From: Tomocerus qinae
Lineage: Eukaryota; Arthropoda; Collembola; Entomobryomorpha; Tomoceridae
Reading direction: 5' to 3'
Assembly: GCA_020055645.1 (NCBI GenBank)
Contig: CM034546.1
Coordinates: forward strand, 36,084,001-36,148,000
Length of the DNA stretch: 64,000 nt
Shown piece after piece: positions 1-64,000 of the stretch. Position numbers and translations under genes: made by a program. Below the pieces are notes generated by a model. It saw only the letters and a program-made list of their open reading frames with translations. It was not told the DNA's origin and ran no database searches. How positions within the stretch are numbered: the first letter of the stretch is position 1; every line of letters starts with the position of its first letter.

Positions 1-699
1 ATCACAGTTAACAGTATAGGAATAGCGGAAATCCCACCTATATGGATATAAAGTGTCATTTATTGCTAACAGAAAGTAGGATAGACAGCTAAAGAGTATG
101 AAGATTTAGAATTAGAATCTGGAATCAGAATCTGGTAATATATGAATAAAAGGTGGAGTTTAATAAATAGAGTGAAATTCATGCAGGATGTCGTGAAAGT
201 CCCATAGGGAAACCATTAATTTCCAATTTTACAGATTGGCTTCTAAAAATATTCAGATTAAGATCGAACTAGTATATTTATAAAAAGAATTGACCTGACA
301 GGCCTTCTTTCAAATAAATGCATTATTACCAAAGAACATCAAACGATGGAAATTATTATTGGAAGTAGCATTTAACATTTAAATTAACAAATTTTCTAAC
401 TCAAAGTAGTCTACTAATCGATAAAATATCAACAAGGTCTGCGTTTTTTAGTTAGAATTTAAACTGTCAAAAAATAGGCTAAACTAATCTATTATAGCTA
501 AAATGGCGAGTGAATAAATGTATCACACCCAAGGGCTAATTAGTTATTAGCTTTAAAATTATATTTAATTCAACAAAAACTGAATATTAAATGTGGGCCT
601 AGATATTAATCAAAAAATTGTAGGAGCACTAAAGTTCGTGCATGACTCCTCACTCTTACAATCAAATATATAATCGCAGAGTTCAAAAAATCAACCATC

Positions 700-890
700 T
701 ATGTATGTATGTATGGCAGGGAGAATCTAGGGAACGTGCACATATTACGTAACGCAAAATTCCCTCCCCCATGCATAACGCAACGCTGACTTCACACGTA
801 ACATATGCACGTTCTTTAAAAGCAAAATACGCATGCGCATGCATGCCTACTTCCTCTTAACCACTGAAATGAGTCGTTTCAAAAGTAAAA
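700..890 (+). repeat. Dispersed repeat, copy 1
   Basis: The stretch is similar, in reverse complement, to about 56615-56830. Shared blocks include GGGAACGTGCA-like, ACGTAACGCAAAA-like and GAAATGAGTCGTTTCA sequences. No coding potential is seen. It is probably a short interspersed or MITE-like element; termini are not resolved. Confidence 0.55.
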
Positions 891-1175
891 TTTTCTTTTT
901 TAACCCTCTTTAAGTTCTTTTAACCCTTTAGTTTTGTTCAGAATATGCTTTCTATTCGAATTTATCCAACCATGATTTTAATAAATGCTGGGCGGCTTCG
1001 TTTTTGCTTCGGCATTTTGAAACATGAAGCTCAATAGAAATAGCAGTAAAACTAAAAATTGGGAAATAAATGAGAACGATTATTGACGACGATTATTCGG
1101 ACAAATTGCACCAACGATATGAGTACCTGACTGCCTTTTTAGTTTAACGAGGGATATATTATGCACTATTTAGGT

Positions 1176-2298
1176 ATGGTGTATGAATTTAAGAGATGTG
1201 TATGAAAAAAAATTTGAAATTCGATATTGATTCTCAACTAATGATAACCTATGCAAAAAGGGGAATGTGAAAAACAGTTTCTTTCCGATTTTTGATGCAC
1301 CGCCCCCTTCCCGCAGGACACACCCCCCGAAGGTCGAAAAGCATATACAAAAAATCTCCGCAACTACTGGACCGATTTGGATTAAATTTTTTTTAATTGA
1401 ATGAGATAATATTTGCCCCAGGGGTTCTGCGATTCATTTCAAAATTCGAACTCCATCATTCAAAATAAATTTCAAAATTTTGAAAAAAGTCGTTTTTTTG
1501 AAATTTATCGCTTATAGAGCAAATCTTACTGTAATAGCTATAGAAACAGCTAGTTATCATATTGCATCAATTTGACCTCTGAAAATGTCAAAGGTCAACT
1601 TTTTGAAACGCTCCAATATATCTTGTGTGACCTATCAATCAGCATCTAAATAACTCGAGCAGAACGATTATGATGCAAAATGACACAAATTTTGTACCAG
1701 TAATAGGTCAAAGGACAATTTCTATAAAATAACAAAAATAACATTGTCACAAATTGATCTTTGACCTTTTACTAGTAAAAAATTTGTGTCATTTTGCATC
1801 ATAATCGTTCTGCTCGAGTTATTTAGATGCTGACTGATAGGTCACACAAGATATATTGGAGCGTTTCAAAAAGTTGACCTTTGACATTTTCAGAGGTCAA
1901 ATTGATGCAATATGATAACTAGCTGTTTCTTTAGCTATTACAGTAAGATTTGCTCTATAAGCGATAAATTTCAAAAAAACGACTTTTTTCAAAATTTTGA
2001 AATTTATTTTGAATGATGGAGTTCGAATTTTGAAATGAATCGCAGAACCCCTGGGGCAAATATTATCTCATTCAATTAAAAAAAAATTTAATCCAAATCG
2101 GTCCAGTAGTTGCGGAGATTTTTTGTATATGCTTTTCGACCTTCGGGGGGTGTGTCCTGCGGGAAGGGGGCGGTGCATCAAAAATCGGAAAGAAATTGTT
2201 TTTCACATTCCCCTTTTTGCATAGGTTATCATTAGTTGAGATTCAATATCGAATTTCAAATTTTTTTTCATACACATCTCTTAAATTCATACACTATG
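1176..2298. repeat. Long foldback (inverted repeat) element
   Basis: Two arms of about 545 bp are near-perfect reverse complements around a spacer of about 25-35 bp centred on 1737. The outer ends read ATGGTGTATGAATTT and AAATTCATACACTAT. The copy-B intron lacks it, so it is an insertion. No ORF for a transposase is present; it is a non-autonomous foldback/MITE-type element. Target-site duplication not resolved. Confidence 0.85.
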
Positions 2299-3689
2299 AC
2301 AATATGACGTGACGTGAACAACGGATATGAATCCACTCCTTTGGATTAAAATCATGTACTTATTTATCTATAGTTGTGCTTCAATGGCTAAAATATATAT
2401 ATGTGGAGGCATTTCTCTCACCCATAAAAAGAAGTTTTTAACTAACTGTCCAATGAAACTGCCCAACATCACCAAAAAGCTGACATTTTAAGCTTTTTGG
2501 TAGTGGTGATTTCACTTCTCTACGCTTATTAGTTTCTGAGTTAGTGGCAACTGAACTTGATAACTTTGAAACCAAAATTGAGGTACACCACACTGCACTG
2601 GAAGCGTACAATGTACAGGATACGAATTCTGACACCAAATTGAAGTGTCATAATCGGCATGAAATTTAGTCAGATGGTTGGATCATCTTCCCTGTAAACG
2701 TGTGTTTATTTGAGAAATTCGTTACTATGTAGTAACTATGGGAAGAGTGACGTGTTCCCATTTAAATAACACGGTAGTATTGCCATCTACTATATATTTT
2801 ATAACATATAACATACAAATTGTAATTAATTGAATTGAATTTAAAATAATCGAAAAGTACCCTTTTGCTAATTTTGCTAGGCAAAAACTTTTTGCCTTTT
2901 TCATGCCCTGCCTGCTCTGACTACGCCGCTTACACTTTTTCAAATCTAATTCCAACCTCAAAATGGCAATCACATGTCTTCCCAAGAAATCGGATGTAAT
3001 AATTTAACAAAAAATCTGATATGTTTAAATTTTCTGAAGCAAAATTGCAATTTAGTTTCACGTTTTCAATCTATTTTTCTAGAGTTAGCAACAGTAATTC
3101 ATTTGAAAAACATCTTAGGTCCATCTTCAAGTTGAGCCACAGTCTTCGGCTTTCTAGCATATACGTTTTCTATCCTTCATCAAACCCCATACCAAAAAAT
3201 CCTTAGGGCTCAAATCAGGGGAACGAGGGTGCTATGAAACCGGTCTCTCCCTATCCATTTATCTGGGAAATGTGAAATGTTTATCCATCCGGACATCCAT
3301 TCTGAAGTATGAAGGTGTCTTGCATTAGCATAAAGTTTGGCAACGTGAATTGCTGGCCAAATTTCGTTGTTTAACATGTTTTATTGATTGCCGTTATACA
3401 TGTTGCTATAAAGAAAAACGGCCTAAGATGCCCACCCACAAAAGAAACGACTTGACAACGTGTCAAACCTGGGAACAAAGTTAAACTTCTGCTGAAACTC
3501 AATTAAGGTTTCTAATTATTTACTCTAAAGCACTTACTTTGGGGTATGCTTCAAACATCCTATGTAAAGACATCCGACAAATGCTTCAGTCCTCAGCAAA
3601 CACTAACCCTTTCTAAGACAGCACTAAAAACACTATTGGTCCCCATAATATCCAAATTATAAACAAATTATTAAGATTTTGCAAAAAAA

Positions 3690-3932
3690 ATGATCGGACC
3701 CCAAACGTACCACAAAGACTGAGACGAATTTCAAGCGTACCCCAAACGTGCCCCAATGACTCAAGCGTACCCCAAACGTACACCAATGACTTTTAGACGA
3801 ATTTCAAGCGTACCCCAAACGTACCCCAAACGTACACCAATGACTGAGACGAATTTCAAGCGTACCCCAAACGTACCCAAAACGTACCCAATGACTTAGA
3901 CGAATTTCAAGCGTACCTAAACGTACCCCAAC
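3690..3932 (+). repeat. Short tandem repeat of GACGAATTTCAAGCGTACCC type
   Basis: Four to five imperfect copies of a roughly 45-60 bp unit made of GACGAATTTCAAGCG, CCCCAAACGTACC and CAATGACT blocks. The sub-block CCCCAAACGTAC is itself reiterated. No coding potential. Confidence 0.8.
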
Positions 3933-3965
3933 AAGCTTTCGACAACCTATCGTTGTCGAAAGCTT
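3933..3965. repeat. Perfect 14-bp hairpin
   Basis: AAGCTTTCGACAAC (3933-3946) and GTTGTCGAAAGCTT (3952-3965) are perfect reverse complements around a 5-nt loop. It abuts the preceding tandem repeat. Function unknown. Confidence 0.85.
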
Positions 3966-4675
3966 GGCACGTTTATTCTGTTCGAATAAAGCTTTATTAA
4001 ACCTCGAGAGCCATGAACGCTGATTTAAATACCAATTTCAGAGGTTGAAAGAGTCTTTATAATTATCTATTTTAGTCTCAATAAAGTTACCTTTTCCACA
4101 ATTATTAAGAGTGAAAGTTAAAATTCCGGTTCATTCTTGCCCATCCTGTACAGGGTCATCACTTATATAATTCCCCCCGCCACAGCCCAACACAGACTAG
4201 TTATCAAAATGGTCTATATACCATCTTGTAGAGAATCTTTTTGCAAATCTAACCAACTACAACAGCATGTAAATTGGTTAGAAATAGGTAGGTAAAAAAT
4301 TTGTTGAAAATAAAAAGTTGAAAATTTTCAGAAATGTTTCCCGCTTTCCAACTTTCAAAATTTCCCCAGGTCTCCCAGAATTTTATTTTGGAATATTGAT
4401 TCCAGAATTATTATAAGAATCGTATTTGTGATTTTTCCACCAATTTTCATTTTTAAAATTGGAGGTGGTCGATTTTTCAATAGAAACCGAGGATAGGGAA
4501 ATATACAGGCAACGGAGCCCGTATGAGTGTTCTCAAATGCTCCATTCCATACGGTACCTATTGATCTAAAGAAGAGCTCTTTTCAGTTCTATGTTTCTAG
4601 ACCACAAATTATATGATATATACACCCAGCCCAGCCTAAAAATGTAATTTTTTACATGCTAACGATGCATTGTAT

Positions 4676-4998
4676 CGTCCCTTAAGGAACCAAATAGCCT
4701 ATCTCCACTTTTCGTTTTGTGGACGAAATAGCCTATCTCCATTTTTCGTTTTGTGGACGAAATAGCCTATCTCCATTTTTCGTTTTGTGGACGAAATAGC
4801 CTAAACGCCATGGAGCCTAAATGCTGCGCCATGTATAGGTGCTATGTTGAGAGTGTCTAGGCTATGGAGATAGGCTATTTCGTCCACAAAACGAAAAATG
4901 GAGATAGGCTATTTCGTCCACAAAACGAAAAATGGATTTAGGCTATTTCGTACACAAAACGAAAAGTGGAGATAGGCTATTTGGTTCCTTAAAGGACG
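4676..4998. mobile_element. MITE with GTAT target duplication
   Basis: The 323-bp element has terminal inverted repeats CGTCCCTTAAGGAACC / GGTTCCTTAAAGGACG. Inside the termini are three to four subterminal copies per arm of a motif containing AATAGCCTATCTCC and CGTTTTGTGGACGA, in opposite orientations. It is flanked by GTAT at 4672-4675 and 4999-5002. The matching copy-B site near 28918 has a single GTAT and no element. No ORF; non-autonomous. Confidence 0.9.
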
Positions 4999-5435
4999 GT
5001 ATGATGTATTGCTTTTTATGATGCGTTAATTGTTTCTTAAAAATACTAAAATTAGTTTATGTATGACTCTATTTTATTTCCCGGCAATATGTAACATGAA
5101 TATTTTAAAAATTTTGAAAGCCAAACTGGGCAATTTAATCAAATTACTACGCCATATGAAAAATGTCAGACACAATAAAAATTAGATTTAGTGAGGATTA
5201 TATGTCTTGTAGGGCTTGGAATACAAATGTGCTAATTTTAGTTTATTTTGGCTTAATTTTGAAAAAATCATCGTAAATTTTGGCACCTAAGGACTAATAG
5301 AATCAAATCTGGTTATGACCAACTATCGGTACGCAAGAAATGACTCGAGGCTGGTTTGCCAAAATTCTGCCACTTAGTCTACTCTCTGTTATAAATAGGT
5401 ATATTAGTCATATGCATGTTAAACTTTATTCACAG

Positions 5436-8400
5436 GGCGCTGAACGTACTCCAACCGAAAAGAATTCTAAACTGTTGTCTACAATGTCAAAGAAAGACTG
5501 GCAAGGAATCAGAAATACATTTCTAGAAATACTACGAAAGACAGGCAATGAACATTGTGCACAAGCTATTCAAAAAACGAACGAGGTCTCTTCAATTCTA
5601 AGCCGGAGTCCTCGTTTTCACCCAAAAATTAATCGAAAGTGGTGGCCAGTGAAGAAGCGGCTGATTACATCTTTACTCAGAAGAAAAATCGGAGAGAAAT
5701 TTTTAATTGACGAGTTACATGACCGAATTTTGATAGACGAGAATCGAATGCTTGTAATCTGCGAGTCGTCAGCTGCATCCAAATACTCGGGGATGGGCGG
5801 AGTAGGCAAAACCCTCACCGCCAAATGGTATGCAAACACTTACGAAAAAGAATATGATCACATAATCTGGATCGACTGCGGCGAAGGCAGTCTGCTCACC
5901 TCCTTTGAAAGTCTGGCCAGAGATTTAGACATACCAAACAGAACTGAGTTGTTCCAAGTTCAAGATTTTTCAAGAAAATGTTTTGACGCACTGACTGGAT
6001 TTAAATGTCTCTGGGTTTATGACAATGCAGAAAACTACAAAGGCGAAGAAGGAATCATAAATGTCCTCCCAAATGACGAAAAAAACTTTTATTGTATCAT
6101 CACATCCCGAAGTCGTGAATGGGGAACTGAGAAGGTTGGATTCGGGAAAATATCCGATCTAGAACTAGACATTTTCAGTGAAGAAGAAAGTCTGGAATTC
6201 TTAAAGGCCACTTTAATTGATTCAGTGATTCGGACGGAATCACAACTCAAAGAATTGTGTCGATTGTTAGGATATCTGCCTTTGGCTCTGCAATTGACTG
6301 TTGCTGCGTTAAACAATAGAAAAATTGAACTAGAAAACTACATTGAAAAAACGGCTTCGAAGGACTTGGGATTTGTAGATGAGAATTTCGATGACTACGA
6401 AAAGACGATCAATAAAAATATCAAAATTTCGTTAGATTTGATTTTGAAACATAAAAATGGGAAGGTGGCATATAAAATGTTAATGATCTTTGGATATCTT
6501 CGACCAGACGACATTAGATCGCTATTTCTATGCGAAGTGTTAAAAATCAACCCAAGTGGAGCAAAAGAAGGCATCAAATTGTTGGAAAATTATGCCTTAC
6601 TTACCAAGACAGGCGAAATTACAGAATTTCCTTATAGAAACGGAATAATAAATAAATTATTCGTTTGGGACTTAATAATGATTGAAATGGATGTATTAAG
6701 CATCCATCGCCTTTTGCAGCAAGTAATTCGTTACAATGGACGAGAAAGTGAGAAGGAGATGTTGAGGAAGATTCTCGGCTGCGTGGGATTTATCGACTAC
6801 AAATTAATTCCTTTTACCAAATACGCTGATGAAAAACTCCAAAACGCATTTCCAGGAGTCAAAGCTGAGTTACTCGACCAAAGACAATTGAAGAAATTGA
6901 TTTCAGAAGAAAGATTTGAGGATTCGGTTCAACTAGCTAAATTTATTCACACAGAATTAAAGACAAGATCAACAAAATTTAATTATTCCGTTTGTCTGTA
7001 TATGAATGGACAGAAGGAGGAATGCGTTGATATCGTGAAGGAACTCTATGTTGATAAAAAGGAAGGAGCAAAGGAGAAAATAGTAATAAATACTTCTAAA
7101 ATGATTCTGGCGCTAATGAAAACGTTTAACGAAATGAAAACTGAAATCAACGTCGAGAAGTTTTTGAAGTTGATAGATTTGCAAGAAGAACCAACAAAAA
7201 CAGAAATCGGCTACATTTTATTCTACTGCAATTTGATGTTGGGGAAGGTTAATGAAGCTTTGACAATTGGACTACAAATAGCAAATGAAACTCACATAAT
7301 GAAAATTCTACACGAAATGCTTAAACAGACAAGTTTTGAGGATTCGGTCCAATTAGCTAAGATAGTTGCAGAAAAATTACAAACCAAAACAACGAAATTT
7401 AATCTCGCAGTTTGTCTGGCCAACAACGAGCAGTTGGAAGAAAGTTTGAATATTCTGAAGGAATTGGAGAAGGAAAAAATGAAAGAAACGAAAAAATATT
7501 CTGTCGATTCTATAGAAATGGGAATGTTGGGGCTGAAAGAAGAATTATCCAGAGATCTCGTTCATATCCATTTAAAGATCATTCAATGCAGAATAGAACT
7601 AAAAAATGAGTCGAAAGGAGGAAAAGACGCTAAACGAAGTTTCGATGTCAAATATTCAGAAGATTCACTTGGCACTTTGATTAGATTAGTCCATTCTGAT
7701 CTCATAAAGTCCAATTATTCTATGGTAAAGGATTCTTTAAAATCTACAATCTATTTGGAATTGGGAGGAGAATCAAATAAAATAGAATTGAAGGTATGTT
7801 CATTGGATCTTTCATCTTTCGATCGACTGTCTCCAGCGGAATTAAAGTTATATTATGTCTCATTCAATAGAAATGGACGGGAAGTGAAGGAGGCGAATTT
7901 CAACGAATTCTGTGACTTACACAAAATCAATAAATTGGCACTCTTTGGTGATAAAATGTCTATCGAGTTGAGTGACGAAATCTCCATGGAATATCTTCAC
8001 TTATATGGAGTGAAAGTGTTGAACTGGAAAGAGACCAGATGGAATATTCAAAGATTAGAATTGAGGAGTATTCCATTTGTGGAAAAGACGAAAATGAAAG
8101 TCAAAGAGATGGACTTTCGTTTTTCTTCTTTGGACATTTCTAGTCTTTCTCCAGCAATTGAAAAACTGCATTTAGGTCCAGCAGAAGTTGTTTGTAATGA
8201 ACCAATTGACCTTCCAAATCTGAAATATTTGACACTTTGCTGGATGTCCGATTTTTCCTTCTTGTCTTCTTTCCGATCTCCCAACCTCACACACATACAC
8301 TTCGATAGGATGAAACAAGTGAATGTAGATCAAATACCCAAAAGCCTCACCCACATCAAGATTAGTAATAGATACACGACAGTTGTTGGTGGAGTGAGGA

Positions 8401-8705
8401 GAGTGGAAAAACTCATTCTAGACTTCTTTTCTTTTAAAGAAGTGGAGGGATTGTTGGGTCACTTTCAGACAGACGAACTCGTTGTTCAATCTAAATGGAA
8501 CTCTTTATTTAGACCAAAAGAGTTGATTGAGTTGACGAAGAAAGAAATAAAGAGAATTGCAGTCGGAGAAATAGATTGGGAGGAAGAAGATTTGTCGGTT
8601 CTCTCCAGCCACGTCGACAGAAAAGCAGATTATTATTTGTGGGAGGGAGGAAGGGGGAGGGGAATGGAGAAGGAAGAGTTTGAGGAGTTGACGGAATTGT
8701 ATTAA
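5436..8705 (+). CDS. NLR-like protein A: half-CARD, NB-ARC, helical repeats, LRR tail (5'-partial)
   Basis: This exon encodes about 1089 residues. The frame stays open upstream to 5340, but a strong acceptor (TTATTCACAG) precedes 5436 and the copy-B exon structure supports splicing there in phase 0; the first exon is off the left edge. Residues 3-45 look like the second half of a CARD (T..EKN.KLL...KDW......LE.LRKTGN..CA). NB-ARC follows: P-loop GMGGVGKT (119-126), Walker B LWVYDNAE (Asp about 196), TSRSREW sensor, GYLPLALQ (from 279) and an MHD-like IHR (423-425). Two copies of a FEDSVQLAK-led helical unit start near 494 and 634, then an LRR-like tail (about 785-1089) ends in YYLWEGGRGRGMEKEEF. 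NB-ARC proteins are ATP-driven oligomerisation switches; the sensor ligand is unknown. The frame is intact, with no decay. An Apaf-1/Dark identity is unlikely because there are no WD40 repeats. Confidence 0.85.
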   Translation, partial: GAERTPTEKNSKLLSTMSKKDWQGIRNTFLEILRKTGNEHCAQAIQKTNEVSSILSRSPRFHPKINRKWWPVKKRLITSLLRRKIGEKFLIDELHDRILIDENRMLVICESSAASKYSGMGGVGKTLTAKWYANTYEKEYDHIIWIDCGEGSLLTSFESLARDLDIPNRTELFQVQDFSRKCFDALTGFKCLWVYDNAENYKGEEGIINVLPNDEKNFYCIITSRSREWGTEKVGFGKISDLELDIFSEEESLEFLKATLIDSVIRTESQLKELCRLLGYLPLALQLTVAALNNRKIELENYIEKTASKDLGFVDENFDDYEKTINKNIKISLDLILKHKNGKVAYKMLMIFGYLRPDDIRSLFLCEVLKINPSGAKEGIKLLENYALLTKTGEITEFPYRNGIINKLFVWDLIMIEMDVLSIHRLLQQVIRYNGRESEKEMLRKILGCVGFIDYKLIPFTKYADEKLQNAFPGVKAELLDQRQLKKLISEERFEDSVQLAKFIHTELKTRSTKFNYSVCLYMNGQKEECVDIVKELYVDKKEGAKEKIVINTSKMILALMKTFNEMKTEINVEKFLKLIDLQEEPTKTEIGYILFYCNLMLGKVNEALTIGLQIANETHIMKILHEMLKQTSFEDSVQLAKIVAEKLQTKTTKFNLAVCLANNEQLEESLNILKELEKEKMKETKKYSVDSIEMGMLGLKEELSRDLVHIHLKIIQCRIELKNESKGGKDAKRSFDVKYSEDSLGTLIRLVHSDLIKSNYSMVKDSLKSTIYLELGGESNKIELKVCSLDLSSFDRLSPAELKLYYVSFNRNGREVKEANFNEFCDLHKINKLALFGDKMSIELSDEISMEYLHLYGVKVLNWKETRWNIQRLELRSIPFVEKTKMKVKEMDFRFSSLDISSLSPAIEKLHLGPAEVVCNEPIDLPNLKYLTLCWMSDFSFLSSFRSPNLTHIHFDRMKQVNVDQIPKSLTHIKISNRYTTVVGGVRRVEKLILDFFSFKEVEGLLGHFQTDELVVQSKWNSLFRPKELIELTKKEIKRIAVGEIDWEEEDLSVLSSHVDRKADYYLWEGGRGRGMEKEEFEELTELY

Positions 8706-8888
8706 ACTAATTCGAGTGAATTCCATTAATTGTGATTCCAGTTGATGTCGAGAATAGGATGGTGGAGATTTCTTTTGTTGGTGCAATTCCTCTTGTTGCT
8801 ACTTTAATGGTCTCTTTATTTTGTCTTTATTCATGTTTACATTTCGATCCTCTTAAATGTGATCCACAAAAGTCTTAAATGGTTATGA

Positions 8889-8894
8889 AATAAA
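8889..8894 (+). promoter_or_regulatory. Poly(A) signal AATAAA of NLR gene A
   Basis: AATAAA lies 184 bp after the stop codon. The copy-B equivalent reads GATAAA. A 5.95-kb transposon is inserted two bases downstream, so cleavage and polyadenylation downstream sequences of gene A were replaced. Confidence 0.5.
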
Positions 8895-8963
8895 GTTACT
8901 GTTACCCGCTTTGAAGTTTAGCCTTCCTATCCCCAAGTTGCATAGCGATACGCATTCTGATTG

Positions 8964-9356
8964 TGTAAGGGATGTCCTCCACCCACGTTTCGTCCACCCC
9001 TTACCAGCCATTCCGCACCCGAATCACACCACATTTGCCTAACCAATCTCATTCCTTCCTATCGAAATGAACCGAACCTTCATACGTTCAGACAGTTGAA
9101 CATCTCGACAGTTCCCTCAGACTCGCGACACGATTCACTTCTCCTTCCTAAATTATCTCCAACCCAAGTAATATTCAGTCTAATACCAAATATAGTCGTA
9201 CAGCCAACTAAACCTAATCCAACTTGTACGCATTCACATTTATTTACTATTCGGCATGTCCATCTCTCACCTCATCTCATCAAAACTCACGATTCTATAG
9301 CACCCGGGCAGGTTTGCTCTTCCTTTGTTCCAACATAGGGAGCCAAACCCTTTAAA
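8964..9356 (+). repeat. Left LTR
   Basis: 393 bp, nearly identical to 13420-13812. The only differences I see are at 9066 (G against C) and near the 3' end (TTTAAA against TTTACA). Small ORFs inside are by-products of LTR sequence. Confidence 0.85.
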
Positions 9357-9358
9357 AA

Positions 9359-9383
9359 TGCTGCCGAAACCCAGGATTGAATC
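9359..9383 (+). other. Primer-binding site complementary to a tRNA-Phe-like 3' end
   Basis: The complement of this stretch reads as a tRNA 3' end: T-loop TTCAATC, five-base T-stem strand, seven-base acceptor strand TTTCGGC, discriminator A and GCA in place of CCA. An acceptor partner GCCGAAA is typical of arthropod tRNA-Phe. The match extends about 22-25 nt, longer than the usual 18; one base of the TGG start is changed to C. Confidence 0.7.
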
Positions 9384-12099
9384 AAACCTTGAAGGAAAAA
9401 TAGTTTCGAACGAGTACAAAATTTTTCAAATGATGTCGAAACACCAGGATTGACCACATCTGAGAAGAAGATTTCTCACCACTGAAAACCCTTTACGGTG
9501 CTGACAAAACTCTGTGATGAACACCAAACCTGGATGGAAGATTTCTGTTTTTCCGTTCTGAGAAAAGAACAGGAGTGCAGAACCATGGACTTTTTGACGG
9601 GATGATTTTAAGAAAAAGTAGCAACCGAGAAATGGACTAGCAAAGCGGATTCCTGAGTTATGAGTTACCAAGACCATCGAGTGAGCACGAGTCAGAATTA
9701 CGTTGGGGGAAAGGATTTCAATTGGTCTGATAACTAGCGTAAGGTCTTGATATTGTTATAATTAATTGGTAATCTCTATTAATATTTCGAAGTATTAAAT
9801 ATTTTAAGTAAATAAGAAACAGAGTAACGAACGTTGAAATATCTACAGTTTTGCTATGCGATAGTAGTAAACGTAGATCTCAGAGATTAATTTGAGTTAA
9901 GCAACCCCATGCTTCTGAAATAACATTTCTGAGTGTTCGAGGTAATAAATTAAATGATTAAAATTTAAGTAGTATTTAGTATAATAATGGAAAGAGTACT
10001 GAGCAAAATTTAAATTGCAGTTGATGATAGACTGGCAGTAAAGGTAATCAATTATCAATAGAATATGAAGTATTAATATTGATTTAAGTTTAATCTTTCA
10101 ATAGAAATTTGCGAATTTCTGAGAAAACAGTAAGCGAAATCACTGTCTAGAAATAATTGGAAGTAAAGTAAAATTCGAAGCGACGGGAGAGATAATTCGA
10201 ATTTGGAAGAGATTTGAATGCGTGGAGTTGAGGGACTCAGGAAAAGTAGAGAGATATACAAAAATATTTAATCTAAATAAAAGTCAAAAGGACAGTAATT
10301 CACATTATTTAAACTAGCGAGCTTTAGCATTATGACTCATTTTGACAGTTCAAATTGCGTTTTATATTTGTCTACGTATACTTTAGAACGTTGCAAATCC
10401 ACAATATTATACTGGTATAATTTTTCTAAATGTATACAGATAATATAGTCAACGGAACATTTCTATGCCCTGTTTCATAGTTAATGATTAACTTGTTTTA
10501 AAATGCTTTTTAAAGTTTAATTTGTTTGATGAAACGTCCAATAATCTCTTCTACATTTCTTTCAATTGGTTTTTCTTCAAAATTAAGATCGTAGTAGGTG
10601 TACTGATAGAAATTGCAAATAATAGAGAGTACACATAAATAGAATAACTAGAGGGAATATTCTATAGAGTTTGGTTTGTAGAAAAGTCTGTGGGTGAGAA
10701 AGCCCGGCAGACATTTAGAATTGGTTACTGGTTATAGTATGCTAAAGAATTTAGATACATAATTGGAAAATTGAAGTCTGCGGATGTGATGGTCAAGCAG
10801 ACATATAAATTAAGTAATTGACTATAGAGGAAAATAGAGAGCTAGACAAAGGAATCTATAGGTGCGCATATAGAGTTTCTTAGAAGTGTACAATGGTACG
10901 CAAATTAGCTCAGGTAGAGGGGGTATTATAGTAGCAAGTTGAAACCTATCGTGAAAGGTATGGTTCACTTTAAAAATGAAATAATGTTAATTGAATGTGA
11001 GTTGACTACTTAATACGGCCCATAAGATGTAAATGAATGTCGTCAAGGACAAGCAAGGGAATAGATGACGATGTTTACAGCAGCCGGCAGTTGATAGCGA
11101 GATCTATGTGGGAAGCTGAAGCAGTTCGTTATACAAAGGATGACTAGGAAAGGTTATAAGCTGCTTTATGTGAAGGTAAAGCTAGCAATATTCCGTACAT
11201 GAAGATTTTGAGATGTCCGGGAAGATAGAGGAAAAGGAGACCAGACAATGGAAATTTTGCTTTATGTGATGGCAGAGCAAGCATAATCAGCGATGCAGAA
11301 TATAGATGGTTATTATAGCTATAACTAATAGAAAAGGTTACCATAAGAGGAAAATGTTTGTAAATGCATTTAGAGGTTGAATTACGAAACAGCATAGATA
11401 ACCACAGTTTTAATTTTCTTTGGGATGACCACTCTTTGATTAGTAGAACTACTATCAATGTTATATTCTATTCCTAATGTAAACTTTTTTTGTATCAGCA
11501 CAAAAGGTATTATAAGCATGGTTCGCTGTTAATGTTCTTTGTATTGGAAATCTATTCTCTTCATTTTTGAATAGTAGACTGAAATAACTATAGCTCATGT
11601 AGGAGGTCAAATAAGCAGTATTATTAAGAATACAAAGCTGAATATTACCTATACAGTAACAAATAGAGCTTAATATTGGAAACAGTTGTATTAATAACTA
11701 TTGTGAAATTGGATAAAAATTATAAATATGGAAAGAAAATCCTTTGTTAGAATATTAATAATACAGTAGATAAACTTTTGTCAAAAATAAGACAAATAAG
11801 CGTATATCCTATAAGTTTAACTAAAATGAATGTGCATTGTCTCACCTTTAATAGTAAACCTCAAATTTTACCGTGATGGGAAGGTCATGGTAGGGCACGA
11901 CACATAAGGACGATGACGTCAATATCTGACTGTGCACATGAAGATATAGATGACTGATTACAATACTTTTCTATAAGAGGCCACCTTGCAATACTTTTCT
12001 ATAAGAGGCCACCTGTGAAATCTACTACATAAAGTCTTGTATTTCACTATGTAATACTCGGACACATCTTACTGTAAGAAGCCACCTTTTCAATGAATC

Positions 12100-12215
12100 A
12101 TCTTATAAATGTGGAGACCATCATATAAATGCGGAGACCATCATATAAATGTGGAGACCATCATATAAATGTGGAGACCATCATATAAATGTGGAGACCA
12201 TCTTATAAATGGGAC
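12100..12215 (+). repeat. 20-bp tandem repeat inside the LTR element
   Basis: About six copies of GTGGAGACCATCATATAAAT, one with GCGGAG. Just upstream, at 11965-12013, a 27-bp block with CAATACTTTTCTATAAGAGG is duplicated. No coding role seen. Confidence 0.9.
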
Positions 12216-13419
12216 ACTTCATTCTTTTCATGATGTTTAGTCAAGCCAGCACCAACCAGACAGTGGACCAGCAGAGACGTAAAGCATGCTACCGTAGTGA
12301 GATAGCTAAGTACAGCAATACTTACCAAAAGGCGGCATGACGAGGTGGTCACGATGGAATAATGTCACCTTATGGCCGTATAGGATTGACAATACCAATA
12401 TCCATACCTGCCTCGGAATCACCAAAATCAGTTTCCAAGTGCAATGAAGGACGCCTTAATGACAACAACACAGATATAACGACTACACCACACAAAGTAT
12501 CACCACCAATCCATGAAGAAATTCGTCGAGACGTCGATGAAAGACAACCCGATCATGCCAACAGATACTATTAGACTATTCTACTTAGAGCATAAGAGTA
12601 TGATACAGACAGAGATATTTCGGTTCTATTCTTTTTGCTATCGATGACCTAAGGAGTGACTGCAGCAAACTCCAACCCTACCAATGATGGTACAATATTC
12701 TTCGATCACGATCATTCTGGGACGACGAAAACACCTTCTGATGCCTGAGAGGTGACAATAATCTTTTACTACACGTGATCCTATCACCGAGTTCGAGACT
12801 ACCTTAGCAGAGAGATCAACGAAGGATGCAGCCCTACTCTTTCTACATCAGACTGCTACTCATTGCGACAAATCAGCGCTTACTTCAACCTTCAGCATAG
12901 TTTATTACTACAATTGGAGTGCAATTCGCAACATCTGAATTTTAAATAGTGTAAGTGAAGTGATGAGACATTAAACACCAATAATGACAATACCTAAAGG
13001 TGACTTTATCTCGTTTATTCAGCATGTAAGTTCAGTTCTATAGTTAAGATATAATTAATTGATGTTAGATATAGTAATAGTATTCATTTAATGCTTATAT
13101 AATAATTCAATTGGATCTATAATTATAAGTTGAATATAAGTATATGAAAAGACTATAACCGTATAAGTATGATGATGAAATGACTTGAAATGTTGTATAA
13201 TATCAATATATGTATGAAATTAACAGATTCAGTTTTCGATATTATTTTAATTATTTATTAAGAAGCTGAGAAGTGAAAGGATGATGTACGTTAAAATAAC
13301 TTAAAATAATCCTTTTATTTTTGTCATGAATGAAAACATTTGATATGAAGGCATGTATAATGATTATGTAATGATGTGCAAATATTTTAATTCTTGCCAA
13401 AAAGATTGCGACGGGAGGT

Positions 13420-13812
13420 TGTAAGGGATGTCCTCCACCCACGTTTCGTCCACCCCTTACCAGCCATTCCGCACCCGAATCACACCACATTTGCCTAACC
13501 AATCTCATTCCTTCCTATCCAAATGAACCGAACCTTCATACGTTCAGACAGTTGAACATCTCGACAGTTCCCTCAGACTCGCGACACGATTCACTTCTCC
13601 TTCCTAAATTATCTCCAACCCAAGTAATATTCAGTCTAATACCAAATATAGTCGTACAGCCAACTAAACCTAATCCAACTTGTACGCATTCACATTTATT
13701 TACTATTCGGCATGTCCATCTCTCACCTCATCTCATCAAAACTCACGATTCTATAGCACCCGGGCAGGTTTGCTCTTCCTTTGTTCCAACATAGGGAGCC
13801 AAACCCTTTACA
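13420..13812 (+). repeat. Right LTR
   Basis: 393 bp, nearly identical to 8964-9356. It is preceded by a purine-rich tract and followed by the ATTG target duplication. Confidence 0.85.
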
Positions 13813-14221
13813 ATTGGTTGATAATTTTTGAAATCCTGCAATCTGATTGGTTATTTCTATGACAAAAATTCTATAGGTTACCTAAATGGGGACACATTTT
13901 CAAAAATTATGAAATTGTTGCAAAACTCAACCAAGTCATATTATGAATCATCTGAATGATCTATTTACCTACTAGTTTCCCTTTCAATGTACACATTTAT
14001 GAGAATGGTGAATCGAGCTATTTATATACACAATATTATGCAATTATTTAACTATGACTCTGGTACAAGTGAACAATCGGTACTACTTTATTCCAATTTA
14101 TTACCAAATAAAGGTTATATATAATATAGGTCGGTTTGAAGATTAATATCATTCAGTACTGTTATAGTAGCGTAGAACAAAATATCAATAAATCATTAAG
14201 ATCCATCTTTTTTCATTTCAG

Positions 14222-14367
14222 CTGTATTATTTAGCCTAGGAGTCCTTTTGACCTGGATTCGACGAAAATTAAAAGTTAGTCGCCTGAGTGTCATTGAGGA
14301 GTTGTCCAAGAAAGGTTACAGTCAGCTCGCAAATACTGATGAAGCATCAGCTTCTGAGACAGTGTAA
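14222..14367 (+). pseudogene. Exon-like segment encoding a membrane-protein C-terminus, held between transposon arms
   Basis: A polypyrimidine tract and acceptor (TTTTTTCATTTCAG) precede an open frame of about 47 residues ending at TAA (14365-14367). It starts with a hydrophobic run VLFSLGVLLTW, then RRK, then a polar tail with YSQL, which fits a Yxx-hydrophobic sorting signal, and ends SASETV. AATAAA occurs at about 14501. This looks like the last exon of a single-pass or terminal-helix membrane protein. It sits exactly in the unique core of the TIR element, so capture from a host gene is likely. I do not recognise the parent gene, and no upstream exon is visible. Confidence 0.5.
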
Positions 14368-15642
14368 TCTGATTGCTTCTACATATTTATAGAGATCGAA
14401 TAGTTAATTAATGTTGTGTAAACATATTTTCTAGAATACAGTGCAATTAACTAGTTAGTTACATAGTTAATTCTAAATGCATTTACCTTCATGTGGTAAT
14501 AAATTGGAATAAAGTAGTACCGATTGTTCACTTGTACCAGAGTCATAGTTAAATAATTGCATAATATTGTGTATATAAATAGCTCGATTCACCATTCTCA
14601 TAAATGTGTACATTGAAAGGGAAACTAGTAGGTAAATAGATCATTCAGATGATTCATAATATGACTTGGTTGAGTTTTGCAACAATTTCATAATTTTTGA
14701 AAATGTGTCCCCATTTAGGTAACCTATAGAATTTTTGTCATAGAAATAACCAATCAGATTGCAGGATTTCAAAAATTATCAACCAATCAGAATGCGTATC
14801 GCTATGCAACTTGGGGATAGGAAGGCTAAACTTCAAAGCGGGTAACAGTATATAAAATGATTTATGACCTTTTGCAAATAAAATATTTATTATAATGAAC
14901 TTTATATATCATTGCGAAAACTAAATAAACTAAAAAATCCAGTTCCCTCCAACTGGCGTCGCTACCGCATTTTCTTATTTCGATCGCTAGCAGACATTTA
15001 TTGATCACAATCGAAGGCCGGTAATCAATTCTATTGTCAACACCCGCCGAAGACATAAAAAGTTCCCTACATGGCCATGAAATATCAATTTTCGTGCCAA
15101 AAAGGCGTATTTCATGCAAATGCAGCGTTGGACAAACATCTTCATTTACATACTGGTCTATGTTGATGTTAAACAGTCTCAAATCCTTATTTGTATGCTT
15201 ATCTCTATATATCCGTCCCTGTCTTCTCAAATTATTCCTTCATACGTCATTTTATGCCGTAATTCGTATTTTAGGTATTATTTTATTTTCAGCCTAAAAA
15301 CTAACTACATTCCCACTGGCGTCGCAACCGCATTTTTTTATTTCAAGCACCAGCCAACAATTATTGGTTAATAACGATAGACTGCAACGTACTCTATTGT
15401 CATTACCCGCCAAAGACATAAAAAGTTTCCGACAAGTTGATGAAATTTGAATTCCTCCTAAGACAATTTTCATCCAAGTGCCAACAGTCTAAATTTTCAG
15501 ATATTTCTTAATCTATTCTAATATAATAAAATAACTAAAATCTGCGAAATTAGTTAACCCATGGTCACCTTAGCTCTTACTTGATTTGCTGGGTAAATGT
15601 CGCGTTAGACTAACATCTTCATCCAGCAGGAACGTATCTACA

Positions 15643-15745
15643 AGACGGGGCATCTAAATCCCTAGAAAAAGAGGATTTTTTGTCAATAAAGGTTAAAAAG
15701 GTAAAATTTTGTCGAAAAATGTTGTTTTTGCTAATATTTTGTGGT
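15643..15745 (+). repeat. Relic of the CAAGCACGTATCCAG MITE family
   Basis: The sequence from ACGTATCTACAAG through TAAATCCCTAGAAAAAGAGG and TCAATAAAGGTTAAAAAGG resembles the 5' half of the family at 17488 and 42369. A duplicate relic lies at 36952-37060 in copy B, so insertion predates the duplication. Confidence 0.5.
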
Positions 15746-15808
15746 AAGCCTCCCCACTTACCCAACCCAGGAATTACCCAATTGTCTGCTTCCGTCTTCT
15801 TCCTTTGG

Positions 15809-16044
15809 TCAGATTAGTTCATTCTGATTTGATAAAGTCCAATTATTCCCTAGTGGAGGATCCTTATAATTAAATTGGAATAGGGAGAAGAATCAACAAA
15901 ATTTAGTTGGATAGATGTTCATTGGATCTTTCATCTTTTGATCGACTGACTCCAGAGGAATTGAAGTATTGAACCTCTCATTCAATAGAAATGGACTGGA
16001 AGTGGAGGAGGCGAATGCCAACAAATTCTGTGACTTACACAAAA
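15809..16044 (+). pseudogene. Decayed LRR-tail fragment of an NLR-like gene (copy A)
   Basis: The stretch aligns with 7680-7925 of NLR gene A: the regions encoding the RLVHSDLIKSNYS-like, SLDLSSFDRL-like and SFNRNG-EVEEAN-like segments are recognisable. Stops and frameshifts break it, for example after the TAGTGGAGGATCC and TTGAAGTATTGA stretches. It ends abruptly at CACAAAACTTTCTC. A matching remnant is in copy B, so an older NLR copy existed before the segmental duplication. Confidence 0.75.
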
Positions 16045-17060
16045 CTTTCTCATTTCCAACACATTTGAAAGACTGTAACTTATTCTATTGTCAACACTCG
16101 CCGAAGGCGGTGACGAAATATCATTTCCTATACAACATTACTAACATTTTCCCGTTTCGACCACCAAAGGACAAAAGAATGGCAGAAATCGGAGATTGTC
16201 ATACATTCTGTTGACATTAAAAAGACAAAAGCAATAAAAAGTATCTATTTGGTCTCTTAAATCCACTTTTCCCGCAATAAAGAAATTATTTGTAAATTAT
16301 TGACTAAACCTTGAAGATTTCTAGTTAATGATGATTCAGCTTTTCATGATTAGTGGCAAAAATATCTTAGAAATTGTTCAGAGTGGAAAGTAGAAGCTAA
16401 TTGCAATGCAGTTTAACTAATTCCATTTTTATATAGCAACCGCATCTTCCCATTTCGACCACGAGACAATTATTATTAGCAGCACTCCATGGACTGCAAT
16501 CTACTCTATTGTCGCTGAAAGACATAAACAGCTGTCCAAGAAGCACGAAACTTTCAGTAAAACGTTAACCAGTTTAATATCGTCATGTAATGCAGTACTA
16601 AATAAGGTAAGCCTTATTTTTAAAAAATACAGCAATATTACTACAGTAATATTTTTCAAACAATACATGAGATAAATACTGTAGTTCCGTAGATGTTGCA
16701 GGAAATTTGTACAGACTGGAAATTTGGTAGGATATTCGTATTTTCAAAAACCAAAATTTTAAATGAACCTTAAAAACAATGAAACTCAAATGTAACTATA
16801 ATATTTGACATCTAACAAGCGGTTTTAAATTTCGTTAATTTCGCTAAAGATCCTCAATTTTCGAACATCCTAAGACAAATGCATATATCCGGTCGGTACT
16901 TATTTCCTGAAGCATATACATTTTTTATTTGGGTAAGTGGTTAGTCGTTAGTCCCTTTCATATTGTAACAATAGTAGTACTATTGTTACAAAATGAATGA
17001 ATCAACATCCTATTTTTTTTAAATGTTTTAGTATATTTTTTTAGTTGTTGCAATGCTGGA

Positions 17061-17430
17061 ACAGGGGATACCGGAAGCAGTCGAAGAATTACATTGTTAT
17101 ATTTATACCGAAAGCGCCAACGTGGATGACTATGCAACCAAAATATTTCATTTGGAGTGGCTGTTTTGAACAGATTAAGAGAAAATACATTGATTGCTAA
17201 ATTGGAGAGCAGCAATCTAATTGATATCTGTGAGTTGGGGAAATGGTACAATTCAAAATGACTTCTGTAGAGATGGTACTCATTTTTCTAGGTGTAAAAT
17301 TAGTTTTAGTATTTTTTGAGGTTTTAAAATCATATTAAAATGATACTTAATTTCACTTAACTGGATTTTAGGCATCGGAAGAGTTTAGTAAAAACAAATC
17401 AGATGTCGATAAATTCCAGCGATTTTATAC
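17061..17430 (+). pseudogene. BTB/POZ-domain fragment, decayed (copy A)
   Basis: It aligns with 39102-39500. Readable pieces encode a DDYATKIF-like and N-RL-ENTLI-KLES segment, then, after an intron-like gap, ASEEFSKNKSDVDKFQRF. A deletion removes the FAIDDFEPEAVEAF part present in copy B, and the frame is broken. BTB domains dimerise and often recruit Cullin-3; this copy cannot make one. Confidence 0.55.
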
Positions 17431-17487
17431 TGCAATTTATATCGGGATGAAATGGAAAGATTTAGAACGTTTCATCGTGAATTACAA

Positions 17488-17675
17488 GCACGTATTTAGA
17501 AGGGGGCGGGGGCGCAGCGCCCCCTAAATCTGAGAAAAAGAGGATTTTTTTCTCAAAAATGGCCTTAAATTGCAAATTTTTTTCGCGCTTCGCGCGAATA
17601 TGTATAATTTTTTGCTATAATTTGTGTTTCCGCCCCCCCCCCTTTGAACAAATTTCTAGATGCGCCTGGTGAATT
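17488..17675 (+). mobile_element. MITE, CAAGCACGTATCCAG family
   Basis: About 188 bp with G-rich and C-rich arms (GGGGGCGGGGGCGCAGCGCC ... CCGCCCCCC), the family core TAAATCTGAGAAAAAGAG, and a TCGCGCGAATATG block. Termini are degenerate (AGCACGTATTTAGAAG ... TTTCTAGATGCGCC). Confidence 0.65.
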
Positions 17676-18098
17676 ATAATATCGAATCAATTTTTTAAAT
17701 TGTTGGTTACTCCATCCTATATATAAATAAACATTTCAATTCAAATGCATTAAACAGGGTACTTCAGAATGAACCGGAATTTTAATAACTCTTTAGTAAT
17801 TATTGTATTGAGGTTAAATTTACGCGGCTTATCTGAATGAGCACACGTTTCTTAGTCAGAATAAAATTTATGAACACAATTGTAACACAAAAACAGAATA
17901 AAGACGCGCGCGAAAAAAGTAAAAACAACAAAATTTTGTAAAATATACATTTTGTAGAATTTAATTTTCACATTTAATGTTTGTAATAAAAATGGCGAAA
18001 TTGACTAACTGACATTCTTTGTACATTATTTATTAACTAATTTCCATTTTAAACTTGTGTAAGAAAAGCGTACGACAATATCCAGTATAATGCTTATC

Positions 18099-18290
18099 AC
18101 CAAGCACGTATCCAGAAGGGGGCGAAGCACAGCGTTTTACTCCCTAAATCTGAGAAAAAGAGAAGATGTTCTCCTAAATAAGCCAAAAATTTCAACTTTA
18201 AGTTTTAAAGTTTTTTCGCGAATATGTCCCATTTTTGACATGATTTTTGGTTGCGCCCCCCTTGATAAAATTTCTGGATACGAGCATGCT
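18099..18290 (+). mobile_element. MITE, CAAGCACGTATCCAG family
   Basis: About 190 bp from CAAGCACGTATCCAGAAG to TTTCTGGATACGAGCATG, giving clear terminal inverted repeats. It has the same core as the 17488 copy. No ORF of its own. Confidence 0.75.
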
Positions 18291-18300
18291 CATAACGATT

Positions 18301-19010
18301 CACCTAATTGTCAACACTAACATTCCAACACATCAAAAGTACTTTTTGCCAACACGCTTTTCCTTTTTGTCAACACCACTTTTCCTTTATTGCCAACAGA
18401 AATTTTTATTCACTGCACTAATTGTATTGCCTAAGAATACCTTCCATCTACCCAACCTCTTACTCCTTCAGCAAACTCTCCGTTTTCTTCTACCACTACT
18501 GCACCACACCACATATATCCCTTTCTGTACATGACCAGTACTTTTTTCCAGTCTTTGAGTTCTTAGACTATAAATATTACCGTTTCTGGCTAGTTGTTGG
18601 GTCACTTTATTCTTTGTTTTGGAAGTAAATAAAGTACAATACGATGCCATTTTTCCTTATGTATTATTGTGTAGTGCACAGCTTGAAGAGACAAGAACAA
18701 ATAAATTTCAGAGTCAAAGACTTACCTTCTATTCCCCCTTGCATTCATTATCAGCAAATTAAATATCTGATAATGCATAAAATGGTAATCAACCCAGGCA
18801 GTAACTTAGATTAGGAGAGGAATGTAACAACAAAACACAATATCTTACATGAACTGTATAACGTAAACTGCCCACATTTATAAGGAGTACATTTTCTTAT
18901 AACGTGTTGACAAAAAGAGTCTTGGTGTTGACAGAAAGGTGTTGACAAAAAAACCGTAAAAATGTTGTTGACAAAAAAGGGTTGACAAAAAGGTGTTGAC
19001 AATTAGGGGT
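18301..19010. mobile_element. Foldback element with reiterated TTGTCAACAC termini
   Basis: CACCTAATTGTCAACAC at the left and GTGTTGACAATTAGG at the right are inverted repeats. Extra copies of TTGTCAACAC-like motifs follow inward on both sides (18340-18400, 18905-19000). Interior ORFs are low-complexity and unconvincing. No clear target duplication was found, so the class is uncertain. Confidence 0.6.
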
Positions 19011-20735
19011 TCTTCCTCTTCCCTTATAACATAATAATAATATTATATAGAAACCTAGTTGTCTATACTATAGGTACAACTGAATTGAGAATTCTACATG
19101 GCAATTGAAATGCATAATTTCGAATTGCAATACGCCTTAACATAAATGAAATTCCAAGCTTACGAAGATTTATTTTTACGTAAATGTCTGCCTTTTTTGG
19201 TCTACATCAAACTTATAACTCAATTTTCTTAATTAGGAGTTTAAATAATAATCGCTTTTGATAAGTCGAGTCTAAGGCTTCTTTTTTATTTATTGTCTTC
19301 TTCCACATAATTTACGGTAATAGGAATAGGTAGATAGATTGCACTATTGATGTCGAATTATATGAATTTTACTCCGTATGCCTACATATCACATTCGCTG
19401 CAAAAAACTTGCTATTAAATCTCGGGTATATCATTATCGTCTAGTTATATCATAACTTTAGTTTTTGGTGTGTAAGTAATAAGTAGATATGTAAGTGTAA
19501 GTATATGTAACGCTTTTTCATATTTATTTGATCAATCGACGATTAAGGTGTAAATGTACCAGGGCAATCATTTTAAATCGGTACTTTAATGTCGCAAAGT
19601 ATTAAGTGTATGCACAATGATTGCAAAATTCTTTACTGACGGCAGGGGAAGTAGACAATTATTTGGAGAATAAAAATGGCATAGTAGGAGATAAGACAGG
19701 CATACATAACATTGTCAGTGTTAGGTTTCAAAACCGCATTTCATATTTTGGCTTCTCAGCTCACTCACTCATTTAATATTGAAAAATGTATACAATTATT
19801 ATTTTTAATAAGTTCCAGTGTAATAAATTCATAAAGACATTCTCATTCAAATTGTTGCTATTTAAATTTCCAAAGTTTATTACATTGGCGAAAATAATTA
19901 ACCAGGTCTTAAATCTGTTTGCAAGTCGTTAAAAAGAAAAGACGTTCTTAAGACATTTATTGTATATACCTTAATTGGCTTCATACCAAGTTGCATATTT
20001 GGTTCAAGATATCCAAAATGGTCAAACAAAGGTGTACGAAAATGTGCCTTTCATGTGGGTTATATGTCACATGAAATCCCCTGTATTTCATATCCCATTA
20101 GCTCAGGGTGCTGATGAGTGCAAGAAATGAATTGAACGCTCAATTACCTCTTCTAGATCACACTAGCTTACACTACTTTATTAACGTTTGTGTCAGCATT
20201 TTTATACCAAAGAATAACAAAGACTTGACCTACAACTAGAATGTTTTGTCACATACAAAAGATTCCTTTCCGTATCGGTAAGAAATAGCATCTAATAAAA
20301 AACTTGTGTAATAGGTACATTTTACAATGCTACCAAATCTTAACTCATCTCTCATACACAAAGTTAAACTTAGATTCCATTCATATCCGCATACTCCACT
20401 CTTGCATCTTGTCATTGCATTCCAACACTCTGCAATACAATTACACACACGGAAAAACATTTACATACTTATATTATTAGCAATGCATTACTACAACTCA
20501 AGTAACTTCCTATTACAGATATTTATCCTCATAAAATATGGTAATATTATGTTTTATTTGGACACTCGTGTAACAAGCCGCAGTCTGTTCTTAATAGGAA
20601 GCACGAAATGGCGTATGTCATCAACCAGATAGCAAATATAAGTCAACGTACCAGAAGTAAGAAAATATTTTTTTTCCATTTATAAATCATAATCAACTAA
20701 AAACTGTAAACATTGTGTTCAAATCAATTTCGTAG
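19011..20735. other. Intergenic, no gene recognised
   Basis: AT-rich sequence with only short ORFs. The piece 20590-20655 could encode an upstream exon of the chemoreceptor-like pseudogene that follows, but the phase does not fit, so it is not called. Confidence 0.5.
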
Positions 20736-21413
20736 ATCGCTCAGGAAAATAAAGAAAATGAAAACTTTAAATTGGAAAAAATAATATCCTACGGATTCCT
20801 TACACCAATTCCGTACATGCTCTGCCTGATGTTACTGCTGGTGTCAATTGGTCAAAATCAAATAATGCCACAAAATTACCTGGAGATACTGGAGAAAAAT
20901 TTCCCAGTGCACTTCCTAGCTTACATTATATCATTTATTCTGGATATCATCATAAAAGTATAGTTTGTTTTTAGTTTTTGCGGCATTCTATAATGTCATC
21001 CACCTTCTGTATAGTGTACGCTGGCAAAAACTGTTAAGGTAAGCAAAAATTAATCTGTTGCATTACATCTATTATCTTGAAATAAATATTACAATTTATT
21101 AAATTTTTATCAGAGAAATGCCTCTGGAACAAAGAATTAAGGAATACAGAACGCTGAAAGTTCTTAACAGTGCCTACAATTGCAGTTGTGAAAGAATCTA
21201 CCTACCAACATCCGTATTTGTCATGACTTCTGTAGCCACAGTACTTAATCTTCTTGTATTTCGGTTCCACAGAATCCTGCCAAATATGCAAGTCGCGTCG
21301 GCTTCTTCATGTTTGTAGTTCTACATAACTACATATTGCACTTACACAGTCATAATGTTGGCGGCTGGAAAATTGTTCGATGACAGCTCAAATCAAACCT
21401 GATCCTCTACAAG
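20736..21413 (+). pseudogene. Chemoreceptor-like gene, broken (relative of the gene at 58870)
   Basis: An acceptor at 20735 opens a segment with two hydrophobic stretches (from SYGFLTPIPYMLC, then AYIISFILDIIIK) that runs into a stop at 20961. A shifted frame continues as FAAFYNVIHLLYSVRW...LLR to a donor at about 21039. After a roughly 75-bp intron, EMPLEQRIKEYRTLKVLNSA and TSVFVMTSVATVLNLLVFRF follow. Two more frame changes lead to VIMLAAGKLFDDSSN and a stop. The intron after LR, and the KEYR/KIYR and AGK segments, match the gene at 58870-60202. At least two disruptions argue for a pseudogene; sequencing error is the alternative. Confidence 0.6.
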
Positions 21414-22759
21414 TAAGAAGATCCAGACTAAATCAGAAGATAACACAAAAAGTGGTTGTTGCATTGCTTTATTACGGGATTCGCTATGGGCCACTCAAGT
21501 ATGTAAAGCAGAAACATCTTAATTGCTGATTGTTAAGAAGGCATGACAAACGCAGTCACATTTTTGCTCCTCACATCTCCATAATTCAACCTTAATGTTA
21601 TATTATCAAGTCAGCTAATCTCTCTATCATCGATTATATAGTCATCTCAAAAATGTACACACAATAATTAAATCATAAGTTGGAGCTAAGTATAACTTAA
21701 CCATAACCAAATATCATCGCTTTTCTTGAGCTATATTGGACCACAACATTTTTTTTATTACCATTTCATATCACAAAATCGTAATTGTATTCAAACAAGT
21801 CTAGTATCGTTTCGTTTTAGCATTAAAGTTTGCATGGACAATAAACCACTTCAAATGCATGGAAAAAGTAGCGGCCATACAGTATTAGTACTTAAGACTG
21901 CGTAATCGTTAAAACCGATGATATCCTGATAACTGGTATAAATTATTTCGTTAGTGGCTACTTGTATATGCAAAAGGAAGTCCCTTATAAATATGAATTC
22001 AAAGTATTGGAATCCATATACATACTTGATTATTGTAGTAAATCCAATTTTCGGGTTAAGGGTTAAGTTTAGGCACACCAAACACAAAAAGTTGAATTGC
22101 CTTTTGACCCTCAATTCACTACTTTTTTGTTTAAAGTTATCCAGCTTTTGCTTTTTGTTTGTATCAAATCAGTTATGCAGTAAGTTATAATAGTTTTGAT
22201 GTAATAGAAGGAAAATAAACATTATATTACTATATTCATAATGAAATTGAACTCTATCTCTATATAATAACACTAGAGATATCAAAAACCCAACCACTAC
22301 ATTTTGTTCGTGGATATTCCACGATTCCATAATTGCAAGACCCATAAAAATCGAATACCTATTTTGGGAACAGCTAAACCGTATGTTAAGACAAATTTTA
22401 AATTCAATGTAGTTCAATGTAGGTTGACACTAAACGTTAATCATGGAATATTCGAGCGCATAAAGTGAACACAACGTAAATTAAACTATATTTTATTCGT
22501 TACGCTGCCAAATTTCTTCCCCTGAGGTAGTGAAATAGCCGGGCCGGTTAACTTGGGGTTTGGGCTTGAACAACAATTAACTATCTCTATTACGACAAGA
22601 AAGTTTGTCGTGTGCCGTGTGTCGCCGCCTAAGAAATACATTTGGTGTGTTGTGTAAATTATTGGCTTTCGATGACTTTGCTGAGCCAAAGCAAAAGACT
22701 CGGGTACGAATAAGCTGAAGCTATAAGCTGTCTGTTGGAGGTGGGGGCTGTAAAACAAT
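21414..22759. other. Intergenic, no gene recognised
   Basis: Only short ORFs in all frames and no recognisable domain or repeat. The last 270 bases lead into the minisatellite. Confidence 0.5.
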
Positions 22760-24364
22760 TTCGAGTGCCTTCGAAAAATTCGACTGCCTTCGAAAAATTC
22801 GACTGCCTTCGAAAAATTCGACTGCCTTCGAAAAATTCGACTGCCTTCGAAAAATTCGACTGCCTTCGAATAAGTTCGACTGCCTTCGAATAAGTTCGAC
22901 TGCCTTCGAATAAGTTCGACTGCTTTCGAATAAGTTCGACTGCCTTCGAATAAGTTCGACTGCTTTCGAATAAGTTCGACTGCCTTCGAATAAGTTCGAC
23001 TGCTTTCGAATAAGTTTGACTGCCTTCGAATAAGTTCGACTGCCTTCGAATAAGTTCGACTGCCTTCGAATAAATTCGACTGCTTTCGAATAAGTTCGAC
23101 TGCTTTCGAATAAGTTCGACTGCCTTCGAATAAGTTCGACTGCTTTCGAATAAGTTTGACTGCCTTCGAATAAATTCGACTGCCTTCGAATAAGTTTGAC
23201 TGCCTTCGAATAAATTCGACTGCCTTCGAATAAATTCGACTGCCTTCGAATAAATTCGACTGCCTTCGAATAAGTTCGACTGCCTTCGAATAAGTTCGAC
23301 TGCCTTCGAATAAATTCGACTGCCTTCGAATAAGTTCGACTGCCTTCGAATAAGTTCGACTGCCTTCGAATAAATTCGACTGCTTTCGAATAAGTTCGAC
23401 TGCCTTCGAATAAATTCGACTGCTTTCGAATAAGTTCGACTGCTTTCGAATAAGTTCGACTGCTTTCGAATAAGTTCGACTGCTTTCGAATAAGTTCGAC
23501 TGCTTTCGAATAAGTTCGACTGCTTTCGAATAAGTTCGACTGCCTTCGAATAAGTTCGACTGCTTTCGAATAAGTTCGACTGCCTTCGAATAAGTTCGAC
23601 TGCCTTCGAATAAGTTCGACTGCCTTCGAATAAGTTCGACTGCCTTCGAATAAGTTCGACTGCCTTCGAATAAGTTCGACTGCCTTCGAATAAATTCGAC
23701 TGCCTTCGAATAAGTTCGACTGCCTTCGAATAAGTTCGACTGCCTTCGAATAAGTTCGACTGCCTTCGAATAAATTCGACTGCTTTCGAATAAGTTCGAC
23801 TGCCTTCGAATAAGTTCGACTGCCTTCGAATAAGTTCGACTGCCTTCGAATAAGTTCGACTGCCTTCGAATAAGTTCGACTGCCTTCGAATAAGTTCGAC
23901 TGCCTTCGAATAAGTTCGACTGCCTTCGAATAAGTTCGACTGCCTTCGAATAAGTTCGACTGCCTTCGAATAAGTTCGACTGCCTTCGAATAAGTTCGAC
24001 TGCCTTCGAATAAGTTCGACTGCCTTCGAATAAGTTCGACTGCCTTCGAATAAGTTCGACTGCCTTCGAATAAGTTCGACTGCCTTCGAATAAGTTCGAC
24101 TGCCTTCGAATAAGTTCGACTGCCTTCGAATAAGTTCGACTGCCTTCGAATAAGTTCGACTGCCTTCGAATAAGTTCGACTGCCTTCGAATAAGTTCGAC
24201 TGCCTTCGAATAAATTCGACTGCCTTCGAACAAATTCGACTGCCTTCGAATAAATTCGACTGCCTTCGAATAAGTTCGACTGCCTTCGAATAAGTTCGAC
24301 TGCTTTGGAATAAGTTCGACTGCCTTCGAATAAGTTCGACTGCCTTCGAATAAATTCGAGTGCC
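22760..24364. repeat. 20-bp minisatellite, about 75-80 copies
   Basis: The unit TGCCTTCGAATAAGTTCGAC is tandemly repeated for 1.6 kb. The first roughly 100 bp use a 19-bp variant (TGCCTTCGAAAAATTCGAC). Two positions vary through the array (TGCC/TGCT and TAAG/TAAA). The block at about 23780-24190 is nearly uniform, while 22870-23560 is mixed, which suggests later expansion of the right-hand part. Long minus-strand ORFs of 626 and 524 codons cross it only because the unit has no stop in those frames; 60 bp gives a 20-residue periodic peptide. I treat it as non-coding. Confidence 0.95.
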
Positions 24365-26414
24365 AAAAATTTTACAAAAATTTTAATAACTCAGAGATTA
24401 CTTTAGCATATTCGAATGAAATTACTTTTAAAGAACAGATTGTCTATCGTGTAGTAGAATCTTATAATAAACCTAAATACGGTAATGAAATATCTGCCCG
24501 TGGAAGAAGCGAGAAATTAAAAAAATCTAAGATAGCAATTGCCATTTAATTTTTATAAAAATTGCTGATTTATTGGGGGACAAAAGTGTTATAAATCCTC
24601 TAAAAATTATAAACCGGACACGGACTGTTCCCTGGATTTGGGTGTGAGAAAGTAGTGTAAAACAAGGTTGGTGTGTTGGCTCTACTCACATTTATTTCCA
24701 GCCAAATTCCTCTAGAATCCTGTCGTGCGAATTTATTCGCATTTTCATTAAGGCCTGAGTATAGTGACGGCCTGGTTATATTGACGGGCTCGTTGAGTCA
24801 TATTTCGGCAATAAATTTAGGAAATTATGTTTATTTTGTTAGTAATTAACTGTGATGAGCGTCCTCAATTGAAAAAATGAGACAAAAATGTTGTACATAT
24901 CGTAAAAAGTGAAGTATTTTCAGACAATATTACACAGTTCTAATTTTACAGTTTACAACAAATATCTAGGACATGGTTTGTTTCTTTTTTTTCAATTAAA
25001 CGATTGGTTGTGAAATTGAGAAATATCATAATTCAATGTAAATGGATCAATTATAAATTTCCCCGCACATGAAGTAATGAGATCCTTGAGAGCACTCAGC
25101 CTTAGAAAGTTGGAAAAATTTGTATACAGAATGCATGCACTACTTCTGTAATGAAATATTTGAATATTAGAAATAATGTAATATATCAACATTGTTACAT
25201 TCAACGCGCATGAACAAGTCTACGTTTATCATATAGAGTGATGATAGTTGTGTATTGTGTAATGTGTCAGTCAATTCTGGTGGACAAAACAATTGACTCT
25301 AACGTGCGCAAAATTTTGTATCTTTCGAAAACCAAATCAAATTTTGATACCTAAACGTTTCGAAATTATAGTAATGCAGTGGCACGAAAATCTCTTGACA
25401 CAAACATAAACCTACACGGGCACACATACGGAATTATCTACTCGCATGTCCCACTTTACTCTTATAAGAAGAGATGGACCAATAAATGGTCAAGTCTGCC
25501 TTATTGGCAATGGACCAACAAATGGTCAAGTCTGCCTTATTTGGCCAAGAGCCGTTTAAACGGTCAAATAAATGTTTTATGATAGTAATAATATGAAGAA
25601 TTTTTAGTCAACTCTATCATATTATACAGAATCCCAAAAGTCGATGAGTCCATTAAACTTTCTTGACACAATAGCACAACAAAACTTCAAGATGCGAGTG
25701 AAAATGAATAACTACAACAAACGGTATAATACTTAATTGAAGGAAGAAGTTTCTACTACCACGTCACACAACGGTTGTATTTACATTTAATAATTTTATC
25801 ATACTTTGCATTTAAAACACGCAAGCGTGTATGCATAAATTTAGCAAGAAACCATTCTGTTTTGAAACGTTATGGCTTGCCCTATTCTCATAAATACATA
25901 TAGACACATACAAACATACGTACCTACATACAAATGTTTTTAATAATGTACCCCAAAGCAGTTGACCCGAAGTCCACTGTAATCAAAGTGCCTTTGTCAG
26001 GTAACTTCGGAAGGCATCAGACAAATGTACGTTGCGTGTGGTGGACATCGGGTAAACTGCTTTGGGGTACATTATTAAAAACATTAATTATTCAATACGC
26101 GTGCGCCAGTTTATCTTTATACTTTAGTCATGATGGTATTACATTTTCTATCATAACCAGTAAGAAGGTACATATCTATGCCGCACACAAAATTTCATTT
26201 TATCTATATTCATAACAGTATTAACATAGGCAAAGTGCTTGTGTGTTTAGCTCCACAAAACTTACCACATTTAAACCCAAGCCAACTCATCAAATATCAG
26301 ACATTGTCCTTCAGAGCCATTTTACAATTCTGCCATTAGAGTGGTTAACTTCTTTACGTATGGCCACATTGTAATTTTCTGTGCTTTTGTTAAAATAATT
26401 TTATCCTCATTACA
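24365..26414. other. Intergenic before NLR gene B
   Basis: No gene is recognised. A 38-bp block with AAATGGTCAAGTCTGCCTTA is duplicated at about 25483-25545. A MITE at 25933-26085 is listed separately. The promoter of NLR gene B should lie in the last few hundred bases; no clear TATA box is seen. Confidence 0.5.
25933..26085. mobile_element. Short MITE with 40-bp terminal inverted repeats
   Basis: The ends AATGTTTTTAATAATGTACC... and its complement match over about 42 bp with few differences, leaving a core of about 65 bp. No ORF. Target duplication not certain. Confidence 0.8.
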
Positions 26415-29400
26415 ATGGAAGACGAAATTAAACGAAATCTTGTTTTCTTGACTGAAAATCTTACAAATTTAACAATGGTGCTGACGTATTTGATTCAATT
26501 GGACATCATCTCTAACGCTGAAAGGGAGGACATTGTAAGTTTACCAATTTTTTAAATTTATTATCAGCTTTTTTGCATAACTGCTGGCCAAAACAAAGTA
26601 TATAGGACATCCTACCTGCATAATGTTTTTGCTTATAAACGTAGGATAGACAGCTAGAGAGTACGAAGAATCAGAATCCGCTGACTATTAAAATTAACAT
26701 TGTTATTATATGAGTGAAAGTTGAAATTCGATAAATAGTATGAAAGCCAGGCTGTGCTCCAAGTCCCATAGGAAAACCTATTTCGATCTTTATACGGAAT
26801 TTTGTTTCAAAAATGTTTGGAATTAGATCGACCCAGTATATTTATAAAAGAATTGACCTGATTTGACATAAATGATTTCGAATTGCCAAACAAATCATTA
26901 CCAAACAAAATCGAACGATGAAAACTATTATAGTAGGAAAAAGGAATCATTATATTCATTTGAATGTGAATTGTATTTGATACAAGTCATAATGTTTCTT
27001 GTTGAATTACATTAATATGAGAGTAGGAAATATGCACAGAATTGTGTTAGTGCGTTGGTTACATTTACACATAATAAAACGATTTTCAAGGAGTTATACT
27101 CTACAGTCTTCACTGATGATAATAAGTACAAACGGAAAATACAATGCTATTAGTATAGGCATTAGATTTTCAGTGACTTCTCTGAGAAAAGTGACGCAAT
27201 TTATATAGATACATTTACATAGTTTTCAATAAGACTAATGTTGACAATGTCATATGCGAATAAGTTAAACGACGTTTACTGCCAGAAAGTTTTGCTGGAG
27301 TATTGTTTGACATATGCTGTCTGTGGCTTTACTCCTGACGATATAAAAGTAATGGAAATCGTAAGAAACTGTGGTAAAGTGACCATTTAATTTTTGTATT
27401 TCCGCTTAACTTATAATGAAATGTTTGGTCAATAGGGCGTAAGCGTAGATCTGATTTATGCATGAGTACCATAAACAACGAATTAAAAACGCTGATAGTT
27501 TTTCGCATATACTTAGATAGATCGTGTCATCATTTGGTATAAATTATGTTTAGAGTTTACTCTGCTATATGAATATATTATGAATATATAATTTAAGACG
27601 TAAATACAGTTGAAACATGATGTAATCCCAATCAATGGAAGGGTTTATTGGCATTTTAGACTTGGACTCGAAAAAAAGGAGTGCGTAAACAAATTGCTGG
27701 CCGTAAAAGTTAAAAACAACTATTGCACGTAGATTTACTTCCTTTTAACTCGTTATGCATTAGGAAGCTATGTATGGGTAGTATTTAATTCTGGCCTATA
27801 ATTAATATGTTAAATAAAGAAAGTATTTTAAAATTAGCAAATTTTCTAACTCAAAGGTAGTCTACTAATACAGCATAATAGGCTAGCAGCACAGATTAAA
27901 AGTATTTTATTCGACACTTTATAAACTTAGCTGAAACTTAAAAACATTTAGTTTACTAGTCAATTTGGCTAGTATTTATAACAACAATTGGTAGTGATTT
28001 ATGCTGTAAAATTTAATAATAATAAAAAATTAGATACGGAGCTTCAAACCCGGAAATTTAGATTTCCCATAAATTACAGTATCGCTATTGTTTAGCTTAG
28101 TGAAAAATTTTACTTTTACAATGAAAATGCACAATAGGTAAAAATTCTCATTGCGATTTAGAACTTAAATGGTAAAGGTGACTCAAACTGTAAAATTTAA
28201 ATGATTTCGACGCAAAGCATAAGAATAAAGGTACTTAGGTAGATATTATATTATGTCTATAGTATTAGATAACCGCGAAAGTTGACAAGTGCTGGGGCTA
28301 ATTGCGTCTGTGTCGGTTGTTTGTAGTTACGTCTGTTAGTTAGCCGCATTCTGATCAACTAAGCACAATCTAATTTAATCATCGTATATGTATAGATTTA
28401 TGAGATACTACGACTTACGACTACATTATCAAGCACGTATCCAGGAAGTTGACCTAGTAGGTGCACACCAAAAGATATTAGTAAAATTATAGCATATTCG
28501 CTCAAAGCGCAAAATTTTTTGGATTTTTAACATTCCTTGACAAAAAAACGTCTTTTTCTGGAAGCTTGGGGGGGGCGAAGATTTTACCGGGAATACTGTG
28601 TGTATTTTCTAAAATAGAAATATTTAGCATATATGGTGACCTTTTCTTGGTTTTCAAAAAGTCCTATTCTCGCGTGGTAAAGGAAAAGTATACTCTTGTA
28701 GGCCTCCCTGTACACAATTTCTTCCTGTTTGTGGAGAATAGTATACTCTCCCAAAGAACACGCTTAAATGTTCCTCAAAATGAAGAAAATTTCATATTCC
28801 TAGGGTAGAGTTTAAACGGAAGAGAGTTTGAATTCTTATATGTGGTTTCTGACTACATCCAAGTGTAATGTGTACACCTAAAGCCGGGTATATATTATTT
28901 ACATGCCAATGATGCATTGTATGATTCATTGATTTTATGATACTGTTTCTTAAAACTATTAAAACTGGTTAATCACTCAATTAATTTTCCCGAAGATATG
29001 CAATATATGAATATAATAGTAATTTTGAAAGCCAAACAGGACAATTTAATTAAACTGGTAAATCTGCAAACTGTCGAAAGTCGGAAACAACAGAAAATGG
29101 AGTTAGTAAGGGTCTTTTAGTGTTTGGAGTAATCATTTGCTAATTTAGTTTATTCCGGCTTAATTTTGGACAAATCAGGGTAAATTTTGTCACCTAAGGT
29201 TTAATAGCATCAAGTCTGGCTACGATGCTTAGCACAGAAGAAAATTCTCGAATCTAATTTAGTAAAGTTTTGCACAAGTTGTCTACACTCGGCTATAAAA
29301 TTAGTCATATGAACGTTTTACTTTATTCACAGGACGCTGAAAGCACTCTTACCAAAAAGAATACTAAATTGTTGTCTACACTGGGAAGGAAAGACTGGCA

Positions 29401-32400
29401 AGGAATCAGAGATATATTTCTAGAAATACTACGAAAGACAGGAAATGATCGTTGTGCACGAGTAATTCAAGAAACGAATGACAGACATTCCTATTCCCAC
29501 GAGGTCTCTCCAATTCTAATCCAGAATCCTCTTTTTCATTTGAAACTAAATAAAAAGTGGTGGCCAGATATGAAGCAGCTAACAGTATCACTTCTCAAAA
29601 GAAAATACCGAGAAAAACTCCTAATTGAAGAGTTAAAAGATCGAATTTCAAAGGACAAGAACCAAATGCTCGTCATCTGCGAGTCCCAAGCTGCATCCAA
29701 ATATTCGGGGATGGGCGGAGTCGGCAAAACTCTAACCGCCAAATGGTATGCACACACTTACGAACAAGAATACGAACACGTCATCTGGATCGACTGTGGG
29801 GAAGGCAGTCTACTCACCTCTTTTGAAAGCTTGGCTAGAGATTTGGAAATACCAAACAGAAATGAATTGGTCAAAGTTCAAGATTATTCGAGAAAATGTT
29901 TCGATGCACTGACTGCATTTAAATGTCTTTGGATCTACGACAATACAGAAAATTACAGAGGTAAAGACGGAATTATAGATGTCCTCACAAACGGCAAAAA
30001 AAACTTTTATTGTATCATCACGTCCCGAAGTCGTGAATGGGGAACAGAGAAGGTTGGATTCGGGAAAATATCCGACCTGGAACTGGACATTTTCAGCGAA
30101 GAAGAAAGTCTGGAATTCTTAAAGGCCACTTTACTGGATTCAGTGATTCGGACGGAATCACAACTCATGGAATTGGGTCTATTGTTAGGATATCTGCCTT
30201 TAGCTCTGCAATTGACTGTTGCTGCGTTAAACAATAGAAAAATTGAACTCCAAAGCTACATTGAGAAAACATCTTCGAAGGACTTGAGATTTCTTGATGA
30301 GAGATTCGATGATTATGAAAAGACGATCAATAAAAACATCAGAATTACTTTAGATTTAATTTTGGAACAAGAAAAGGGTAAATTGGCGTACGAAATGTTA
30401 ATGATCTTTGGATATATTCGACCAGATGACATTCGATCGCTTTTTCTATCCAAACTTTTAAACATCGATCCAAGTGCAGCAGAAGAAGCGATAAATTTGT
30501 TGGAAAAGTACGCCTTGATCACAAAAACCGGAAAGGTGTTGGAATTTCCCCATAAAAAGGGAATGATGAATAAATTATTCCGTAAGAATGAAATGAAGAT
30601 TGAAATGGATCTATTGAGCATCCATCGCCTTCTGCAGCAAGTGATTCGTTACAATGGACGAGAGACAGAGAAGGAGACGTTGAGGAAGATTCTCGGCTGC
30701 GTGGGGTTTATCGACTACAAATTAATTCCTTTTACCAAATATGCCAGTAAAGAACTACAGAAGGCATTTCCAAAAGTCAGAGCAGAGTTACTCGATCAGC
30801 GACAACTGAAGAAATTGATTTCAGAAGAAAGATTTGAGGATTCGGTTCAACTAGCTAAATTTATTCACGCAGAATTGAAGACAAGATCAACAAAATTTAA
30901 TTATTCCGTTTGTCTGTATACGAATGGAGAGAAGGAGGAATGCATTGACATCCTGAAGGAACTCTATCTTGATAAAAAAGGGGAAGCAAATGAGAAAGTG
31001 ATAACAACAGATGCTGAAATCATTCCGGAATTAATGAAAACCTTTTACGAAATGAAAACTGAAATCGACGTGGAGAAGTATTTGAAGTTGATAGACTTGC
31101 AAAAAGAGCCTACAAAAAAAGAAATCGGATATACTTTATTCTATTACAATTTGATGTTGGAAACAGTTGAAGAAGCTCTGAAAATTGGACTACAGGACGC
31201 AAATGAAGACCACATTATGAAACTTTTACCTGAAATGCTAAGAGAAAAAAGTTTTGAGGAGTCGATCCAATTAGCAAAGATAATAGTGGAAAAATTAAAA
31301 ACCAAAACAACAAAATTTAATCTTGCAGTTTGTCTTGTCAAAAATGAGCAATTGGAAGAAAGTTTGGATATTCTGAAAGAATTGAAGAAGGAAGAAATGA
31401 AAGAAACCAGAAAATATTCAGTCGATTTTATAAAAATGGGAATGTTGGGATTGGAAGAAGAATTGTCCAGAGACTTGGTTCATATCCATTTAAGGGCTAT
31501 TCAATGCAGAATAGAACTGCGAAAGAAATCGAAAAGAGGAAAAGACGCTAAAAGAAGTTTCGAGGTCGTTTATTCTGAAGATTCACTTGGCACTTTGATT
31601 AGATTAGTCCATTCAGATCTCATAAAGTCCAATTATTCTCTCGTAAAGGAATATGAAAGATCTACAATCAAATTGGAATTGGGAGGAGAATCAACTAAAA
31701 TAGAATTGAAGAGATGTTCATTGGATCTTTCATCTTTCGATCGACTGTCTCCACAGGAATTGCAGTTACGGAATGTCTCATTCAATAGAAATGGACGGGA
31801 AGTGGAGGAGGCGAATCTCAACGAATTCTGTGACTTCCACAAAATCAATAAATTGACACTCTGGGGTGATAAAATGTCTATCGAGTTGATTGACGAAATC
31901 TCCATGGAATATCTTCACTTAAATGGAGTGAAAGTGTTGAACTGGAAAGAGGCCAGATGGAATATTCAAAGATTAAGATTGTGGTATATTCCATTTGTGG
32001 AAAAGATGAAACTGAAAGTCAAAGAGATGGACTTTAATTATTCTTCTTTGGACATTTCTAGTCTTCCTCCAACAATTGAAAAATTGTATTTATTTAGAGC
32101 AGAAGTTGTTTGTAATGAACCAATTGACCTTCCAAATCTGAAATATTTGAGACTTTTTGAGATGTCCGATTCTTTCTTCTTGTCTTCTTTCCGATCTGCC
32201 AACCTCACACACATACACTTCAATAGGATGAAAGAAATGAATGTAGATCAACTACCCAAAAGCGTCACCCACATCAAATTAACTAAGACAATAGTTGTTG
32301 GTGGAGTGAGGAGAGTGGAAAAACTCATTCTATTCGACTTTTCTTTTAAAGAAGTGAAGGAATTGTTGGGTCACTTTCAGACAGACGAACTCGTTGTTTG

Positions 32401-32617
32401 GTCTGGCTCTGGCTTTTATTCATTTACACCAAAAGTGTTGATTGAGTTGACGAAGAAAGAAATAAAGAGAATTGCAGTCGGAAGAATAGATTGGCGGGGA
32501 GATTTGTCGGTTCGCTCCAGCATCGTCGACAGAAAAGCAGATTATTATTTGTGGGAGGGAGGAAGGGGGAGGGGAATGGAGAGGAAAGAGTTTGAGGAGT
32601 TAATGGAATTGTATTAA
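26415..32617 (+). CDS. NLR-like protein B: CARD, NB-ARC, helical repeats, LRR tail
   Basis: Exons 26415-26534 (40 codons, donor ATT|GTAAGT) and 29333-32617 (acceptor TTATTCACAG) join in phase 0 to give 1134 residues. Exon 1 (N..LTYLIQLDIIS.AEREDI) plus exon 2 (T..KNTKLLSTL..KDW...FLEILRKTGN..CA) makes one CARD-like fold of about 85 residues. NB-ARC: P-loop GMGGVGKT (166-173), Walker B LWIYDNTE, TSRSREW, GYLPLALQ, and IHR in the MHD position. Two FEDSVQLAK/FEESIQLAK helical units and the LRR-like tail follow, ending GRGRGMERKEFEELMELY. It is the intact paralogue of gene A (5436-8705). CARD proteins recruit partners by homotypic contact and NB-ARC proteins oligomerise on ATP binding, so a cytosolic signalling platform is the likely role. 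The 3' UTR is interrupted by a 666-bp element. Confidence 0.85.
27238..27360 (+). CDS. Candidate alternative first exon (second half-CARD) of NLR gene B
   Basis: An open stretch from ATG 27238 (or 27247) of 41 codons ends ATC|GTAAGA in phase 0, exactly like the 26415 exon. The encoded LLEYCLTY...GFTPDDIKVMEI resembles the first CARD half of the F-box gene (ELLFVVL...GWITEMEKLRI). A TATATA lies about 35 bp upstream of the ATG. Splicing to 29333 would swap the front half of the CARD. The segment is absent from copy A. It could instead be a relic of another CARD gene. Confidence 0.45.
28431..28585 (-). mobile_element. MITE relic, CAAGCACGTATCCAG family
   Basis: CAAGCACGTATCCAGG at the left end is followed by the reverse complement of the family core (GCATATTCGC ... 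TTTTTGGATTTTTAAC ... TTTCTGGAAGCTTGGGGGGG). The right terminus is lost. Confidence 0.6.
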
Positions 32618-32681
32618 ACTGGCTTGATTGCATACACATAATTTAGATTGAAATTAATGATGATGATTGGATGGTTGAGAT

Positions 32682-33347
32682 GGTTCCCGGACATACGTGC
32701 CAACGGTCAATAATGCCAAGTGTTTTATGACCCTTTGTGCCAAGGGGTTTTCATAAGTGCCAAAAACATAAGTGCCAAAACGAATAATGCCAATAATATT
32801 TTAATTAGTCACGTTTAGTTACATACATCAGTTTGCCTTATGAATATGAAGAGTTGTCATTTTAGGCTTTGATTTTTTGGTTGTGCCTGCCTACAAAATA
32901 TGTACAATCTTTGAAATAATCAATGTTTGGTTTTGTAAAGTATTGTGCAACTTGGAAAGTAATTTTCGAATCGAGTTCCCGATATTCTTTCTTCTGATGT
33001 GATACCATTGAACTATTGAAGTAAAGGATTTTTGCCAAAATAAATAAAATTTACAAAAATAAATTAAGATGTACTAAAATAAATAAAAATTTATCAAAAT
33101 AAATTAAGATCTACTAAAATAAATCACTTTGGAAAATTATTATTTATTTTCGTAATTTTGAATTTTACTTATTTATTTTGGTGATCTTTTATTAATTTTG
33201 CCGATTTTAAGCATTTTTGTTCGCTATTTGTGTTCATTTAGTATAACTTATGGTTTTTGGCACTTATGGAAATGGCACATACGTTTTTTGAGGTAGGATA
33301 AAAGTGCCAATTGGCACTTTTATTTTTGGCACATGTGTCCGGACACC
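32682..33347. mobile_element. Mutator-like non-autonomous element, 9-bp target duplication
   Basis: 666 bp flanked by GGTTGAGAT (32673-32681 and 33348-33356). The ends GGTTCCCGGACATACGTGCC and GGCACATGTGTCCGGACACC are inverted repeats, with reiterated GTGCCAA subterminal motifs. Copy A has no element at the matching site (GGTGGAGATTTC near 8760). A 9-bp duplication is the Mutator-superfamily hallmark. The core has AT-rich tandem AAATAAATTAAGAT-like units and no transposase. Confidence 0.85.
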
Positions 33348-33762
33348 GGTTGAGATTTCTTTCCTTTTGTTGGTGCAGCAATTCCTCTCGTAGTTACTTT
33401 AATGGTCTGTTTATTTTGTCTTTATTCATGTTTACATTTCGATCCTCCCAAATTTTATCCACAGAAATTTTAAAAGTCTGTGAGATAAAGTTATATAAAA
33501 TCATTTATGACCTTTCGTAAATAAAATTTTCATTTTAATGAACTTTATGTCATTGTGAAAACAAAAATATGCAACACTATATTTCTTCAACTGGTGTCGC
33601 AACCGCATTTTCTCATTTCGATCGCTAGCAGGCATTTATTGATCACAATCGAAGGCCGGTAATCTATTCTATTGTCAACACCCGCCTAAGACAAAAAGTT
33701 ACCTACATGTCCATGAAATATCAATTTTCGTGCCAAAGGCGTATTTCATGCAAATGCCGCAT

Positions 33763-35530
33763 TCAAGTTCAAGTTTGGTTTTATTCAAGTGACAAAATAG
33801 GCCTTCCAATTACACGAATTGAATTCAGTTGATAGCCTTCGGACTACGACTGCTCTTCCCCCAAAGTCACATATAGTTAAAAATTTTCTTTACTAGCTAA
33901 GTAATATAGTAATGACTATTAACGTTTCTTAGTACCTTACATTTAAATCGCTTCTTTTCGTTACCAACATCTGTTTCACATGATCAATCAGCATCTTTAA
34001 AGATAAATCTTTATAAACCCATTTTCTTGGGAGGGTATTCCAAGCAATAGCTGCGGCATGTTTCACAGATGTTAGTCTCGTTACAGTATGACTAACTTTG
34101 GGGAAAGAAGAACTATAATTATTTTTAACATTATACCACCCTTCTGTACCAACCAATTTATTGTTAATATTTTTCCATACAATTTTTATCAAACTAATTT
34201 CCCGTCTCTCCCATACCGTAAATATTTTTAATTTACACAATAACGAGTTAATTTCTTCCTTTTTTAACCTTGAATATTTTGCTTTTTTAGAACATTTGGT
34301 AAAACCCTTGAACTTATATAGTTTTGGAGATTAAAAATTACAGATAAATCTATTTATCCTATCTTGAATTTTCGTCAATTGTAACTTAGTTTGAATCGCC
34401 TACTTGATACTTATATGAATATACTTATAGAGCTATCAGATATAGATATAATATAGCAATGAAGTAACATACTCATAACTTTCTCTGTAACAAGTCTTTT
34501 GATTGAATACAATCTCGCTAATGCAGATTTTGTTCTTACATCAACGTAATTAAAATGACTTTTGAATGATAACGTGGAGTCAATAATAACACCCAGATAG
34601 CGGAACTCAAATACTCTTTCAATTACATGGTTATTGAATATTACATTATTGTAGTTGGTTTTGCCTATCACACTGTCACCACCTTTGTGGAATATTACAT
34701 ATTTCGTTTTATCAATATTTACCTCAATTTTGTTAGTTTTACACCATTGCTCTAGCTTTTTGAGCTTGTGGTTGACAATACTAATTGCGTCATTTACCAC
34801 ACTGTCTGCCACCCAGAATACTATGTCATCTGCATAAAGTGCATAATCACAATCAAAACATCCGCCAATATCATTAATGAAACAACTAAAAAGAAGAGGA
34901 CCAAGTGCAGATCCAGCTCCTGTGCCCGTATCTATAGGCTTATAGTTAGACTTGTAATTTCCATTTTTAAGCCGTACAATTCTGTTGTTCAGATAATTGT
35001 TAAGTAATTTTAGCATACAGCATTTCAAGGTAAATTGATCTAATAACTTAATTAACAGTAAGTCTTTTTGGACCACATTGAAAGCAGTTTTGAAGTCAAT
35101 AAAAACGGCTACCACTCTACCATTAACTTTATCTAAACTATCATATACACTTTGTGTAAGTTTGAGAATAGCATTCTCACAACCCCGTCCTGCTCTGAAT
35201 CCAAATTGGTTTTCATCAAGGTCACATTCAACCATATTATATAGTCTTTTAAAAATAACATTTTCGAAAATTTTACATAGAAAAGTTAATCCAGCAATGG
35301 ATCTGTAGCTACGGGCTCCAAAATGAGACCCATTCCCTTTGTACAGCGGGGTTACACTAGCTGTTTTGAATTGTACCGGAATTATACAAGTCTCCAATAT
35401 AAATGTAAACATTAAGGCTAAAGGTCGTGAAATTGAATCTGGGATTTGTTTAAATACTCTTTTTGGGATATGAAATTGGACATTTGATCCTTTACTTACA
35501 GAGTCAATAGCCTTAACAACTTGGACAAAT
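33763..35530 (-). mobile_element. Non-LTR retrotransposon, 5'-truncated, Jockey/CR1-like
   Basis: The minus strand encodes reverse-transcriptase motifs: VTPLYKGNG, YRSIAGL, QFGFRAGRGCENAI, FIDFKTAF, GSALGPLLF and the catalytic YALYADD, then FRYLGVIID. The frame breaks near 34430. A further ORF at 33929-34240 holds the ORF2 C-terminus (VKHAAAIAWNTLP). The endonuclease part is missing. The 3' end (low coordinates) is ATAAAACCAAACTTGAACTTG without a clear poly(A). Copy A lacks the insertion at about 15125. It is an inactive copy. Confidence 0.85.
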
Positions 35531-35540
35531 TGGACAAACA
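34411..35540 (-). pseudogene. Reverse transcriptase fragment of the LINE
   Basis: About 370 codons stay open but start inside the RT domain, with no endonuclease upstream. Visible are the fingers and palm blocks ending with YADD (Tyr-Ala-Asp-Asp) and the thumb start. The aspartates of FIDF and YADD are kept. The frame then shifts into an unrelated tail (ISDSSISIFI). The first codons are derived from host flank or the truncated border. Expression is unlikely. Confidence 0.85.
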
Positions 35541-35711
35541 TCTTCATTCACATACTGGTCTACGTTGATGTTAAACAGTCTCAAATCCTTATTTATATGC
35601 TTATCTCTATATATCCGTCCCTGTCTTCTCAAATTATTCCTTCATACGTCATTTTATGCCGTAATTCGTATTTTAGGTATTTTATTTTCAGCCTAAAAAC
35701 TAACTACATTC

Positions 35712-36630
35712 CGGATGCCCGTCAATTTGGCAAAAGTCAAATTGGCAAATGACCTATGATCAAATTGGCAAAAGGCCTGTGGATAAAATGGCAAAACGCT
35801 GTGGATAAATTGGCAAAAGTAACATTTATTAGGTCAGCAATACAATTGCATGCCATGTAAAACCAATAAAGCACAGCAAGTAATGAATATAATAGGTAAT
35901 TCAAATAATTTCAAATTCATGGTATTAATTTTGATGAATTTAGAAAATGGCAATCGTTTCTTTCCGTACTTTCTGCTAGTTTTTCAAAGTCTGTTGTTAA
36001 TTTTGGCGTACAAAGCCTTCTTTCGCGCTGGGAAGGTACCATTTAGAGTACGAAGAAGACCGTTTTTTGTTCGTTGTTCATCTTTAAACATAATTAAAAT
36101 AAATGTCCACAAAGGAGGTTTTTTACAGCCCATTTTAATATGAAAGCGATTATGCCACCCTTGTGGTCCTTGGAGCATCATTGCGAAGGCAATCTCTTGC
36201 ATTCTAGAATTTGGGTGAATATTGTTCTGGTGCCCAGTCTCCTATATAAATATCTTCAAAATACTCGGCCACTTTAGTAAGGCAAGGCTTTAAGTCTTCA
36301 TTAGTATGTGAAGACTCGGCCATTGTCTGAAGGTACCTGACAGCTAAACTCAAGTTTATTGAGTGAAGCCAACTAAGACATTTCTGAATTTTGACTATTT
36401 TCGATTTCCATAGTTTACCAAATAGAATGCTTCGATACACCACTACACTTGATACATAACACAGTAAAACTAAGATTGTGGTTCTAAATGCTTTTGCCAA
36501 ATTATACGTACATACTTTTTGCCAAATTCTCCGAACGATCAAAAACGTCATTAGCCAATTTATCCACAGGGGTTAATTTTTAAGGTTTTTTGGTTTTGCC
36601 AAAATGACTTTTGCCAAATTGACCTACATT
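35712..36630. mobile_element. Mutator-like (MULE) element, 8-bp target duplication, decayed transposase
   Basis: 919 bp flanked by CTACATTC (35704-35711 and 36631-36638). Copy A has a single copy (near 15305). The terminal repeats share GTCAATTTGGCAAAAGTCA in opposite orientations, with reiterated AAATTGGCAAA motifs inside. Minus-strand ORFs 36204-36551 and 35984-36202 hold a YFEDIYIGDW segment and a GWHNRFHIKMG...LWTFI...EQR segment, as in the C-terminal part of MULE/FLYWCH-type transposases of arthropods. A stop separates them, so the transposase is dead or a fragment. Confidence 0.75.
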
Positions 36631-36951
36631 CTACATTCCCACTGGCGTCGCAACCGCATTTTTTTATTTCAAGCACCAGCCAACAATTATTGGTCAATAA
36701 CGATAGACTGCAACGTGCTCTATTGTCATTACCCGCCAAAGACATAAAAAGTTTCCGACAAGTTGATGAAATTTTAATTCCTCCTAAGACAATTTTTATC
36801 CAAGTGCCAGCAGTCTAAATTTTCAGATATTTCTAAATCTATTCTAATAAAATAAAATAACTAAAATCTGTTAGTTAACACATTGTCATCTTAGCTCTTA
36901 CTTGATTTGCTGGGCAAATGTCGCGTTAGACTAACATCTTCATCCAGCAGG

Positions 36952-37060
36952 AACGTATCTACAAGTAGGGGTCTCTAAATCCCTAGAAAAAGAGGATTTT
37001 TTTGTCAATAAAGGTTAAAAAGGTAAAATATTGTCGAAAATGTTGTTTTTGCTAATATTT
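36952..37060 (+). repeat. Relic of the CAAGCACGTATCCAG MITE family (copy B)
   Basis: Same relic as 15643-15745, duplicated with the segment. Confidence 0.5.
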
Positions 37061-37068
37061 TGTTCTAA

Positions 37069-37676
37069 AAAACAAATGTAGGTATGTGGTAATGTGACTC
37101 AATAGAATAGTGCAGGAGCAAGGCTTCGGTTCTCGCATCGCGGGTTATACTTTTTGCACATCTTTACTCTGGCATTGAGTAAAAACTTAGATCAAGAGTT
37201 GAGGAATACGTTTATACAATAGAAATACAAAAAACATAGAATGGCAATGCTGTATCTGCCTGTGTTATTCCAATTTTCATGCAGTTGTCTCATTTCTCGC
37301 TGACATATCCTTACCAATACTTTTCACTTATTGGTTGTAAGAAAGAGTGGAGGGAACGAATGAATAATGCATTGCAGAAGCCTGCCGCAATGACAACAAA
37401 CCTGCTGGGGGTGAATTGCACTCCGTATATACCAACCAATGCATTGTTCATCCTTCCCTCTCCGCGACTTCCAAAGGCAGCTCTTAACCAATAGACGAAA
37501 AACTGCTTGTTAGGATAAATCAAGGATCGAGACAGAAATGAAATTTGAATTGCCTATCTCTCTTTATTATATCTATGGTTTATACACCATTTTGAGTAAA
37601 CTGAACTCAATATGTCAGTCGGCGCATTTTTAACTCGGTTGTTGAGTTCAGTTTACTCAAATTTGACTGAAAATTT
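37069..37676. mobile_element. Copy-B-specific insertion of unknown type
   Basis: Copy A runs from TTGCTAATATTTTGT directly to GGTAAGCC, whereas copy B has about 608 extra bases. The ends TCTAAAAAA and TTTCTTAGA are weak inverted repeats. Near the right end TTTGAGTAAACTGAACTCAA is repeated as its perfect complement (37590-37609, 37643-37662). No recognisable protein. Confidence 0.5.
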
Positions 37677-37794
37677 CTTAGAGTGTGGTAAACCCCCCAC
37701 CCTTAGTTAATTCCTGATACGTGCCTGTCATCCAGAGTCCAGTCCAAGTTGATATAAAACTCGGTGAAATCTCTGCTTCCGTCTTCTTCCTTTG

Positions 37795-38045
37795 GTCAGA
37801 TTAGTTCATTCTGATTTGATAAAGTCCAATTATTCCCTAGTGGAGTATCCTTATAAGCCAGCTACAGTTAAATTGGAATAGGGAGAAGAATCAACAAAAA
37901 TTTAGTTGGATAGATGTTCATTGGATCTTTCATCTTTTGATCGACTGACTCCAGAGGAATTGAAGTTATTGAATCTCTCATTCAATAGAAATGGACTGGA
38001 AGTGGAGGAGGCGAATGCCAACAAATTCTGTGACTTACACAAAAC
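37795..38045 (+). pseudogene. Decayed LRR-tail fragment of an NLR-like gene (copy B)
   Basis: Counterpart of 15809-16044, with the same breakpoints and many of the same lesions. It keeps a slightly longer stretch (TTGAAGTTATTGAATCTCTC) than copy A. Not translatable as one frame. Confidence 0.75.
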
Positions 38046-39101
38046 TTTCTCATTTCCAACACATTTGAAAAACTAACTTATTCTATTGTCAACACCCGCC
38101 GAAGGCATAAAATATGCCCAAAAATGGCGACGAAATATCATTTCCTATACCACATTACCAACATTTTCCCATTTCGACCACCAAAGGACAAAAGAATGGC
38201 AGCAATCGGAGATTGTCATACATTCTGTTGACATAAAAAAGACAAAAGCAATAAAAAGTATCTATTTGGTCTCTTAAATCCCCTTTTCCCGCAATAAAGA
38301 AATTATTTGTAAATTATTGACTAAACCTTGAAGATTTCTAGTTAATGATGGTTCAGCTTTTCATGATTAGTGGCAAAAATATCTTAGAAATTGTTCAGAG
38401 TGGAAAGTGGAAGCCGATTGCAATGCAGTTTAACTAATTCCATTTTTATATAGCAACCGCATCTTCCCATTTCGACCACGAGACAATTATTATTATAGCA
38501 GCAATCGATGGACTGCAATCTACTCTAATGTCGCTGAAAGACATAAACAGTTGTCCAAGAAGCACGAAACTTTCAGTAAAACGTTAACCATATTAATATC
38601 GTCATGTAATGCAGTACTAAATAAGGTAAGCCTTATTTTTTTAAATACAGCAACATTACTACACTAATATTTTTCAAACAATACATGAGATAAATACTGC
38701 AATTTACTGCATGTAGTTGCGTAGATGTTGCAGAAAATTTGTACAGACTGGAAATTTGGTAGGATATTCGTATTTTCAAAAACCAAAATTTTAAATGAAC
38801 CTTAAAAACAATGAAACTCAAATGTAACTATATTTGACATCTAACAAGCGGTTTTAAATTTCGTTAATTTCGCTAAAGATCCTTATTTTCGAACATCCTG
38901 AGACAAATGCATATATCCGGTCTGTACATATTTCCTGAAACATATATATTTTTGATTACATTTTTTATTTGGATGCTATTGTTACAATATAAAAGGGACT
39001 AACGACTAACCACTACTGAGTTGAATGAATCGACATCCTATTTTTTAAAAATATTTTAGTATATTTTTTTATTTGCTGCAATGCTGGTACAGGGGATGTA
39101 G

Positions 39102-39570
39102 GAGGCGAAAGAAAGAAGATTTGCAATAGATGATTTTGAACCGGAAGCAGTCGAAGCATTCCTTCGTTATATTTACAACAAAAGCCGTGAAAGCGCCAAC
39201 GTGGATGACTATGCAACCAAAATATTTCAATTGTCACACAAGTTGGAAGTGGCTGATTTGAACAGATTAAGCGAAAATACATTGATTACTAAATTGGAGA
39301 GCATAGCAATCTAATTGATATGATATTTATGAGTTGGGGAAATGGTACAATTCAAAAAAACTGCTGTAGAGATGGTACTAATTTTTCAAATTGTAAAATT
39401 TGTATTGGTATTTTTTGAGGGTTTAAAATCATATCAAATTTATGATACTTTACACTTTACTGGGTTTTAGGCATCGGAAGAGTTTCGTAAAATCAAAACC
39501 AGACGTCGATAAGTTCCAGCGATTTTGTGCATCGTTTGCCCATGAGGTCTTTCCCAAGTTTATAAAATTT
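39102..39570 (+). pseudogene. BTB/POZ-domain fragment (copy B)
   Basis: After an acceptor-like GATGTAG, an open frame of 70 codons (39102-39314) reads FAIDDFEPEAVEAFLRYIYN, then DDYATKIFQLSHKLEVADL and a stop. This is the C-terminal half of a BTB domain of the TDPOZ/SPOP type. A downstream piece (39473-39570) reads KPDVDKFQRFCASF...KFIKF but needs a one-base shift to join. The start of the domain is missing. BTB proteins of this class feed substrates to Cullin-3 ligases; this copy is at best partial. Confidence 0.55.
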
Positions 39571-40041
39571 TAACTTGGATTTTTTCTACCGTAGTCAGCT
39601 ACAGTATTAGTTATATTCAAATAATATGGCCACCGGCATCATCTAGTAAGTCAATTTTAGAGGAGGCAAGAATATCCTTCTTTCATAATGGCAATTTTCT
39701 ATACCCTACGTTTTGTGCCGTACGTAGCGGATCGTTCAGACCTTATAAGGTCTGTTTTAGATGGTTTAGGTCATGAATTAATTAAATGAAGAGAGTGTAT
39801 TAGTATAATGTATTAATTAGTCATTGATGACAACTAAAATACATATTATTGACTTAGGTAAGTAACTTCATTTTAATTTTGAATACAAGAATTTGTTTTG
39901 TGTTGTTCAAACCAGCTATGAGTAGTAGTTTGGGCAATCTAAATAATTTCAAAATTATTTGCAAATTATGAATTCCATCAAGCATATTATGTCATTCATT
40001 TCCAACAGGAGTTTTTCCACTACCGTTGAAACTGCAGCCAA

Positions 40042-41718
40042 TTATGGTGTCGTATCAGAACTTCGAAATTGTATCAAAACAACGACGTATGTCATCATTA
40101 CGCCAAGAGCCTACACATAAGAAAAATGTTTTAGACTCCATGTTTGTTTATTTTTAAAAATGTGTAACCAAAATCCACGTTAGATTCCCGTATAAATATA
40201 GAAACTATAACAACTGAGTCTGTCTAAATCATATTCGCGTGAACAATATATGGTTTTCCTACACAAAATATTTTGACATTTTGACCGTTTCTTGAGATTT
40301 TGGTCAGCTTTGTGTTTTAAATTCATCACATTAGTCAAAAATAGAAAAAATATTGTTTCCTGGCCGTTTTTATTCTATGGGGTTTAAACTATAGCTCATT
40401 AGATTCATTAGGGCATAATTGTAAAATTTAATATAGTTTTTGCTGGCAGTACCGATGTCATCAGTGATCTATTGATTGTAAAAAATCCTCCGACGTTAAT
40501 ACAAGGTGGATGGTTGGAAATTCTTGACACAAGAAGCTGAATCTAATAATTGTAAAAAGACATAGATTAAAGATGTAATAATGTATATTGTATATCAAGC
40601 AATTAAAAATGTTACATTAAATGTTACACCTGAATTTGGTTATCACCCCTCAATATTTTAGGAGGTAGATTTTGTAGGCTGTATAACACTGACAAATATT
40701 TGTCCGTTAATAGTCCGCACTCGGTGCACAATAAATATAATGCAGATGAAAACATTATAAGAATCGATACTATGAGAATAATAATTCCATACATTTTGGT
40801 GGTAACTAAGACAAATAGAGTTACAAGTATATACAGCATCAATAACGAGGATTCTATAACTAATGAGGCATGAAATATTTTACAAAAGTCTGCGACGATT
40901 TTTTCAAATTTCATAAGAAGCTGTAGCAAGTATTCAATATTTTTCTCGTCGTAATTCTTTTCTATTTCTATAATTACCATTTGGTTAGTATTGAAATTTT
41001 TTATCGGTTTGTCAATATTTCTTGTCATTGTAGAGAGTTCCTCAATTTCATTATGTATGACTTCAAGTTGAAAATTAATAAGTTTAATTAAAAATACCAA
41101 CATGACGGTATTTGAAATATGAAGAGTTTTGACAACTGGCTCAGCATATTCTTTCAATTTCCTAAAAATTGTACCTGACGAGAAGATTTTTTTGAAACTG
41201 GCACAAACTTGCATTATTGCCAAAAAAGCCCCCAAAATGCTATACAAAATTGTGTACCTCATCAGACATTTCTTAATATTAATCAATAAATGTCCATATT
41301 TAGTATCAAAATTTTTCGAAGCAATTAATTTTAATTCGCTATGAAAATCAACTAAACTTTTCCAAAAAACAATTACTTTTTTACAATTTAATATTCCCAC
41401 TACTCTCAAAGAAATTGTAAAAATCAATAGGCAAAAGTATTGTATGAATATACTTAAGTATTCTGTTCTGCTGTCTGACAAGTTTACATATTGTGTTAAA
41501 TCTAGTACTGAATCTAGGAATGAACCGATGCAAACACCTTGAAGTAAAATATTCCACAAAATTGGCAACGAAAGTATTTTTACAGATAAAATTCTGGAAT
41601 TATTTATTTTAGTAATGCACAAGGGATAATATCCACTCCATCTGCCAAAATTGATGGCAAATGTCCCGACTCCAATGAGATGATCTTCAAAATTCGATTT
41701 TTTAATACTTGGATACAT
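40042..41718 (-). CDS. Gustatory receptor 1 (7TM chemoreceptor)
   Basis: Three coding exons on the minus strand: 41718-40630 (363 codons), 40542-40453 (30) and 40110-40042 (22 plus stop), all phase 0 with GT-AG borders, giving 415 residues. Exon 1 has about six hydrophobic segments and starts MYPSIKK. Exon 2 encodes QLLVSRISNHP...GGFFTINRSLMTS, and exon 3 encodes MMTYVVVLIQF, the TYhhhhhQF hallmark that ends insect-type gustatory receptors. The length is normal for the family. These receptors form ligand-gated cation channels in sensory neuron membranes; the ligand cannot be told. The structure is identical to the gene at 52221-53870. Exon 1 read alone would end eight codons after 40630 at a false stop, so the last two exons are easily missed. 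Confidence 0.92.
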
Positions 41719-42174
41719 GATTTATTTTATTGTAGGTACCTAACGAAAAATAAATTCCGACTTAACCTTAGCGAAAAGCAAGAGATAAAGTTTTACTTGC
41801 AGCGATTCCATTATAATGATTTTGTCCCTTTGACATTCGTTGTCTTCTCCGATGACTTATTACCAAATCAACCTAATGTCCATTAACTTAATTATTTATT
41901 CCATTATATTTACCTACCCAATGTTTCCTAATTTATTACTCTAATCAATTCCCTTATATATATGCATTTACCTACTCAATGTTTCTTTGGCTTATTCAGT
42001 CAGGAGGAATTGAGATGAGTGACTGGCTGTCCGAGTCATGAGTGACATATATTACCATTAACCATCCCAATTTAATATCTATTTCCATTTTCATCTCCCC
42101 ATCTACACCACTCCCTCCAATTTATCATTCTCCTACAATCCAGCATACTTACCATCATTCTAACCGGGACATCA

Positions 42175-42240
42175 AGCACGTATTTCCCCCCCCCTAAATC
42201 TGAGAAAAAGAGAATTTTTTTCTCAAAAATGGCTAACTCT
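42175..42240 (+). repeat. MITE fragment, CAAGCACGTATCCAG family
   Basis: AAGCACGTATTTCCCCCCCC followed by CTAAATCTGAGAAAAAGAG matches the 5' third of the family; the rest is absent. Confidence 0.6.
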
Positions 42241-42368
42241 CTAACAAACACATAGACTGATTTAGGCAAAACTTAGGAAGGACAAACGCTCTGCATTGGT
42301 GATCAACTTAATTAAATTAGGGTCAAATCAGTTGTTTGGCTGCCAAATTGTGTCAGCTTCCCCCTACA

Positions 42369-42533
42369 AGCACGTATCCAGAGGGGGGGGGGCGGGCCCC
42401 CCTAAACTTCCAGAAAATGACTATTTTTGTCAAAAAAGGTTAAAAATCCAAAAAATATTCGCGCGAATATGCAATAATTTAAATAATATATTTGATGCGC
42501 CCTCCCTAGGTCAAATTCCTGGATACGTACTTG
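42369..42533 (+). mobile_element. MITE, CAAGCACGTATCCAG family, best-preserved copy
   Basis: 165 bp from CAAGCACGTATCCAG to CTGGATACGTACTTG, with one mismatch in the 15-bp terminal inverted repeats. Inside are a G-rich then C-rich stretch, the TTCCAGAAAATGAC and AAAGGTTAAAAATCC blocks and TTCGCGCGAATATGC. No ORF. Confidence 0.85.
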
Positions 42534-43000
42534 TCCCCCTATTACCACAACGGGCAGTGGGCAAAGTTTTTGAAAAGTTTTAAACCTTTGTTTTAATAAA
42601 AACTCAAGTTCATACAACTATAAGGTTAAAAAGATTGGTTTTAATAAAATAAAACTATATTTAACGAAATTTAATTATATTACGATAGCAATATAGCGAC
42701 ACGTGTGTGTCTAATGTATGTATACACTGCACTGAAGGAAGTTGCTAGTTGTAGTTGGGAGGATTCAGATGTCCTTGTGGTAGTCACTATATAGCACACA
42801 ACGCGCGAACATTAAAATATTGTTAGTGGGGTTATGCTTCTTCTGTTCTAGAATAGTATACTTACATTCGATTTCGATTCATTGCAAATTACCGAACAGG
42901 CAGTCAACATCTGTTTAACCGTAAACAGTTAATAATATTATTAGTTGCTAAGGTGGTGTCAAAATTTTGGACTCAGACAAGTCTAATTTAAAAATTTAAC

Positions 43001-45442
43001 ATGGCATGTACAGAAGAGGAGTTGCTCTTTGTGGTTTTGAATCTCAGCTGTCAAAAAGGGTGGATTACTGAAATGGAAAAGCTTCGAATTGTACGTTAAA
43101 AAATAAAAGTTTCCAGCTTTTGCCATATTTGCTGAACATTATAGAATAATTCCTGCATAGTATTTATTGCTTTAATCCCAAATTAAAAAGTATATACCAT
43201 CAACCATCAATGATTGAAGTTTTGACTAATGACATGGCGTGTGTATTTATCTTTCTGTTCTAGAAAACCACGAGGACACTCAACGATAAAAAGATGGCCT
43301 TGCTTCATTTGATGAAGACAATGGATTGTGATGACAACGCTGCAAGATTATTACTGTCTATGCGATGCTTAGAAGAAATGAATACTCCAGAACTTCCGGA
43401 CAAAGACGAGAATCGTTTTTTACCGAAAATTATGTCCAGGTTATTTGAAAAGCATCTCGTCACCGAAGAAGAGATGTCAGAGTTTGTAAGTTAACAATAA
43501 TTAACTATGGACGTATAGAACCATCTCTGTATTGCTTTCAATTTTTATAATGATTATATATAGGTAGTAGGCTTTATTAGAAGTTAAAATATAATTATTA
43601 TTTTTAAAAAGCTTTAATTACAGAATTATTAAATGTAGCGTTATTGGCTGGCAGATAATGTTTTGAAAAATAAAAATAATTTGTATTTTCAGGAAGGAAA
43701 GCTTCAAATGGAAAAGAAAACCAACATACACGAAAATGGTACCGATATCAAAAATGATAATGTTGGCACTCTGGGATGCAACAATTTAATAACTAAAAAT
43801 CCTTTGCAAATTAGTGTGGTACGTCTTGTAAATATTCGTTTTTAATATTGTTTATCAATAATGCTTTTCAATATCTCAATTTAAATTTTTGATGTTTATT
43901 CATATTTAGGTAATCAAATGTGTACTTCAGTATTTGACTTTCGAAGAAATCAAAGAATCTCGTTTGATATCTAAAGAATGGGCATCAGTTGGACTTAATG
44001 TTTTGATACCTCGATCAAAAATTACTTTCGATTCCAGTTTACAAGACATTTCCTCAAGACGCAGTCCTATAAACTTTTTCCAACTCTTTTCTAGACGGGA
44101 TGAAAGTCAAAATTTTTCCTTCAGCCAATTTACGTTTTGTAAACAGTCTGCCCAAGATGATCCTTGGACTGTAGATGAATTGAATTATTTCTTTCGGAAT
44201 CAACAACAACACATCACCCACCTTGAGTTGTACGAGTTATATTTAGTTGATGATAATAGGAAAAAGATTGACAGTTTTGACATTACTCCATGGATAACTT
44301 ATTCACCAATTGGTATGAAAAATTCAGAAACAAACACAAAACTGTTCATTAGAGGTAGTTGGTCTGGAGAAACGGTACAATTCTCAATTGATTCAAAAGC
44401 TTTATCCAATGTTAAATATTTGGAATTACAAGGATGCACAGTAAATCTCCAAGGTGGAATTAAAATCAGTCCAATCAGTTTAAAAATATATTACGTGAGA
44501 TTTAGTAGAGGCGGAAATGAGTTGGACCAGCTATGCGTTAACAATATTGTTGATTTGCGTAGAGCAAAAGAAATTCGACTGTACGGGAATTTCGACAATT
44601 CAAAAATTAAAACGAAACTTTCTTTGGACTTGAGCGGATGTCATCAACTGGAATGCCTCCATTTATTAAATATTACACCCATAAACTGGAAAACGTCAAA
44701 TTGGACCGTAAATGAACTCACTCTTTTTGGAATGCAATTACCAGATAAGACACAATTGGCAAGGATGAAAATCAAAACACTCCATCTAAGCGAATTTCAA
44801 ATTGATGTTTCTATCCTTCCACAATCACTGGAAGAGCTCGACATTACTGGATATTTCATAGAACATGTGATTGTTTCTACCGAGCCGATAGTTCTACATA
44901 ATTTAAAATGTTTGAGTTTGAGTTTGTATGATTCATCAGACGATAATTTTTCAACATTTTTTCAAAATGTCAGATGTCCAAATTTGATTAAAATTCAGTT
45001 AAAAAGTAAAGGGACTAATACTCAAATGAATCTGATGTGGCTTACGACAACAAGTGTAAAAATACTTCACCTGGAAGGAATTACCATAAAAAATGTAGAA
45101 AATAGGAATTTAAATGTTGATAAACTTGTCCTGAAGACATATCCACTTTCTAAAATTATAGGAATATGCAGTGCCCAAATTCAAGCAAAAGACCTTATTC
45201 TTTGTAACCCTTGGACTGACACGGGAAACTTTAATGAAGAATTTTCCAAATTTCTAGAAAATCAAAAACAATTTCAGTGTTTGGAACATCGTATTTACGT
45301 AAGTACCCATTACAATGAAGTTTTGCCCAAAGTTGAAGGTCCCGTTGATGAGTACGACGGTTACAAATATTATGTTTTTGAAAATAATGTGGGGAAGGGC
45401 ATGACAGAGGAAGAGTTTCAAAAAATTACGGAATGGTCTTAA
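43001..45442 (+). CDS. CARD-like / F-box / LRR protein
   Basis: Four phase-0 exons (43001-43090, 43264-43485, 43693-43818, 43910-45442) give 656 residues. Exons 1-2 (1-104) are helical and CARD-like: ELLFVVL...GWITEMEKLRI, then T.TLNDKKMALLHLM....DDNAARLLLSM. A linker follows, then an F-box across the exon 3/4 junction (about 140-185: NPLQISVVIKCVLQYL, EIKESRLISKEWASVG). The rest is an LRR-like tail related to that of the NLR genes: YYVRFSRGGNE against YYVSFNRNGRE, NWKTSNW against NWKETRW, EPIVLHNLKCLSL against EPIDLPNLKYLTL, and the end GKGMTEEEFQKITEW against GRGMEKEEFEELTEL. F-box proteins bring substrates to SCF ubiquitin ligases via Skp1. The CARD call is the weakest part; the LRR kinship is strong. 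Confidence 0.8.
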
Positions 45443-47552
45443 AACCCAAGGTCGTTGGTGGAAGACCCAGTTGTACTGTGTACAATGTATGTTGTGATTC
45501 AAATGGGAGGGGATATAGTTTTAAACAAACAAACAATTATGATTTACCAATGTTTTTGTACTCTTTTGTTCTTTTGCTATGTAAGCGAATCTAATGCATT
45601 ATACAATTATAGTCTGAGCTTGACTGACGGCTCATATTAAGTTTAAAATTGTTATCTCGAATAAAATAAATAATTTACTGTGCTGAATAAATTCATTGTT
45701 TTCAGAAAAATTAAAAGTAAAAATACACATTTACTTATATTTTTAGTTTACATTCTAAAAATTGCAGAATCAAATAGGCATCTGGAAAATGTATTTGTAA
45801 AGGTAATAATGTGTCTATGTCTATGTTGACTTTCGGACTTTCGGCGTGTATTGGCCATTTTGTTCTAAAATGTATTTCGTCCTTTAAGTCTTAAATTTTA
45901 CTTTGCTTAAATTATTTTGCGTTTCTATGAAAGTAAATAGTATATTTAAGGAAAATAAGAATTAAACTATTTGGTTTTGGTATAAAAATATGCCATCTGT
46001 ATCAAGTCGGTGCAAATCTTTTTGCAAAGTAGACGTCAACAAAAATGCAACTTTAAAATAAAATTAATACAAACCTGTCAACTAAATATTCATATTATAT
46101 ATAGCATTATCCGTAGCTTAATGTTTTATAAAACACAGAAAATATTGGCATAAAAATTAAATTAGATTTAAAAAATTACCCTTAATATTTTATAAGAAGG
46201 TATTGAAGATACTATATAGGTGCATACTTTGCGAGTTATATGAAAAAAATACTACACTAAAAGAACGAAGTGAAATAACATGTCCGGTACTCCACAATAA
46301 ATGTGAATGCTTTTTTATCTGTGCAAATTTTTCTCATTATGGAGGATTTTCCACCTCATATTATTCCATCTCCTATTTAACAATACTTGGCAATTTCAGT
46401 TTTTTGAGATACCGAACAGTAACCAGGTTGTAATTCGAACTATAAATTCATTTGTGGTGCAGCAAACTAAATGTATCCGTCTGAGTATTTCACCCGAAGA
46501 GACAAACTTGTGATAAGTGATAATTGAAAGCGAGCCATCTGCACCAATAAAAATAGCAATTTTTTTACTAAATTTTATTACAGCTACGCTTAAGGACATT
46601 AAGATTAGCACAATAAATAACGAAGAAATAGTGATCAGATCTCACTGACTCATCTTTCCATCCGATCCTCATTCATCAATTGCATTGTCTCATCTGCTCG
46701 TCTCATGTTCTCCGAATTCGGAAGTGAAGAACTCCACACGCACATCAATGGGCTTAAGATACACTAAATAATGAGAGAGCTTCAACTAGAGCGGGATATA
46801 ATGTAACAATTTAAGTGGAATTTATGTTAGTGATTTTAACACTTGGCACTGGCAGAAAATCAAGTCAAAATTGTAATTTTTTATTTCCGCGTTGCAACGA
46901 AATAAAAGTACATTATATTCTGATTTTATATATTTTCAAACAATTGTCAAGTGGAAATTACTTGCTAATTGAAGGCTCGTGAAATTGTTGTTCGTTTGTA
47001 AAAAAGTAATATCCGTCCCGTCCATTGTGTTCGGATTCGGAGAAGTATTAATATTCTGTAACCACATCCAGCAGGCAGGGAACTGTAACGCATAACGGTA
47101 TTATTCATTATTTTATGGATGGGTGGTAATCATACGCAAATTATTTGTCAAAGTTTTATTAAAGTGATTGATATTTTTGCGATGCTAATATTCAAGACAA
47201 TCAGTGAGTAATTTCGAGCAAGAATAAGACTTTGAAATGAGGAGGGTAAGGTTTAAAATTGTTATATATTATTTATTACCAGCTGGATCATTCGCCAGTT
47301 GCTGATCATATGTCATATGTCATTACTTTCAGTTTCAATAAAATACAGTCAAAATTATACTTGTGGCTTGACTTTTTGACATACAAATTTTTGATTTGAC
47401 AATGACAGACTAAATTTCTTGACAATCATTGCTTCTACGCAGTACGGGATTTGTCAAAATCTTTCCTTGTTTAAGTACACTTTTAAGTAACACTTAAAAC
47501 AGATGTTGGTTTCTAATTTATTCGCAGATTAATGTAACTATTTAATTTACAG
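45443..47552. other. Intergenic; unlocated first exon of SLC30A6
   Basis: AATAAA at 45660-45665 probably ends the F-box transcript. No other gene is recognised. The 5' coding exon of SLC30A6 should be here, with a donor in phase 1, but I could not find one that fits. The short ATGAGGAGG|GTAAG at 47237 is in the wrong phase. Confidence 0.5.
45660..45665 (+). promoter_or_regulatory. Poly(A) signal of the F-box gene
   Basis: AATAAA, part of CGAATAAAATAAATAA, 218 bp after the stop codon on the same strand. Confidence 0.5.
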
Positions 47553-50500
47553 GGGAGTTGTGGGAAGCGGTTTGCAGACTTAGACTCAGAACCTGGAGAT
47601 CAATCAGTCAGCTGTGGAGTGTAAAGAATGCAAAAAGAAAATTAATAGCTGTCCCATTTTGTGTATTGGCCACGTTTATTTTATTTTCCTGGACTAAACA
47701 GTCAAACAGTTGTGGTAAGTTTACTTATTTTAAAAGATATAAATAAATTCTATAATATTCAATCTTTTAAAACATTTATTATAATATGATGTATGATATC
47801 GGTTTGTGTCCGGTGTCTGGGAAAGTTTTACTCATTCCCTAATATAATAATACATAATATTTAATTATTTTACTTTATCCTCTTTTTGTAGCCTTACACT
47901 CGTTTCTCGCTCTGATTCTTTTTGATGTAGTAACGTAAGTGGCTTGTATTCAACAGATTCAAATTATTCTATCATACTATAAAATAATATATTAATGATA
48001 TTGATAATTCTGTATTGAATCTTAAAATTATAATCTCCTCCTGTAGATTGTTAGGAGATTTGGTCAGTCAATGTTACACTCACGGTGGAAAACCTTCAAC
48101 TGCTTTTAGTTTTGGATATGTTCGGGTCGAAGTACTTGCCCATTTCTCAGTTTTATGTCTTGGGTTGTTGCTCAATTCGTGGGCCTTAAAAATAGCATTG
48201 GAACTTGTCCTCGGAGGAGCTAATCAAGAAATCCATACGTATGATGCTCATTATTATATTTTTATTATTTTAAATATTCAACCAATTTAAGATGTAGGAG
48301 TCCAAAATTTTTGGTTTAACTTTTAATGTTTCTAATTTAAGTGTAAGACATAAAATTCTATTTAGTCAATCAACAAAAGCAGAAAAGATGTAATACAATG
48401 TACTTTATGATATTTCAGAGGAAGATTTTTGCCATCTGTAGTAATAGGCGGACTGGTCCACTTCTTCTTGTCATTTCACAACAATCCATTCATGAAAGTT
48501 GCAAAAGTCGCAGCAACGTATACAACATTGCAGAAATATTTTCAAGGAATCTGTGCAAGCTTTGGGCTATCTCTATCTTCATCCAGTACATTTTCACTCA
48601 GTCCATTTGCAATTTTGGGTACATTCACTGTATCCACGATTACCGTCTTAGCATTTGCTCTTCAATCCGGGTATAAAAATTTAAAATGCATTGCTTGTCA
48701 AAACAATTTTTTTTTTTGAGTTTTTCTGTGTCCTAATTTTAACGTTTTGGATATTATTTTCTATATATGTCCCCGAGAGCGGGAATATTTGAGCAATCTT
48801 TAATTTATTATCTTTTTTTTGTCTGTTGTAGGCCTCGTTGGTTCGATTTAGTTGGTGGAGTATTAATTATTTTTGCGATATTTGATGCTCTCTGGCCGTT
48901 GTGTATTTACACGGGTCAGGTTCTACTTCAGGTAATTAAAAATGATTAGAAATGGTATTCATTATTGTAATACCCTAAATCCTGGGATTCTTTGTCATGT
49001 AAAATCGGAGAAGTGTAAACAGTAATTTGTTTAATTTTTTTAATTCTTTCAGACTGTACCTTCACATATCGTCACTCAGCTTGAAAAAGCGCTAAGAGAA
49101 GCGTTAACAATCGACAGAGTTCTAGAATTTCGAAATGAACTATTTTGGACTCTGACATATGGACAAATTGTATAATTTTGTTTTTCATATACCTATTACA
49201 TTCCTAGTACTAGTATTAACTTGATGTCAAAATATACTAAGATATTATTGTCAAGATATTGTGAGTCAAGATTATTGCGTTACTACATAATAATGACTGT
49301 CCAGGAACTAATGAACTTATAAATAGGTTTATCAATAACACACTCCAGTTTAACATACAATTTGGCTAAAATTGATTACCAATTTAATTATTTAATATAA
49401 GATTTTTTTCTTAAACTCTTTTTTCACTTCTGAGTAAATACATAAGAGACCATGCAGGCTCGGAACAAAATGTCACAGCCAAAGTTGTTACTTTCAGATT
49501 TTAATCTACTTAGTGATATGAAAAAAACAATTTCAGGATTTTTTTTGAAAACCCGCCGTTTTTAAGTTATGGCGGTTTTCCGCCTTATGTCGTTCATCTA
49601 TGATTCATTTCTAAACTACTTGACCGATTTTCATGAAACCGGCGCCATTCTGCCCGCAAACGCGTTCCTCACATGGCCCCTTTTTTAGTTTTTTAATTTT
49701 TTTTCAAAATTTTGAAAAATCTTTCGAAAAATTTCGAAAAAAATTTTTTTTGAACGTTTTTATTAGAATTATTATTAAATGCGATAAAAACGCTAATTCT
49801 GACCAAAAATTCAATAATTAGGGTGTATATATCAAAAAGAAAGCCATTAAAATGAACGAATGAAAATCACTATAGAGTTTTTGGTCAGAACTAGCGTTTT
49901 TATCGCATTTAATAATAGTTCTAATAAAAACGTTCAAAAAGTTTTTTTTCGAAATTTTTCGAAATGTTTTTCAAAATTTTGAAACAAATTTGAAAAACTA
50001 AAAAAGGGGCCATGTGAGGAACGCGTTTGCGGGCAGAATGGCGCCGGTTTCATGAAAATCGGTCAAGTAGTTTAGAAATGAATCATAGATGAACGACATA
50101 AGGCGGAAAACCGCCATAACTTAAAAACGGCGGGTTTTCAAAAAAAATCCTGAAATTGTTTTTTTCATATCACTAAGTAGATTAAAATCTGAAAGTAACA
50201 ACTTTGGCTGTGACATTTTGTTCCGAGCCTGCATGGTCTCTTATGTATTTACTCTTCTTCAGAATATATTATGCTATATTTTTTTACTTTTTAAGCAACA
50301 AAGACAAGCAATATCAATCAATCCCCTTTTTTATTGTCATACTTTGTTTAGCAAGATACAAGTTCTGGTTTTTACCCAAAAATCCATAGATAATAAATAT
50401 GACAGTAGATTCTATGTATAATATAGGCGTTTCAAAAGAGCTATTTCTATGACATCATAGTAATACTAGGCTAGATTACATAGTAATGATTTGTCTGCTC

Positions 50501-51552
50501 ATGAATTCATCATAAATAGCTTCTTTATAAACATTTAAAAAATTATAAATGAACAATCTGGTATTTATGTGGTTCTAGGCTGGGACCCTTCACGTCCGAG
50601 TTAGAAGGGATGCCGACGAGCAATTAGTTCTGTCAAAAGTTTATGAGAAACTACACCCCTTGGCTCCTCATTTAACTGTTCAGGTAAGTAGATAACATAA
50701 AATAACATTTATGTTTTATAGTCTTAGTTTAAATCAGTTAAGGCTGTATTGGATGAAGTTGGAAGGCAATACATGTGAATTTCGTTTGATTATTCTTAAA
50801 ATTTATATAAAATATCCTGGAAAGTTACAATTAAGGCTCAGACTTTTTAAAATTAGGTCCTGTAACCAGTAAAGTTCACAATAGTCATTTTTCCCAAAAT
50901 AAGTATTTTTGGTAGAATAATTTTAGAATTGCTTTTGCAAAGTAACTGACATTTTTTGGGGTCAAATGCAAACGGAGGCTAGTAAATGAATTTCTTAAGT
51001 CAGTTTTCCTTTATTTTCCATATTTGAAACTTTTAATTGATTTTTAATTATTTTCAGATTACAAAAGATGATTTTGGTCGTTCATTCGGATCCTTACAAA
51101 TTCTCCGTGATGCTGGCACACCTTTGAATAAAGTGACTGTCCACAACAACGATATATCTCCCATACCCAATGCTGGAGACACCAATCACGTTTTATATTC
51201 TACATCTGGAAGTTCACATAATAGTGTAGGTCGGGGTCCTTATAGCCAAAGCAGTGCTATCTCCATGAACATGAATAGCCCTCGAGATGACACTTTGAAC
51301 AACAGCCGCAGAAGTGTCGCCTCATCAACATCATCCATGTTCTACATGGAAGCGACTCCTCATGCGAATGTCCACAATCATTTAAATGTCACAGCTGTTC
51401 CAGCAAGATTTACAGTGCCCTATAACAATCCAACAGTACCATACTACAATGGAAGACATAATCCGTTCGTCACTCAAGAAGCGGCCAACAATGCAAATTC
51501 AAATCAAACTAACCTGCTCATCTCGTCCGCTAACTACTTTTCTGAGACTTAA
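47553..51552 (+). CDS. SLC30A6: Zinc transporter ZnT6 (SLC30 family)
   Basis: Eight coding exons are seen: 47553-47714, 47892-47934, 48047-48238, 48419-48670, 48832-48931, 49053-49169, 50579-50683 and 51058-51552, all GT-AG and in phase; the first coding exon is missing. Diagnostic ZnT6 features are FSFGYVRVEVLAHFSVL, ANQEIHTGRFLPS, the TGQVLLQTVPSHIVTQLEK loop, RVLEFRNELFWTL and AGTLHVRVRRDADEQLVLS, that is, six TM helices plus the cytosolic C-terminal domain. The last exon adds a long Ser/Asn-rich tail, as in vertebrate ZnT6. ZnT6 works with ZnT5 in the early secretory pathway, loading zinc into enzymes; it is regarded as the non-transporting partner. A long foldback lies in the 1.4-kb intron before 50579. 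A poly(A) signal AATAAA is at 51948. Confidence 0.9.
49432..50254. repeat. Foldback element in an SLC30A6 intron
   Basis: Arms 49432-49809 and 49877-50254 (about 378 bp each) are near-perfect inverted repeats with a loop of about 67 bp. The outer ends read GAGTAAATACATAAGAGACC and its complement. Each arm carries a conserved ACTTGACCGATTTTCATGAA block, recalling the ACTGGACCGATTTGGAT in the foldback at 1176-2298. No ORF. Transcribed through, it would form a long RNA hairpin. Confidence 0.88.
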
Positions 51553-52220
51553 AAAACTTGCGTATTTTACCGACCGTGTTACCCTCCAAATAATATTGTG
51601 AAAAGAGTAACATGCATGTTGAAATGTTGTAACAGAAATAATTTATGTAAAATGTGATAATGTAACTTATCCAATTTTGTTTCTTAAAGTTTATTTCTTT
51701 ATTTATATAATTCTTTTGCATTATAAAAATGGTAAATAGCTAATTAATGTGTCAAAATGCTGAACATGTGTACATAATTTGTAGTAATCTTCCAATTTGC
51801 TTCATACTACGAATATTAACCAAGTACTGATTATAGCTTTAGCTGACTGCATTTCTCTTTAAAATTCATAATGTTATCAAATAATTCGAGTTTTAATATA
51901 CCTACTAATATAAGTAGGTACTTTTCAGAGAATTTATAGGTAAAGAAAATAAATATTAACCTTGTACTATAACGTAACACATCATGATTGTATTTATATT
52001 GATTTCTTTCATATAGTAATGAGAAAAAGACTTTTCATAAGCAAACCCCTTAAAATTATTGTTTTTAATATAAATATTATTTAGTATTTATTAAGCATTA
52101 AAATTAATCACTTGTGGTTGTGAAAAGTGAAAACTTGTGAAATATGTTTTTCTAAAATGGTGAATAGGTGAAGTTATTGGTACACTAATAGATAATGATA
52201 GTTTGTTTCCTCTGTTAAAG
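51553..52220. other. Convergent 3' region of SLC30A6 and gustatory receptor 2
   Basis: 3' UTR of SLC30A6, then the downstream flank of the minus-strand receptor. No other gene or repeat recognised. Confidence 0.5.
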
Positions 52221-53870
52221 TCAATTTTCAATGTTGTTAGAACTGCAGTTACTTTTAGCATCGAAGTCAGAACCTCGAAATTGTACTAAAACAACGACGT
52301 ATGTCATCATAACGCTAAGTGCCTAAAAGTAAGAAAAATAGTTAATTAATATTGATTAGATAATTAATTTGATGTGGAAAAGTGGCAAAATCGGTCAGAT
52401 TAAGATCAAACTTTGTAACAATTTGCTAATTTATCACCAGTAAGGCAAAAAAATATTTTGTTCCAATTTTCGAGATCTAAAGGTCAATTCAAGAATAATT
52501 TATATCTGTAATCTGTAGATTGTAATTTTTACACTATTTTAAACCGGCCGATTTGACCCTATAAAATTAAAAACTAGTTTAGATTTTCGAATTTTTAGAT
52601 CGCTCAAAAAATTGTATGCAATACCGAAGCCATAAGAGATCTATTGACAGTAAAAAATCCTCCAACGTTGATGCAAGGTGGATGATTAGAAATTCTTGAC
52701 ACAAGAAGCTGAATCTAGAAATTTTAAAGACATGATTTACTCTTACACTATGTACTTAGGCATGGGTATAAAAATGATGTATTAATATTGTACCTGATTT
52801 TGAATGTCACCACACAAAATTTTAAAGGGCAGATTTTGTAGCTTGTACAGCATTGATATATACTTATGACTGATTAATCCACATTCAGTGCACAATAGAT
52901 ATAACGTAGATAAAAACATTAAAATAACTACAGCTAAAAGAATCATAACCTCAATTATATCAATCGTAAGCAGGAGAAAAAGAGTACCTAATATGTAAAG
53001 AAGTAATAACAGAATCTCTATTACTAAAGATTTAAAAAATAATTTGCAAAATTCCTCGATGATTTGTTCTAATTTAATAAGAAGCTGAAGTAAGTATCCA
53101 ATATTATCATTTTCTGTGTCAATAGTTACAATTTTGTTAGCACTTGGAGTTTGAAATGGATTGGAAATATTTCTTGAAGCAGTAGAGAGTTCATCAGTTT
53201 CATTCAGAATAACTTGAAGTTGAAAATTAATAACTTTTACAAAAAATATTAACATGATTACATTTGAAATGTGAAGTGTTTTTACTACAGGCTCGATATT
53301 TTCTTTCAGTTTCATAAAAATTGTCCCTGCGACATAAATGTCATTGGTGCTCGCATGAATTTGCATCATAATAACAAAAGCTCCTACAGTGCTGTAAGAA
53401 ATTACGTAAATGATAAGAGATTTCTTGACATTTGTCAATAAATGGCTATATTTACTATCAAAATTTTCCCTAACAGCTGATTTCAGTTCACCATGAAAAT
53501 CGACAAGAGTTTTCCAAAATACAATTACCTTTCTGGAATTTATAATTCCAAGCACTCTTAAAGATGCTGTGAAAAACATTAACAGAAAGTTAGCTGCGTA
53601 AATAATTAAATATTGCGTTCTGCTATCAGACAACGTTACATATTGTTTTAAATCTAGTACTGAATCTAGGACAGAAGCGATACAAACTCCTTGAATTAAA
53701 ATGTTCCACAAAACTGGCAAAGAAAATAACTTTACACATAAAACTCTGAAATTATTTCTTTTAGTAATGCACAAAGGATAATATCCACTCAATCGTCCAA
53801 AGTTAATGGCAAATGTACCAATACTTATGAGATGATCTTCAAAATGCGAATTTTCAGTACCAGGATACAT
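52221..53870 (-). CDS. Gustatory receptor 2 (7TM chemoreceptor)
   Basis: Minus-strand exons 53870-52794 (359 codons), 52714-52625 (30) and 52322-52221 (33 plus stop), phase 0 throughout, give 422 residues. The middle exon encodes QLLVSRISNHP...GGFFTVNRSLMAS and the last MMTYVVVLVQFRGSDF, the gustatory receptor signature, with a longer polar C-terminus than receptor 1. Exon 1 is clearly paralogous to that of receptor 1 (MYPGTENSHFEDHLISIGTF against MYPSIKKSNFEDHLIGVGTF), including intron borders CAG|GT and TCG|GTA. The pair is a local duplication now separated by two unrelated genes. Ligand unknown. Confidence 0.92.
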
Positions 53871-55051
53871 GCTTTATTTTATTGAAAAAATAAAAATTGC
53901 TAATTTACTAATTTTTGCTTTCATGGAAATAAATAAAATGTTACTATACAAAGCATTCATTAAAGCTATGATACTGTAATATAATATGGTCCCATAAAAC
54001 ACTTATAATTATTTTCCGACTGCATTACTTGATCAAACAATACATCTATTAGTTTAATTGATAAAGGTACCACTCCATTATAATTATAGCAGTTCATTTT
54101 CCATAATATTACACTCAAAGTTAATGCTATATGTAATGGACTACCCAACTGTGTAAATAGTTTAATTTAAGAAACTAATTAGCACATAGAATTCATACTA
54201 AAAGTGGGGTAAAGTAAGAGTAGAACAGTCAATGTGGAAACTGGAAAGTTGAATAGAAACAGAAAAACCTGAACAAAAGTTTTCATTGCATAATAGTACT
54301 GACAACACTTAGAGATGAGTTTGGATTAGACAATAATTGTTTGAATTTGGAAATTGGACTACATATTATTTATTATTGGTATTGGTACCTTAAATTCATT
54401 GTAAGCAGTATATTATGCTTTATACATAGGTAAGCATATATATGCTATATATGTCAATATCCATCCAATATAATTACAAGCATATGTGCCATATCTAGGC
54501 ATGTATTATGGCACCCTCTAAGAACATATACCACATGTATAATCAGCATTTCATTTATATAATACAAAATACATTTGTAAAAATGTAATTCAGGTTAAGA
54601 TAAACAAGGGCGAGGAAATTCTACTTAAATACTATCCAATTGAAATGTCGTGGGCCGTGGGCGTGGATTGAGACAAACTTTTATTCTGGTAACGACAGGA
54701 ACGAATATTTCACCTAACCATACATAATTACTGTAAAGATGACAAAAATATTGCGTACAACTGCTATTTTATAAAATATTATGGGGGAAGTAAAATGTAG
54801 TTATTTTTCATGAGACTATGACAAATGCTTACAATTATGTCTCCTGTAGATTTATTATTAGCAATAAAACTGCTTTAATGCGTTTTAATGTTTAATGTGT
54901 TTATATTAAAGGCTATCGACATCGTTTTTCATAACTACTTTAATTACTTTACATTTCCTTATAGCTATACGTAGTTCAACCTATTTCAAAATTGTGTGCA
55001 CTAAGTGAAAAGTACTTTTTTGAAACATAATTTTGAATTCTATCTGTAAAT
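53871..55051. other. Intergenic, no gene recognised
   Basis: AT-rich, with only short ORFs. The promoters of gustatory receptor 2 (minus) and of the secreted peptide gene (plus) should lie here; none is recognisable. Confidence 0.5.
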
Positions 55052-57376
55052 ATGGATTTAAAAATTGCAATTTTCTTTTGTATCATTCAATTGATATATT
55101 ACTGCTCCGTTGTAAGTAGCAAGGGTAAGTTTGAATAAGTTTCCATTCAGTATTGTTGTGGCCTTCTGAATTTTCTAACTTTTTTATGTTGATTCACAAA
55201 TTTATCGAAAAATTGCATAAAACCTGACAATTTTAGATTTTAACTCTTGGTACCATAGTTTCATTTTTATGGGGAGAGAAGCATCTAGATTTCCCTTAGC
55301 ATATTACATATAGGTGTTCACGTGTAAATGTCGTGTGGTTGTAAAACAGTTTTTTGGATGCTGAGTGTCTATCTGTAGTGTTGCCCAAAAATACGAGTAA
55401 CTCAAAAGCTTTGAATTCGAAATAATTTAATTTGTCAGTTATATGATGAGTTACTGAATTACAACATGTTTAAAGGTTAACATAAAGTTTACATGAACGA
55501 TCTATGGCCTTCTCTTTTAGCACTAAAACAACGAGAATACTTTTAATGTTTGATTATCATTTGAAAACGATTTTAACAAAAGCCACTCAAGTACTTGGAT
55601 TATCTAATAATTATTTTCCCACTTATGGATGATTAGGGATTATTTTATACTATAGATTTATAAGCTAGTTATAAAATTATAAGCTAGTTGTGAAGCTATT
55701 CCAGCAATCAGCCTTTAAACTTAAACTATATATTATAAACAAAACATATTAATTTTTTCACATTTCCATTCAAAAATGTAAACAAATATACAATCAGGTG
55801 GAAACAATATATTATAGCTTTTATACTTTAATGAATTCGGATGAATTTCAGCAGGTCACATTATAGTAACAAAAATAATTCCAAAAAAATCATCGGTATA
55901 CTTCATTAAGGTTATTATGTTAACCAGTGCTTCTGTTATTTAATTCTACATAAAAGGTGAGTGCAAACTGGCGCAAAAAAATCAAAGGGGGCATCGGGCA
56001 GTAAAAAGTAAAACCAGCTCTACTAAAAAATGCTAAATAAGTTTGCCGATATAGCAGCATCAATTTGTATTAGAAGTTTTCAAATGACAATTAATACGTA
56101 CATTACGATCATTACGATTACGAAATGTCCCCTGCTAATCATTCATTCATTTCATTCAATCTCCTACCAGACATATATAGATTCATAGATATATAGTTAG
56201 GTTGGTAAATTTATTGGTTTATCTCAGTCTGTGGTTATAATATACTAGGGCATAAATATTTATTTAATTACGCCATATTTTAATTATCCAGAAACTTTAA
56301 TTTTCCTTGTTTTCTAGTTTTCCTAGCGTCTCCCTATGAGTTTTTAATTTTTTAATTTGTTATTTTCTTTAGAAATGGATGTTATTTAGTGTATTAATTT
56401 ATTTTAAAAAAATGAAATGAAACGTGAATATGTATTAGATTTGTTGATATAGCATAACCAATTTGTATTAGACGTTTTCAAATGCTATTTAATAAGCCAC
56501 ATTACGATCATTACGAAATGTCCCCTTTCGCTAATCATTTCCATCCAATCACGACTCACCACCATTTAACCTTCTTATGTTAATTTCAATTATTGTTTTG
56601 ATTTCATAATAATATGAAACGACTCATTTCGGTTGTTTAGAGTAATTTGTCTTGCGCATTTTGCTTTTTTGCTTCTAAGGTACATGCATAATATATTACG
56701 TGTGCAGTTGATGGGAGGAGGAGGTACTCAAAAGTGTTGGAGTCAGCATTTGCGTTGCACATGGGGAGTGGGTTTTGCGCTACGCAATATATGCAGGTTC
56801 CCTAGGCTGTCCTACCAGACATAGTTACATAGATAGATAGATTGTTAAGTTTTTTTCCTTCTGTGTTTATTATATAGAGATACTTATGATGGGTAGTATC
56901 TATGTACCTACTAATATAAGTATAGCTTTATGATTATATTATTTCAGAGTATGCTATAGCAGACTATTACCCGGGACCGAAAGATAGTCATCGATTGGCC
57001 GTAAGCAAAAGTAAAGATCCAAATTTTTCACCTTTGGAATATGAAACTATGAATTCATTAAATTTCGTGTTTGCAAAAGTTCAATTTTTAATTTTATTTT
57101 TTTCAATTTGAATATAGGTCACCAGCTGCCTTACCCTAAGCACAAGAAGCAGGGAAGGGGCGGAAGGCCACTTTTCATTTCTGGTAAAATTCGAACGTAT
57201 TTTTAAAATAAGTGCACCACTTTCTATTCACTGATTTTCAAAATGCAGTTTATATTATATTTACAGGATCCGAGACTAAGGGGAAGCCGAAACAACCAAA
57301 CGCAAACCTCAATGTGGATTCCGCGCAGAAACCAAGAGCTCAAAAGCGAACCAGAAGACCCATTCGCCCTCATTAA
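55052..57376 (+). CDS. Small secreted basic peptide (four exons)
   Basis: Exons 55052-55124, 56948-57000, 57126-57183 and 57267-57376 join in phases 1, 0 and 1 to give 97 residues. The start MDLKIAIFFCIIQLIYYCSV is a strong signal peptide, with likely cleavage near VSS-KE. The mature part is EYAIADYYPGPKDS, then LPYPKHKKQGRGGRP, then a Lys/Pro-rich stretch ending KRTRRPIRPH. It has no cysteines in the mature part and is strongly basic and proline-rich. I do not recognise a family; a neuropeptide-like, cuticular or antimicrobial role is possible, but none is shown. Exon 3 could instead start at 57118 in another frame, but the chosen acceptor (CACCAG) keeps the frame open to the end. AATAAA at 57409-57414 fits the 3' end. 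Confidence 0.6.
55975..56560 (+). repeat. Direct duplication inside the peptide-gene intron
   Basis: The block about 56041-56140 (GATATAGCAGCATCAATTTG ... CATTACGATCATTACG ... GAAATGTCCCCTGCTAATCA) recurs at about 56447-56545 with moderate divergence. Nothing coding. Confidence 0.6.
56615..56830 (-). repeat. Dispersed repeat, copy 2
   Basis: Reverse complement of the family seen at 700-890, in the first intron of the secreted peptide gene. Copy 2 keeps CGCTACGCAATATATGCAGG and GAAACGACTCATTTC. Confidence 0.55.
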
Positions 57377-57408
57377 ACTGCAAACAGTTTTAATTCTAAT
57401 ATATGCGA

Positions 57409-57414
57409 AATAAA
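57409..57414 (+). promoter_or_regulatory. Poly(A) signal of the secreted peptide gene
   Basis: AATAAA 33 bp after the stop codon on the plus strand. Confidence 0.6.
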
Positions 57415-58869
57415 ATGCATATGTTGTAAATACAGAAACACTTTATTCTTTATTAATACTTGTTGTATATTGTGCATGAAAAATAATCATTCCAATTCCT
57501 CGTAGATTAGTAAAAGATAACGGGAGTAATTAAAACTATTGTAATTAAAGCGTTGTATTTGGTAATCCTTAAACGTCGACTGCCAACGTTTCAGGACAGT
57601 ATGAAACGCTCATGGAATTTCCTGATAAATTTAATAATTTATAGTATTGTGATAGCATCGCTATCTATATAGAATTCTTAGATGATATAACAACGACTGT
57701 ACATTGTACTAAAGTACATCAATCAATTTTACATAGCACTTATAGCTGATTTAATCCAGGTTTATAAATTACATACTTTCAGCCATTAAAAAGAAAACAA
57801 ACCATTTAGTCCCTGACTTGTATTCTTGTATCGAATGATTCGGTATTCCTAATTTTGCGTTACAGATATTTGGATAATCTAAACAAACCACTATTTTAGT
57901 AAGTAGGTACTTCCATGGAGACAATTAGTTCTAATTGCTATATAAACACTCAAATTACACTATTTACAAATTTCTAGCAAACTCCTATTCACTCATATAG
58001 AGTCATGCTAAATGGAAAATGTATAACTGCAGTGTGCCTGTCTATTCTATTATACCTGTACAAGTACAATATTTATGCTATCAATATTACACAGAGGTGT
58101 AATATTGATAGCAATATAATATTGATAACTACACTAAAGTTTAGTATAAATTCTGACGAAATCAGTCAACAAAAATAAATACGCAGTAATTTGAACAACA
58201 TTCGCGGTTTCCATTGCAAATAATAAATAGTATTTATGTTTTCATTTGTAATGGTATATGCAAACAGTTATGCTTCATAGCTCACTGTGTATACTTTATG
58301 CTGGTGAATTTATTGAGGTATACAATTAAATATAAAGAAATGCAAATATCAATTAAACCATTTATTTCCGTTATATCTTCATTTTGAGAATATTTGTCAA
58401 GTTTTGAATTATGCTATCCTATTCATAACTACGGACAAACAACAATAGATGATTACATTTATGTGATTTAATTGAATAGTTCTAAGCTTATACCTAAACA
58501 ATTAAGTTGCCATTCAAATATTTTATTATTCTGAAATATTTGTAAACATCCGATGAGCAAATATGTTATTTTACCATTTAAATATGAATGTAGTCAATAA
58601 TTATCCCAAATATGCTTCTAAGAATAGCTTAAACTAAGTGTAATGAATGCAAATCCAAAAAGCAACGTAAAACAAACAAATGTTTAGGTTAACGATTATT
58701 TAACACTAACGCTAACATTCTTTAACCTGAATAACACTTGTCACTATCAATATATCTCCACTGCAGCCAATATTTATACCATTTGGTGGACTCTCGTTGA
58801 TAACACTTTAAAAATTAGAAATTAAAAAAGTATCCAAAACTGTTAAAAATAGTATCGTAAGTTATAATT
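57415..58869. other. Intergenic; includes a perfect 16-bp hairpin
   Basis: No gene recognised. GCTATCAATATTACAC (58077-58092) and its exact complement (58097-58112) enclose a 4-nt loop, followed by a partial third copy. Confidence 0.6.
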
Positions 58870-60202
58870 GTGATTTATAACCGACTATTCATAGTAAAAG
58901 TGCAAATCATGATACTAGGGGAATATAATTGGCTGTTTATGTCACAAATTAACATCTCCAAATTTTTCTGCGGAGTTCCATACTCAGCAGAAAAGTCAAC
59001 TAGTAGGTTGTGTATAATAGATTCAAGAGTGAGGTTAAATATTTGGATCTGTCTTCACATTATTCAGTGGATGTACACAGTACTTCTACTAGTAAGGTTT
59101 ATTCAGGCTTGTCAAAACCCAGAAATTGAAATGGCCTCTAGATTCCTACATATAAATTGGATGTCTCTGTATTTTGCAGTGGCAGTTTTCAACACAACTC
59201 TCGTTTTCAAACGCAAGAGTTTAATGGCACTTAATAATAACATGATTGATTTCGAAATGAAATTTTTCCAACAGAAAAATGGTAATATTTCAAATATTCT
59301 AGGAAATAATTATTTCTACTAATTTAAAATAAAAACCTGCTTTCAAATGGTTTGCAGACAGGAGATCGAAGAAAAAGCAAAGAAAATTCGCACTTGCCAA
59401 ATTCTTTCTTTTCTCAACATGCATCTTTACAATTGCACAGCCTTATATCATGACAATGGTATTTGTGCACCAACCTTGTGTACCTCAATTCCTTGGCTCC
59501 ATTTTCCTCGATTGTTCAACCGAACCATCATTTTTTGAAAAATTACCTTTCATCTTAATTGAGTTACTCGTCAATCAACATCTATGCACAACTGGATATT
59601 TCATGATTTGCAGTCAGCCTTTAATTCTACTCATCTCTTCAAATACATACATCAAGAATTTACGGTAATTTAAAATTTAAAAGTATTTTTTATTCAATTT
59701 AGGTACTAAAATTGCTGTTTTGTGTATTAGAGACAAAAAATTCCAGCCGGTTGGCAAAAAAGTAAAAATCTACCGTCATATTCAACTCCTTGCTCTCCAA
59801 TTCAATGAATGCTTTCAGAAGATGTGTATTCCTGCAATTCAAGTTGCAGCAATTACCTGTGCTATTACAGGACTGTATGCTGTGCTTAGACTCCATGCTG
59901 TTGTTCCAATGCCTGGATTTGCTTACTTCCCTCTGCTAGGAATCAATTCTCTCACTGTCATTTATTTCATTTTTGGATCGGCAGGAAAAGTGTACGAAAC
60001 ATCTGGAAAACTAGTTAAAGCTTGGAAGCAGAGTGACTCAATTCCAAAAAGTCATTACCTGTACAAAACCATCTCTTCCCTTCCAACTGTCAAAATCCGA
60101 ATGGGGACTGTTTGTTTTGTCGACGAATCCACGATGATTACTTTGCTACAGTTTTGTATTGTTCATACTATTTCTATTATTTTTATGTTTCCCGTCCCCT
60201 AA
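58870..60202 (+). CDS. Divergent 7TM chemoreceptor-like protein
   Basis: Exons 58870-59281, 59358-59664 and 59731-60202 join in phases 1 and 2 to give up to 396 residues; the ATG at 58909 is a likely alternative start (383 residues). Hydrophobic segments lie at about WICLHIIQWMYTVLLLV, INWMSLYFAVAVFNTTLVF, FFLFSTCIFTIAQPYIMTMV, GYFMICSQPLILLI, PAIQVAAITCAITGLYAV, INSLTVIYFIFGSAG and the C-terminal FCIVHTISIIFMF. Size, topology and exon layout fit the insect gustatory/odorant receptor superfamily, but the TY...QF motif is absent, with KIRMG...FVDESTMITLLQF in its place. The broken gene at 20736-21413 is a relative. It could also be another arthropod 7TM family. Confidence 0.65.
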
Positions 60203-61371
60203 CCACATCTTAATTCATAATTTTTCCAATGTCGGCGCAACAAAATTTAAGTTAACCGAAATTAATACGACTGGGTATGCTGTTGTAGTAATTTGTGTAG
60301 TACTAGCTGCATGTATAGGCATCTAAATATCTGTAGTCAAGTACTTTTGTTAATTCATCAGAGTTAAACAATAGTTTGTCTCATTAGAGCATTTGTCTGG
60401 GCATGGGCATTGATTGCACCTGAAGGACGGTTCGGATCTGCAATTGCCAACGGTCAAGTATTATAGTAATAGTATAAAGATTGAATAAATGTAAACATAG
60501 CAATAAGAAATAATTGGCTGCTAGAAGATTTTACTCTTTACCCCTATGAATTGAATTTCGAATTATAAATGTGGCCAAAATAAAACAATAATAATGCAAT
60601 ATGAATGGTTTATTATTATCTGGGAACAAAAAAGGTACTCCTTTTTTTACAAAAGAGGTAAAAGTACTACATTTTCTAACAAAAGTAGCCCTTTTAGCTT
60701 TTTACATTTTTTACCTTATTTACAGGTAAAGTGGAAGTAAATGGACATCAAAAAAGGTAAAAAGGCAAAAAAGCACTGTAAAAGATATTACTGCTCCTAC
60801 TTTTTTATAAAAAAGGTCCATTTTGTTCCCTGCTTGTTATATTGTTCTTCAATTTTAAATCGCAATTATAAATTCAATTAAGGAGAATACATAACCTAAT
60901 GCATTAGTAATTCTACTGACTCGATACAAAGTTGGTTTATCATTTTACAAGAGAGCTGATGTTTGTTACTTCTCTCTTTGATTACATTTATTATAACTTT
61001 GCCAGATGTATAGGGCGGGCAAATACGCCTTGTGTATATAAACGACAAAATATGTAGAAGTGCATCATTTATTTACTACTATCTACGTTTAAATCCATCA
61101 GTGGACCTATCTTTGGTTACACTGTGAATATTTACGACCGAGTTTTATTTGTACGACATTATGCAATATTAATTAGTTCAACATTTATCTCCACTTTAAA
61201 ATGTGAATGTTTAGATAGTGTTATCAATCTTTAATTAACAAACAATTATCAATGACAAAGTAGTTATTATCAGACTGTGAAACTTGGTCATGCAATATTT
61301 AATCGTTATGTGGTTTACTGTATGAAGAATTGAAGAATAATTAAATTACTCCAAAATTATATTGGTACACC
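60203..61371. other. Intergenic upstream of the GH43 gene
   Basis: Contains the MITE at 60620-60832. A TATATAA at 61035-61041 could serve a GH43 transcript starting near 61065 with a long 5' UTR; this is only a suggestion. Confidence 0.45.
60620..60832. mobile_element. MITE with GGGAACAAAA termini
   Basis: About 210 bp with terminal inverted repeats GGGAACAAAA / TTTTGTTCCC and inner AAAGGTA- and AAAAGTA-like reiterations on both sides. No ORF. Target duplication unclear. Confidence 0.65.
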
Positions 61372-62855
61372 ATGATTTTACTAAAATTGGTGTCTTTGAT
61401 AATTGTGCTGAATTTTCTTGACAGTACCACAGGGACTATTTTAAGAAATTCTAGCCGAGCAAGTTTTTACAACCCGATTTTTGACACAAGATGGCCAGAT
61501 CCTTACGCATATTTGCACACCGATGGCTATTATTACATGGCCAGAGTAGAAGACCCCATTCCTAGGTTTGATGGACTTGCTCTCTATAGATCTCGGAAAT
61601 TAACAGATTGGAGGAATGCCGAAAGAACTTTAGTATACACAGCCGGACCTGGTTTAGGGGCTATATGGGCTCCCGAAATACATTTCATCGACGGGCAGTT
61701 TTACATCTATGTCGCCATCGAAACCGGAGGAGCTAATATCAATCACCGAATGTACGTCCTCAAGTGCAATAACCCGAACAATCCCATGGGTGGATGGTCA
61801 ACTGCTTACAGGTAGGTACACATCTTTCATGAAATTGGAACTGAATATGAAGATTAGCAATTTTAATTTAATTTTTGAACGTATTTATTACTTACGTAAA
61901 TTTTGTGCATTACGTGTAATTGTGTAATTCAATTTTTTGTATTAAATTTTGGTGCATATCAATTATTTTCAAAGTCTCCAATAAATTTAAGTTAGCAGTT
62001 TTCAGCAATTAATCTTAATAAAGTTTTAAATTATTCCATTTTTGATAATTGTTGACAGAATGGTCCCACCAGGAGAAGATTATTGGGCAATAGACGGCAC
62101 AGTCCTTAAGTATGGCAACGGTCGAAATTATTTTATATGGTCAGGTTGGCCAAAGATTGATTCCGGTTTCCCCCAAAATCTCTATATCGCAGCTCTGTGT
62201 CCAGGAGAGCCAATGCGAATATGCTCTGAACGAGTATTAATTAAAAATGTTGATTGGGGTTGGGAGTCACATGGAGATCGTGTCATTGAAGGTCCCCAGA
62301 TACTGCAAAATGCTGGAAGGACATTCCTAGTATACTCTGCTTCTGGAAGTTGGACTCCAGATTACCAATTGGGAATTATGGGCATCGATGACCTTAAGGA
62401 TCCTATGGTTTACGATAATTGGTGGCGACAAAACACTTCCGTATTTCACCGGAATGATCAAGAAAATGTTTATGGAACTGGACATGCTTCGTTCACAACT
62501 TCAATAGGTAAAATTCAATCATTCCTATTATTATAGAAATACTAACAGTTAAGCATGAGGAAATCTATATAACATTACCCATATGTTAAAGTAGAGCATT
62601 ACGATACGAAATATCGTTGTCATACTCTACTTAGTTGTTTTGCTTAAATTTATTGAAAGTTTTCAATTTGTGACAGATGGAAGAGAACCTTGGATTGTAT
62701 ATCACGCTATGGCAGCCCCTGATGCTGGCTGGGATGGAAGAACAGCACGAGTGCAAAAGTTTAGTTGGAATGCAGACGGCACTCCAAATTTTCCTACACC
62801 GATGGGATATGGAACTCCTTTGGAGGGACCTAGCGGGGAGCTTCCTGCCTTATAA
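61372..62855 (+). CDS. Secreted glycoside hydrolase family 43
   Basis: Exons 61372-61811, 62059-62507 and 62677-62855 (phases 2 and 1, GT-AG) encode 355 residues. The start MILLKLVSLIIVLNF is a signal peptide. The five-bladed GH43 fold is marked by NPIFDTRWPDPYAY (general base Asp43), WAPEIHFIDGQFYIYVA, YWAIDGTVL (Asp159), VIEGPQIL (general acid Glu224), LVYSASGSW, YGTGHASFTTS and REPWIVYHAM. All three catalytic acids are present. GH43 enzymes cut arabinofuranosyl or xylosyl links of plant cell-wall polysaccharides outside the cell. The family is bacterial and fungal in origin and rare in animals; in springtails it is known from horizontal transfer. Introns and AT-rich flanks show full integration. 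AATAAA at 62871 ends the gene. The exact substrate is not resolvable. Confidence 0.88.
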
Positions 62856-64000
62856 AACATTTGTATTTGAAATAAATTATTTAATGTTATGAATATTGAA
62901 ATATCTGTAAAAGTCACTTCATCTAACATACTACTAACTAGCAGAAGATTTATTAATAATGTCAATTCCTCAGGTCAGGAGATAATAAACCTTATTGGCA
63001 CATTGGCAGAAATGAGGTGATGACTGATGCATTACAATTTTACTCTATTTGCCTTGACTTAAATAGAATGGAGATAACCATCCTGTTTCACTCATTTCCT
63101 TTTCATTACTATAAGATTACTAACTAATTACTTTTAAATACAATCAAGACTATAAAATTTGAATTATTTCACAAATTCTGTTTATAAAATATATCTAATG
63201 CGTTTTCCTTAAGGTCATCTAATAATATTGCTCCATATATTCTCACTAGCTTTATTTATAACAAGACCTTGGTCCTGTGATCGGCTATTTGTTAATAAAT
63301 AATTAATATGTTCGGGAAAGTTTATTAACACCACGTAGTATTTAGAACGTCATGTTTTGGAAAGCAATGCCCTGTTCCCGACTGTACCTACTGATATCGA
63401 TCTGATGTATTGATTGTACACATTATACACGTAGTAAAACAATATTATTATTAACCCAAGGGAAACAGAAAGTAAATTAAATATCGTCGGGGTAAACTCT
63501 ACATTTCAACAAAAATATTATTTCTGTTAGGGACAAAAAGGTGTAGTAGGTAGGTAGATATAATGACACATGTAAAATGCACAAGTATAATATATTCTGT
63601 AGTAGTGCATTTTGAATTTTAAATATTATGCAGGAATAGAAGTAAGGCATTCATTCTCTGACTAGTTTGGTAATTCCAGGGGAATTATAAGACACTGGAA
63701 CATTCTATTAAAAGTTTTTAATGTAATTAACCACAATTTGGGTTGAAATAATCATTCTGAAATTCCTTCCTATGTAATAAATGCCAATTTATACATTTTA
63801 TTTACTTTTTTGCTAGACAAATCTGAAAACTGTTCTGGACGCATTATTTTAGTAGATTTGTTTTCAGTAATTATGGAGACTGCTCTGCATGGCGACTTAA
63901 CTTTATTGGCTATTAACCATGATATCCCAGCCCAATAAGTAGTAAATTTATCCTTGATCAATAAACATAGTACACCATTTTTACTAAGGATCTATGTAAA
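62856..64000. other. Right edge, no gene recognised
   Basis: AT-rich. A minus-strand open stretch at 63770-63961 has no recognisable motif. A gene continuing beyond the window cannot be excluded. Confidence 0.45.

Follow-up and report, generated by a model that had tools for sequence, protein, structure and literature searches.

Two genes on the forward strand of the window (the whole stretch of DNA analysed, 64 kb in length) encode proteins in which a CARD is followed by an NB-ARC ATPase and a C-terminal LRR domain. Their gene models, based on splice consensus and on conservation between the two copies, comprise the following features (window positions unless stated otherwise).

G000:C1:36083823-36083942, left of the 64-kb window: copy A exon 1
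5436..8705, + strand: copy A exon 2
5436..5573, + strand: second half of the copy A CARD (PF00619 positions 42-83)
5787..6434, + strand: copy A NB-ARC domain (PF00931, 1e-12, 48.3 bits), also recovered by the genome-wide search
6435..6899 (approximate bounds), + strand: copy A winged-helix region, from the LSIHRLLQQVIR motif and alignment
6900..7640 (approximate bounds), + strand: copy A helical TPR-like segment
7641..8702, + strand: copy A C-terminal LRR domain (FNIP, 1.8e-4), concave-face positions hypervariable
26415..26534, + strand: copy B exon 1, carrying the start codon and the CARD's first half (MEDEIKRN...AEREDI)
26535..29332, + strand: copy B intron 1, 2798 bp, acceptor TTATTCACAG, read from the sequence
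29333..32617, + strand: copy B exon 2, with the remaining CARD, linker, NB-ARC, winged-helix region, TPR-like segment, LRR and stop
29675..30244, + strand: copy B NB-ARC domain (PF00931, 2.4e-9, 37.3 bits)
31541..32614, + strand: copy B C-terminal LRR domain (FNIP repeat, 3.2e-5; AlphaFold model and structure comparison)

An earlier note on this DNA had placed a CARD in front of each NB-ARC; the CARD is present, but it needs an exon that lies outside the interval considered at the time. Intron 1 is in phase 0 in both copies, with a phase-0 GTAAGT donor at 26535 in copy B, and the 40-residue first exon of copy B is matched 150 times across the genome at E<=0.01. When spliced, the CARD scores 1.1e-11 (45.1 bits) in copy A and 2.6e-9 in copy B. 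Profile searches place both the CARD and the NB-ARC above the Pfam cut-off in both copies, and the NB-ARC of copy B retains the GMGGVGKT P-loop, the WIYDN Walker B, TSR and GYLPL motifs. In neither protein was there a match to NACHT or to any WD40 family at E<=1, nor to TIR, the N-terminus being occupied by the CARD. A conserved stretch upstream of copy A (59-298) was considered as a further exon and discarded; it holds no long open frame and is intron sequence shortly 3' of exon 1.

LRR-like repeats had been placed behind the NB-ARC; the LRR does form the C-terminus, and an additional helical TPR-like segment lies between the two. In copy A this segment resembles TPR_19 (4.3e-4) and ANAPC3 (3.8e-4), both below cut-off, and a PDB search with a family profile matched alpha-solenoid and PPR chains; with copy A alone as the query no PDB match was obtained at E<=1. 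Structure prediction was applied to the LRR domain of copy B, and the best 50 matches listed for the AlphaFold model are LRR proteins, a listing in which the lack of other folds carries no weight. Each of the three domains passes an independent test, and the overall layout is real.

The two copies had been described as a pair, a view that gives way to membership of a very large family. At least 174 NB-ARC places were counted genome-wide; of 126 PF00931 matches, 67 fall in open frames at least 900 residues long and 10 in frames shorter than 400 residues. At 99 of the 174 places a CARD exon precedes the NB-ARC on the same strand by no more than 8 kb, compared with 3 in the downstream control, and none was found within that distance at the other 75; many places are fragmentary or have short frames, and copies with internal stops also occur. 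Domain order, ATPase motifs, gene number and CARD exon linkage are established at the level of the sequence, and the genome carries considerably more than a hundred predicted genes whose architecture resembles that of the intracellular receptors with which plants and vertebrates resist disease. That the genome is of arthropod type, as first supposed, is borne out by 114 matches to chitin-binding cuticle proteins. It also contains long NRPS condensation frames and one weak insect odorant-receptor match that carries a stop, features that would be in keeping with a springtail.

As Apaf-1 likewise has a CARD followed by an NB-ARC, the copies could be Dark/Apaf-1-type paralogues that have lost their WD40 repeats and serve apoptosis rather than pathogen sensing. 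The genome contains 38 caspase matches at exon level, and a portion of one paper says of most insect Apaf-1 homologues that they are without WD40 (PMC2246300), so that, as far as this statement reaches, the absence of WD40 is a weak criterion against Apaf-1 or Dark. Other evidence makes this origin quite improbable. A separate Apaf-1 orthologue is encoded in the same genome at C1:106753564 (PDB Apaf-1, E 1.7e-34), and in a tree built from the second half of the NB-ARC, without Dark or CED-4 sequences, this fragment pairs with human Apaf-1 (support 1.0) while the CARD-NB-ARC-LRR family groups elsewhere. The PDB search with the family profile, which incorporates three database proteins, ranks plant Roq1 first (E 1.8e-6), and chains of Apaf-1, Dark or CED-4 are missing from its matches at E<=10; the copy number and the diversifying LRR are moreover ill-suited to a core apoptosis gene. 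The claimed distinction from Apaf-1 and Dark therefore holds directly for Apaf-1, whereas a Dark orthologue lacking WD40 is set aside indirectly, by the separate orthologue, the profile search and a tree containing no Dark sequence.

The best database matches to the NB-ARC are NB-ARC-DUF7779 proteins that also contain ankyrin or TPR repeats and are near neighbours in the tree: they come from Ladona fulva (P0002), Dryococelus australis (P0013) and Pseudolycoriella hygida (P0124), together with an unnamed protein (P0001) and bacterial FxSxx-COOH proteins. No CARD appears among the precomputed Pfam domains listed for the 120 matches listed by either database search. The DUF7779 winged helix, which the nearest NB-ARC relatives carry behind that domain, is absent from copies A and B, and three paralogues score below its cut-off of 27 (L036 25.5, L038 17.2 and L043 14.9).

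Selection was analysed in 14 of the 28 retrieved loci, giving 91 pairs that are non-independent and of which the distant ones show high pS. The NB-ARC is under purifying selection, with dN/dS of 0.09-0.19 in 20 close pairs and pN/pS of 0.13-0.37 in all 91. For the LRR taken as a whole, 8 of the 20 close pairs have dN above dS, 2 of them significantly, and 3 pairs favour dN<dS at >=0.95. A different pattern is seen at LRR positions 5, 7 and 8, numbered from anchors marked after the alignment had been viewed. Their mean entropy is 2.02 as opposed to 0.96 in the remaining LRR (p 4.7e-11), and in seven close genes their pooled pN is 0.408 against a pS of 0.169, an excess matched by none of 5000 random site sets and not equalled when the register is moved by any step between -4 and +4. 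Over all 91 pairs the excess at these exposed sites is weaker than in the chosen pairs: pN is greater than pS in 55 (26 at P<0.05, with 1 significantly opposite) and pN<=pS in 36, 65 pairs being non-significant; in the remaining LRR, pN exceeds pS in only 3. The scaffold positions 4 and 6 are conserved (pN 0.036 and 0.056) while the exposed positions vary (pN 0.24-0.55), position 7 having a raised pS as well (0.379). The exposed LRR face thus appears to be diversifying, and the putative sensing surface bears signs of rapid evolution, a pattern that supports the innate-sensing role first suggested for these genes.

The same data bear on whether the family might be a fast-duplicating, largely non-functional set of sequences whose LRRs change under relaxed constraint. 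Fragments and internal-stop copies would fit, as would a whole-LRR dN/dS near 1 in many pairs; the low dN/dS of the NB-ARC does not, and neither does the conservation of positions 4 and 6 alongside change at 5, 7 and 8, because relaxation would not be position-specific. We regard this explanation as scarcely credible, and we reject a transposon or pseudogene family in view of the purifying selection on the NB-ARC.

The genome also encodes potential partners. At one place (L013) a spliced CARD (1e-13) and a kinase (3.1e-23) lie on the same strand in splice-consensus exons within about 1.5 kb, and four kinase matches are preceded by a CARD exon at a distance of 0.7-1.4 kb; at the sequence level CARD exons do stand in front of kinase exons. 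The CARD of the candidate CARD-kinase is identical to that of copy A at 40 of 85 residues. A further LRR gene lies in the window itself.

43001..45442, + strand: F-box-like LRR gene, four predicted exons (43001-43090, 43264-43485, 43693-43818, 43910-45442)

Its LRR is homologous to that of copy A (E 3e-31), its F-box-like segment reaches 15.0 bits against PF00646, below the cut-off of 20.5, and a database search with the protein yields no relative at E<=0.01. It represents a second expanded LRR family with an F-box-like segment (87 matches, with 84 of 551 candidates scored). An upstream CARD, proposed for this gene by eye as two exons split in phase 0, has no Pfam support, and of 16 F-box-like places examined among the 87 matches not one has the CARD exon in the 8 kb upstream.

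Copies A and B probably belong to a family of cytosolic STAND proteins that has expanded greatly and acts in intracellular immune reception, like plant NLRs and vertebrate NODs, and may as such sense pathogens or trigger cell death. For ligand, activation cycle, CARD-CARD pairing and immune output we infer the following course. The concave face of the LRR would bind a variable, probably microbial ligand; binding would free the NB-ARC to exchange ADP for ATP and oligomerise; and the clustered CARDs would draw in other proteins with a CARD, most plausibly the candidate CARD-kinases of this genome or else CARD caspases, leading to defence signalling or cell death. The diversification could instead reflect genetic conflict or allorecognition, the receptors recognising not pathogens but self (for example selfish elements, mates or kin). 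The expansion of the F-box-like LRR family would agree with this, and fungal NLRs likewise form large multigene arrays under positive selection; a CARD output module is, however, typical of infection and cell-death signalling, and we consider self recognition unlikely.

We give roughly even chances to a wider proposal: that an arthropod lineage independently built a plant-scale CARD-NB-ARC-LRR arsenal, taking as its starting point not an Apaf-1 or NACHT protein but an ankyrin/TPR-type (DUF7779) NB-ARC, with CARD-kinase wiring like that of NOD1/2-RIPK2, exchange of LRR cassettes, selection on the concave face and a parallel F-box-like LRR family using the same sensor. Arthropods had been believed to lack such receptors, and accounts of their innate immunity usually include no full NLRs. 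Part of a 2024 survey (PMC11508797) describes arthropod NLRs as missing the effector domain at the N-terminus and leaves arthropods out of the phyla to which it ascribes a possible inflammasome. The family size, CARD, conserved ATPase and diversifying LRR contradict that part of the survey for at least one arthropod. Among the open-licence PMC papers listed, none reports such an arthropod family in its title or the opening of its abstract. The family offers a concrete system, candidate kinase partner included, for testing whether plant-like and vertebrate-like resistance evolved convergently.

Among known systems, the NB-ARC is closest to that of the NB-ARC-DUF7779 proteins, yet of the insect representatives P0002 and P0013 carry ankyrin repeats and P0124 neither ankyrin repeats nor LRR. 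With Apaf-1, Dark and CED-4 the family shares the CARD-NB-ARC order, and differs in that no WD40 was found and that its NB-ARC stays apart from the two paired Apaf-1 sequences (in the tree without Dark and CED-4). Vertebrate NOD1 and NOD2 are CARD-NACHT-LRR proteins and RIPK2 is a kinase-CARD protein. Like NOD1 and NOD2, the family has an N-terminal CARD, a STAND ATPase and a C-terminal LRR, with a candidate CARD-bearing kinase encoded in the same genome; unlike them it has an NB-ARC and a TPR-like segment between ATPase and LRR, and the candidate kinase has its CARD in front rather than behind. Judged as an animal NLR, it thus has the N-terminal death-fold domain and the C-terminal LRR but is not of the NACHT subtype. 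Plant resistance proteins begin with a TIR or a coiled coil, in place of which the family has a CARD, and it adds the TPR-like segment; with proteins such as Roq1 it nevertheless shares chromosomal clustering, a conserved ATPase and, as in plant-type R proteins, an NB-ARC joined to an LRR whose concave face appears to be diversifying.

The genome that harbours the window comprises 334 Mb in 115 contigs, and the window, which covers 36084001-36148000 of contig C1, contains two long open frames, 5319-8705 (copy A) and 29258-32617 (copy B), with an identity of 77%. Splice acceptors at 5436 (A) and 29333 (B) mark the start of each long coding exon, exon 2, upstream of which lies a short exon encoding the first part of the CARD:

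26415-26534, plus strand: exon 1 of copy B, 40 codons, with a GTAAGT donor and in phase 0 with exon 2
G000:C1:36083823-36083942 (contig C1 of the Tomocerus qinae assembly, G000; = 624-743 of the fetched stretch L016), plus strand: exon 1 of copy A, just outside the window

The position of the latter matches the prediction from the alignment of the A and B introns. Between the two copies, at 22486-24390 on the minus strand, there is a tandem-repeat array in which three frames of a single strand are open. A paralogue situated 0.56 Mb from copy B (stretch L019) has a CARD exon whose protein is identical to that of B (26415-26534), even though the NB-ARC domains of the two genes differ.

Both copies belong to a large family. 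Used as a genome query, the NB-ARC of A yielded at least 144 matches, all with E below 1e-65 (144 of 296 candidates scored), and the Pfam NB-ARC search at least 126, all above the cut-off (126 of 253 candidates scored), including 67 in frames of at least 900 aa. When fragments less than 1.5 kb apart are merged, at least 174 NB-ARC places result (C1 164, C5 7, and one each on C14, C18 and C107), a lower bound that includes fragments and takes C5 and other divergent places as the searches gave them; one of the 174 is the Apaf-1 orthologue. The 40-aa CARD exon has at least 150 genome matches (from 232 candidates) and lies upstream, on the same strand and within 8 kb, of 99 of the 174 places, compared with 3 in the same-strand downstream control. 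It was also found by tblastn (E<1e-5) in 18 of 28 fetched stretches, two of which contain A and B themselves and eight of which are merely 4.5-6 kb in length. C1 is a chromosome-scale contig of 140 Mb, about 42% of the assembly, and carries 144 of the 150 CARD exons alongside its 164 NB-ARC places, 62 of them concentrated at 30-40 Mb. The same contig features NRPS condensation domains, unusual for an animal, in frames 2375-2456 aa long (G000:C1:39005011, 41016451, 41173166 and 108415927).

The earlier note had suggested that a system separate from the known arthropod NB-ARC proteins (Dark) might be present, and as regards Apaf-1 the NB-ARC phylogeny agrees: in a midpoint-rooted tree of 36 sequences and 171 columns, from which Dark and CED-4 are absent, 14 family members form one clade (support 0.94) apart from the pair (support 1.0) of human Apaf-1 and the fragment at C1:106753564, which also matches human Apaf-1 directly (1z6t, E 1.7e-34). 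Judged by these alignments, the family is distinct from the genome's own Apaf-1 orthologue. The sister of the family clade is the database protein P0121 (support 0.97), followed outward by proteins from Ladona fulva and Pseudolycoriella hygida with three others, then by Dryococelus and others, and then by bacterial proteins. A PDB profile search with the family put plant Roq1 at the top and, at E<=10, listed nothing from Apaf-1, Dark or CED-4. No close relative emerged from the protein database; the top match of copy A aligns with 30% of the query at 32% identity, and CARD is absent from the Pfam lists, a few of them partial, of the best 120 of 511 and the best 120 of 728 database matches.

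Selection was assessed on the 14 of 28 fetched loci with a usable long exon 2 (broken, near-duplicate, cut and very divergent ones being excluded), giving 91 non-independent pairs with shared sequences. A comparison of A with B shows that dS, at about 0.5 over the earlier part of exon 2, drops to about 0.05 around codon 770, at the start of the LRR, and remains low from about 7746 (A) and 31600 (B) to the stop codons; divergence rises again in the 3' flank past the gene. Because of this drop and rise, and because in 82 of the 91 pairs the LRR has a lower pS than the NB-ARC, we infer that LRR cassettes have been repeatedly exchanged or converted.

In the 20 of 91 pairs with an LRR dS below 0.3, dN/dS is 0.09-0.19 in the NB-ARC and 0.66-1.88 in the LRR; over the whole LRR dN exceeds dS in eight of them, significantly in two, and the opposite is favoured at >=0.95 in three. 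The LRRs of A and B differ with a dN of 0.121 against a dS of 0.064 (P 0.004 by bootstrap). The selection signal in the LRR, as read from codon comparisons, is positional. Positions 5, 7 and 8 of LxxLxLxxN were chosen following the general LRR rule; across 14 repeats, with anchors assigned after the alignment had been viewed, 10 of 12 selected pairs show a pN above pS at P<0.05. Among all 91 pairs the excess occurs in 55 (26 significant, one significant in reverse), compared with 3 for the rest of the LRR, and NB-ARC pN/pS spans 0.13-0.37. Pooling seven close genes gives pN 0.408 and pS 0.169 at these positions, an excess that random draws of 42 LRR sites never matched in 5000 trials, and pN drops when the repeat register is moved by 1 to 4; the pooled NB-ARC values are 0.098 and 0.493.

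LRRs of the same type recur in another gene of the window, which is listed here with its neighbours:

34411-35547, minus strand: reverse transcriptase frame (PF00078 1.3e-28), presumably, by likeness, of a non-LTR element
40624-41721, minus strand: multi-helix frame, arthropod gustatory receptor-like by eye
43001-45442: F-box-like gene with LRRs of the A/B type
52782-53873, minus strand: multi-helix frame, likewise receptor-like by eye
58861-60202, plus strand: multi-helix frame, likewise receptor-like by eye
61345-61815 and 62030-62536: glycosyl hydrolase family 43 gene, represented by two exons (Pfam 1.3e-19 and 1e-16)

The F-box-like gene belongs to a large family (at least 87 genome matches; 84 of 551 candidates scored). 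Its F-box scores below the cut-off, its first two exons appear CARD-like by eye with no Pfam support, and its protein has no database relative at E<=0.01. A Pfam scan gave no supporting match for the frames at 40624-41721 and 52782-53873. Glycosyl hydrolase family 43 in animals is a candidate for horizontal transfer.

Candidate signalling partners are encoded in the same genome. Seven genome matches to CARD exceed the Pfam cut-off, one of which, in stretch L013, is followed on its own strand by exons of a protein kinase (PF00069 3.1e-23 for the kinase, 1e-13 for the spliced CARD) and is identical to the CARD of A at 40 of 85 residues. Kinase matches at E<=1e-15 number 20, the query counted, and in four cases a CARD exon precedes the kinase match by 0.7-1.4 kb:

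L013 (G000:C1:37576279-37577720): CARD exon upstream of kinase exons
C1:9597176: the same arrangement
C1:37558372: the same arrangement
C1:78644674: the same arrangement

This arrangement could represent a RIPK2-like signalling branch. One further kinase match follows an NB-ARC at a distance of 950 bases. At G000:C1:37001879-37005594 (minus strand) a CARD exon, an NB-ARC and a kinase follow in succession, possibly a single fused receptor-kinase gene. Caspases account for 38 exon-level matches in the genome.

A parts list and an evolutionary pattern are all that the present analysis shows. By analogy with NLRs and Apaf-1, the mode of action is most likely NLR-like: the resting receptor would be autoinhibited, contact between LRR and ligand would trigger nucleotide exchange and hence oligomerisation, and the CARDs thus clustered would recruit a CARD-kinase or caspase, leading to defence or death.

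Searches of the open-licence literature listed no earlier report of an arthropod CARD-NB-ARC-LRR family. Passages of published work describe the CED-4/Apaf-1 protein of insect genomes as single-copy (PMC2246300), placozoan NACHT/NB-ARC proteins as being without LRRs (PMC6321704), LRRs as combined with NACHT in animals and, in plants, with AP-ATPases (PMC8195603), and arthropod NLRs as devoid of an N-terminal effector domain (PMC11508797). The family differs from animal NLRs in its ATPase, which is not of the NACHT type, from Apaf-1 in the clade to which it belongs, and from plant R proteins in its N-terminal domain.
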